Shown one piece after another: positions 1 to 64,000 of a DNA stretch of 64,000 bases. The notes under the pieces are model-generated. The model was not told where the DNA came from. It worked only from the letters and a program-made list of their open reading frames with translations, and did no database searches. A program made the position numbers and the translations under genes. The stretch is from Branchiostoma lanceolatum (Eukaryota; Chordata; Leptocardii; Amphioxiformes; Branchiostomatidae). Position 1 is the first letter of the stretch. Each line of letters begins with the position of its first letter. The stretch lies in assembly GCF_035083965.1 (NCBI RefSeq), contig NC_089732.1, forward strand, positions 9,997,424 to 10,061,423, in the 5' to 3' direction.

Positions 1-93
1 TAGCTGGAGTTGGCACACGGACTGGATTTTCGTTTAACGACTAAATCTCATGGGACAAGCTCATGCGAATGTGTCTCTCAGGTATGTACTAAC

Positions 94-3000
94 CGCGTTC
101 AAGCACCGCGTGCTGCAGAAGCCTGCCGATGTGAACTCCTGCACATGCGGTGGGATGACTTGGAATTTGCTCACCAGCCCGCCCACCTCCAACGTCCCCA
201 GGTCGTTATCTCTCAACTCGGGCGTGTACGTGAGTCTGATGCCTGAACTGTCCCGGATGCCTGTGTACGTGTACACAAAGGTCATATATGTAAAAGCCCA
301 TTCTCATCCCACACTATACACTCTTGAGTCTTGTATTAGATAGATCAGCCTTATGGAAAAGTAGTTTATATGTACCAACTAACCATTGATCTGCAACCTT
401 CTGGTGAGAAACAAGTTTGTTTGGAAAGTTTTGGAATCTCTGACCTGAAGCCAAGAGCGGGTTGTCGTAGTGCATCTCCATCATCACATAACCGCTGTCA
501 TCGTCTTCACTGATGGGGTAACCAACATGCTCTGGGAAAACGATAGGCTGGGGAAAAAAAGATAAGGAATTGTTAAACAGGTATTAAAACTACTGGCACG
601 AGTGTACAGGAAAAGGTAACACGGTAGTTGGTTTCACATACTACAAATGCAAAATTTCAGATACATTTGTATTTACGATCGCATTTATGTAATACAATGT
701 GCTTGTAAACACCCTGTCTGCGGAAGACATGTAGGCTGGTTGAAGGGTTGGCGGAAAGACCTGTCCGGTCCGGACAGCGAAAAAGCTGTCCGATCCGATT
801 AGACAGGTTGCGTCCCCTGGCAGAAAGCGATAGAATTGCAAGCAGTATGACGTGTATCAGTGTTGCCGTATATCCCAATATAAAGCGCATTGATTGGATA
901 AATGGGGGTCTGCATGCAAATCTCATTGTTTACGCCGCATTTAGAAAGATTAGCGACAGTCTTTTCAACCTCCTTGGCGACACATCGCCCAGCGGAGAGG
1001 GGCCATACAAGCCCCGGACAGCGGGAGTTTGTGCTACACAGACTAGGGAGACATGTGGTCATCATCACAATACTTGATATTTAATAGCGGCGACTTTTAT
1101 CTATCACAACGAACTAAAATTCAAGCATGTTCCTACCCCTGACCCGATGGCCCAGGCCAACATGATGCTTCCTTGATAACATTCCATCCAGTCGCCGGGC
1201 ATGTTGGGAGTGTAGCACTGATGTCCCGGGTGTCCCTCCGGCATGATGGTGATGTTCGGGTTCTTCTTACAGGTGTAGACCAATAAATGGTGAACCGTAC
1301 CCTCGTTCCCAGGCTGAACGATTGGTTCAGCCTAAAGCCAGAAAGAGAGAGAGACTAAATGCATGACGTTAAAACATATATTAACACTAATCTCCAAGCA
1401 GATCCACGCCGGGCGCGAAAATGCTAGTATGCTAGCCAGAGAAGGTCCAGTCAGCCAGAGAGGGTCCAATAGCCCGAGATTATATCAACACAACTATGCC
1501 CCCCCCCCCAGAAGTTACTTAAGCAACTGGATAAAGGTTTGAAAAAGTCAGACGTTTCAGACAGCATCCGCTGTCTTTCGTTAGTGACTAAAGGATCGAA
1601 CTGGACAACCAGGATTAATACCAAAACTCGAAATGATAATGACGTGAAGACAATTAAGGATGGTTCAATAGAAGACTATGTAACGACAAACATAACTGTT
1701 GCTTAATGGGATTGTTCTTGACAGCATTTTCTTTGGAATGGGCCGGATGAAGCAAATCGTTCTATAGAATATCCACTCACACCGCTGTGTCTTTGTTAAC
1801 ATGTTAGTAAAACATCACGCGCACGCGCGCACGCACCTTTATCACGTGGTGTTTACTGGCCAGTTCAGGCATCTTAAACAATTGACACCAGTACGTTGTG
1901 TCTTGATTACCAGGAACTGCGACCTGGGAAGAAATAAGTGAAAGTTTTATTGCAAGTTCTTACCCGTAGGTAATGTTACACGGAAATAACATATACTGAT
2001 AATGATGAACAGCTTATAGTACAATGTACGTGACTACTCTAGTCCAACTTCTGCCACTGTAGTCTTCAATGGCTCTTCAATTAAGATTGTATATCAGATT
2101 TAACAAACAATGAAAGTAATTCTATATATCAAAACGAACCTTAAAAGAACCAAATTGGACAGAAGATTCGAATGTTAATAACTATGTTTAGTTGAAAACA
2201 TTATATCGAAAGATCACTGCTACTGTGGGTTAGATACAGCTAGCTCTCAGTTGAGTAGCAACTTGACTAGTATACGCAAAAATCTGGCTAGCTTTCTGTT
2301 AAGTTTAAATATTCATTGGCATAGGCATAAATTTCAGACACAATAAAGATGCGGTTGTATTTCAAAGATTGGCCGTAAGGCCATGTTGTTTGATTGTATG
2401 GATGGCTTCGTCTGGGAACCCCAAAACTGATGCGAGCGTGACAATATAACAAAAGAAGTTTGGCAAAAAAAGTTCCAGAGTATGGTACAGCGTATAACGA
2501 ATAATAGAATCTTCATTTTCATATCTTCACATCTTCTTCTTTGACTTTGGAATTGATTTTTGCATTCTACGACATTGAGTATCTTTTTCCAATATTTTTT
2601 TTTAAATTTACGGCATAATATTTAAGCATTTGTAGCTGCTTTGTGCGGTTTACAGTAAGGTTGAAAACTTTTTGTTTGCTGGAAACGGATACAAATCGAT
2701 GGCGCGCGCGGATGTCACAAATATAACCAAATCGACATGGTCTAAGATGAGTAGAAATAAACCTTACATTGTTCATCAGCAAATCATGTGTGTAGGTTGT
2801 TCCTATTGAAATGGTCTGCTCCGGGACGATCCTTTGTAGAAGACGTGTCGCTCTGGTTCCCCTGTTGGATCCATGGTAGGACGGGCCGCTTACCCCAGAC
2901 GCCTCGTCCGGGTCCTGGTCGTGCCACGCCCATATCACCCGCATGGTGTCCTCCTGGAGACCACAAACATTCGTCAACATGTGTCAATATATCTTATCTA

Positions 3001-5352
3001 GTCATTTCACAACTATTGACGCATACCACCTGTCCTCAGCAACCATTTTTGCTCAGTCCCTTGAGTGGCTGCTCCCAACAAGTCGCTCCTAGAAGGCAGG
3101 CTCGCGCGAATCTAGCACGGTCGGTGGTAACTGCGTGTCGCTGCCGAAGGAATTAGCCTGGGTGCCATCCTATTTCTACCGGGGGTCCTAAACATTCAAG
3201 ATTCAAGAGTAGCGAATGTAGGAGCCCCGGTAGAAATAGGATGGCACCCAGGCTAGAAGGAATTAGCTGCCCTGGCCCGGTAGAATATAACGCCCCTTTC
3301 TAATTGTGATATGACAAACTAAGATTTGAAAAAGATGGAAAACTGTACAAGAGAAAAAGGGGCTTTTTCCATTATTTTTCATTTTTTGTGTACTTTTCAA
3401 CGTTACCAAGACATATCAAACAAACCCAAACAATAGAAGCTCACGGTAACCGTGCCGACAGAAATCCTCATTTAAAATGGCTGCTAGCTGCTGTCAATCA
3501 ATTTTGGTTGTTGAGCAGAGGGTGAATATCCCTTTGAGACTGCAAAAAAAGTGGGTTAGACAGTTGGTTGCTTGGGAGATGGTCTTAACTATGTAAAAAT
3601 GGCCGGGACTGTTTCAATGTGTCCTCTGACGGCAGATGATTGCCTGCGCCAGGTGGTTACTCGGCCAGGTTTGGCTGTAGTTGGTAATTTGCGGAGCTGT
3701 TTCTTCGACTGTGATGTCATACTTACACTGATGACGCGACTGTGATGTCATACTTACACTGATGACGCGATCCTTCTCGTCACATGTCGTCAGTTTCCTG
3801 TTGAACCTCAGCACGGTATGGGTCCCGTTCTCGTACCCAGACACCAGCTCCCAGTCCTGACTCTCGTCCACAGGGGGCTGTGCCTTCGCGTCAGCGTAGT
3901 GGTCCTGGAATACAGCATGTTACAAATCATACAATGAATGGTGTTTTGATATTCCTGTCTTTCTGCTGATTACTAGAAAATCACTAGAATGGTACCCAAA
4001 CTATGATAAATGATGCGCCGATGCACCACCCCCCCCCCCCCAAACCCCCACGAAAAAGAACACAACAGGACAATAAAGCAAACGGCCAGGTCAGGCTTAG
4101 CACGGTTACTAGAATCCAGGGATTTTGTTGTTTTCGAATTGTAAACTACATTTTTATGTTTCAATCTGTGCTCTCTGACAGTTTATTGACCGTTGCCGTG
4201 AGCATTTTCGATACATGGTATGAATAACTCACTGACACAATAGGTTTATGTAACGTACAGTTAACGCAAATAAACCTACAGGATGTTGACCTTTATGTTT
4301 GGTAGGCGAGCTCGAATGCCTGCTTTTACATAGGCCTAACAGTCATATTCGTCCAGGTCATACTCTTCAAATCCCTGTCACCAGTTTTAAATCCAGCTCC
4401 TTTGGTTGATATACTTCATTCATGTGTAGGCACCACAACTTCCTTGTCAGTAGTTGACAAGTAGTTTTCTATACGACTTGGGCCTCCCTTCCACTAAACG
4501 TTGATCGTTGAGCATCCGTACGGTGACCAAAATCGGACTTGTGTGACCCTTGATTTCATCATTCGAATATGATGCAAGATGTATGTTTAAATCTAAGTAT
4601 GACCTAAAAGACGGAAAACGTCAGAATATTCGTTATACATTTTTTTTTATATATCCATGAAGTTCGTTGAATGATCTATGAAACCTTAGATAACTCCGCG
4701 GCCGCAGCATGGTCACAGTCTTTAGCTAGTAGAAAGGAGGTTGCAATTTGACAAAGCACACATAATACATGATACTACATCATTCTTTCGGGGGTTGATA
4801 GTTTAAAAAGTGAACGGCCGCGTTTTTTGTCTTTGCCTAGACGGTGCTGTTGCAATCGACCCTCGAAGAAACTGTCAACAGACCTACGTTACTAGTGCGG
4901 TATGAATCTCTAAGCAGATCTATTGGTGCCAAAACGCCATTTTAAAACTCATTTTGCCAGTTGGATACGGTCTTTGTCACTGATAGATCTGCTTGAAGAT
5001 CTGCGAGGTATCATAGTACTGGCGAAATGCCTAGATATTTGTTAACATGGACAAATAGACAAATGCAACGACGTGTTACCGTGAGGTGCGCTTTCCCGTC
5101 TTTTACCCAGCCGATGGCGATGTCGGATCCCGGCATGCCTCCGTTAGGAGACAGACCCATGCCGAACCATCCTGTCGTCTGCACATGGGCTTCGAACTCG
5201 ATCTTTTCGTCATCAAACTTCCAGAACAGGTGGAACTTTTCTTCCTCGTCTAGAGACTCGTGGTGTGTAAAATCGTCGGCTCGCACAGCCTGCCCCCCAT
5301 AATGAAGGGCTATGATCAAAACTAGAACACAGCTCCCAGCGATTCTAGCCAT
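94..5352 (-). CDS. MOXD1: DBH-like monooxygenase (MOXD1 family), copy A, cut by window edge
   Basis: Minus-strand gene. Exons in transcript order: 5352-5080, 3904-3758, 2953-2768, 1923-1837, 1331-1137, 547-445, 260-94; exons 8-12 lie left of base 1. Phases join cleanly and every intron is GT-AG. Exon 1 encodes a signal peptide ending near AVRA and the start of a DOMON domain. Exon 5 carries the VHHLLVYTC motif (two CuH-site histidines) and exon 6 the MEMHYDNP motif (third CuH histidine). Exon 7 ends with the donor gttagt. The family hydroxylates small amines or peptides with copper and ascorbate in the secretory pathway; the substrate of MOXD1 itself is not established. Exon 1 is one codon shorter than in copies B and C (91 against 92). 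No stop or frameshift seen in exons 1-7. Family call is firm; exact orthology is inference. Confidence 0.88.
3154..3255. mobile_element. Foldback MITE with TAGCCT ends, copy A intron 2
   Basis: Near-perfect inverted repeat: TAGCCTGGGTGCCATCCTAT is answered by its reverse complement ending at 3255. It is flanked by the 8-bp direct repeat GAAGGAAT (3146-3153 and 3256-3263). Copy C has the empty site at about 26820, with a single GAAGGAAT, so this is an insertion. An 8-bp target duplication suggests a hAT-type source. Confidence 0.85.
3758..3789 (-). repeat. Exon 2 splice donor that has been tandemly duplicated (copy A)
   Basis: A 31-bp tandem duplication covers the end of exon 2 and its gtaagt donor. 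The exon end at 3758 is repeated inside the intron with a second intact donor after 3727. The same arrangement is at 15095/15064 in copy B and 27246/27215 in copy C, so it predates the array. Use of the distal donor would add 31 nt and shift the frame into exon 3, so the proximal donor is taken as the functional one. Confidence 0.75.
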
Positions 5353-6092
5353 ACTGTCTGCTGCAACTTGACAACGCGTAATGCGATTTTATGGACAGGT
5401 GTCTCTGGAATATTTGAAGTATGACGAAAGCGTTTCCAAGACAACAGACTATCATTGATTAACCTCCCAGTACGCAAACAGGTTGGGAAATGAGTCATCA
5501 AATAGAGACTTTGTGCTGCTTTTTAGGTGTAAGCTCTGTACTATGTGAACTTTAACAACCAGAAACACATATGTAGGTTGACACTGGACAGTTATGGACG
5601 AAATGCGTTAGCAGGTTATTGTTTTATATAGCTAGCTGTACAATAGAATGGAAAATGAAGCATTTGCACTTTGAACCTCTATGATGGTGACTTTAGCAGA
5701 AATGTCACCACATCCAGTCTTGTAGTGGTCGCACCGCTAAATGAGATTAACTTGTGTGATTTTATTCTGTAAATTTATGATCCCATCTTCTGTAGCAAGC
5801 TAAATACTCAATGACATACAAACCCTGTCTGTCAACATTCTTCATTTATTGAGAATATAATTGTTTCTATATTGAGGATCCCCACACATCAGAATTTTCC
5901 ATGTTTATACATATTCTATATGTATACTCTTTCCATAGATACAGTAATACTTGGGAGACTCAGAGATATAGATTCACTGTTGCTAAAAGCGATGGAATGT
6001 GGGCTAATCATACATTTCTCCAACTCAACAATAAATTCAACAGTAAATGAAGTGTCCAATAGATACAGGGTGCAGAATGTAACTCAAAAGTA

Positions 6093-6595
6093 GGACCCTA
6101 TCTTGTGGGTGGAGGGGGGATGGGGTTGGGGGGTGCCGGAGGGGGAGGGCCCCCTGGTGGTGCCCCTGGTGGTGGGGCTCCTGGAGGGGGTCCAGTTGGG
6201 GGCAGGCCTGTGGGAGATGGCCCTACAGGAGGGGGGGGGGGCACCAGGTGGCAGACTAGGCGGCCTTCCTTGGGCAGGCCGGCCTTCCTTGGGCAGACTA
6301 GGCGGCCTTCCTAGGGCAGGCCGGGCATGTTGGGGGGTCCTCCCGGCGGCCCCATGGGTTGGCTTGTGGGTGGCGGTCCAGGCTGGGACGTGGGGGAACC
6401 CCCTGGTTGCCCGGGAGGCATTCCCATGAAGCCTCGGGGTGGGCCATGGTGGAACCCCGGGGGCATGTTCGGTGGTTCCCTGTGTGGTCCCCCCTCCCCC
6501 GGTGGTCCCCTATGGTGGAACATGCCAGGGTGGCCAGGGTGCATCCCAAACGGAGGGGGTGGTGGGCCACTGGGTCCCCCTGGTGGGGCCATGTG
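6093..6595 (-). pseudogene. SF3A2: SF3A2 last-exon fragment (pseudogene)
   Basis: On the minus strand this reads MAPPGGPSGPPPPPFGMHPG and on through a Pro/Gly/Met-rich tail, matching the true SF3A2 last exon at about 30612-31087. The 5' part of the exon is missing; homology stops at the MAPPGG codons next to 6595. After NMPGLP there is an in-frame TAG, followed by a locally reiterated block (ggcggccttcc, three times at 6260-6320) that replaces the Leu/Pro/Gly segment of the intact gene. It has no splice acceptor or zinc finger and cannot make SF3A2. It sits upstream of monooxygenase copy A, just as the real SF3A2 sits upstream of copy C, so it was carried along by the tandem duplication. Confidence 0.85.
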
Positions 6596-7255
6596 ATCAA
6601 CCCTTTGTAGAATTATCTACACAACTGAAGGTAACTGTTGTATATGAATGCTGAATGTAAGAATACGTTTTCACAAAGTTGAAATCATCTCCTATCAAAG
6701 AGGCTGTGCAAAAAAGCAGAAAAACAGTATATGTATACCTGTTACTGTTATACATCAAGTATGATTTCAACAGCATTTTTGTTCCTTCAATTTTGGTGAA
6801 AACATGGGGAAGGAAATTGTACAAAAGTCAACCAAATACGTTATTCCTTCGTGCAGACTTGATTATCTAAAAAAAACAAAGAAACTGTTAGTTAATCCCC
6901 CAGCAATCATGAACGTGTAGATATCAAGTGATCGCTTTGCTGGCACATAAGCTACATTATTATACGACTTCCCACTCTCAGACATACGATTTGCATTAAA
7001 TCATGATAAACATTGATATCTATGCCTTTAGAATCGATATTGTTGGAATATTTACCTCAAAAGAGACTTTGGAAGTTTTCTAAATCAAAGATCTAATGCC
7101 TCCATAAAACATAACAGTAGTTTTTGTGAATTGTTTAAAAAATGTATAAGTAAATCATACCGTTTCACACATTACGTACTCATTTATAAAAGATTAGTAA
7201 TGGCCAATCACCAACACCTGTCTTACATGTAAATGTCCTTTTTGAAAATCAAGGC

Positions 7256-7257
<2 letters not shown>

Positions 7258-7328
<71 letters not shown>

Positions 7329-7353
7329 ACACACACACACACAACACACACAC
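7258..7353. repeat. (AC)n microsatellite downstream of copy B
   Basis: About 95 bp of nearly pure AC dinucleotide, just past the stop codon of copy B. The counterpart lies at 18167-18247 next to copy C. Short plus-strand ORFs across it are artefacts. Confidence 0.95.
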
Positions 7354-7395
7354 GCACACTTGCTTTCCATTCGACGGCCACAGCCAAATGGTGTT

Positions 7396-10300
7396 TTAGT
7401 TCATTCCTGTGATTACAAGCGCCAGAAGGTAAGCGGTCAAAGTATAAACTGCAGCGTGCTGTGGCTGTAGGGCCGTAGAACCACCAACAGGGTCGGGGGT
7501 CGGTGTTGCACTCCGGCTGCAGATGTCTTCTGTAGGCCGCTTGGTCCCACGTGGAAAGCGGTCGGCATAACCTACCAGCGGACCCTAGTCATTTGCCGAT
7601 TCCAGAAGAGAAGAGAAAGCCGTTAGAACATTCTCATATCACAAGGAAGTAGGAGTCAAGTCAAGTCAAGTCAAAGTTTATAGCACGAGTTTGGGTTCGA
7701 AGTGCATACAGGCAAATGCAAACATGTAACGCTGAACATAAAACGAAGAGCTGCCCTTACAAAGGCAACAGTTCCATTCAATGTGCAATTATCATCTACA
7801 GTTTTAAGTGTCAATACGACATTGTCAATGAACATTATCTAATAACCCATATCATTTCAATATACTTAGTCTTATCTAGGAAAGGGAAGCTGCAGAAGCA
7901 GTGGGATAGGTTCAGTACTTTGTTGTATCTTTAACGTTTGTTCTTGACCATATAAAAGACACCACAAGGCACACATCCTATTTTGTTTATCGCGACTGAA
8001 CTAGCTGTCCTGGTTTTCTGGAGTGTATCACTTACCATGTACATTTGTGATTATCTGTACTTGTATGACATTTTCTTGAATACAGTATTTTTAAAAAACG
8101 GTGTTGGTCTTACAGTATCGACATTAGACTGATGGGTGGCCTGGCAGATCGAGTAGAAGGTTGAATTCAGGAGGTATTCGGAGAAGATCTGTCCATTCTC
8201 GCTCGTCCACGGCACGGCCTCCATAGCCTCCTCGTAGGTCATGTTGACCATGTGCGCAGGCGCCGTAATGATGATGCCCGGCTCGCCATTATCGGTCCTG
8301 TAAACACCAAGTGGAGAAAAACAAATCAGGTGTCTGACGAATACAAGAAACATGCATAATGGCTAGCCTCCATAACAGGTGCTCTGGGCCTTTCTTTCGC
8401 TTATGATATACTTTTTGAATTGACTTTTTGCACTGGGTCATCTGTGAAGCCAGCCCGTAACCATTGACCCAGAGAGCCTGCTATGGAGGCTACGTAATGG
8501 CTTCAATTTGTTGAAAAAATTGAACGTTTTGTACCGTCGGTTTTATAGCTGTGGAATGGGATCCCAAAATCGACAGGTGTTATAAAGAAACTTCCGATAG
8601 CTGATTAAACCTCTATCATAGCTAAACTGCAATGATTAGATGTTCTGTTCCCGTTGTCGGTTAACAGGTGCCATCAAATGACGCTTCTTGTAAGGCCACA
8701 GCATGTGACTCTTTTGGATGACATCAGCGAGCTCAATCTTTAGTTTGAATGTTTTTTTATTTTCAAAGGGTACACGGTCAATAAGTAGTCACACTTGCGC
8801 TGGCGTTTTGCATAGAAAGAATGGCACTGTCGTATAAAACATTCACACCCTATGGCATGTTGAGACTACAACAAAGCTAATTAATAATACACACAATGTA
8901 AAATCCTGAACTCCAGCGAAGCCGACAGTGTGGTACACGTTTGGCAAACTGTCACACCTACTCAGGTTGAACTTCGGGTAGTACATGAAAAACGTCTCAC
9001 ACATCTCTTCTGGGGTACCGAGACCGCCCTGAACAAAAGAAATAAACCAATCATTAAAGTTGTCCCCAAACTAGCCTCCGTTGCAGTCCTTCCCACAGCG
9101 ATCTTTAAAAACTTTTTGGTGGGGGGGGGGGGGGGCGCCGCGTATCTGCTTGAGCCCCCGTATCTGCTTGGGATCCCGAAACTGCCACAGCGGTCACAGG
9201 GTCACAGCGGTTTCGGGATCCCAAGCAGATACGGGGGCTCAAGCAGATACGCGGCCAAGCGAGAGACCTTCAGAAGATCGGTAGTTACAGTGCCTTGGGT
9301 TTTCACCGCCAGACACACGTACGGCTCCGAATCTGACTTCCTTTAAGAGACTCTTGAACAAAACGAACGGACACGGACAATGAACCAGCTTTCGCCCTAC
9401 TAACGTTTATGTTACATGTTGTAGAAATCTACATATTGTTGTACCATAAATATGTAATGATATATGTTCATAGAGTTATTAGGACTCAAATGACTGTGTA
9501 TCTCTGTTATATTGTATCTGACCCATACCTCTTACCTCATGACCTCAATGAAATCGGCCTGCGTGCCGATTTGATCTTATCATGAATAAACAAAGGCTCA
9601 AACAAACAAACGTGTCCAGGCAGTGTAAAACCCTACCACTACGTGTGAATGAATAACACAATTCTTTGTACACAACAAAGTGTTTAATTCACAGTGACGT
9701 TGACCGTCTCTCGCATTCATCAGGGCAATCCTGACTGGTCCAATTTGCACTGCAGCTATAGGTGTCGCTGCTTACAGATGCGGTCCCAAACGTAAAGTAT
9801 CCACATATATACTGTACATACATAGGGTAACAATAATAAACGTACAGTGAAACAATTATCATCTACTTTTTCTTAACCATTTGTGAAACGTCAGACACCC
9901 TTGCATGGAAATATATATCAGCAGTGTATCTTGTTTATCTTCTTTAATTTTCTTTTTTAAGACATCATTCTGAACTTTTGTCAAGGCAAGGAAACAACAG
10001 AGAAGATGTGAAAACTGAAGGTTCTACTTACATACGTAACGAAGTCTTTGTGAGACGAATCGTAGATGCATTCTGTAATCAGAATGTCTCCCTGAAGAAA
10101 AGACACCGGAGTGGAGTTTATGTTACATTGGCGACCATCACTTGTTGCTAACTACATCCGATTGAGGAAAAGGACACTTCTTAAGATTGCATGGAAAGCT
10201 TGACTTTGCTAAAAAATACCTCACTAATTATGCAAATCAAGTCCTTATTTGCGTGACTAGCATACCATTAAGTTGGTTAAAGTTACTTATATGATCCTAT

Positions 10301-13300
10301 ATGTCAAACATTTTTTTTAACTAAATGAGTTGAGGAACAGCAGCAAGGTGTGTAAGATTACAAGATTTATGTGTTATGACGTTACAGGACTTGTCTCACT
10401 CATGTGTTTGATAACGTTATTTGGTAATGACTATATGATAATAACGTTAATTAATGACCCGCTTTCCTTCGGTCTATTTGGTGTCATAAAGTATGTTCGA
10501 TTCCTGTAACCACTTCATAAACAACCTCGTACGCTTCGCGGACTAGGTTACTCATTCGGTGGTTATCGGGGACTAGTACTGACCATGCCTTATGGCACCG
10601 TATACACCTAAGGACAGGTCATAAACCCTATATTATAACGGTACAATCAATTGCTTACCGTACATAATTCACGAAAATCTAGCTATCACTGCCAATGTGT
10701 AAATGTCAAGGAAATGTTACCAACTCAGAGTGACTCACGGGGTAGATGGTGAGCTCCTCCTTCAGCTTCCTCTCGTACTGCAGGTTGAAGTCGTAGTTGT
10801 CGTCCCGGACGATGTCGATCTCCACGCCGTCACGGATCAGCCGGGCGTTCAGCTTCACTCCCAGCAGGTGGGAATGCAGGTTTGCACTGATGATGTGGAT
10901 GGGCTGTCCGTGCTCCTCGAGGAACTAGAGAAAAATAACAAAAACGCCCCTGCAGTTTTAGAATGTAATGCTAGGTGGCCCAAACTTATGTGACCTCTTC
11001 CTGAACACAAGAGCTACCTAACATCCAAAAAGCATGTCCAGAACGCGAGATATCAAAACAGGAAGTTCCGCTGCAGTACCTAGGAAACCACTAGAGGGCC
11101 CAAAATCTAACTATTTCCAGTTTTTGTCACACCCTAAAACCACACCAAATATGAAATCATTCCATCCAACCATTTTCTAGTTATCTTGTTCACCAACAGA
11201 CAGACAAACGCTACTGAAAGTATAGCCACCATATGCATGACATTTCATGGAGGTAATGATCTTGTTTCAGGCATCTCAAACTTTCTCTAAAAATAAAAGA
11301 TTTTAAGAATAGAACTGCAAATCGTACTAGCTGGAGTTGGCACACGGACTGGATTTTCATTTAACGACTAAATCTCATGGGACAAGCTCATGCGAAAGTG
11401 TCTCTCAGGTATGTACCAAGGTATGTACTAACCGCGTTCAAGCACCGCGTGCTGCAGAATCCTGCCGATGTGAACTCCTGGACATGTGGTGGGATGACTT
11501 GGAATTTGCTCACCAGCCCGCCCACCTCCAACGTTCCCAGGTCGTTATCTCTCAACTCGGGCGTGTACGTGAGTCTGATGCCTGAACTGTCCCGGATACC
11601 TGTGTACGTGTACACAAAGGCCATATATGTAAAAGCCCATTCTCATCCCACACTATACACTCTTGTATTAAATAAATCAGCCTTATGGAACTGTAGTTTC
11701 TATGTACCAGCTCAACATTGATCTGCAACCTTCTGGTGAGAAACAAGCATGTTTGGAAAGCTTTGGAATCTCTGACCTGAAGCCAAGAGCGGGTTGTCGT
11801 AGTGCATCTCCATCAGCACATAACCACTGTCATCCTCATCACTGATGGGGTAACCGACATGCTCTGGGAAAACGATAGGCTGGGGGAAAAAAAGATAAGG
11901 ATTTGTTAAACAGGTATTAAAACTACTGGCACGAGTGTACATGAAAAGGTAACACGGTAGTTGGTTTCACATACTACAAATGCAAAATTCCAGATACATT
12001 TGTATTTACGATCGCATTTATGTAATACAATGTGCTTGTAAACACCCTGTCTGCGGAAGACATGTAGCCTGGTTGAAGGGTTGGCGGAAAAAGCTGTCCG
12101 GTCCGGACAGCGAAAAAGCTGTCCGATCCGATTAGACAGGTTGCGTCCCCTGGCAGAAAGCGATAGAATTGCAAGCAGTATGACGTGTATCAGTGTTGCC
12201 GTATATCCCAATATAAAGCGCATTGATTGGATAAATGGGGGTCTGCATGCAAATCTCATTGTTTACGCCGCATTTAGAAAGATTAGCGACAGTCTTTTCA
12301 ACCTCCTTGGCGACACATCGCCCAGCGGAGAGGGGCCATACAAGCCCCGGACAACGGGAGTTTGCGCTACACAGACTAGGGAGACATGTGGTCATCATCA
12401 CAATACTTGATATTTAATAGCGACGACTTTTATCTATCACAACGAACTAAAATTCAAACTTGTTCCTACCCCTGACCCGATGGCCCAGGCCAACATGATG
12501 CTTCCTTGATAACATTCCATCCAGTCGCCGGGCATGTTGGGAGTGTAGCACTGATGTCCCGGATGTCCCTCCGGCATGATGGTGATGTTCGGGTTCTTCT
12601 TACAGGTGTAGACCAATAAATGGTGAACCGTACCCTCGTTCCCAGGCTGAACGATTGGTTCAGCCTAAAGCCAGAAAGAGAGAGAGACTAAATGCATGAC
12701 GTTAAAACATATATCAACACTAATCTCCAAGCAGATCCACGCCGGGCGCGAAAATCGTAGTATGCTAGCCAGAGAAGGTCCAGTCAGCCAGAGAGGGTCC
12801 AATAGCCCGAGATTATATCAACACAACTATGCCCCCCCCCCCCCAGAAGTTACTCAAGCAACTGGATAAAGGTTTGAAAAAGTCAGACGTTTCAGACAGC
12901 ATCCGCTGTCTTTCGTTAGTGACTAAAGGATCGAACTGGACAACCAGGATTAATACCAAAACTCGAAATGATAATGACGTGAAGACAATTAAGGATGGTT
13001 CAATAGAAGACTAAGTAACGACAAACATAACTGTTGCTTAATGGGATTGTTCTTGACAGCATTTTCTTTGGAATGGGCCGGATGAAGCAAATCGTTCTAT
13101 AGAATATCCACTCACACCGCTGTGTCTTTGTTAACATGTTAGTAAAACATCACGCGCACGCGCGCACGCACCTTTATCACGTGGTGTTTACTGGCCAGTT
13201 CAGGCATCTTAAACAATTGACACCAGTACGTCGTGTCTTGATTACCAGGAACTGCGACCTGGGAAGAAATAAGTGAAAGTTTTATTGCAAGTTCTTACCC

Positions 13301-16300
13301 GTAGGTAATGTTACACGGAAATAACATGTACTAATAATGATGAACAGTTTATAGTACAATGTATGTGACTACTCTAGTCCAACTTCTGCCACTGTAGTCT
13401 TCAATGGCTCTTCAATTAAGATTGTATATCAGATTTAACAAACAATAAAAGTAATTCTATATATCAAAATGAACCTTAAAAGAACCAAATTGGACAGTAG
13501 ATTCGAACGTTAATAACTATGTTTAGCTAAATACATTATATGAAAGATCACTGCTACTGTGGGTTAGATATAGCTAGCTCTCAGTTGAGAAGCAACTTGA
13601 CTAGTATACGCGAAAATCTGGCTAGCTTTCTGTTAAGTTTAAGTATTCATTGGCCTAGGCATAAATTTCAGACACAATAAAGGTGCGGTTGTATTTCAAA
13701 GATTGGCCGTAAGGCCATGTTGTTTGATTGTATGGATGGCTTCGTCTGGGAACCCCAAAACTGATGCGAGGGTGCCAATAACAAAAGAAGTTTGGCAAAA
13801 AAAGAGTTTCAGAGTATGGTACAGCGTATAACGAATAATAGAATCTTCATTTTCATATCTTCACATCTTCTTCTTTGACTTTGGAATTGATTTTAGCATT
13901 CTACGACATTAAGTATCATTTTCCAATATTTTTTTGCAATTTACGGCATGATATATAAGCATTTGTAGCTGCTTTGTGCGGTTTACAGTAAGGTTGAAAA
14001 CTTTTTGTTTGCTGGAAACGGATACAAATCGATGGCGCGCGCGGATGTCACAAATATAACCTAATCGACATGGTCTAAGATGAGTAGAAATAAACCTTAC
14101 ATTGTTCATCAGCAAATCATGTGTGTAGGTTGTTCCTATTGAAATGGTCTGCTCCGGGACGATCCTTTGTAGAAGACGTGTCGCTCTGGTTCCCCTGTTG
14201 GATCCGTGGTAGGACGGGCCGCTCACCCCAGACGCCTCGTCCGGGTCCTGGTCGTGCCACGCCCAGATCACCCGCATGGTGTCCTCCTGGAGACCACAAA
14301 CATTCGTCAACATGTGTCAATATATGTTATCTAGTCATTCTACTACTGTTGACACATACCACCTGTCCTCAGCAACCATTTTGCTCAGTCCCTTGAGTGG
14401 TTGCTCCCAACAAGTCGCTCCTAGAAGGCAGGCTTGCGCGAATCTAGCACGGTCGGCGGGTAACTGCGTGTCGCTGCCGAAGGAATTAGCCTGGGTGCCA
14501 TCCTATTTCTGCCGGGGCTCCTTGCATTCAGGATTCAGGGTAGCGAATGTAGGAGCCCCGGTAGAAATAGGATGGCACCCAGGCTAGAAGGAATTACTGC
14601 CCTGGCCCGGTAGAATATAACGCCCCTTTCTAATTGTGATATGACAAACTAAGATTTGAAAAAGATGGAAAACTATACAAGAGAAAAAGGGGCTTTTTCC
14701 ATTATTTTTCATTTTTTGTGTACTTTTCAACGTTACCAAGACATATCAAACAAACCCAAACAATAGAAGCTCACGGTAACCGTGCCGACAGAAATCCTCA
14801 TCTAAAATGGCTGCTAGCTGCTGTCAATCAATTTTGGTTGTTGAGCAGTGGGTGAATACCCCTTTGAGACTGCAAAAAAAGTGGGTTAGACAGTTGGTTG
14901 CTTTGGAGATGGTCTTAACTATGACTATAACTAAAATGGACGGGACTGTTTCAACGTGTCCTTTGACGGCAGATGATTGCCTGCGCCAAGTGGTTGCTCG
15001 GCCAGGTTTGGCTGTAGTTGGTAATTTGCGGAGCTGTTTCTTCGACTGTGATGTCATACTTACGCTGATGACGCGACTGTGATGTCATACTTACACTGAT
15101 GACGCGATCCTTTTCGTCACATGTCGTCAGCTTCCTGTTGAACCTCAGCACGGTATGGGTCCCGTTCTCGTACCCAGACACCAGCTCCCAGTCCTGACTC
15201 TCGTCCACAGGGGGCTGTGCCTTCGCGTCAGCATAGTGGTCCTGGAATACAGCATGTTACAAATCATACAGTGAATGGTGTTTTGATATTCCTGTCTTTC
15301 TGCTGATTACTAGAAAATCACTAGAATGGTACCCAAACTATGATAAATAACATAATGCACCGACGAAAAAGAACACAACAGGACAATGAAGCAAACGGCC
15401 AGGTCAGGCCTAGAATCCAGGGATTTTGTTGTTTTCGAATTGTAAACTACATTTTTATGTTTTAATCTGTGCTCTCTGACAGTTTATTGACCGTTTCCGT
15501 GAGCATTTTCGATACATGGTATGAATAACTCACTGACACAATAGGTTTATGTAACGTTAACGCAAATAAACCTATAGGATGTTAACCTTTATGTTTGGTA
15601 GGCGAGCTCGAATGCCTGCTTTTACATAACGGCCTAACAGTCATATTCGTCCAGGTCATACTCTTCAAATCCCTGTCACCAGTTTTAAATCCAGCTCCTT
15701 TGGTTGATATATTTCATTCATGTGTAGGCACCACAGCTTCCTTGTCAGTAGTTGACAAATAGTTTTCTATACGACTAGGGCCTCCCTTCCACTAAACGTT
15801 GATTGTTGAGCATCCGTACGGTGACCAAAATTGGATTTGTGTGACCCTTGATTTTATCATTCGAATATGATGCAAGATGTATGTTTAAATCTAAGTATGA
15901 CCTAAAAGACGGAAAACGTCAGAATATTCGTTATACATTTTTTTTATATATCCATGAAATTCGTTGAATGATCTATGAAACCTTAGATAACTCCGCGGCC
16001 GCAGCATGGTCACAGTCTTTAGCTAGTAGAAAGGAGGTTGAAATTTGACAAAGCACACATAATACATGATACTACATCATTCTTTCGGGGGTTGATAGTT
16101 TAAAAAGTGAACGGCTGCGTTTTTTGTCTTTGCCTAGACGGTGCTGTTGCCATCGACCCTCGAAGAAACTGTCAACAGACCTACGTTACTAGTGCGGTAT
16201 GAATCTCTAAGCAGATCTATTGGTAGCAAAACGCCATTTTAAAACTCCTTTTGCCAGTTGGATACGGTCTTTGGTACCGATAGATCTGCTTGCAGATCTG

Positions 16301-16664
16301 CGCGGTATCATAGTACTGGCGAAATGCCTAGATATTTGTTAACATGGACAAATAGATAAATGCAACACTAAGTCAAATGATGTGTTACCGTGAGGTGCGC
16401 TTTCCCGTCTTTGACCCAGCCGATGGCGATGTCTGATCCCGGCATGCCTCCGTTAGGAGACAGACCCATGCCGAACCATCCTGTCGTCTGCACATGGGCT
16501 TCGAACTCGATCTTTTCGTCATCAAACTTCCAGAACAGGTGGAACTTTTCTTCCTCGTCAAGAGCCTCGTGGTGTGTAAAATCATCGGCTCGCACAGCCT
16601 GCCCCCCATAATGAAGGGCTATGATCAAAACTAGAACACAGAAACTCCCAGTGATTTTGGCCAT
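7396..16664 (-). CDS. MOXD1: DBH-like monooxygenase (MOXD1 family), copy B, complete
   Basis: Twelve coding exons: 16664-16389, 15241-15095, 14286-14101, 13258-13172, 12664-12470, 11879-11777, 11599-11433, 10924-10739, 10091-10032, 9028-8895, 8297-8114, 7584-7396. They sum to 637 codons plus stop, near the 613 aa of human MOXD1. Signal peptide about residues 1-26, then DOMON, then the two Cu2-monooxygenase domains. Visible copper ligands: HH in VHHLLVYTC (246-247), H in MEMHYDNP (323), HxH in NLHSHLLG (404, 406) and M in EEMC (478). The last exon was found by phase: it opens GPLVGYADRF and ends in a hydrophobic stretch just before TAA, which suggests a GPI or membrane anchor, as in human MOXD1. 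Exon 10 uses a weak donor, gtgtgt. Coding and intron sequence are nearly identical to copy A where both are visible. No inactivating change seen. Confidence 0.9.
8364..8492. mobile_element. Foldback MITE with TAGCCT ends, copy B intron 10
   Basis: Inverted ends TAGCCTCCATAACAGG and CCTGCTATGGAGGCTA enclose an AT-rich loop. The flanks are ATAATGGC-like on the left and CGTAATGGC on the right, a 9-bp duplication now slightly diverged. Copy C keeps it cleanly at 19254-19383. Confidence 0.75.
9137..9255. repeat. Long inverted repeat, copy B intron 9
   Basis: Arms of about 48 bp (9137-9184 and 9209-9255) that begin GCCGCGTATCTGCTTGAG and are nearly perfect reverse complements around a CACAGCGG-rich loop. 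A poly-G run (about 9120-9135) abuts the left arm. Copy C has only the left arm plus a longer loop at about 20020-20107. Probably a foldback element in decay. Confidence 0.8.
9400..9615 (+). mobile_element. LINE-like 3' end remnant, copy B intron 9
   Basis: AT-rich sequence containing a short perfect hairpin, AAATCGGC and GCCGATTT, shortly before a tail with AATAAAC and repeated AAAC units. This is typical of non-LTR retrotransposon 3' ends. The stretch is absent from copy C. No coding part left; the family is not identified. Confidence 0.4.
10940..11215. repeat. Dispersed repeat unit in copy B intron 7
   Basis: Sequence containing CTGCAGTACCTAGGAAACCA, then an agagggcccaaaatc segment, and ending in a run of CAGACAGACAAAC. 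Related sequence lies in copy C at 21745-21904 and 22621-22746 (split by a LINE) and as several tandem units in an SF3A2 intron at 32350-32960. A dispersed minisatellite-type repeat. Confidence 0.65.
14487..14586. mobile_element. Foldback MITE with TAGCCT ends, copy B intron 2
   Basis: Same insertion as at 3154-3255, at the orthologous position in copy B, with the same 8-bp flanks GAAGGAAT (14479-14486 and 14587-14594). It inserted after the A/B lineage split from C and before A and B separated. Confidence 0.85.
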
Positions 16665-18163
16665 ACTGCCTGCTGTAGCCTAACGATGCGTAATGAGATT
16701 TTATGGACAGGTGTCTCTGCAATATTCAATGTACAATATGACGTATGCGTTTCCAAGACAACAGGCTATTCTGTTTATCATTGACGAGAGGGCCCACGTG
16801 AAGGCAAACAGGTACGAAGGAAAACGAGTCACCAAATAGATAAACTTAGGTATAAGCTCTGTCTACTAAGTGACTTTATCAAACACACAAACAGGCACGG
16901 GCTGTTACTGAACAGTTATGGACGACACGAGTTAGCAAGCTTGTCAAGCATTTGCACTTTGAACCTCTATGATAGCGATTTCAGCAGCAATGTCCCCAAA
17001 TCCAGTCTTGTAGTGGGCGCACTGCAAAATGAGATTAATTACTCTATGACATACAAACCATCATTCATAGAGAAGTGAATTGAATGTAATAGATACAACA
17101 GTGTACAGAATGTAACTCAAAAATTAGTCATGCAAAACTGAGTCTGAACCTAAATGGAACAAAGATATCATGATCAATTACAGTCATCATATTAGATGAC
17201 AAAACCTGTGTTATTTCTTACTCCTGCACAATTTCAAACTAAAAAGTTGAAGTAAAATGTTGTTACCACAGCGTCAGTGATTATCAATCTCTTCCTCATT
17301 TCCTGCTCACAGCCCAAAAGCTCTGCCTAATGGCTAGAAATATCATCGCAATAAAAAAATGCACACAGCAGCGGCAAAAATGATAGAGACATATCTCCTG
17401 GGTCTACTTGGTATAGTTAAAATCAAATCAAAGACAAAAACATTATTTTCTCACCACATAGCTCATATCAATTGGGTACAGTCAAAGAAAGCGAGTCAAT
17501 TCATATATAATGCTGTGATCAAACCTTTGTAGAATGATCTACACAACTGAAGGTAACTGTTGTATATGAATGCTGAATGTAAGAATACGTTTTCACAAGG
17601 TTGAAATCATCTCCTATCAAAGAGGCTGTGCAAAAAAGCAAGGACCCTAAAGATATGACAGTATATGTAAGCCTGTAACTGTTATACATCAAGTATGATT
17701 TCAACAGCATTTTTGTTCCTTCAATTTTGGTGAAAACATGGGGAAGGAAATTGTACAAAAGTCAACCAAATACGTTATTCCGTCATGCTACATCCGTAAC
17801 ATCTATTGATAAAAAAACAAAGAACCTGTGAGTCAATCCCCCATCAATCATGAACGTGTAGATATCAAGTCATCGCTTTGCTGGCACATAAGCTACATTA
17901 TTATACGACTTCCCACTCTCAGACTTATGATTTGCATAAAATCATGATAAACATTGATATCTATGCCTTTAGAATCGATATTGTTGGAATATTTACCTCA
18001 AAAGAGACTTTGGAAGTTTTCTAAATCAAACATCTAATGCCTCCATAAAACATAACAGTAAATCATACCGTTTCACACATTACATACTCATTTATAAAGG
18101 ATTAGTAATGGCCAATCACCAACACCTGTCTTACATGTAAATGTCCTTTTTGAAAATCAAGGC

Positions 18164-18234
<71 letters not shown>

Positions 18235-18281
18235 CACACACACACTTGCTTTCCATTCGACGGCCACAGCCAAATGGTGTT
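16665..18281. other. Spacer between copies B and C
   Basis: Upstream region of copy B (16665 to about 17515), then sequence from about 17515 on that is shared with 6596-7395 downstream of copy B, including the (AC)n run at 18167-18247. Unlike the A-B spacer it has no SF3A2 exon fragment; 17110-17515 is unique here and shows no coding potential. No gene seen. Confidence 0.6.
18167..18247. repeat. (AC)n microsatellite downstream of copy C
   Basis: About 80 bp of AC repeat, orthologous to 7258-7353. Confidence 0.95.
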
Positions 18282-21200
18282 TTAGTTCATCCCTGTGATT
18301 ACAAGCGCCAGAAGGTAAGCGGTCAAAGTATAAACTGCAGCGTGCTGTGGCTGTAGGGCCGTAGAACCACCAACAGGGTCGGGGGTCGGTGTTGCGCTCC
18401 GGCTGCAGATGTCTTCTGTAGGCCGCTTGGTCCCACGTGGAAAGCGGTCGGCGTAACCTACCAGCGGACCCTAGTCATTTGCCGATTCCAGAGGAGAAGA
18501 GAAAGCCGTTAGAAAATTCTCATATCACAAGGAAGTAGGAGTCAAGTCAAGTCAAGTCAAAGTTTATAGCACGAGTTTGGGTTCGAAGTGCATACAGGCA
18601 AATGCATACATGTAACGCTGAACATAAAACGAAGAGCTGCCCTTACAAAGGCAACAGTTCCATTCAATGTGCAATTATCATCTACAGTTTTAAGTGTCAA
18701 TACGACATTGTCAATGAACATTGTTTAATAACCCATATCATTTCAATATACTTAGTCTTATCTAGGAAAGGGAAGCTGCAGAAGCAGTGGGATAGGTTCA
18801 GTACTTTGTTGTATCTTTAACGTTTGTTCTTGACCATATAAAAGACACCACAAGGCACACATCCTATTTTGTTTATCGCGACTGAACTAGCTGTCCTGGT
18901 TTTTCTGTAGTGTATCACTTACCATGTACATTTGTGATTATCTGTACTTGTATGACATTTTCTTGAATACAGTATTTTTAAAAAACGGTGTTGGTCTTAC
19001 AGTATCGACATTAGACTGATGGGTGGCCTGGCAGATCGAGTAGAAGGTTGAGTTCAGGAGGTACTCGGAGAAGATCTGTCCATTCTCGCTCGTCCACGGC
19101 ACGGCCTCCATAGCCTCCTCGTAGGTCATGTTGACCATGTGCGCAGGCGCCGTGATGATGATGCCCGGCTCGCCATTATCGGTCCTGTAAACACCAAGTG
19201 GAGAAAAACAAATCAGCAGGTGTCTGACGAATACAAGAAACATGCGTAATGGCTAGCCTCCATAACAGGTTCTCTGGGCCTTTCTTTCGCTTATGATATA
19301 CTTTTTGAATTGACTTTTTGCACTGGGTCATCTGTGAAGCCAGCCCGTAACCATTTGACCCAGGGAGCATGCTATGGAGGCTACGTAATGGCTTCAATTT
19401 GTTGAAAAAATTGAACGTTTTGTACCGTCGGTTTTATAGCTGTGGAATGGGATCCCAAAATCGACAGGTGTTATAAAGAAACTTCCGATAGCTAGTTAAA
19501 CCTCTACCATAGCTAAACTGCAATGATTAAATGTTCTGTTCCCGTGGTCGGTTAACATTAAATGACGCTTCTTGTAAGGCCACAGCATGTAAATCTTTTG
19601 GATGACATCAGCGCGCTCAATCTTCAGTTTGAATCTTTTTATTTTCAAAGGGTACACGGTCAAAAAGTAGTCATACTTGGGCTGGCGTTTTGCATAGAAA
19701 GAAGGCCACTGTCGTATAAAACATTCTCGCCCTATGGCATGTTGAGACTACAACAAAGCTAATTAATAATACGCACAATGTAAAATCCTGAACTCCAGCG
19801 AAGCCGACAGTGTGGTACACGTTTGGCAAACTGTCACACCTACTCAGGTTGAACTTCGGGTAGTACATGAAAAACGTCTCACACATCTCTTCTGGGGTAC
19901 CGAGACCGCCCTGAACAAAAGAAATAAACCAATCATTAAAGTTGTCCCCAAACTAGCCTCCGTTGCAGTCCTTCCCACAGCGATCTTTAAAAACTTTTTG
20001 GTGGGGGGGGGGGGGGGGGGCGCCGCGTATCTGCTTGAGCCCCCGTATCTGCTTGGGATCCCGAAACTGCTGTGACCCTGTGCCACAGCGGTCACAGGGT
20101 CACAGCGGTGTCGCTGCTTACAGATGCGGTCCCAAACGTTAAGTGTCCACATATATACATATATAGGGTAACGATAATAAACGTACAGTGAAACAATTAT
20201 CATCTACTTTTTCTTAACCATGTGTGAAACGTCAGACACCCTTGCATTGAAATATATATCAGCAGTGTATCTTGTTTATCTTCTTTAATTTTCTTTTTAA
20301 GACATCATTCTGAACTTTTGTCAAGGCAAGGAAACAACAGAGAAGATGTGAAAACTGAAGGTTTTACTTACATACGTAACGGAGTCTTTGTGAGACGAAT
20401 CGTAGATGCATTCTGTAATCAGAATGTCTCCCTGAAGAAAAGGCACGAGTGTGAGATTTTGTTACATTGGCGACCATCACTTGTTACTAACTACATCAGA
20501 TTGAGGAAAAGGATACTTCTTAAGACTGCCTGGAAAGCTTGACTTTGCTAAAATTCCTCACTAATTATGCAAATCAAGTCATAATTTGCGTGATCGTGAC
20601 TAGCATACCATTAAGTTGGTTAAAGTTACCTATATGTCAAACATTTTTGATCAAATGAGTTGAGGAATATATAGTTCAGGAACAGCAGCAAGGTGTGTAC
20701 GATTAGAGGATTTATGTGTTATAACGTTACAGGACTTGTCTCACCCATATGGTTATGACTATATGATATCGATAATAACGTTAATGACACGCTTTCCTTC
20801 GGTCTATACGGTGTCATAAAGCATGTTCGATTCCTATAACCACCTCATCAACATCGTACGCTTTGCGGATTCGGTGATTATCGGGGACTGACCATGCCTT
20901 ATGACACCGTATACACCTAAGGACAGGTCATTAACCCTATATTATAACGGGACAATCAATTGCTTACCGTACATATTTCTTTTTATCTATCCGTAAGAGC
21001 CTGATGTTGCCATCGATTTACGAAGAAAGGCGGCTCAATTGTTACTGTAGCAGCATTTCTTCACCCTAGGTCAGAAATATCAATGCTCGAGACAAGTATT
21101 GACTTCACTGACCCATTAGGAGAAGCAGGGGTTACGAAGGCTGCTCGGGAAATTCCCTACCCCATTTAGGCCGGAATGTTTTTGGTCCACTCACACCGGG

Positions 21201-24200
21201 GCATGCCCCTGCTCTTTTTCGAAAGATGTGGTGGGTTCTTTTATGTGCTCAAGGTGTGACTCTCCTCAAACACGGGACCTCCATTTAACGTCCTATCCGA
21301 GGGACGTCCCTAACCTGAGTGGGGTGAGGAAATTTTAAAGTCGTGTTAAGTGCCTTTCCCAAGGGCACAACGTCGGGGCGCAAGTTCGGACATGTCTCTG
21401 GGCACAACCTGGGATTAGATCCCGGGTCCCATTGTTTGACAGCCGCGCGCTCTACACTTGCGCCACACGACGCCACTTTTAACGAAAGTCTTTTACTACC
21501 AATGTGTAAATGTCAAGAAATGTTACCAACTCAGAGTGACTCACGGGGTAGATGGTGAGCTCCTCCTTCAACTTCCTCTCGTACTGCAGGTTGAAGTCGT
21601 AGTTGTCGTCTCGGACGATGTCGATCTCAACACCGTCACGGATCAGCCGGGCGTTCAGCTTCACTCCCAGCAGGTGGGAATGGAGGTTTGCACTGATGAT
21701 GTGGATGGGATGTCCGTGCTCCTCGAGGAACTAGAGAAAAATAACAAAAACGCCCCTGCAGTTTTAGAATGTAATGCTAGGTGGCCCAAACTTATGTGAC
21801 TTTTTCCTGAGCACAAGAGCTTTTCAACACCCAAAAATCGTGACCATAGCATTAGCATGTCCAGGACACGGTATCAAAACCGGAAGTTTCACTGCAGAAC
21901 CTAGGAAAGCCACTCACTCACTCACTCACTCACTCACTCACTCACTCACTCACTCACTCACTCACTCACTCACTCAATCAATCAATCAATCACTCACTCA
22001 CTCACTCACTCACTCACTCACTCACTCTCTCCCATAGCTTAGTCAGCCGTCGGGGCAGCATAGCTCTCAGTGAAAGCTCTCCATTGCTGGCGGTCTTCCG
22101 CCAGTCTGGTCATCTGGTTGGCTGAATGATCTGTGATCCACGACCGACGGGGACGCCCCCGCGGCCGCGCACCCTCCGCTTTTCCCTGAAGGATTGTGTG
22201 TGCAAGAGTGCCTTTCGCCCTAGACACATGCCCGAACCACAGCAGTTTTTTTTCTTTTTAACTACGGACAAGAAACTGTCAAGTGGGCCTTGCAGAGTAT
22301 GGATGCGTTTCTTGACTTCTTTGTTTGTGGTGTGTGATGTCCAGTGAATTCGTAGCAGTCTGATAACAGTTCAATTCAAACGCATTGATTCTCTTCACCG
22401 TATTTTTGCATTTAGTGTCCACGAGTCAGCGCCATACAGGAATATTGATAACACAAGGCAACGTAGTATACGGATCTTTGTTGACATGGAGATATTATGA
22501 CTGGACCATATGTGCTTGAGTTTTGACAGTGCAAGGGTTGACTTAGCAATCCTGACTTTCACCTCTTTGGCTGAACCACAGTCTTCTGTCTGGACAGAGC
22601 CAAGGTAAGTGAAAGCCACTAGAGGGCCCAAAATCTAATTATTTCCAGTTTTTGTCACACCCTAGATTCACACCAAATATTAAATCATTCCATCTAACCA
22701 TTTTCGAGTTATCTTGTTCACCAACAGACACACAGACAGACAAACCCCACTGAAAATATATCCATATGAATGACATGGAGGTAAAGATCTTGTTTCAGGC
22801 AACCCAAACTTTCTCTAAAACTAAGTATAAAACTGCAAATGGTACTACGTACATGGGGCTGGCACCTTTAACCGAATAAATCCTTTTGGACAAGCTTATG
22901 AATGCCAAATTGTCTCTCAGGTATGTACTAACCGCGTTCAAGCACCGCGTGCTGCAGAATCCTGCCGATGTGAACTCCTGGACATGTGGTGGGATGACGT
23001 GGTACTTGTTCACCAGCACGCCAACCTCCAACGTCCCCAGGTCGTTATCTCTCAACTCGGGCGTGTACGTGAGTCTGATGCCTGAACTGTCCCGGATACC
23101 TGTGTAACGTTGGGTAACCTAAATTCGTGGGGTACTTAAAGTCGGGATTTTTCGAAAACGGGGTATTTAGGGATATGTGCTACATGCAAAATCAGTTATA
23201 ACGCCAGCAATGCAAAGCAGATAGACTAACGTATTCAGAACACTGGCTGAAAAGCTTCGATAACCATGCATTAGAAGTTGGCGACGTCAAAAACTCTCCG
23301 TCCCTTATTGACAGAGTCTGGGGGCTTCGTGGGAGAATCACCCAGCACGGTTGTTCGCTGGTTTATAAGACAAATGTCACATCTCCTGCCTGCTAAACAC
23401 AATTATTTATAAGACAACTTATTACAATCTCTTTTGCTAACCTGCAACTATATTCTAAGTGTGATCAATCATCAAAACTCCTCTCTGTTGCTACAACCTA
23501 CGGCACGTGTATTTTCCCGCCGCCATATTGTTAACCAGAATCCTGTTGTCAAGCAGACGACAAAGGTTTGTGAGGAACACTTTTTTGTCTAAATGCTGCG
23601 TGTGATAGTGGACTGAGGAAGATATTTTCCTCAAAGTTTGCTCCTAACACAGCAAGGAACACATGGACATAGTAGTATTACCATTGCTACGGCATCCAGC
23701 TAACTTCCCATGAATAATGTAACGTTACACGTTGCCCGATGATGACGATGGGCCGACTTTGAGTGAAGTTCTACCGACTCAACACACGGGTTGTTCCCGA
23801 ACTGGCCTGATGTGTGCGGTACGGCCGTTTCTTCGTGTATTTTTTTTACTTGGACACGTCTATATCCATAGCACTCTCCTCAAGCCAAGGATAGAACGAA
23901 TAGCTGCTGTATAAAATGTGATTAGCGGTAAGATATTCAAGACGAATCTTCTCTCCCGAATTAATGTGCCCCCCTGTCCGACAGCACCACAATTGTGCGT
24001 GCGGCGCACGGTAGTTTCAAGTTGAAATATTATGGTGTCAGCACGACTAGAGACAAAATCTACCATATATATGATTAGTGCAAAGATAGTACATGATACT
24101 GACAGAATAATAGAAAAAAAGGATGGTTTATTGTTCTGCTAGATTGATTTCAGTCAACCATTATCGGAAAAATCCCGAATTTAGGTTACCCAACGTTACG

Positions 24201-27200
24201 CAAATGCCATATGTAAAAGAAATATATCAGAATGACTACAACAGTCCTTTGAACGAAAAAAATTGAACTACAGAAAGTGCGAAATGGACGAAATGGCGTT
24301 CCACTTTCGTTCCATTTGACACTTTCTGTACATTGCTTCACGGCATGGCTCAAGATTTTGCCGGGCAAAAAACTGCGATCGGAAAACATTCTGAACCAGC
24401 TAACCATTGATTTGCAACCTTCTAGTGAGAAACAAGCGTGTTTGGAACGTTTTGGAATCCCTGACCTGAAGCCAAGAGCGGGTTGTCGTAGTGCATCTCC
24501 ATCATCACATAACCACTGTCATCGTCTTCACTGATGGGGTAACCCACATGCTCTGGGTAAACGATAGGCTGGGGGCAAGAATAGATGTGATAAAGGGTCA
24601 TAAAGAATATTTGTTAAAGGGGGTAAAACTACAAGCATGAGTGTACAGGAAAAGGTATTAAACACGAAAGTTGGTTTCACATGCTGCAAATGTGGAGTTC
24701 AATATATTTACGTAATACAATGTGCTTCTTAATGCCCTGTGTAGGAAGACATTTAGCCTGGTTGAAGGGTTGGCGGAAAAAGCTGTCCGGTCCGGACAGC
24801 GAAAAAGCTGTCCGGTCTGATTAGACAGGTTGCGTCCCCTGGCAGAAGGCGATAGAATTGCAAGCAGTCTGACGTGTATCGGCGTTGCTGTATATTTCAA
24901 TATAAATCGCACTGATTGGATAGATAAATGGGGGTCTGCATGCAAATCTCATTGATTCCGTCGCGTTCAGAAAGATTAGCGACAGTCTTTTCAACCTCCT
25001 TGGCGACACAGCGCCATGCGGGGAGGGGCCATACAAGCCCCGGACAGCGGGACGTTGTGCTACACAGACTAGGAAGACATGTGGTCATCATCACAATACT
25101 TGTTGTTTCACAGCGGCGACTTTTGTCTATCATATCGAACTAAAATTCAAACTTGTTCCTACCCCTGACCCGATGGCCCAGGCCAACATGATGCTTCCTT
25201 GATAACATTCCATCCAGTCGCCGGGCATGTTGGGAGTGTAGCACTGATGTCCCGGATGTCCCTCCGGCCTGACGGTCATGTTCGGGTTCTTCTTACAGGT
25301 GTAGACCAATAAATGGTGAACCGTACCCTCGTTCCCAGGCTGGACGATGGGTTCAGCCTAAAGTCACAGAAAGAGAGAGAGACTAAATGCATGACATTAG
25401 AAATATATCAACACAACTAAGCCCCCCAAAAGTTACTGAAGCAACTGGATAAAGAAGGTTTGAAACAGTCAGACGTTTCAGACATCATCCGCTGTCTTTC
25501 GTCAGTGATTAAAGGAGTGAACTGGACAACCAGGTTTTAAACCAAAACTCTGAATTGAAATGTTAATGAGGTGAAGACAATTAGGGATGGTTCAACAGAA
25601 GACTAAGTCAAGCCAAACTTAATTGTTACTTATTGTTGTTGACAGCGTTTTCTTTGCAATGGGCCGGATGAAAGAAATCATTCTATATACACCCAAGAAG
25701 GTTAAACTTTTGATACACCACAGAATATCCACTCACACTACTGTGCCTTTGTCAACATGTTAGTAAAACATCACGCGCATGCGCGCACGTACCTTTATCA
25801 CGTGGTGTTTACCGCCCAGTTCAGGCATCTTAAACAATTGACACCAGTACGTCGTGTCTTGATTACCAGGAACGGAGACCTGGGAAGAAATAAGAGAAAG
25901 TTTCATTGCAAGTTCTTGCCCGTAGGCTAGATTGGCAGTACATGTTATATGGAAAGGGCGGACTGACAGTGATTAACAGTATGTGACTACTCTAGTCCAA
26001 CAACTGACACTAAATTATAACTTATTCAGTTCGACTTCTTTTTCAGAGACATACTAGTAAGGCATGACAGACACAGGTAGAACAAAATGATGTCATCCGA
26101 GCTAACGGTTACATTAAGTCAACTTTTCTTAAGCTTTTGCCAAACTTTTTCTTATTCGCACGCTCGCATCATATCAGTTTTTGGGTCACCGGAGAATGTC
26201 ATCCATATAATCAAATCAACATGGCCTAAGATGAATAGAAAATAAACCTTACATTGTTCATCAGCAAATCATGTGTGTAGGTTGTTCCTGTTGAAATGGT
26301 CTGCTCCGGGACGATTCTTTGTAGAAGAAGCGTCGCCCTGGTTCCCCTGTTGGATCCGTGGTAGGACGGGCCGCTTACTCCAGACGCCTCGTCCGGGTCC
26401 TGGTCGTGCCACGCCCATATCACACGCATGGTGTCGTCCTGGAGACCACAAACATTCGTCAACATGTGTCAATATATGTTATCTAGTCATTTATAATACT
26501 ACTATTGACTCATAGGCAGTGTACGAAAGACCAAAACAACATGGAAAGAGGCTTCTTCAGGTCATTTCCAACACTTCCAAAACATGTCGTCCGGATCCTG
26601 GTCGTGGCACGCCCATATCACACGCGCACGCATGGTGTCGCCCTGGAGACCACAAACATTCGTCAACATGTGTCAATCTACTACTATTGACGCACACTAC
26701 CTGTCCTAAGCAACGTTTCTTTCTCAGTCCCTTGAGTGGCTGCTCCCAACAAGTCGCTTTTAGAATGCGGGCTTGTGCAAATCTAGCACGGTCGGTGGGT
26801 AACTGTGTGTCGCCAGTCCGAAGGAATTGGCTGCCCTGGCCAGGTAGTAGAATAACGCCCGTTTTAACTGGGATATAACTAACTAAGATTTAAAAAAAGA
26901 TGGAAAATTAGACAAGAGAAACGGGGCTTTTTTTTTATTTTTGAAGATATTTTTCAACTTTACGACGTAACAAACCCAAACAAAAGAAGCTCACGGTAAA
27001 TGTGTCGACAGAAATCTTCATTTAGAATGGCTGCTAGCTGCTGTCCATCGTTTTGGTTGTTGAGCAGAGAGTGAATACCCCTGATGGTTGGGATAGGGTC
27101 TATGTAAAATGGGGACTGTTTGGTGGTTGCCTGCGCCAGGTGATTGCGGCGGCCAGGATTGACTGTAGTTGATTATTTGTGGAGCTGTTTCTTCGACTGT

Positions 27201-29581
27201 GATGTCATACTTACAATGATGACGGGACTGTGATGTCATACTTACACTGATGACGCGGTCCTTCTCGTCACATGTCGTCAGTTTCCGGTTGAACCTCAGC
27301 ACGGTATGAGTCCCGTTCTCGTACCCAGACACCAGCTCCCAGTCCTGACTCTCGTCCACAAGGGGCTGTGCCTTCGCGTCAGCATAGCGGTCCTGAAATA
27401 CAGCATATTACAACCCATAATACAGAAGTACCTACTTTTTTCTGCTGATTAAAATAAGGCAATGTTGATTGACTATATGGATGACATCCTCTGGGAACCC
27501 TAAAACTGATGTGAGCGTGCGAAGAAAAAAAAGTTTTGCAAAAAGAAAGTTTCCTTCATTATGAAATCTACGAGGTCAGGAAGGACGAAAAAAACTAAAC
27601 ACACATAATGTACGTGGTATACCGAAATATAGATTCTTCATTTTTGTTCCTACGAACTTTTTCTTTGACTTTGGAATTGACTTTAGCATTCTACGACATT
27701 AATATCCGTTTTCTGAAATATATATATGTTTTTAGATTTTATTTACATCATGTATTTTCTCATTTTGCAACTGCTTTTCATGATTTTCAGTATGGCCGAA
27801 AACTAATCTTTATCTGGAAAGGGACGAAAATCAGTGCTGCGCGCGTGGATGTCGTCCGTATAATGAAATCAACATGGCCTTACGGAGGATTCTAAAAGGA
27901 ACATCACTAGAACATATGAATGGCATTTGAATTATGATAAATGATGCACCGATGAACCCCAAACACCCCCACCCCGCCCACCACGAACACACACAACGGG
28001 ACAATAAAGTAAACGGCCGGGTCAGGCTATGCCTGGTACGGTAGAACACATGAATGGCATTTTAATTATGATAAATGGTGCACTGATGAACCCCCCACCC
28101 CGCCCCACGAACACACACAACGGGACAATAAAGCAAACGGCCAGGTCAGGCTATGCCTGGTACGGTTAGCCTGAGTGTCATCCTGTTTTAGTTCCAGGCT
28201 CTACCTTCTTTGGTGAAGGTATAGCCTGGAACTGAAACAGGATGACACTCAGGCTAGGTACGGTTACTAGGCTCTCCAACGATTTTGTTGTTGTTGACTT
28301 GTAAACTGCAGTGTTGTTTTAAGCTGTGCTTTCTGACAGTTTATTGGCCGTTGGCATGAGCAATTCACTCATGAGCATGAGTGTACATGGGCTGAATGAC
28401 TAATGTTGACACAATAGGTTTTATGTAACCAAGGAGGTTTTATATAGCTATATAAAACCTCCTTGATGTAACGTTTATGGCAGAGCAAATAAACCTATAG
28501 GGTGTTGACCTTCAAAGTTTATGTTTGATAGGGGTGGTCGAATACCTGCTTTTACATAACGGCCTAACAGTCAAATTGGTCCAGGCAAGTCCTTGGTCCA
28601 GGTCATACTCTTCAAATCCCTGTCACCAGTTTTAAAGCCAGCTCCTTTGGTTGATATATTTCATTCATGTCTAGGTACCACAGCTTCCCGGTGTCAGTAG
28701 TTGACAAATAGTTTTTTATACGTCTGGGGTCTCCTTTCCACCGTTCACGTTAATCGTTGAGCAACCGTACAGCGACCAAAATCGGACTTCTGTGACCCTT
28801 GATTTTGTTATTCGAATATGATGCAAGATGTAAGTTTGAAAGAGGATAAAACGTCAGAAAATTCGTTCTTTATCCACGAAATTCGTTGAGTGATCCATAA
28901 AACCTTAGATAACTCAGCGGTCGCTTTATGGTCACAGTCTCAAGTGGAATGGAGGTGTTGACAAACCACACATAATACATGATACTACAAATACTTTTGG
29001 AGGTTAAAAAGCTAACGCTAAACTGCAGCGTTTTGTGTCTTCGCCTATAGTGCTGTTGCAACCGATCGTCGAAGAAATTGTCAAAAGACCTACATTACTA
29101 GCGCGGTATTAATCTCCAAGCAGATCTATCGGTGGCAAAACGCCATTTTAAAACTCCTTTTGCCAGTTGGATACGTTCTAAGTGCCACCGATCCGCTTGA
29201 GGTTAGCGCGGTATCATAGGACTGACGAAATGCCTAGATATTTGTTAAACAGGAACAGATAGCTATATAGAGATAAATGCAACACCAAGTCCAATGATGT
29301 GTTACCGTGAGGTGCGCTTTCCCGTCTTTGACCCAGCCGATGGCGATGTCGGATCCCGGCATGCCTCCGTTAGGAGACAGACCCATGCCGAACCATCCTG
29401 TCGTCTGCACATGGGCTTCGAACTCGATCTTTTCGTCATCAAACTTCCAGAACAGGTGGAACTTTTCTTCCTCGTCTAGAGACTCGTGGTGTGTAAAATC
29501 ATCGGCTCTAACAGGCTGTACCCCATATTGAAGGGCTGTGATCAAAACTAGAACACTGAAACTCCCAGCGATTCTGGCCAT
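18282..29581 (-). CDS. MOXD1: DBH-like monooxygenase (MOXD1 family), copy C, complete
   Basis: Twelve coding exons: 29581-29306, 27392-27246, 26438-26253, 25879-25793, 25357-25163, 24568-24466, 23099-22933, 21730-21545, 20431-20372, 19910-19777, 19184-19001, 18470-18282. Total 637 codons plus stop, every exon the same length as in copy B. I chose the ATG at 29581 and not the upstream in-frame ATG at 29668: it matches the starts of A and B and directly precedes the signal peptide. All six copper-ligand residues are kept (246, 247, 323, 404, 406, 478). It differs from A and B at scattered residues, for example MTVRPEGHPG in exon 5 where A and B read ITIMPEGHPG, and AQPLVDESQ in exon 2 where they read AQPPVDESQ. 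Exon 10 donor is gtgcgt. Introns carry several insertions absent from B, listed separately. This is the most diverged of the three copies. Confidence 0.9.
19254..19383. mobile_element. Foldback MITE with TAGCCT ends, copy C intron 10
   Basis: Ortholog of the element at 8364-8492. Here both flanks read CGTAATGGC, a perfect 9-bp target-site duplication. The terminal arms are TAGCCTCCATAACAGG and the reverse complement near 19383. Confidence 0.8.
20976..21496 (-). mobile_element. tRNA-derived SINE insertion, copy C intron 8
   Basis: About 520 bp absent from copy B. On the minus strand the segment from about 21480 has a tRNA-like head with an A-box-like part (ggcgcaagtgtagagcgcg) and a B-box-like part (GGGATCTAATCCC). 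It is followed by a body with GGGAAAGGCACTTAACACGA. The body motif recurs in a second copy at 55956-56100. Target-site duplication not resolved. The tRNA-like part lacks a full cloverleaf, so it is a SINE and not a tRNA gene. Confidence 0.65.
21911..22029. repeat. (CTCA)n tetranucleotide microsatellite
   Basis: About 118 bp of CTCA units with a short AATC-variant patch near 21975. It lies at the 3' end of the LINE fragment and is best read as that element's tail. Confidence 0.95.
21915..22610 (-). mobile_element. 5'-truncated LINE fragment with target-site duplication, copy C intron 7
   Basis: Inserted between two copies of GAAAGCCACT (21905-21914 and 22611-22620); copy B has a single, uninterrupted site. 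On the minus strand it encodes the C-terminal part of a non-LTR reverse transcriptase: a YLGS segment, TKIRILRCLVLSIFLYGADSW (split over 22395-22620), then after a frameshift or stop the GRPRRSW and DRQQWRAF tail (22039-22227). The 3' end runs into a tetranucleotide (CTCA)n tail at 21915-22029, as in LINEs that end in microsatellites. Dead on arrival: 5'-truncated and frame-broken. Confidence 0.88.
23107..24196. mobile_element. Non-autonomous TIR DNA transposon (1.09 kb), copy C intron 6
   Basis: Ends are perfect inverted repeats starting ACGTTGGGTAACCTAAATTC. The flanks are the dinucleotide TA (23105-23106 and 24197-24198), and copies A and B have the uninterrupted tgtgTACG site. TA target and TIR suggest a Tc1/mariner-type mover. 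The left TIR carries an extra 17 bp (tggggtacttaaagtcg) before a second shared block, GGATTTTTC. No transposase ORF seen. Confidence 0.85.
27906..28167. repeat. Tandem duplication of about 130 bp, copy C intron 1
   Basis: Two adjacent units, each starting near gaatggcatttnaattatga and ending in ctatgcctggtacggt. They are separated by a C-rich segment of slightly different length. Copies A and B have one unit (for example 3990-4120). Confidence 0.75.
28167..28256. mobile_element. Foldback MITE with TAGCCT ends, copy C intron 1
   Basis: Arms TAGCCTGAGTGTCATCCTGT and its reverse complement at the 3' end. Perfect 8-bp target-site duplication GGTACGGT (28159-28166 and 28257-28264). Copies A and B lack it. 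It shares terminal TAGCCT and target size with the elements at 3154 and 8364 but has a different interior. Confidence 0.85.
28431..28464. mobile_element. Perfect 34-bp palindromic insertion, copy C intron 1
   Basis: Two 17-bp halves (AAGGAGGTTTTATATAG and its exact reverse complement) meet with no spacer. The flanks repeat ATGTAAC (28423-28429 and 28466-28472). Copies A and B have one ATGTAAC and no palindrome. It may be a footprint or the shortest form of a foldback element. Confidence 0.7.
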
Positions 29582-30613
29582 ACTGCCTGCTGCAACTTGA
29601 CGACGCGTAATGAGATTGTATGGACAGTTGTCTCTGGAATATTTGAAGTATGACGAAAGCGTTTCCAAGACAACAGTTTATCATTGATTAACATGTTTAT
29701 CATTGACGAGAGGGTCTCCAGGTACGCAAACGGGTTGGGAAATGAGTCATCAAATAGAGGCTTTGTGTTGCTTTTTAGGTGTAAGGTCTGTACTATGTGA
29801 ACTTTAACTGACATATGTTAATTGTCAAACTCAATATCTATTAATGTAACAATACTTTACGTTTGGGACTACATTGTTAGCAGTAACACCTAGCTTCAGT
29901 GCACTGTGAACCAGTCAGTATTGCTCTGATGAAGATGTCAGTCATTGAAACGTAGGCCCTTGTAAAATACATGGTTTTGAAGAAAAGGACCTTGCTATTC
30001 AGAGATTCGCCAACACGATGAAATTATTCACGAATTATCAATCTCGTTTCACTATCACTTCAAAGTCTTCCATAATACCATTGTTAAACTTTGTATGATT
30101 ATGACAAATTCTTTTAATGGAGTGAACAAATGAAAAAAAAACACTGATAAGTATGAAAACCCATGTTTATTTCTAGGAGGGATATTCAAAAAGTGTTATA
30201 TTTGAATAAGCTTACCAGGTAAATACATGTACAGTTCTACAAAAATGCCAATTTTATTTCTACATTCCCCATAATTTTACACCTTACTTCAGACATACAC
30301 ATACAGATGGCTGTAATGTATTTAAATCTACCTCAATTAGTATAGAATAGCATCAACTCATACAAACTGTTTTAGCTTACAATGATAAGACCCTACAAAA
30401 TAACATCTTGAATGTTTGACACTTAGTTCTTGGTTGTTTTTCCTCTTCACATCCTACTCTATGACATAAGATGAAATTAATTCATACTGTCTTTCTATCT
30501 TGTTTGTGGAGGGGGTAAGTTTTGGGGTGGGGGGTTGGTTGTTGCTGGAGGGCGAGGGTCCTATCTTGTTGGTGGAGGGGGGACAAGGTTGGAAAGTACT
30601 GGAGGGGAGAGCC
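29582..30613. other. Spacer between copy C and SF3A2
   Basis: From the ATG of copy C to the stop codon of SF3A2. It holds the copy C promoter side, a retroelement-like motif at 29911-29975, and the SF3A2 3' UTR. The first about 130 bases of that UTR repeat degraded CCCCCTCCACAAACAAGATA units. A minus-strand AATAAA (TTTATT near 30165) is a possible SF3A2 polyadenylation signal. No other gene seen. Confidence 0.55.
29911..29975 (+). other. Penelope-like/hammerhead-core-like motif
   Basis: CTGATGA (29926-29932), a short pairable GATG...CATT stem, then GAAACG (from 29947). This matches the core order of hammerhead ribozymes and the recurrent 3' motif of Penelope-like retroelements. Stem III and the cleavage triplet are not convincing, so this is probably a dead retroelement end. 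Confidence 0.35.
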
Positions 30614-33600
30614 CTATCTTGTGGGTGGAGGGGGGACAGGGTTGGGGGGTGCCGGAGGGGGAGGGCCACCTGGTGGTGCCCCTGGTGGTGGGGCTCCTGG
30701 AGGGGGTCCAGTTGGGGGCGGGCCTGTGGGAGGTGGCCCTGCAGGAGGGGGGGCACCAGGTGGCAGACTAGGTGGCCTTCCTTGTGGGACACCTGGAGGT
30801 GCTCCTGGAGGCAGGCCGGGCATGTTGGGGGGTCCGCCAGGTGGGCCCATGGGTTGGCTTGTGGGCGGCGGTCCAGGCTGGGACGTGGGAGGACCCCCTT
30901 GATGTCCGGGAGGCATTCCCATGAAGCCTCTGGGCGGGCCATGGTGGAACCCTGGGGGCATATTCGGTGGTTCTCTGTGTGGTCCCCCCTCCCCCGGTGG
31001 TCCCCTATGGTGGAACATGCCAGGGTGGCCAGGGTGCATCCCAAACGGAGGGGGTGGTGGGCCCCTGGGTCCCCCTGGTGGGGCCATGTTGGAGGGAGGT
31101 TCGGGCATGCGCGGTGGGCCAGGCGGTGGTCTGGATGGAGGGCCGCTCTGGGGCGGGCCGGACGGTGGCACATTCGGCTGTTGTTTGGGGTCCAGCTTGA
31201 AGTGGAACTGTAGGAAAAACTGGGGGTGGACAAGAAAGAACTGGTTAGATCCAGTGTCTATCACAATAGAATGGACTGCAAAGGTTCATGCTAACCTGAT
31301 TCTTTACCATACACGTTTCCACTGAAAAAGGTTGCATGCAAATTCATCCTTACCTTCAGGCAGTCACTTTCATCATATTATTTTTGTCTTGGGATTTTCA
31401 TTGAAGTTATGACAGAACAAACAATTGATTTTGATGAGGATCTATAGCATGGCTGAAATATGTGCGACACAACCATGGCTGTGGCAAGAGCCAAAACTGC
31501 CCTCAATTTCCTGTCAGGAACCGATCATACAATAAATGTGATTGGGTCACTACTCAGTTAATATTGGCAGTGAATATCATGTTTGATGGGTAAGCCTCCA
31601 AAGTTGTTTGACTGTACCTGTTTTGTCTCCCTGTTCCACTGAGTCCAGAACTTCCCTTCACTCTTATCTACCTCTCTGCTGGGGATCTGTGTGGTACAAA
31701 CCATGGAACTTTATGTTACAGTGATCAAAAAGCAGAAAAGTTTACTAGTAAGTTATAATGATCTCAACTGAAGACAAGCAAGTACATAGCAGTTGATCAT
31801 AGTATGATACTGCATGTACATGTATAATGTAACTCCTGCAATTGTGTTTAACCCTGTTGTTTTGTTGATTGTCAACCTAGACTTATGAAAGATTAGTGTC
31901 TCTGCTGTTTTTATAGACCTGGACCACATCAGGTGAAGAAACTGCCTCACCTTGAAGGCGATGTTCTCATATGGTTCTGCTGCGAAGATGAGGTACTGCC
32001 AGCGTCTGTCCGGGGGCTCGACTCTTTGTTCATACGCAGACATGAAGCGATGTCGAGGGGAGATGGCCTCCACCACCTCGGGGTAGTCAATCTGGGCAAA
32101 AACAAGTCACACTTCAACTTTTGTCCTCTTTTTGACCTTGGAATGGCTGTGATTTTGAGTTATAGACAATAATTTTGTTAAGACGAATCAGATTTCATTT
32201 GTTCTACTGAATGTTATCCACTTTCGTCTTCTGACTGAATGTCACATGTTTTGTGTTGTATATGCTGGGCCCCCTTTGAAATCAACTTTTACAGGTTGAA
32301 GGGGCAACCCAGCTATCTCATAAGGAAACAAGTTATTCATGTCCGAAGGTCGAAACAAAAACACCCACTGCAGTTCCAAACAAGACGCTATGAGGCCCAA
32401 ACTTACACAACTTACTTCCTGTGCCATGAACTATTTACCACACAAAAATCATGACCATAGCACTTTCAGAAAATACGCCGCCAAATTTTGAAGCTCCGCT
32501 GCAGCACCTTAGGTACCCACTAGAAGGCCCATTATCGAACTTGACCTTCCCTTCTGTAAACCCTACCCATCCACTTAATATCATACAGAACCCTCAACAG
32601 TTTCTCGAGTTATGCTGGCGACATACAAATACACATCCACACAAATCCTGCTGCAGTACCGACGGAAAATGCCAGGGGAACCATTTTTGAACTTGACTTC
32701 CGTCTCCACAACATCTACACACCTACAAAAAATCATGAAGATCCATCAACGTTTCCATCACTTTTTTTGCCTACATACAAACAAACAAAAATTAAAAGTC
32801 AGCTGCAGTACTGTTGAAAAACGCAAGGTGAACCATTTTCGAACTTGACCTTCCTTTGCACAACCACTTCACACCTACCAAAAATCATAAAGATTCATCA
32901 AAGCTTTCTTGAGTTATGCTCTTGACATACATACAGACCCACCCAACAAATGTCTCAACCGAAAACATAATCTCGGCGAAGATAACAAATAAATAAATGT
33001 CATAGAATTTTCTGTGCAAGATGGGAATCTACATCTACAGTGACAGTGTGTGCTTGTCCAGACCATTGTAGTGCATAGTGGTACAGAGTGTAGCAAGTAG
33101 GGTATGTTTTTACAGAGAGGTGTTGCTAGCCATTCCCCTTCTACGGGCTCTTTATGACTTTCTGTATTGCCTTCAATAATGCAATAAAACAGTCAGGCCT
33201 ACCTGATACAGCAGACTCTGTTGTCCTGTTTCTGGGTCTCTTTGTTTAGTAACTGGACAAAAAAACAAGAACTCAATGTTACATGTTGGCAGAGTTCAGC
33301 ACATATTATGTATTGACCTTTACAGAAGACATAATCAAAGATGTTGTGCTTTGTGAATAGAATAAAAAGGAAGGTTTGGAAGGACACAAGATAATTCTAA
33401 TATAAAAGGCAAAAGTGTATATCAAATTACAGGCATAACTTTACAGCAGAATAGCTGATACTTTTAACCTTTAGCACTCTGAAATAGCCATTAGGCACCC
33501 AGTTCCCTATTGGCCACAGGGTTAGGTAGCAGGGAGAAGGTTAAATCTGGGGATTCCAATACGATGTTCAACAAATCCGTTAAGTAACATTTCAAATTAA

Positions 33601-36034
33601 AAGTTACCTATGTCACACCCTCTAAGGTTGGCATGGTCTATCAAGAGCCCATCATTATGTAGCTGCTTTGAAATATCGCCATCTAGCAGAAAGAACAAGT
33701 ATTACATGCAGCCCACCTTTGTAACCAGGTCTGCCAATCTTGACAAACTTCTTAGTTTCCACCCTGTCTCTGGCTGGAGCTGGTTGAGCAGGGGAGTCTT
33801 TAGCTTCCTTTGCTGCACGTCGAGCCCTAAAGAAGTGTTTGTAAGGGGAAATCATTCAATACTTCTGATTTACAGTATGCACAGTAATACAACAAGCCGG
33901 GTAAGATACTTATTACACAATTTCTTGTCTACCTATATACGGTACATATATCACTTGGGTATCCTGAAAATTATGAAAACAACATCTCAGATCTACAATG
34001 TATCAAGTTACCATCAACAGTTAAAATTGAAACTGTACATTCGGTGTAAAATGATATTTCAAAGAGAAATAAAAAGGATGAAGACAAAGAAAAGCAAAAC
34101 CAATCCAATGAAAAAAATCATGTACAGTCAAACCTGTCTATAGCGGTCACTCAAGGGACTGGCCAAAACTGGCCGCTAAGGACAGGTGGCCGCTATGGAG
34201 AAAATGTGGATTAATTGATCACGAGTGACACATGTTTTCAGTACCCACTGAGATACATTTATTCACCGTACAGTACACATTTAACATTACATAGGTAAGG
34301 CACATTTTAGAAATTCGATTGTTGTTCTTTTACTTCTATTATGGGCTTGAAAAAAGAATTATTGTATCTGCAAACTCCAAAATCCATGGTCTGCTCGAGC
34401 TTCATGTCTGAACAGACCAGCATCGCCATACTCAACTCTTGATCCTTCGCGACTGCTTCGCTGCCGGCACACGCGTCACCAACGAGTTTTAATCATATGA
34501 AACAAAGTTCTTCGCAGCAAAATGCCCCCTAGTTAGTATAGAACAAAATATATGTTGCTCAGTTGCCACTTACTGTTCGTTTTCGACCGTTTTCAAACAC
34601 AAAATCGTGGCGACAATTTTCCTAATCTGTTGTTGTTTGCTTGTCATGATCGGCTTCTACCATTATGCTAATAGGGTAATGAGAGGAAGGTCGCTCTTTT
34701 GAGGGCTTTTTTCTTTTCAGAAAATTGCAACAGCCCAAATTTTACAAGATAGTAATGTTATCCATATTTAGTTTGAAGCTTTTGGTTCAGTAATTATCCT
34801 CAGTGATAGTTTGCAGCAAAATAGATTTAACACACTATACCTCCGCAACAGCGGTGTCTTCCGATGACCTTTATGCTGCTCCGCCATTTTGAAAATCGTG
34901 TTTGGGCACATTTTCGGATGAATTCCCGGGGAAAACGGAAATATTGGGCCGACATTGAAATAATTCGCCAACTTAGCGCATCAGATACATGTGCGGGTTG
35001 TATTTTCCAAAAACTACCGTAATCTTTGTCCAATCCAAATGCACAGAAATAGTCAAATATGCTACGATGTACAAACGCAAGCCATGTGAAGAAATACTTG
35101 ACTTCGCGCGCGTCAAACCATGGATAATCTAACGAAGATAAAACATTCTTGTTTTCTTTATTATTATCCCGTAAAGTTGAGTTCACATAAACTTGATAAC
35201 TGCATTAAAAAATGAAGATTTTGAACCCGGCGTGCGGTGGCGATGCGGCTTCCACCGGCGCACATTGGCCGTTATCGGCAGTGTTACTGTACTCGCGGGA
35301 CCGAAAATCGTCTGGCCGCGACCGCGTTGGACAGGTGGCCGCTATAGCCTAATTCTTAATGCTTATGTCAATGGGAAAAATCCAAGGGACCGACAAAAAG
35401 TGACCACTATGGGCAGGTGGCCGCTATGCAAAGGTGACCGCTAATACAGGTTTGACTGTACACTTTCTTACACATCAAAATCAACGTATTCATACAGGCA
35501 GAAACTTTTACTTACAAGTTGGCCTGATGCTTCTTCCCCTGGGTATGTGCCAGATAACTTCCCTGGGATCAACAGCAAAACAGTTAGTACAGGAACATTT
35601 CTTTTCAAAAAGAATTTAAACTACATAACTGCACTTGCACAAAGAATTGAATACTTTACAAAGTAAGAAGTTTTCAAGTCTTTGGGAAAGCCGTCTTATT
35701 CACGTAATTCTCAGGGAGCTGACCAAATTTTGCGTAATTGCCTTCATTGATTTTAGCATAATTACGGGGTTCTTCTGAATTCAGTGTTAAGTGTCGTTGG
35801 GATCCCCACATGAAGACCTCCTTAACTATTCCTCACCTCATTGTTATGAAGAGTGAGACACAGTTTGCACTCGTACGACCCCAGATGGTTCTTCATGAAG
35901 TACGGATCCTTGTTGAGATCAATGGTTTCCAGCGCCAACTGTCGCAGCCTCTCACGGCGGTCGCGGTTGGTCTCCGATGTGGAGGCCACCCCGCCGCTCC
36001 CCGTCTTCCCGCCGGCACGGTTCTGGAAGTCCAT
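30614..36034 (-). CDS. SF3A2: Splicing factor 3A subunit 2 (SF3a66), complete
   Basis: Seven coding exons: 36034-35837, 35562-35516, 33826-33717, 33252-33203, 32091-31951, 31686-31618, 31219-30614; 406 aa. SF3a is part of U2 snRNP and helps tether U2 to the branch site in the pre-spliceosome, in the nucleus. The N-terminus begins MDFQNRAGGKTGSGG, with a matrin/U1-C-type zinc finger split over exons 1-2 (YECKLCLTLHNNE, then SYLAHTQGKKH). The conserved block GRPGYK, VTKQRDPETGQQSLLYQ, RHRFMSAYEQRVEPPD, FWTQWNRETKQFFLQFHFK is intact. The last exon encodes about 200 residues of Pro/Gly/Met-rich tail ending PPPPTR; it lacks the GVHPPAP repeats of human SF3A2 (464 aa). A likely non-coding first exon has its gtaagt donor at 36660, and an acceptor lies at 36097. 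Confidence 0.95.
32350..32960. repeat. Tandem dispersed-repeat array in an SF3A2 intron
   Basis: Three to four units of about 145-150 bp, each with CTGCAGTAC-like start, gaacttgaccttc, accaaaaatcat and a gagttatgct plus gacatacanac end. The units are related to the repeat in monooxygenase intron 7 (10940-11215). Plus-strand ORFs here are chance. Confidence 0.65.
34125..35458. mobile_element. Pogo/Tigger-like non-autonomous element in SF3A2 intron 2
   Basis: 1,334 bp with inverted ends CAGTCAAACCTGTCTATAGC (left) and CAGTCAAACCTGTATTAGCG (right, read inward), flanked by TA on both sides (34123-34124, 35459-35460). CAGTCAAACC ends with a TA target are the signature of pogo/Tigger elements. Subterminal copies of caggtggccgctat occur near both ends (34184, 35331, 35416). 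The longest internal ORF (34827-35186, minus) does not resemble a transposase. Confidence 0.85.
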
Positions 36035-37244
36035 CGTGGCGTTGGCGTATTGTCTTCTCCCCTACGAGGAACTTGTGATGCTGTCTGGTTTGATACCTGT
36101 TGTGGGGTAGAAATAAAATTGAAGACAACTGTTGAAAGAAATAATGTAGAAATGCTGAACATGTCTAAATTCAAATCTAGTTGCTTAATTAAGGCAGTTG
36201 TATTGGGGGTAACAGTGATGTCTACAAATACTATCCATATCTGTGATCTTACAAATAGTGAGGTGCCTGAACTTATTTTGAGAGTAACATAAATTTTGTA
36301 CAGGTTGCAGAATACATTACAGAATCATCGGTTACATGATATCAACGAAATACAAACTTTTCGTGTCTTGAAAAAAAGTTGAAACTCGACGTTGCAACTA
36401 CGAGTCGACTGTTTCAAACAGGGTAGAATGTATAAACTCGCCGTTACTCTACCTAAAATGCGGTTTTATGCTACAAAGAAACGATGCCCCCCTCCCCCAA
36501 ACTGCACACAAAACGCATGCGGCTGTTCACTTCTGACAAATCTAGGCCCTCTATAGCAAGTCGAATAGACCAATGTTACTCTATAAAGCCTTCTACACTC
36601 TCCTAATGTCAGATTTCTGTTAAAATGTCGCATAGAGAAGGAAAAGGACACAAAACTTACCAAATTTATCGCATCTCACGTTCACCAAACGCACCTTTGG
36701 CAGTAAAGGATGATGGGATATTTCAACAGGGAGGCTCCGTTTATCACATTACTGGTGGATGAAGTGCACGTTATTCATTTGCTGCACTGCAATTTTCTGC
36801 TGTCTGGAAATCTATAACGTATATTTACTTTCTTAGATCATAGATATATCATCACATTCCCCAATGTCTATTTGGGAATCGATTTACATCGTTATGAGGC
36901 TCTTTGAGAAAAGTTAATGAATGTTCCCTGTAAGGATCAGCTTACCCTTTGACCCAAATTGAGGGCCATAGAACGAAGTACATGGGTTGGAAGTAGATAG
37001 ATATGAACCATAATAGGAAGGTAAACTGATCAAATATTATATCAAGTTTCCAATAAAAATCAGATTTTGTCAATTTTTATCAGTTATAACGTTAAATATT
37101 TTGCGATTACGATTTTTTTCTGAAGTTGGGGATGATAACTTCTGTGTTTTGACGCCCTCTCTTCAGCTGCTGAGTTGGACAAGTGAAAAACTCTCGAGTT
37201 TTCAGCAAAGTCCACGCTTTCTCTCCGCCTTCCTCAAATGGAAA
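36035..37244. promoter_or_regulatory. Head-to-head promoter region of SF3A2 and RWDD2A
   Basis: The two start codons are 1.2 kb apart on opposite strands. The SF3A2 side appears to include a 5' UTR intron (36097-36660), which brings its first exon to within about 600 bp of the RWDD2A ATG. That leaves 36662 to about 37200 as a probable bidirectional promoter. No TATA box or named motif is claimed. Confidence 0.5.
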
Positions 37245-38658
37245 ATGGAAATTCGGAAAGATTTGCTGGAACTCCAGCTGTCCGAGCTGGATATGTTATT
37301 GAGCATGTATCCAGAGGGTGACGAGGTTGTGCTGGACAACCCGGCAGCACCAACGGACATCCGCCGGTTTGTGGACGGGCCGAGGGAGGCCCCGCCCCCG
37401 AGACTGGAGTTCACACTTAACGTTGAAGTTGATGAGCCTAAGGTACATTTTTTGTGTTCCCATGTCTCAAGAATTCATTGCAAATTTCCTTGGTTGTCTG
37501 TTGATTCTTCAAATTTAAGGTAACTTTTCGAAATCCTTGATCAGTGTTTTTCAAAGTTCAAGCCAAAGCATAAAGGTTTATCCAGAGTCGAGTTTCAGGT
37601 ACTAACGTTACAAAAACAATACCCCTTCACAGTAACATTTAGTCCTTCACGGTTACAACAGCTATCGATTTGTCTTATGATTTCCAACACAGAGTAGTAT
37701 GTAAGAAACTCCCGAGGTTTGTCAAATAACATAGAATTATTATTATCATTATCATTGGTAATAATCATTAGATTATTATCAATTATTAATTCATTGATTA
37801 TCATTGATAATCTTTCTATTTCAATAGAATTTTGAATCTCAGATTTTTAACCAAATTTTATTTGATTTTATATCATTGTTTAATGGTAGAATGGTAACGT
37901 TAACTTGTAATGAACGTTAGATACTTCACAAGATGTTAATATGTTGTCTTCTGTCCAAACAGGCCACAGTTGCCATGTGGTGCAGCTTCCCTCCACTGTA
38001 TCCCAAGGTTTTGCCAAAAATTCACCTGAGGAGCTCTGATCTATCCCGTCAGCAGCAAAAAGACATCAACGAAAAACTTATCACTTTTCTTGGCACCTTG
38101 GACTTAGGGGAACTCTGCACAATGCCAGTGGTGCAGTGGGTACAGGAAAATGCAGGAAAACATATCACCCTTTCTTATGCTGATCTGCAAAGCAAAAATA
38201 CACAAACAGTTAAGGAAACAAATAAGCAGACAAGCTTGTCCAGGTTTTGGATCTACAGTCACCACATCTATAGGCAAGAACTGTTGCGTAAAATTCCTGC
38301 CTTGGCCAGGGAGCTAGACTTGACTGGTTTCTGCCTTCCAGGGAAGCCCGGGATAATTTGTGTGGAAGGCCAGACGAAGTACTGTGAGGAATACTGGCAC
38401 AAGTTACGGTACCCAAACTGGAAACACATCTCGTGTAAACATAGGGAGGATGCTGAATGTAAGGATAAGAACGAAGAGGCTAGTTTCAGGCTGTTTACGA
38501 TGTTTGAGGAGTTGACTTTTGAAGCTCATGGAGACTACGGACTTAGGAATGACTACCACATGGACCTGGGACGGTTCCTGGAGTACCTGAAGGAACACAA
38601 GTGTGACTACATGTTCAGCATCTTCTTTGGAGTGGAGGGAAAAGAATCCCCAAAATAA
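37245..38658 (+). CDS. RWDD2A: RWD domain-containing protein 2A-type, complete
   Basis: Two exons, 37245-37442 and 37963-38658, joined in phase 0 over a gtacat...acag intron; 297 aa, against about 292 for human RWDD2A. The N-terminal RWD domain (about residues 1-130) starts LLELQLSELDMLLSMYPEG and includes FPPLYPKVLPKI. A DUF1115 domain follows, with FWIYSHHIYRQELLRKI, LTGFCLPGKPGIICVEGQ, NWKHISCKHRED and EAHGDYGLRNDYHMDLG. These blocks match RWDD2A better than RWDD2B. The ATG at 37245 sits in a good context (aaaATGg) and gives the family start; an in-frame ATG at 37101 would add 48 unrelated residues. Molecular role not well known; RWD domains are protein-protein interaction folds. Confidence 0.93.
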
Positions 38659-38719
38659 GATATAAACAATTATGATTTGACTTCAGCAGAAATTAAGCTA
38701 GTTAACGTTAACACTTACG

Positions 38720-38725
38720 AATAAA
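38720..38725 (+). terminator. Polyadenylation signal of RWDD2A
   Basis: AATAAA 62 bases after the RWDD2A stop codon, the first canonical signal downstream. Confidence 0.6.
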
Positions 38726-39153
38726 AGTTGTAGAACTTTCAGAAATGTTGTTGTGTTTTCTTTGTCTTTTTGCATCAAACTGCACTGTGGTTTACTTACT
38801 GCACTCTCATAGTAAGCAATAGTCTTTAAAGATAAATTCAGTCTCTTGACTTAACCTTTTTTTATAGAAAACAGTACAATCTTGCCATATTCTTGAAAAT
38901 AATTCTGCGAGTTGAAGAGGCATATCTGCAGACATTGCATGTGTAATAATTCAATGATGGTATCATTAATTTTCCTCTTTTCTACTAGATTCTTTGAAAG
39001 ATATTCCTTTACCATGAAATCTGGAATATAAGAAACATTTTCAAAGCGCCAAAGAATCTTCAAAATCCCACTTTATTTCTAAAAACCCCACTCTTATTAC
39101 TATAATTCCTGTCACCGGTTTTCAAAACTTAATTTTTCTGGCCCAAGGCGTGA
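38726..39153. other. Spacer between RWDD2A and the mucin-like gene
   Basis: About 430 bp of unremarkable AT-rich sequence after the RWDD2A polyadenylation signal. Nothing recognised apart from the promoter motifs that begin at 39154. Confidence 0.5.
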
Positions 39154-39222
39154 TGACGTCAGGACCGTGTGACGTCACCCGTCCGACAGGACTGATGAAC
39201 GAACACGGGGCAAGATGGCGGC
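39154..39222 (+). promoter_or_regulatory. Paired CRE sites and YY1-like motif at mucin gene start
   Basis: Two perfect TGACGTCA palindromes (39154-39161 and 39170-39177), spaced 16 bp start to start, lie 38-61 bp upstream of the ATG. AAGATGGCGGC (39212-39222), the classic YY1 consensus, covers the start codon. Known binders of TGACGTCA are CREB/ATF/CREB3-family bZIP factors. Together they mark a compact TATA-less promoter with initiation just upstream. Confidence 0.7.
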
Positions 39223-42200
39223 GGGGTTGGACGTGTCAAAACTTTGTGGGCTGGTTTTCCTTGCCTGTTTCCTCCTTCTACCAACAGGTAGGTAGCTAAC
39301 GTGCCGATACATCAATGCAGAACAGGTCTTGGGTATCGTTTCGTAGCTATAGTTTCGGATGTCGTCAAATACTAGTACTTTTTTGACAACAATGTCTTGA
39401 GGATCGGAGAACTAGCTTCCAGATATGATGCTACGCAGCAAGTTTTTTTTACCACCAGAACAAGAAATTAATGATTTTGGCTTAAACAACGGTGAAATGT
39501 TGACAAGATACAAGATATTTAGCTTTATTTTCTATATTACGAGTAAAGACTGCGTTTCTCCCATCTTTAGCAAGTTGTTTTTCTTCTTTTATTTTCGACT
39601 CCTGTGAATGATATGTGGTTTCCACGACTCCCGGAGAAGTATTTGCCTTTTCATAGCACAAACACAAAAGACCATGTAAAATCCGATCTCCAGATTAGAT
39701 TAATTCTTTTGTGCTTTACGGCCTGGTTTCTTCTTTATTTCTTTTGTGGACTTTTTGGAATTGTTTCATTCCCCTATCTTTCACGTAGTCTTATCTAAAC
39801 TTGTAAGTAAATAATGAGAAAGTAATCATAATGCAAACATCAGTATAAGTACATGTAGTACGTAAACATCCACGTTGTTGTTCAACATTTCCAACAACAA
39901 TAATCGATGACCAGCAAAAATGTAACATGAAAAATAAGTAAGATATACATGCATAAATGTTGCCCCAAGGTACTAGTATACTGAAGCTTTCTCATTCTCG
40001 GAAGAAGAAGATGATGCACTATTTTTGATACCAAATAATACCCATGCCCTGTCAGAAATTATTTTGTTTTTACCCTCATTTTCCCTATCATTTGCTTGTG
40101 GAGAGGGTAGTAAAAAATTGCAATGGATTTCTCTAATTAGTAGAGGGACACAAATCTGGATCCAGAAATGTTTGAAAGGATCCTGATCAGATATTAAAAC
40201 ACATGTTGCCTAGATCTAGAGACCTCCATTACAGTGTTTATAGGTGCGTAGTGTGGGTGGGACCTTGTCTTACCTGTTTTTCGCGACCTTCTGACACCCG
40301 CGTGACATGTCGTGTACGTGATGTCACATGTGTGTGCGTAACAGCTCGTTAAAATGGCTCAGTGAGTGAGCAATGGGACATTGTAAGCTGCTTTTAGCAG
40401 TGTCCAGAAATTTCCAAAGATTCCCGGAGTGCATAAGAGATAATGGCACCTTCATGAGCTAAGGAATGCTACAGGCATAGCCTTATTCTACAAGTTTTCA
40501 GAACACTGTAGAAAGGTTTTTGACAATCAGTTACATAGTGTGCAGTGGGTCATTGTTTTGTCACAGATTCACACAAAATCCTGCCATCCTGGCTTTTTGT
40601 TATGTGTAAGAAGAAGAGGAACGAAAAGAAAGACAAGTATTATCACGAGAATAACTTCTAAGTGTCCTCACAGAGGCCACGTAAATACATCAGTGTGCTA
40701 AAATTAGCTCTGCAAATACTCGGTAGGTTGAAGAAAGTGGAGTAACCTTACATTGTTTGTTTTTCACCCCCTCTTCTCCCACAGTTTGTTTTGCACAGGA
40801 GGATGGTACAGGGGAACTGCAGCCAAACACAACAACAGAAAGTCTAACAACAGACCAACCAACTCAAGCTGCGAGTGACCCTACAGTGAATCAGAACTCC
40901 ACTGCCTCTGGTTTAGATGTTAGCACTCCGACACCCACACCCAATGATACTGCAGCGATTACAAGTAAGGAGACCAAACCTACAGTTACATCGACCCCAA
41001 CCTCTACCAATACCAGTGCTGCCGAATCAGCAGTTACCCAGGCCTCTACCAATACCAGCACCGCCAAACCAGCAGCTACCCCAGCCCCAACCTCTACAAA
41101 TGCCACTACTACCAAATCATCAGATACTCCAACCCCAACCTCTACCAATGCAACCACTACCGACTCAGCAGCTACCCCGGCCCCAACCTCTACCAATGGC
41201 AGCAGTTCTACAGCACAGCCGCTAGATGGCGCCTCCACAGCGAGGAAGACGGAAAAACCATCAACACCAGAGGAGACAACCAAGGCAATAACAAAGCCTA
41301 CCACAACGACAGAGTATGTAGCGCCAACGAAGAAGACTACACCGGTTCCATCAACTGTGCCAGTAACACCACCCATGGTAACCAAAACACCAGAGAAGAT
41401 GACAACACAGACGGTACCACCAGAGCACACCACCATCCAAGGGGCCCTTAACAATGGCACCAACACTACCCTAGGGGACTCCCACAAAGGACCACGTGAG
41501 TACTTTAATACAGGGGAGGACATTTTGGAAATATCATGACATGCTACTTTATGCATAGTTTAGCAGGACATTGTGTTGTTAGTAAACCATGAATTTACAT
41601 ATGATCCATACGAGTTTGTGATAAATATAGGTAAACTAAAGCTCATCTTTATAGTTTTTTTAATGTCATTGTCACTACCATTTTCCATACCATTTCAGAG
41701 ATATTTAGGATTAAAAAAAAAAAACTTTCCCCTTTCAAGTTTTGAACAGCATTCACTGTATTGATTATACACTGTATGTGTGTTTGAATTGTGTAAGTTC
41801 GTATGTCATATCAAAGCAAGGGGTGCCATTGTTCAAAGACATTGACATATGGTAACAAACAGCAGGCTTCTAACAGAGAGCAAGTCCCTTGATGGAAAAT
41901 CCCACTTTCTCTCACTGACAGAATACCATGACAACGAGACGCTGGACCCTGCCCTTGCGTTCTTCGTCGCCGTGCTGGTCATCCTGGTAGTCATCGCTCT
42001 GGTCGCAACCATCTGGTGGAAACAACGACGTGCAAACTTTCAGGCTATTGGTGGAGACGTACCAATGGTAAGAGTCAGTGGTATTCTCAAAGTAGAGGTT
42101 TCGGTTCAGGGGCTGGTACTGGTACTGAGACGTTAAAAGTCGCGGATGATACTAATCCCAGACCAAGAACTCTGCTTGGAGAATATAAGTCAGTGGCACT

Positions 42201-43527
42201 TCATGTAGTTTGATTTCATCAAGTTACACAGTACTGTATTCTTGTAATACTTGATCATTGTTGTAATGTTAAGTATTGGATGGGAGTAAGGTATGATATT
42301 CTTTACTTGCATGTGTTGAGAAATGAAAGAGTGCTACAGGTGCATTTACAAATCATGACAATTGTGATTTTTAGATTATATGCTGATACTCAATGCATGT
42401 TATGAATTGATATATGATACCTGTGAACTGTTTGCATGTATTTATGTTGCTCCTTGTACTAAAAGGTAATAGATATGCCATTGTTTTATACAATCATTGA
42501 TGCATGAGGAAGAAATGTACTATATGATACAGCTTTAGTCTCTCATTTGCCTGTAATGCTGAGAGGAGCAGGTAGGTGGTGCTGGTGACACAAAGATAAT
42601 ACTATTTTCTTGCAAGCAGGTTCATCTTAATTATTAGTCCTTTGCATTTGCCCTTCTCCCACTATATCTCACCTGTGGTGAAGGCACACTGCCCCCTCCC
42701 CCATGCTCTCTCTTATTCGTACCTGCAATAATAGTGACATCCCCTCTCTGTCTTTTCCTGTTGCTTCATCACAGAGTTGGTTCTCAAGACAAAAGAGGGG
42801 GTTTGAGCGACTAGAAGATACAGAGCCTATGTTGGTGAGATATTTCATGTATAACCTAACACTAACCGTTGTTCTCTTGTGGTTTGTGTCATAACAACAG
42901 ACCTTTTATTTTTTTCTTACAGAATGCCATGCAATTCCCCAATCTGTTCAAAAAGAAGGTATAGCTTATCTGTATACTAATGAAATGCATGCGGTAGCTT
43001 TAGGGAGTTAAGTGGTACCATGGTTTTGTTGGATGTTTGTTGTTTTACCACCAGATGTTACATAGGGTTTTGGACAATTACTGGTTGTTAAAAGAAGCAG
43101 GATTGTCACTCTGTATTCAAGAGATACAAATGTACATGATTGTTGATATGGAAAAGTGGAGTCGCACCAAAAAAAGTATTTGGAATTTTTTGAAACAACT
43201 AAGATGCAATGTTGCCAGCATACACATGTAGCTCAAACTGCACATTTTACATTCATTATTTACTTATCAATTAGCTATATGGCTCTGAAGAGCATGAAAT
43301 TTAACAAAACCCTGTGTTAACATCTTCTAGACTTATTTGACCAACAGTTGGTAGAATTCTGTAGCAAAGTAGTTGGAAAAACATTTTTCTGGCTAAAGAA
43401 ATCTTTGTTTAACAGCATGGCAAGGTGAAGGTGGTTTGTATCTGAAGAGTAAACCGTGTAACCGTCTCAATCCTGTGTTTTTCAGGACGACTTGGAAGAG
43501 TCTCACCTCATCGCAAATGCTCGTTGA
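39215..43527 (+). CDS. Mucin-like type I membrane protein
   Basis: Six exons: 39215-39287, 40785-41495, 41922-42067, 42775-42834, 42923-42958, 43486-43527; phases close and give 355 aa. Exon 1 encodes a signal peptide (MAAGLDVSK then a Leu-rich core). Exon 2 is almost pure Thr/Ser/Pro/Ala with many NxT/S sites and about five imperfect repeats of PAPTSTNATTT type (41000-41215), a heavily O-glycosylated mucin stalk. Exon 3 holds one transmembrane helix (AFFVAVLVILVVIALVATIW), then WKQRR, a stop-transfer motif. Exons 4-6 encode a short cytoplasmic tail with GFERLEDTEPML and end EESHLIANAR; ExxxLI/LL-like motifs could direct endocytic or Golgi sorting. An alternative exon 3 acceptor about 40 bp upstream stays in frame. 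I do not recognise a named ortholog; CD164/PARM1-like sialomucins are only analogues. Confidence 0.8.
41000..41215 (+). repeat. Coding tandem repeats of mucin stalk
   Basis: About five imperfect units of roughly 48-51 nt, each containing CAACCTCTACCAATG or a variant, encoding PTSTNxTTT-type segments. Likely variable in number between individuals. Confidence 0.7.
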
Positions 43528-46500
43528 AGACACCTACCAGTCTACCGCAGAGGGCTTCCATTCCAAACAAGTTGTGCCTTAAATGTTTACGACAGTTCAG
43601 AACTTCAGAAGAATGGCAGTTCAAATATTGCAATTGTAGTTATGCAGCAGCTTTGGAGCTTATGTAATCGGGAAAGTTTAACTTTTCATATCTGGTGTAT
43701 TTTTCCAGTAAGACTTACAGCTGTAATATATTTTTGAAATTTGGGAGGACATACTTGAAATATGGTTGTGCATACTTGGCTCATATTAATTTTTATGATC
43801 AGCTCTTGCAATCTTGTTTTGTTGCCGAATGGATACCACAGAAAGGGAAACGTTTGACAAATTATACAGTGAAAGTTTGTGTACTTTCACAAAGACTCAT
43901 CTATTGTTTTCTGCAGTGTTACATTCCACAGGGAGATTACTATAGAATCTGTACAGAATTTAAAAAAATGCTCATCCAACTTAACTTGTAGACTTATAGA
44001 CCTTATGTACAATGAATAGGCATTCCTAAGAAGTTTAAGTGGAGATTTCAGAAGGGGACCAAAAGACAACTACAGTAGTAGCTTAAAAATTAAACTGATG
44101 TACATTTTCTTCTTGGCGACAGATGATATATCTCAACCTTTTAACAGCAGTACAAAATGTGCATGAAGGTCTGTTTGATCAACAGATGTTTCTAGTTTTT
44201 TGGCAAAATTACAAAGAGTTGATGTGAACCTGAGGTGTTGTGGAAAGCCCTGTTTTTATTGAGTACTTGTCAATGCTTGTGTACCCTGGAGTTTTCTCAC
44301 ATGGCTTTAGAAAGTGGATTCTTCCCATCCAAATTGGATCTCAATACTCAAAAAACTTGGCTCTCCAGCAATACTTTTCTTAACTACCTTAAAGTGGGGT
44401 GAGAGGTGGCTTCAGAAGTCATTAATAGTGCAAGGGACCAGTATTAATGTTATACTGTGATTGCAGTGAGCTGTTGTGTAGTTACCAATACATTTGGATG
44501 TATTACTCACTCCTCTTGCATGTGATGCATGGAGCCAACAAGTTTCACCAGGCTGTGCCATCTTCTGTCCTGTGCCATCTTCTGGGCCTGGAGTAGGGTG
44601 GTGATGTGCTTTTGGGCTGGCCAGACATTAAAATTGCTGTGTACAAGACATATCAAGTCTGCAATGCATAATATATTTGCCTGGGTATAATTTGTAAAAC
44701 CATATGCATGTGCAAAGAAAATAGGAATCATGCAAGAGATGTTACAGACTTTCCAATGACTAAATGTGTAGAAATTGTGTGAATGATGCTGAACTTTAAA
44801 CTAGCTCAACTTATCTTATACTAATCTTTTGATCTCTTCATGTACAATTTTGTAATGTGCAGAAACAGCTGTGTGTAACATGTCTTATCAGAAGTGCTTA
44901 TGCTGCTAGAATCTTCCTTTTCCATTCCTGGGTGTACTTGTAAATTGATCGTTTTGGGAAACGTAACCTCTACCTTTAAACATATCCTGTACTATTTGAA
45001 TTCAACTGATATCAATTCCTGATATAACTTTCTGTAGATACATCTCTTTATTTTACCTTTTCACTGAAAAATAGCAAGGATTCATGTACTTGGAGAGCAT
45101 TAAGTTGTTCAAATTCTGGTATGAATGTGTAAGCTTCTTTCTCTGTAGGATATTCATAGGGGGTCTATATTTGAAACCAGAGTATTTTAGGAAATTAAAA
45201 CAGGTGGAAGACTCAATCCATTGTTTCTGCAGCCTCTTCTTTGAACAGTGTTCTGTCTCTTACAAGTCTCTACCGGACCTCAAAGTTCTAAAAATAGTCT
45301 AGTCTCTACCAGACTCAAAGTTCTAGAAATCGTCCAAAATACATGTAGTAAATATCAAATGAAAGGGGGGACTGACTGATCTTTGGTTGAGACATTTGAT
45401 CTCCAAGGCAAGCTAAGTCCTATCAATTATACATATTATTTTGGCCCATTTCTTCAACTTTCTGAGGGGTCTGGTAGATATCTGTAAATCACCACCTTGC
45501 TTAAAAACAAAGGTTTACATCACTTTCATCAGTGAAGTAATGAGAGCAAAAGAACAACACATCAGTTCACACACAGTATTCAAAGGTCTGGCTGATACTT
45601 TAATTGAGCATTTGCCTCTAGAGGATTCTTTTACAATATACGACAATACAAATAAAGTAATACTTTAATAACTTTAACTAAAATAGTGACAACATCTACC
45701 ATTCAAATGTTGGTTGTGTAGGTAAAGAGCATGAATGTTCCACTCCAAGGGGCCTGTACAAAAGGATCTGGGCACCGTACAAGCACAGGTCTTGCCTAAA
45801 CGCAAGAGTTGACTGAGGTAAAGAGTCCGGAAATGTCACCACTTCCCCTTAACCACTACATCGAGGTACTGGACTAATGCATTCTACATGGCAGCGAAGA
45901 GGGAGTTTTATAGTTTTTTTTGTTGAACTTTTTACAGGAGTGGAACTCACAGAGATACACGGCAGAAATGTGTTTCTCAAAAGTCAAGCCACTGGTTCGG
46001 CGCACTCAGCACCCAGGGAAAGGAATTCACAGAATTCTACCAAAAGTGTGACGTGATCAATGTACATAAAAAATCAACTGCCTACAGCAACAGATGGAAT
46101 CATATATAACAGCAATGTCCCCTTCCCAAATGCCTTCGGAATAAAATGCACATCTTTTTTACATTGCAACATGGAATAGTTTTGGGCAATAAATGCAGAG
46201 AAAACGTCGACAGCACAAACAACTGAATGCCAGCAATCCAGGCATCTACTCGGGTCTCCAGGACAGCACAACTTTGCACATACAGATACTTTGTCACTAG
46301 CTAAAATGAGGATACAATAACATGGCAACAGGGCAGGCTCTAAAAACTGGACCCCTTGCTGCGTAGAAACAGCAAAGAGACCAGCCACACTACCTATACA
46401 TCTGCACGTGACATTAAAAACCTAGCTATCTTGGTGATTCCTATGACACACACTCACAACCATAGGAACTTGTAATGTTCTTGGGTCAATAAAATACAGT

Positions 46501-47182
46501 ACAGGGTTTCTCCCCTACCTAACATCTAATACAAAATCTGCAATAATACAAAAGGGATACAAAATAAAGGGGAAAAAAGAGAAAAGAAAGCAATGAGGAG
46601 GAATCAAGTTTACAACAGAACATTCTGGTTCCTATTCTCAATGTTGGCAGCTTCATGGTCGTCAGAAATGCAGAACAAAACTCCAAACTTGAGATATTAA
46701 AAACAGTACAAAATCATTCTCGTCTCTCATTCTGCCATAACTTACAACTTTATAAAATTATGGGTTGACCAAGTGGAAAATTCTGAGCTCATTCAGCCGA
46801 GAATTCTCATTTAAAACTTTCCTTATCCAGTCACTGCTTTTTCCCACTGCTAGATAAAAACAGACCTCGCTTAGGATTTCCATTTAAAAACTGCAGGTTT
46901 GTGTTTTTAAAAAGGCCCATTTTCTGCTGGGAGGAACACTGAAAATAAATCCATTTCACAAAAATAATTTATGAGAGGTAATAAATATACACACAACACG
47001 CCACAAGGCGGGCAGACACATCCAGGCTGATACGGTGGACAAACACGGAGGTTTTCTTTTTTCAAGCCTACTTACAGCACTCCGCCTGAGCTATGAACAA
47101 CAATGAGGTGGGATAATTTATACATCAAGTATCTTGACTCTGTCCATAGGTACCCTTTGTCCACTGGCCTTGGCTCCTTGGC
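43528..47182. other. Convergent 3' regions of mucin-like gene and SSBP gene
   Basis: The two genes point at each other. Plus-strand AATAAA signals (for example at 45651 and 46490) and minus-strand ones (TTTATT at 44253 and 45048) suggest long 3' UTRs that may overlap. Open frames here (44507-44731, 46074-46388) have no recognisable protein character. No other gene seen. Confidence 0.5.
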
Positions 47183-50100
47183 TTATTGCATGAAGTATTC
47201 AGGATGCCCAGGCCCCCCAGGTGACGCCTCCTTCTCAAATCGTTTGGCCTCCTCCTGCATGCTTTCTTTTATCTTAAGTATCGCTGCTGATTCGTTCTGA
47301 TCCTGCAGGGAAACAGAAAACAGACAGGGGGACTCAGTGCACAGGCCTCGCACCATCAAGAGTAGAGAGAGCGAGAGAGAGAGAGAAGTGGTGCCTGGCA
47401 AGAAAGGGATTTCTGCACTTGTTGGCTGGGGTACGTGTATTTCTTAAAGCAGAGCTTTCTTAAATTTGTGGCATCACTTTCAATTGAGCGACTAGGCACC
47501 AATTCTTTACATTATGTCAAATTTGCATTGCAGCCATTGAGTAGGTATCATTCTTGCATTTACATGGTAGATATACAAATCGCAATTTGCAGTAGCATTC
47601 ATTGTTGCATACATTTTTTGACAACTCACATGGCACCAACTTGAAGATACAGTATAGAGTAATGCCAAACATACAATAGTAGCTTAATCACAATTTTTCA
47701 ATAACACACTATGATTGGGTTTCCATTATTCTCTTCAATGCACAGTCTAACCCTCAAAAAGCACCAAATCACATTAAATAGGAAATCAGGTAAAGGAAAT
47801 AGAGTTAAATGAGATCAAAGGAGAAAGAAACAGGTTTCCAATTTGTTGTTCTTACAGTTACAGCTCATTTAAGTAATTCCTTATTCAACCACAGCCATAT
47901 GCAGACCCCTTAATCGCACAGAGACCAACAAATCAAGAATTAAGGGAAAGAGAGCTAAGTAAGTCTTGAGGCTACAAATAATAAAGCAAATACACCTGCA
48001 CTGCACTGCATGCTTCTTTCTATGCCCAGTGCATCATGCGCATGCAAACTCTGCTCATTACCATAGATTAGCATTTGGGCCAGAGTTAGATTTGCCACAG
48101 TTATTATCACTAGTAGGATCACAAAATCTGATCTTGACCTGTCAATCAACTTTATTTCCTTCGTCATCGCTGTAATTGGGACACCTACCTCTACAGAAAA
48201 ACAGGAAAACAAAAACATGTCTCTAAACAACACAAAACATTCAGCTAACTACACAAGAGGCATCACTGCATGAGTAGGCATACAAATACACCATCTCCAC
48301 AGTTTCAAGACACAAGTATGAAGCCATGCATGTGCAAGGAAAAATACAATTAATACCAAAGTGCAAAGAGTGCAAAGATTGAAGGAACGAGCAATGCCAG
48401 CAAGAAACTTCCTAATAATTAGTATCACTTTTATATGATTCATGTACTGTCCACTTGGGTAAACATGCTTGCAAACTGGCCTGGGCAAGAGCATGCTTAC
48501 GGCTGTTTACATCTCCTGCACATGCACTAATGGAGCCGATCTGCAGCCAGGCACTACAGTTTTCGCCATGAAGGGTGTGCACCAGAAAATAATGGCAATG
48601 GATGGACTGAATTTCTCATGGAAAATGGCATGGGGATCTCATTTGCATCAACATGTGTGGAGAAGTGTATGGAGAAGGAAATCTTCCTTGTTGTTAGCAG
48701 AGATGACAGAGATGCTGTGTTCTGGCATTTGGTTCTCATAGTTCACCATTGTTTCAGGAAATTGTTCTTTAACTTGGGATCTATTCCCCAACAAGCGGAA
48801 TGAACAGATTTTTCGAAAACAAAGTAGAGGCAAGAAGAAAAAAAGGACATTTCAATGCACATAGCAGAAGCCCTGGAAAGTCTTTCACCCATATTCCAGG
48901 CCTTTTACAATGCAGACCAAGCATCCATCCAGAAAGCGTTGTTGGTTTGTAATCCAACATGTTCACTTTGACAATGTAAAACTTGTGAGTTAGAATCAAA
49001 TGCCAGAACCTTCATGACAAAGGGAAGACTGGTTATAGTTTTGTGGGGGAAAAATGAGTCGGGAGACAAGCAGTAGTGGGTATAAGGCAGCGGTGGCAGA
49101 GCTACAAGGTACAGTTATCTACTCTAGTGGGGGAGGGGGGTGGAGTGCGGCTGTAAGGAAGAAAGTACAGTAGTGTAAGCGGTTATAGCCAGTATAGGTC
49201 TTACTCCAAGCATTGATTGACACATGAATGCAAACGACATCCTCATTTCTTTGATTTGATCATGATTGGACTCCAGGTGCAAATTGTGGACAGTGGATGA
49301 ATACCAGGAGGCATGAGCAAGGAAGGGTCCATGTAGCATCCGTGGGCGATATGGCTCTGGACAAATGTCCACCCTCACTTTCAAAACATTTTCTTCTGAG
49401 AGTAGCTTGGAAGAGAAAAGAAGTGAGCAAGTGGTAGAAAATAATGATATTCCTTGACAACCGTTTTGAGTGACAGTAAGCAACCACCGAAGAAAAGTGC
49501 TGTTTCTTCTGACAGAAAGACACAAAAAAGGTAAGACTTGCTAAAACTGCTTTGATGGCTTTGGTTTTGCCTGGCTTTGATGTAAAACTATTGAGCGCAT
49601 AAAACATAATGCTTACAGACCTTAGGACTCTACTACTCTGAGATGCCTTGCTTTGTAAAAAGGAAACCATATTAAAAGAAAGGATAACAGTGTTCGGCAC
49701 ATAGGCTGACTTAGTATATTCTTGCTGTCCTGTTTTTAAGAAACTGTGACTTTAGAAAGTTTAAATAGACGGGCCCTTTAACATAAGTTATGTGCTACAG
49801 TTAAGCTTCCTACTGAGGTTTTATTTCTTTCTACTGGTGTGCTAGTCAGACCACTTCCCTGCTCACGGCTACAGTAGGTCGAAGTTCAAGGTCAGGATGG
49901 GAAAGTGCAGAAAACTAGTTAGTCCCTGTGCCAGTGACTTACACTGACGTTGTCCTGGAAGGGAGGGAGTCCGAACGTTCCCCCGGGTCCCATCTCGCCC
50001 GCTTCCCTTGGCGTGCCCGGGCCCGCGGGGTTGTTAGGGGAACTCTGGAAGGACAAGGAAGATCACACCAAAACTTCAACACAGAAACATTGCACTCTTA

Positions 50101-53100
50101 TTCACCAATTATAAGTAACTCAAATAGGCTCGCCCCTAAAGCATTGCCAAAAAGCAAAAAAGTCAGATTCAGTGCTTACATAGCAGTGCACATTTGCAAT
50201 TCGAATCTAAATGGATAAACTGCAAAAGTAGAAAAAAAGCCTGGGTGAAAGCACAAACCTTTGGAATATGATCCATATCACCAGATCCTAAGGGAGGAAA
50301 CCGAGATGTTAGAGTTTGGTAAAAGCAGTTGGATGCTGAAAAAGTACTTGGAAATTTGGAATAGAATGGAAGTGTGACAAGAACAGAAAAAGAAGGCTAC
50401 ACACTATACACACTAGATAGTACACAAAGCTAAGTAGCTCATATCATGTTAAGGAAAGGACCCTGTCCACCCCTATAAGTGGCATAATGTGGTTGCCTAA
50501 TGGTAAGACGGTATAGCAAGCTGGATCAGACTATTGTGAACAGTGGGGGTTAGCAGAACAGACAACACATCCAGCGATCGCAGACAGGGAGGCTCTACGA
50601 TAGGTAAGTAGAGGAACAGAGAAGCACTTGGGTTAAGGCCTTGCTTCAGAGCACTCACCGTTGATAGGAGGAGAACGGATCGACTCACCGTTCATGACTG
50701 GAGAAAGGACTTGGTCACCCATGTTCATGGGGCCGTCGGGGCCAGTACCCATGGGAAACTGCTGCAAGGACAAGAGGAAAACTTCAGTGAGATACCCGTC
50801 TGTGAAAAAACTGTGAGGACATGATGAAAACTTCAGTGTGATACCCATGGTAAACAATTGTGAGGACAAGCGGAAAACCTCAGTGTGATACCCATTGCAA
50901 ACTGATGTAATGGTAAGAGTGAAACTTCAGTCTGATATCACTATCAACTTCTCCAATACTATGTATATTGTGCTTTTACAAATGTCAACATTTTCTATGA
51001 CACGTAAGTGATAAAAATCTTCCAATGCACCACTCATCTTCATTCAAACTGCTCAAAGGTTATTTTCAACATGACATCACCCTGCATATCTCAACCTTAG
51101 TTAGAGGGGTGATACATATAACTTTGCCAAGGGCTATGGCTGCAAATCTCTTCTACCTTTCAAGCTATCCTGTTGAAAAAGAAAGAAAGGAACAAACCAT
51201 GGGGCTTACCGTAGGCATGTTGCCACCGGGAACGTTCTTCATCATTGCGTAGACGTTGTCTCCTGAATTTGAGTCTGCAGCAAAACAAGAAGGAAACACG
51301 TGTTCTACAACAAGCCTGGCTGATATATGTTTATGAAATGTAAATGCTTCCCTAACTCTTGGACATTCAAGATCTTTCACACAACAAACATAGCCAATAT
51401 TCCTTCTGCTACCTTCTTTAGCACAATTGTGACTGGTTGGCAAGAACAACTTTGGTCGTTTGAAAGAACTTTAACATCTCTGACACTCTAGATCTCTAAC
51501 TGTCGTTTGAAACAACAAAATGTTTGAGTACAAAGTATAGGAAGAGGTGGGAAAGTCATTAGAAACTGCAAGTGTTTGATCTAGATCTAACACTGACACA
51601 TTTGGCAACCAAAGAAAAAAATTCACAACAGCATGCAGAAAGTAATCCTGGGAAGTCTGCTGAGCTCCATGCATATCCTGTACTGTACACGTATGTAACA
51701 TGGACCCGGTGGTTGTTGGTATTCTGCATCTTATAGTTATTACTGAAGTGTTGAAAATGTTATTAACCAAGGTCTTACTGTCACAAATAAATGGCGAACC
51801 AGATTCATTCTTGGATAGGGCTAAATCCTAAGACAGAAAATATTGTTTCTTTTTATACATTCCAACTGGAAGAAAAGCCAGAAATCATTGTCATATGTCA
51901 TGATTGTGATTTGATGAGTCTGTGACAGTTAATGTCAATTTCAGTTTTGCGTGCCCTATCCAACGGACTGTCCCGCCGACACCCCTTGACCTTTGCGCTA
52001 ACAACCACCGTTCCGTCGCCTGGTTTCTGACATTTCAGGCAGGGCGTGTGCACGTTACCTGGGGGCAGGGTGGTCGGTATGCGGTTGTTACCCGGGGGAT
52101 GGGGACCATTTCCTAGGGGGCAAAGGGCGCACAATCAACAAAGACAGAACACATGCGAGGAATGCCACATGCTACAGCTAGCCCAACAGCAGTGCCACTT
52201 ACCTGCATGCACAACGTAAAAATCATATCAACAAGCGCTCTAAAACAACGATTAAGCATTTACGGCAAGCACGTACTTACCACACAAAGAGGCAAAATGA
52301 GAAGAAGAGTTCTGTACTTACCTTGCGGGCTAGGCATGATGGGGGTTCCTGGCGGGCCTCCTCCAGGGGGACCCTTTGTAAAAAAAGGGCAAAGGTCAAG
52401 ATAAATCTTAATTATAAACCATCACTAAGCAGCAGGTGGCCAGACTTGTGACATGTAGTATAGTACAGATCAAAGTGGCCAAAGGCCAGTTTTCTTTTGC
52501 AATTGAAAGGTCAAAAAAAGGGATTGTTGGATACAGTTGGTCCAATCAGAATTGAGGACACAGAGGTGTTGAGTAATAAGAGGTTTCTACGGTCTACACT
52601 TTGCACCTGACTCTGAATCACACAAATTGCAGTGATGAGACTCACATGCATTTGTGCATGAGGTTTGTAATACATTGTAGTGTATGATAAGTGACAACTA
52701 CACAATCTTGACTACTTACCGCATAGTTGCCTGGTGAAGAGGAGGAATAGTTTATCTGTAAAGAGAAGCTAGAGTTAGCCAAGTGTTGGACATTTCTTAT
52801 CCATAGCTGTGACTGCTCAGTGCACTCTTTAACTTCTTACGGGTAAAAATCAACATCAACACACAAGGATGTCTTATGTTTTTGTAGTCGTATGCATCGT
52901 TACAAGAAGATATCAGTCATGGGAAGGCTGTATGGGTTAAGAGCTAGCTGTATACCTCCTAAATCATGCCAGTAACAGTAACAAAACTTGCTGCTTTGTG
53001 TGCCACTACCTGAGGTATGATAGAAGTAGAGTAGAAAAGAGGAAGGCTTACTGTGGATGTGTTGGGGTTGCCTGGCCACGGTCGCCCTCCCGGTCCACCT

Positions 53101-56100
53101 GGCGGCCTGTGGGAAGGGACGCACATCCGTTACTCTCACGCTTCATGACTTATGACCTTTTCTAGGTACTACGCAGAATGCAATGGACAAGCCAGAAAAT
53201 ACTCTGACTCCATTTAACTAATATATCCCTAATCACTCTTATTTTTATAATTCTAAAGTAGCTTGCATAAAACAATAACATTAGGAGCAAGATGCTGATG
53301 ACATATACATTTGTAAGAGGATCTGTTCTCATTTGAATATCTTTACTTGCTTGCCATGATTTGTCTATTGGTATTTTTGCTTTCCAGACTTGAGTGGTCT
53401 GGTAAAGGATTGTTAATGCAATTTCAGTGAAATCACCGACCAAGGAATCGTTAGTATCTAATATGCTGTCCTATGTCTCTAACTTGTGTTAAGTTAAAAT
53501 TAAGTTTGGTATAGCAAGATTGAAATAAATTTTAAGGGAATGTTTTTGATACAGTCACTGTATACATAATAGCAGACAAGGATATGATAGCATACAACAA
53601 TTTCTTGCTTGTGGTTTATTTACATCTAGAAGTAATGTACATGTTAAGACTTTTAAAAGATGTGTTCCACAATAACATACATCTGCCATTAGATTGGGAA
53701 AAGATGCCCAGGCATTTTTCTCTAGCTATGTGATACTTGTTCTGTGTATTTGCCACAAACCAGAAGATAAATTGCATGTTGCCACCATGTAGATAGCTAC
53801 TACTAATACCACATTGGGATGAAAGCCTTCTGAGTCAAGCATTGGCCGGCAGATTCTAAACAGTTTAGACAGAGGGCCCTCGTGTCCCGCCCGCCCTCCC
53901 ATCCTTCTCCATCTTTCTCTACTTTCCCACAAGACACGCCACTGTCCATTTAATAGCCTGTGAAATTCGCTCTTTGGAAGATAGATAGAGCATTAAGGCT
54001 GCAATCAGAATTTCATTAAGGCTGTCAGAACCAATTGCCAGCCATGGACGGAAACTAACTGGATATACTGCAGGGAATGGCAACTTGATGGGTTAGGCAT
54101 GGGCACTACAGGAAGTAGGCAGATTTATTGTGGACCCCCCTCCCCATAAAATGCAGTTAACTGTTTCTCATCACTCTTTTCTTTTGATTTGATACGGGGA
54201 GTGATTTTTGTAACTTTCAAAATCAATGCAACTTTTTCATGTGGTATTCAGCTAGTTTCTTGTTAAAAATGTATGTCTTGAAAAAAAGCATATCATAATT
54301 CCATAAATGTTGTTATTCTCAGTTTGAAGGAGACTTTCCCCCCCATACATATAGTGATTTTTGTTTATGCCCCCTAAAACATTGCAATATTGTCCCCAAC
54401 AGGATAAAAAGCTTTCCGATTCAGAACTCAATACACCAACTGGAAAATCACATGTGCAGCATAATTGTCACACATTGTCTTGGATGGCTTGTTTGTCTAT
54501 TGCTGCTGTTTTGCTGTGTTTTTTTCTGAGTACAAAAACAGATGGAATGGTGAAGTGAAGAAAAGGTTGCAGTACCATGGCGGGCGCTCGTCGTCATGTG
54601 GAAAGACCCTATTAAAGAGAGTTTAAGAAAAAAAGAAAAAAAAATTTGGTTGCTGGTTTGAAAGGAACGTTTTCCAAAATTCACAGAATCACAAGTTGCG
54701 TTTACATTTTTGGCACACCCATCTATGATATGTACGTACGCGTCACATGCACTAGACACATATCACATAACGGGAACGGCAGATAAAGAGACAGACAACA
54801 AGAGGACATGGCACGATTACAGATCCTACCCGAACCACCAACATTTACTGTTACTTCTGTTTTACCATCCCACAACATAACAACACTACATATGGCAAAA
54901 GGTCGGAACTTAATTTTATTGCACCCACTTTCAATTCCTAATTCCTCCTTTTCAATTTATAGAATCAGCTTTTGGGGTTGACTGACAAGCTGAATTCTCT
55001 GCCCTGGTAAAAGGCATACTTAGACTTAGAGGTCAATGTTTAATGTGCAGTACTGGAACCTCAAGTGTTAGTTTTGTTTTCGTAACTTAATAATTAAAAC
55101 CTAGTATAAAGACCTTTTGCCACCTGAAAGTCACAAGATCACAACTCAGAATCCCAACTGAAGACAGCAAGGTAAAGAAAGCAGGTAACACAGAGAAAGG
55201 ACATAGAAATGCCATCCAAACTTAACGACAGTACTGTGTTTTGCAACTCTATGGCAAGAACATTCAATGCCCTAGTATCCTGCAAACATGTTCTAAATTC
55301 CAAATGGACAAGCTGTGAATGGCGCTTTCACAACTACAATTCTTTCAAAACTTACTCTAGATGTCCTTTTTGTTTTGAAACAGCCATATTAAACATCAAA
55401 AGGCTTGTCTTTCCAATGTCAGATGTCCACTGTTCTGTGCTCTAGTATCAGCAGGATAGTATGTAAACGAGTTTAACTTTAGTCCAATGAGAGGCCATCT
55501 CCAATCACATGATCCATTTCTTTGCTATGATTGGGTCATTTTCCTGGCAAACTCTTTTATTTGGCTTTAGCATTACAGGATACTAGGGCTTGTTCTTTTG
55601 CAGGTTTATAAATGGGTTTCTGGAAATAAGAGGCAGTACTTACATGTTCATGCCTGGTGGTAGGCCCCCTGGTCCCATACTGTTTGGTGGTGGCCGCATC
55701 CCCACTGGTCCCCCATAGTTCTGTATAAACGAACAAGAACTTCATTTCAGTACTGCATGGTCTTGCAAATATATACATGTGCAATCCTTAAGCATGGAAA
55801 AGTTCCTTTACCTTTGACTCATTCCCTTTTCAAAAATGTACTAAAAGGTAGAGTCTCATCGATAACCAAGTGACTTAGCCTGGATACCAGACCCCCATTT
55901 TCTAAAATATCTCACGATAGACATTTTACAGATTGGGGGTCTGGCATCCAGGCTAGCTAGCGGGTGCAGGATCGAGAGATCACGGGTTTCATTCCTGGCA
56001 ATCCCGACTAGATCTCGTGTCCTGGGAAAGGCACTTTTCACGACTTTCCTCACTTCATCCAGGTGTAAATAGGTACCTGACTTTGGTTAGGGATGGGCTT

Positions 56101-57309
56101 CACCTTTCCATACTACATATATGTATGTCCAAGACAGTGTGGATTAACAGCACTCACTGACTCTACAACTTTTACTTTGGCCACATAGTATTTTATGTAC
56201 ATACCAGTTTGAGATGTCCTTTCATATTGTAACCTCTCATATGTGGATATCTTTCCCATCTGAGTCCCTTAAGTACACATGGCCCTACGGGTTGCGTGAG
56301 TTATTCATGTACAGATCCAGGAACACACTGATACCAGGAGAGAACATAGAAGGGCAATGCAAAGGCCACCTCTGTAAATCTAATTACAGCATGTGCAGAC
56401 AAGGGCGTTTGGGGACTTAATTTGGTAGGACGCTGTTATAGTGATTTACTTTCGGTTTATTTTTCTGCCTTCAGGGTACAGGGCAGGAAGTTCAGATCTC
56501 CGTAGAGGTTACTGAAAGGCTGGCAAACTCACTTGCACAGGACATGCAGAAGTTTGGTTCTCTTGGGTATGTATATGGCCTCCTTCTCTTGGGTGCTACA
56601 CATAGTATTTCAAAGAAACATCAACAAGGAGGGCAAGGACATTGTAGTCCTTTGTAGCTATAGCCCTTTCCTTGCTGACTGATGCTGTAAATTATAGGAA
56701 TTTGGTGAAACATTGAATGGATCAGGCTAAAAGGAGGACGAAGGTAAGGGACTGAGTCGATTCCAGAAGACCTTTATCACATACATTTTATATCGTGTTT
56801 ACAACAGCATGTTACAGGATAGCCACAGGGATCTTCCTCAAGAAGGGAACAGTGATGCTGCTTCAGTTAGGGTATTTCTTCCAATATTTCTCCAGCTAAG
56901 CCTATAATTTTGCTCAAAACTCGAGATTTTATTAATTGTAGACAAGATGCAATAAGTTGCAGGAAATGACTTTGATTCATTTATGTCTGGAATTAAGGCA
57001 AAATGCTACAGCTGCTCTCAACCCCTCCAGACTTCCCCCTCCACAACAACCATCCTGTGCTTGGCACCCTCCCCCCATCCTGCTCTATATTTCTGGGGAG
57101 ATCCCTGTAGCCACATGTATGTGTTGTACAAAAGTCAGCTGTCTTGTGATGAGTAGATTCCTAAAAATCATACATACAACAACAACAACAACAAATATTA
57201 AAATACGCGTCAGCGTCTTGAGAGTCACTTACCGGTAAACTTACCGGGTTCATGGGCATGCCTCTCGGATGGTTCATTCTCTGCATTGGCCCTGGCATGC
57301 TGGGATGGC
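47183..57309 (-). CDS. SSBP3: Single-stranded DNA-binding protein 2/3/4-type, 3' part
   Basis: Minus-strand exons in order: 57309-57245, 55720-55644, (54608-54576), 53106-53052, 52755-52720, 52373-52322, (52112-52059), 51274-51210, 50761-50659, 50287-50259, 50044-49943, 47302-47183; brackets mark optional exons. Diagnostic peptides: GPMQRMNHPRGMPMN, NYGGPVGMRPPPNSMGPGG, GRPWPGNPN, NYSSSSPGNYA, GPPGGGPPGTPIMPSP, DSNSGDNVYAMMKNVP, FPMGTGPDGPMN, GSGDMDHIPK, PGTPREAGEMGPGG. SSBP2/3/4 are nuclear cofactors that bind LDB1 and stabilise LIM-homeodomain/LDB complexes. The N-terminal LisH/LUFS exons that contact LDB1 are not found and probably lie beyond base 64,000. The last exon ends GPGHPEYFMQ and not in the vertebrate MTMSV. 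A single pro-ortholog of the three vertebrate genes is likely. Confidence 0.9.
50764..50940. repeat. Short tandem repeats in an SSBP intron
   Basis: Four diverged units of about 50 bp, each with gaggacaagnggaaaacttc, cagtgtgatacccat and a short spacer. Confidence 0.65.
52059..52112 (-). CDS. Candidate 54-nt SSBP cassette exon
   Basis: Acceptor ccctag, donor gtaacg, phase 1 on both sides, so inclusion or skipping keeps the frame. It encodes NGPHPPGNNRIPTTLPP, matching the Pro/Gly/Asn style of the protein, between the exons at 52322 and 51274. Confidence 0.6.
54576..54608 (-). CDS. Candidate 33-nt SSBP microexon
   Basis: Flanked by aatag and gtactg. It starts and ends in the phase needed between the exons at 55644 and 53106, and would insert VFPHDDERPPW. 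The length is a multiple of three, so it can be skipped freely. The donor is weak and the peptide has no SSBP counterpart that I recall. Confidence 0.35.
55876..55955. mobile_element. Foldback MITE with TAGCCT ends in an SSBP intron
   Basis: Inverted arms TAGCCTGGATACCAGACCCC and its near reverse complement ending GGCTA at 55955, around a short AT-rich loop. Same end sequence as the elements in the monooxygenase array. No clear 8-bp flank duplication. It abuts the SINE that follows. Confidence 0.65.
55956..56100 (+). mobile_element. SINE fragment in an SSBP intron
   Basis: B-box-like gggtttcattcctgg, then GGGAAAGGCACTTTTCACGA and caggtgtaaataggtacctg. The same body motif occurs in the SINE of copy C intron 8 (20976-21496, opposite strand). 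Confidence 0.6.
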
Positions 57310-60300
57310 CTGGAGAAAAAACAACAACAACGGAGCCTGGTCAGGTATCTGTGGACTCCCGAAAAAGTCCCTGTGCACGCACGCACGCGCACACATTCAC
57401 ACCCACAATCACACGCACACCCACAATCACAAGAAAAAGTAACCTGGGAAAACTGGTTTATGTCTCTAAGAGCAACTTGATAAGCAGATTCTTTAACAGA
57501 AGACAAATGTATTTACAGATGCCCTCTGTATCTGTATAATGAATATCTTGATGCAACCCCTCTAGTATAGTGTCACACAGTTAGGCAGCAATGTAAGGAT
57601 TAATAGTTAAACCATCACAGTAGTACTTGTAACTGTTAACTACAAATGGTTTTAACGGCTTCATTTGTAGTTGTCAAAATTGTCTTTGCATGGCTGCAAT
57701 ACCTAGCAGGATGATAGTAGACGGCAGAAGCTTCCATTCCTAGTTGGCTTTCACTTTTTTAAGCACACCTGAAGCTTCATCTCAATGTGTGATGCTGAAG
57801 TTACCTCTTGGAGCAACACTTTGCACAAGAGGGTATGGCACATGATTTCTCCTCCGTATGAAGTCCCTGGATGGAGTGCATCCTCGAGGAGGCAACCCTT
57901 CCTAAGAACCCTTCCATCCCCTTCACTGTCCTTGAAGTCCCCTTTCCAGGCTATCGGGGATTACCCACTCACCTGGGTGAGAGGGACCGATGTGGACGCC
58001 TTCTCTCATGGAGTACCATCATCGCATAACCATGGCCAATTAGCTCAGAGGCTGCCGCACCCTGACCTGGCGCGGGCGCCTGACCGGTCATCGGATCACC
58101 GCTTGTCTGTGGACTATCACACCGTGGAGTTGTCCCTTTGGTGTACCTGTTTTTCTGCAAGCCAGTTCTTACACATCTTTGTGGCAGAATGGGAACTCCG
58201 TCAAATTACCATATAGGGACATAGAAGACTGTTCTTCTGGCAACCCTTTCAGCAAGCTGGTCATTACAATTAGAGACCCCACGCTCATTTCTCCAGTCCT
58301 CCGAGCCTATTAATCCAAGACCTGGGGGTAGCTCTGCTAAATATGTAACATCAAATGAGACCATTTTTCATATGTGGCCAATTATAAGACCTGGAGAAGA
58401 TTTATGGCGAGCCCTTCACTGTGACAGCAGCCTCAGCAACTTTTGACTCCAGGTAGGGTGGCACAATTTCCATGCAAATCTGGCGGACATAGATGATCCG
58501 TCCTTAATGAAAACTCGGGGCCACCTGTCCTACTGGTTTACATCATCACCAGACTGTCGCTGTGTCTCGAATCCTCGGGGTTTGATTTTGACATTTTCGT
58601 TTCCGATAGGCTGAAAAGGTGAGACGGAATTGTCCATCATTTCATTTCCGGTTAAGAGAAATTAATCATAACTAAATTAAAAAATTAAAAAAACAATGCT
58701 CCAACAGAATAAGGATAGCGTTGAAACCAACTGCCAAGAACTACTTGTAAGCCAAGAAAATCGATGCTTTCAAAGCTGTTGACTACATGAATACATTTCT
58801 TGAAAACACCCAGACATCAGGAGATCCTTGTCCCTTGGCACCTCAGAGAGCCACAACAAGCTGATAAGGAGCTTTAATGAAGAAACTGGATCTCTACTAA
58901 TTAGGAAGGCAAGAGGGCTTTAGGTAGGTAAGCAGCAGGAAGGGACACATGTCTCTAGTGTTCCTCCCAGCTCAGCCAAGGATAGAGCAGACTTTCTGCT
59001 TGTTAAAAGGTCCAAGTTGTTGACTGTCTGGCAAGAGGTTGAGTGACAGAAGAAAATCCAAGAATTCCTGCTGTCTTGTAAGTGTGCATTAGGACGTAAT
59101 CCTTCTACAGCAAGGCTAAGGCTATGACAGGTATTTAGGAGATATCACTATCCTTTCTTCAGCCTTTCAATCAGAATAAACACTACTTCCTCTCGACAGG
59201 TTGAAGGGTGTAAGGGACATGAAGATTCCCACCATTACCCAGTTTGTACCTATTACTAGAACTCCTGACAGAGCCCATGACACCTAAACACACACAAGCG
59301 ATGTAAACATCTGTACATCTGTGGCATCCAACACTATCCAGTGGGACCTTCATTAATAACAGGAACTCCAAATAATCTTAGAGGGGCTGAGCCCTGCAAT
59401 TATCCGGCAGGCTTGGGTCTCTAATTAAACATAATTGCTGATGTAGATCTAAAAGGGAGCCTGGAGGAAGGTATAGAAGTCAAGATTGCCTTTAGCACAT
59501 TGTGCCCTCTGTTGCTGCCATGATGTAATTGATGCACTCAAGTGCGTTCATTAGGAAAGGAGGGGGAGAGAGTGGTGTGCACTTACTGAGCTGTCCCTCG
59601 CCCCATCTGTGTTAATGGCTTCCTGTTGAAAACTGTGATGTTTCCATGGCTCTGCTGTTTCTCAAGGTTTATTTACCACTTCTGTTCGACCCACATATCC
59701 TTCTGGGAAAGCGTAGCCGGCCCGTACTTACCGTCACGGGCAACCAGGGGCGAAACGCAGCTAGATGGACGTCCAATGGCCTTCGACATTGCGCAGGAAT
59801 TACTGTGGTGACAGGGGGGACTTACACTAAGGTGAGTGGCAGTTTTTCTTATTTAATTGGCAGAACTGCTTACAGAACAGCTGTTACAAGCTCGGCATGT
59901 TTCAAAGTGGAGAACAGCAATGTTGTCAGCCATCCAAGATGATACTTTGTGGAATAATGCATGGGGCGACGATTGCTTTCAGAATCCAATTGTACTATCA
60001 GAGTAATCACCTCTTCCTTTTAACCTGTGCGACTCTCGGAACGAACGACAGCGTGCCGAGTTCACCGGCAGACCGAAGTGGCCGCACGTTACTCGCAGAA
60101 AACGTGACGGCGGTCTGAAAAGAATAATTACCATGAAGGTTGATTGCGCCGTACATGTTATTCACGCTGAGTTAGCTATCCGACCCGCCAATATTTCATT
60201 ACTTTCATAAGTCACATCTGCATCATTTATAACACGGGGAGATATGATCCGGGGGAAGCCAACGTGCCCCGTTCCCTGCCCTTCCTGCATATCTGCATGG

Positions 60301-63300
60301 AAATGGAAGGCAAACTATTGAAAAGTAATGCAACTGTCAAGACCGCTGGGGCTCCATGGTAACGAATGGCCTCTCGCATCCATCTGGATCAGATCTTTAC
60401 AAAGCACAGCTCTCTGCTGATGGAAATCTGATCGGGAGGCAAAAGCCAAGCTGTGCTCCAAGAATACTTCATTATATATCGGAAATTAGTGGAACACACA
60501 AGATATTGCCTCCACTGGAAATAAATAGGCACGGCTGCCACTGTTACTAATCTAGCTGCAGGCTCCTACCTGGGGTAGTAATTACTGCTCTTTTATGGTG
60601 TGCTGCGATTTCCCCAAAGAGGGACTGCTAATATTTCATTTACAAGGGACCTTAATGCTAAGCTTAATCTATAGAAAATCCATTAGTACTGGTGTGAGTG
60701 TTCTAACTCTCCCCAGCTCTCCCGCCTGCCCGCCGCCCTCCCACCACCCAGCAGGAAGATCAGGAATCAATCCCTGTCTAAATGAGCTCTCCGAATTGAG
60801 TGCATTATCTTGTAATAAGCACATAGTGGAATGTAATTAAATTGGCTGGAAACAATGTTTTAAATCAGCCACCAAAATGCCAGAGAAACCTGGCACAGGC
60901 TGCTGATTTGCATAGCCACACTGCATGGCCCGCGATTGGTCACGGCTCTAGCCAACCAGTGTGCAGATTGGCCGGACCACACTGGAGGCATTCACAGCAT
61001 TCTCATTACACATTCAAATCGGCGTGTGAGTGGCACTCTGTCTGGTTGGGTCACCACTGTGTTTAGGAATTCACATCAACAAAGCTGGCCTGACAGATGC
61101 AGTGGGTCCATGTGGCTTTGACTCTGTAGGATCTTCTTGTGTGCTTGCACACTGACTTCACAGTCCCAGTCCCAGGATCAGCTACCCTGACTGCTGAGGG
61201 CGGGTGTTGTTCACAGATTCAGGTTGGTGGAACGTCAGTTTTCCCTGTTGTCATGTGTAGAGTACTGTGTACAGCAACGTCGCAAATCACGAGGCATGCT
61301 TTAACGTAATTACGCTAAGTTTGACAGAGGAATAAATTCTTACATCTTCCTTTCAACAAAACTGTTAGCGCCAATCCTTGCCCTCCAGCCTGGTCTCGCA
61401 TACCGTAAAACACTATTCCTCTGGCTGACGTTGACGCATGGTAACAAGTTTGTTGTCCCTGTGTACCAACCGGCGCCCATTTATCAAGAGATAATTACTT
61501 CTCTAGCGCTCACTAGAGAGAGCTCTTGAACCACACTATCGACCAGAAGCCTTTTATTTCCTTGGTGACTATCTCTCGGCGGAACCCAAATGGCAGGAAT
61601 CCTCCGATGATCCATGCCACCTTTTGCATCATTCCCCTAATAAGTGGATAGCTACGGTTGGTCAGACCCAATCTGCACGCCGACAGCTCACCGCAAGTTT
61701 CGGCAAAAAAAGCTTCCTCACATACTTGCCTTCATTACATCTCCATACAACTGCAAGGCTCACTGCCCCCATTAGAGGATCCTACTTCACCAAGCATAAA
61801 AAGAGCGTCTGGGTGCTCTTCTACTGGAGCTAAGCCTCTTTGTACATTAGACCCTCCTACTCAGGCCATGGTTCAGGCTACACTTGTGGCACAGCTGTAC
61901 AGAGGGAGAACTGGTCTCTCTTAATGATAGCTTCACTCAAATAGGCTCAATTTAGACAACTCCTTCAGGACCAAACTTGTGCTGAGCTAGGCCATTAGCC
62001 GCACCACACAATAAAGGCCACTTTAGTTCTCCAAGAGATAAATTGTAACTTTGTTATCTTTATGTATGAGGCAGTGATCAGCTTCATAAATAATAATGGC
62101 CAGTCTCTGGCCTAACAAATGGTAGGAGCTGGGGGCATGTTACCCGCTCTTTTTACTCATGAAGGCTTCACCTCAGTCCACACTCAACATACACATGTTC
62201 TTGTTAGCTGCTATTTGTCATGCATAGGCCCACTTGCCTCTCTGAAATCTGATCCTGTACCCTCACCTCTCCCTGGTTGCCAAGGAAACCCCTTGAGAAC
62301 CACACCCCTGCATCACTCTCAACTACATCCAAGGGTCGCTCTAAAAACTCCCAAGTGTCATTGTCAATATAACTCGATGTGCGCAGATCGTGACATTTGC
62401 CCGCACTGTCGTCTCCGCTTTGGTCCGCCTGTTGTCGGTAACTGTCCTGATGTGGTAATATAAAAGTTATTGGGAGTCGGGAGCCCTCCTTGTGTGGATG
62501 TCTGCCTGCTATGAAATTGGATCTGGACATCTGACGTGAATTTATCATTGCAGGGTGTCATCACAAGCCGCCAGGTCCCCCCCTCAGGGGCTCGTGTTAC
62601 CGAATGCATGCCCCGCTGGATGTGACTCTTCTGTCGTTTAATGCACGGGCTTGTCTCGTCCCCCTGACCTTGCTGGGTAAGTACGGCTGAACTTTACCAT
62701 TCCCTCCCAATTCCCGCCGAAATTAGACCCCGTTTTGTGATCTGGGAGCGTGACAGACAGCCTCTCTCAAGCCTCCTACTGGAGAGAATCAGGGCTATAA
62801 TGGATCTTCCATGCTGACACATTAGAACTCAGGCGGCTGGGACCTTCGCTCATTAGTACTCAACCACCCTATGGGGAACTACAGTCAATACCCATCAATG
62901 CTGGGCCAATACCACCTCTTTCCTTTGTCGGTGCCCCCTGTAACCCCAGTGCCCTCTATATGCAGTTATTAACAGTTTTGCTGACTAGGTGCTACTGCAA
63001 GGAAACACTGCCATGCACCTTACCCCTGGAGGCTTGTAGGTGTGAACATTTATCATCATTGTCCAGTGGCTGCTAAGACACGCAGGTTGGCACTAATGCC
63101 TTTCTTCATGCATTAATAGTGCCAGCATTTCTAAAGAGGGTTTTATCATTTCATTCAGTTCCCCCTTCAGGACGGCAACACCTGTTGGAAGGTGTAAGCT
63201 GGTGATGACAGCTGCAGCAGCTGGCACCTGGATAACTGAGTGGTGCACCTGTCAGCGATGATACGCACTTTTCCCACTTTCCTGTACTCCAAACCTCAAC

Positions 63301-64000
63301 ACAAAGGGCACTTTGAAGGTAAGACTTCCCCCATAGCCTTAAGAAATAATACAGTTTACTACACTGAATGTACTGTACTATATTGGCAGCAAAAAATACA
63401 GGTGCAGTAGTTTATAAAAATTGTTATTTTTCCTGAATATGCTTTCGAAAAAAAAGGGGAGGAACTTTTGTCATTGAATCAGACTTTAAACTGAGGATCA
63501 AAAGAAGTAATTGTGCCTAATCTCTAACAATCACCAGTCCAATTAAAAAAGGGAGGGCTACATTTTTGTAAGATGACCCCAACCAGTTTTTCAATTACTC
63601 AATAATGAAGTCTGTTCCTGCACTCTAGAGTTAAGCCTACAACAAACCATCTCCCTCTTATCTACATCTTCAGGATATTGAATTCCGATGATGTCAAACA
63701 ATTCTTTAACAAGCTATACCTAGATCTATAAGTCTAAGCTTGGCGGTTTCACGTTCTCATTTGGGAGTCTGGCTTTTTTCTAAACGATCTAACAGGGAGA
63801 ACATCATTTTCTAGGAGTACGATCACAACTTGGCTGAGTTACAAACTTTTGAAACGTAACCAGTTGGGGGCTTATTAGTTTCAGTCTTGTTGTTTCAGTT
63901 CGATTTTGAGCTAAGCAAGACCACAAGTTGTACGCAGTTTAAGTCAAACCAATGACTTCAGTCACAGTGTGGTTTCAACCTTGCAGAGCCAAACCCAAGC
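57310..64000. other. Large non-coding interval upstream of the known SSBP exons
   Basis: About 6.7 kb with no exon I can join to SSBP and no other gene. Few recent transposons or microsatellites, apart from a short CA-rich patch near 57380. Homeodomain-type TAATTA or ATTA cores recur (58898, 59419, 60834). Probably the large intron before the Pro-rich exons; it may hold regulatory elements, but that is inference. Confidence 0.45.

Follow-up and report, generated by a model that had tools for sequence, protein, structure and literature searches.

The middle member, B, of an array of three copper monooxygenase genes is a mosaic, with a 5' part of the type found in its neighbour A and a 3' part of the type found in its other neighbour, C. 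All three genes are of the MOXD1/DBH type and follow one another head to tail along the minus strand of the window (the whole 64-kb stretch of DNA analysed). On balance, we favour an origin in which unequal crossing over near exon 9 expanded an array of two genes to three and left B as a hybrid; the region upstream of B would have been replaced from a more distant copy. The gene models are:

94 to 5352, minus strand: copy A, predicted gene model comprising exons 1-7 (exons 8-12 would fall outside the window).
5080 to 5352, 3758 to 3904, 2768 to 2953 and 1837 to 1923, minus strand: exons 1-4 of A.
1137 to 1331, 445 to 547 and 94 to 260, minus strand: exons 5-7 of A.
7396 to 16664, minus strand: copy B, intact and mosaic, 12 exons and 637 codons (gene model, Pfam, PDB match, intron comparison).
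18282 to 29581, minus strand: copy C, intact, 12 exons and 637 codons (gene model, Pfam, intron comparison).

Open frames, splice sites and concordance among the three copies guided the placement of exon borders, with human DBH and MOXD1 as a further aid. Exons 1-7 measure 276 (A: 273), 147, 186, 87, 195, 103 and 167 bases in all three copies, and exons 8-12 measure 186, 60, 134, 184 and 189 bases in the two copies visible there (B and C). The codon missing from A exon 1 relative to B and C is the sole exon indel, and is the one exception to the matching exon lengths described in the initial annotation. All modelled introns are GT-AG (6 in A, 11 each in B and C), and 637 codons read without a stop in both B and C, whose proteins differ at 29 of 637 amino acids. 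The gene models, Pfam domains and PDB match of B bear out the proposed three-copy tandem array, with B and C as intact 12-exon genes and A intact over its seven exons in the window. The limits previously given for the array, 94-29581, are correct: 94 is the final base of exon 7 in A, and 29581 is the first base of the start codon of C.

Intron divergence, counted after removal of gap columns and poorly aligned stretches, reveals the composite nature of B. Across introns 1-6, A and B differ at 128 of 4010 sites (3.2%), compared with 381 of 2756 (13.8%) for B and C and 401 of 2774 for A and C. Across introns 9-11, B and C differ at 37 of 1509 sites (2.45%). The B-C divergence of the 5' introns is distinct from that of the 3' introns (Fisher P 2e-39), and no difference is seen between A-B in introns 1-6 and B-C in introns 9-11 (P 0.16). 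B-C introns 7-8 are intermediate, with 86 of 914 sites differing, and are distinct from both levels (P 0.0005 and 1e-13). Shared-site patterns in introns 1-6 are dominated by A=B (541, against 41 for A=C and 42 for B=C unfiltered; 353, 31 and 38, respectively, in 2740 filtered columns). Self-comparison finds A and B 94-96% alike over the 5' half and B and C 96% alike over 7149-9185 / 18057-20070, while the 5' half of B and C aligns in long pieces that are 83-88% alike and short pieces of 92-94%, several of them over exons. The corresponding segments and candidate borders are:

11328 to 16650, minus strand: 5' part of B, closely resembling A 1-5400, introns included.
6592 to 10107, minus strand: 3' part of B with its 3' flank, closely resembling the corresponding part and flank of C (17514-20448).
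10,103 (support 10010 to 10107), no strand: best single switch point in B from a B-C change-point fit (2dlnL 165), adjoining exon 9 (10032-10091).
9137 to 9255, no strand: imperfect palindrome within intron 9 of B; the best switch point lies about 0.9 kb away.

A fit with two change points (8,599 and 11,208) improves on the single point, with a gain in 2dlnL of 22, indicating that the B-C border is graded. Within the young B-C part, the bin 8500-8894 carries 19 differences in 386 sites. The stretch running from the 5' part of A across the spacer to the 3' part of B is collinear with that running from the 5' part of B to the 3' part of C over about 9 kb, save for ~1.2 kb in the middle of the unit. 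B is thus found to resemble one paralogue in its 5' part and the other in its 3' part within a collinear repeat unit, with a graded border; for A, the comparison covers exons 1-7. The near-identity of A and B in introns, reported in the initial annotation, is confirmed. C is far from B in the 5' part and near it in the 3' part, where the description of C as clearly older is wrong, so an age for a copy read from one part of the gene is misleading. Recent duplication and gene conversion, offered there as alternatives, both find a place as parts of one mosaic history; the mosaic itself had been missed.

A crossover at the intron-9 palindrome (9.14-9.26 kb) was considered and dropped, as the change point falls at 10.1 kb. 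In C, one arm and the loop of this palindrome are present, and the next 0.5 kb of B intron 9 is absent. The repeat unit also includes (AC)n microsatellites of differing lengths just 3' of B (7259-7359) and C (18167-18245). C intron 7 is 1202 bases long versus 508 in B, and contains at 22042-22634 (minus strand) what is presumably a remnant resembling a reverse-transcriptase element, with a DUF6451 match (E 4.1e-07) at 22398-22634 and no Pfam match in 22042-22257. In all three genes the exon 2 donor lies within a 31-base tandem repeat (3706-3770 in A, 15043-15107 in B, 27195-27255 in C), which creates a second donor-like GTAAGT 31 bases downstream, the use of which would shift the frame.

The region upstream of B departs from the pattern of the rest of the unit. 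The features concerned are:

16651 to 17514, minus strand: upstream region of B, containing no SF3A2 fragment; 17123-17513 (about 0.4 kb) matches nothing in the window.
30614 to 32106, minus strand: 3' end of SF3A2, which neighbours C on its upstream side; the open stretch 31756-32106 matches Pfam SF3A2 with E 3.5e-20.
6096 to 6594, minus strand: upstream of A, a piece of the last exon of SF3A2 that shares 89.8% identity with 30612-31089 across 500 columns.

The proline-rich last exon of SF3A2 extends from about 31.2 kb to the stop at 30614-30616, and the fragment above A has an internal stop at 6313. The presence of this fragment indicates that the first duplication probably took along the end of SF3A2; neither self-comparison nor 5' flank alignment found a matching fragment upstream of B. 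With gaps counted, the 5' flanks of A and C are 84.1% identical over 226 columns, those of B and C 74.1% over 185 and those of A and B 68.6% over 421. As the A-C distance here approximates that of the introns, B is the odd one. Site patterns in the flank are 33 for A=C, 6 for A=B, 3 for B=C and 3 with three letters, a reversal of the A=B to A=C ratio of the introns (P 3e-28) that begins upstream of about codon 7; patchy A/B/C patterns also occur inside exon 1. Outside the divergent segment (16.65-17.5 kb), the repeat unit that contains it is for the most part 94-99% alike, and the A-B windows at the two edges of the segment stand at 91% and 90%. The segment was either replaced after, or retained through, the event that formed the rest of B.

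In the origin we favour, the first step would have been the duplication of a gene adjoining SF3A2, with the 3' end of SF3A2 included, which founded lineages X and C, whose introns now differ by about 14%. The mosaic suggests that X and C then recombined by unequal crossing over near exon 9, which would have produced A (equivalent to X), C and, between them, the hybrid B, with 5' exons derived from X and 3' exons derived from C. Finally, the 0.9 kb upstream of B would have been replaced, most likely via recombination with a more distant copy beyond the window. The equal divergence of A-B in the 5' part and B-C in the 3' part agrees with one event. Counting against this origin are the graded border, including the intermediate level of introns 7-8 and the bin 8500-8894; the upstream region of B, which requires an extra event and is bordered by A-B windows of only 91% and 90%; and synonymous differences that are out of step with the introns (see below), suggesting further exon conversion or a rate effect. 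Growth of tandem arrays by unequal crossing over with formation of hybrid genes is textbook, and expansion of this array by a hybrid gene would be a neat but ordinary route for such clusters.

A bolder reading, which we put forward tentatively and with more doubt than confidence, is that B has three sources: a promoter from an older fourth paralogue beyond the window, 5' exons from A and 3' exons from C. Were this the case, the array would be reassorting the promoters of a hydroxylase family along with its pocket exons and its C-terminal anchors, and the copies might differ in expression as well as substrate.

We consider it unlikely that the array is instead an old one of at least three genes in which B was overwritten by long gene-conversion tracts, one of about 5 kb from A in the 5' part and one of about 3.5 kb from C in the 3' part, while B kept an old upstream region of its own. 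Such a history explains the divergent 5' flank of B without an extra step and accounts for the graded border at introns 7-8, as well as for the exon excess of changes unique to A or B (25 vs 37 unique to C in exons, 83 vs 541 in introns, P 7e-7). However, it requires two long tracts that arose separately yet do not differ in age (3.2% and 2.45%) and that jointly form one collinear repeat unit. An assembly artefact, in which two haplotypes of a two-gene locus were placed end to end and joined inside similar genes, such that the assembly shows the 11-kb unit one time too many and B is no real gene, is likewise improbable. The repeated unit does show an intron difference of about 2.5-3.2%, a level of heterozygosity that is plausible in highly diverse animals. 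According to PMC9516828, older assemblies widely contain false duplications that stem from divergent haplotypes. Against this, the 5' flank of B is homologous to that of A yet lacks the SF3A2 fragment and is diverged far beyond the 3% found elsewhere in the unit, and there are no Ns in the window.

Selection on the copies was assessed by dS and dN and by setting amino-acid and synonymous changes against the numbers expected from the intron rate. For exons 1-7, dS and dN are 0.089 and 0.0066 between A and B, and 0.102 and 0.030 between B and C; B-C exons 8-9 give 0.097 and 0.011, and B-C exons 10-12 have 6 synonymous and 0 amino-acid changes (9.5 expected, P 8e-5). In exons 1-7, A has 0 unique amino-acid changes where 12.6 are expected (P 3e-6), and the A/B-C split has 23 C-unique changes, a class that includes changes on the A/B ancestor branch, where 116.9 are expected (P 3e-26). 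No frame-breaking indel separates A and B in 1161 exon bases, whereas the intron rate, 19 indels in 4071 bases, predicts 4.6 (P 0.01). The family is therefore constrained, clearly so in exons 1-7 of A, across the A/B-C split and in exons 10-12 of B and C. On the recent B branch, the intron-rate test detects no significant deficit in exons 1-7 (6 vs 10.3 expected, P 0.11), and the initial view of several enzymes kept under constraint is supported apart from this branch. A comparison of the unique amino-acid and silent changes of exons 1-7 in A (0 and 13) and B (6 and 7) gives P 0.015, which suggests that constraint differs between these two young copies.

Synonymous unique changes number 13 in A (3.5 expected), 7 in B (2.8 expected) and 14 in C (32.3 expected). 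This mismatch with the introns fits short exon conversions of A/B with C, while the counting method, mutation bias or a rate effect may also contribute. CpG context does not separate A/B-unique exon changes (9 of 26) from C-unique ones (11 of 37). A rough test on partly rounded counts gives amino-acid to silent changes of 21:17 on the C side vs 6:21 on the A-B side (P 0.011); it is given little weight, because changes that occurred in the A/B ancestor are counted on the C side and the silent sites appear disturbed.

B and C, the two copies scanned, each contain DOMON, Cu2_monooxygen and Cu2_monoox_C domains above the Pfam curated cut-off: the N-terminal DOMON PF03351 with E 1.1e-33 (B) and 6.9e-34 (C), PF01082 with 3.7e-41 and 3.9e-42, and PF03712 with 2.4e-36 and 2.7e-37, respectively. 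The DOMON domain places them in the DBH/MOXD branch of the copper monooxygenases, and membership of this family suggests that the DNA comes from an animal. With B as query, the best PDB match is dopamine beta-hydroxylase (DBH, 4zel, E 3.1e-84), followed by PHM (1opm, E 5.1e-14); the 14 PDB sequences matched comprise 1 DBH and 13 PHM/PAM. The motifs TVHHLL, MEMHYDN, LHSHLL and EEMC are present in both B and C, and B residues H246, H247, H323, H404, H406 and M478 align to the ligand positions of DBH and PHM. We take these six residues (HH, H, HxH, M) to be the copper ligands of copper type II ascorbate-dependent monooxygenases, in line with the earlier observation that all six are kept in B and C. 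In A, the window takes in the first two motifs, and with these the first three of the six ligands, the remainder falling outside it.

DBH and PHM hydroxylate a C-H bond using copper and ascorbate. By homology, the three genes would encode a secreted or membrane-anchored, copper- and ascorbate-dependent hydroxylase of a C-H bond of the DBH/MOXD1 type. Hydropathy exceeds 1.2 at residues 1-26 and 617-637, and weakly so at 285-302. C is unlike both A and B at residues 359, 362, 364 and 365, four of the seven positions of 359-365 around V361. V361 aligns, with a posterior of about 0.7, to a PHM residue that is presumably Met208 of the substrate pocket. These C-specific residues provide a lead towards a possible substrate-pocket difference, and a young hybrid together with natural differences in one strand near the pocket would offer ready-made variants for comparing substrate and expression. 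The lineage-specific amine or peptide hydroxylation capacity suggested in the initial annotation remains a guess.

Elsewhere in the window, an open frame at 37921-38655 (plus strand) has RWD and Prp3_C domains, which we take to be RWDD2-like. A stretch at 40727-42133 (plus strand) consists of Ser/Thr/Pro-rich repeats followed by a hydrophobic segment, mucin-like by look, with no Pfam family over the cut-off. Neither Rfam matches at the gathering threshold nor tRNAs were found in the window.

Among the matches listed in a literature search, no MOXD1-type tandem array appears in titles or the starts of abstracts; the portion of PMC10591384 available names MOXD1 homologue 2 only as the neighbour of another tandem pair. 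Information on mammalian MOXD1 is called very limited, its function only proposed, in an excerpt of PMC11918410. Among molluscs, the vesicular haemocytes of oysters are marked by a DBH-like monooxygenase (PMC12064177), and one in snails rises under schistosome infection (PMC5685644).

In domain composition the array resembles MOXD2, DBH and MOXD1, which share the three Pfam domains of B and C according to the accessible text of PMC4125168. The same text reports a signal peptide and an anchor for MOXD2, to which the hydrophobic N- and C-termini here may correspond. It differs from MOXD1 and MOXD2 in forming a tandem array with a mosaic member. Similarity to DBH (4zel) covers residues 25-552 of B with the ligand positions preserved, whereas the Cys-Thr-Cys stretch of DBH, the cysteines of which link the DBH dimer, aligns to Ile-Thr-Ala of B. 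As for genomic organisation, haemoglobin Lepore and CYP2D6/7 are hybrid genes formed by unequal crossover in tandem clusters. The present array is like these, and like KIR and chicken BG as far as partial accounts of the latter two convey, in that the middle gene is a hybrid and the repeat unit runs from within one gene into the next; it is unlike them in that B has a third, dissimilar upstream region as well.
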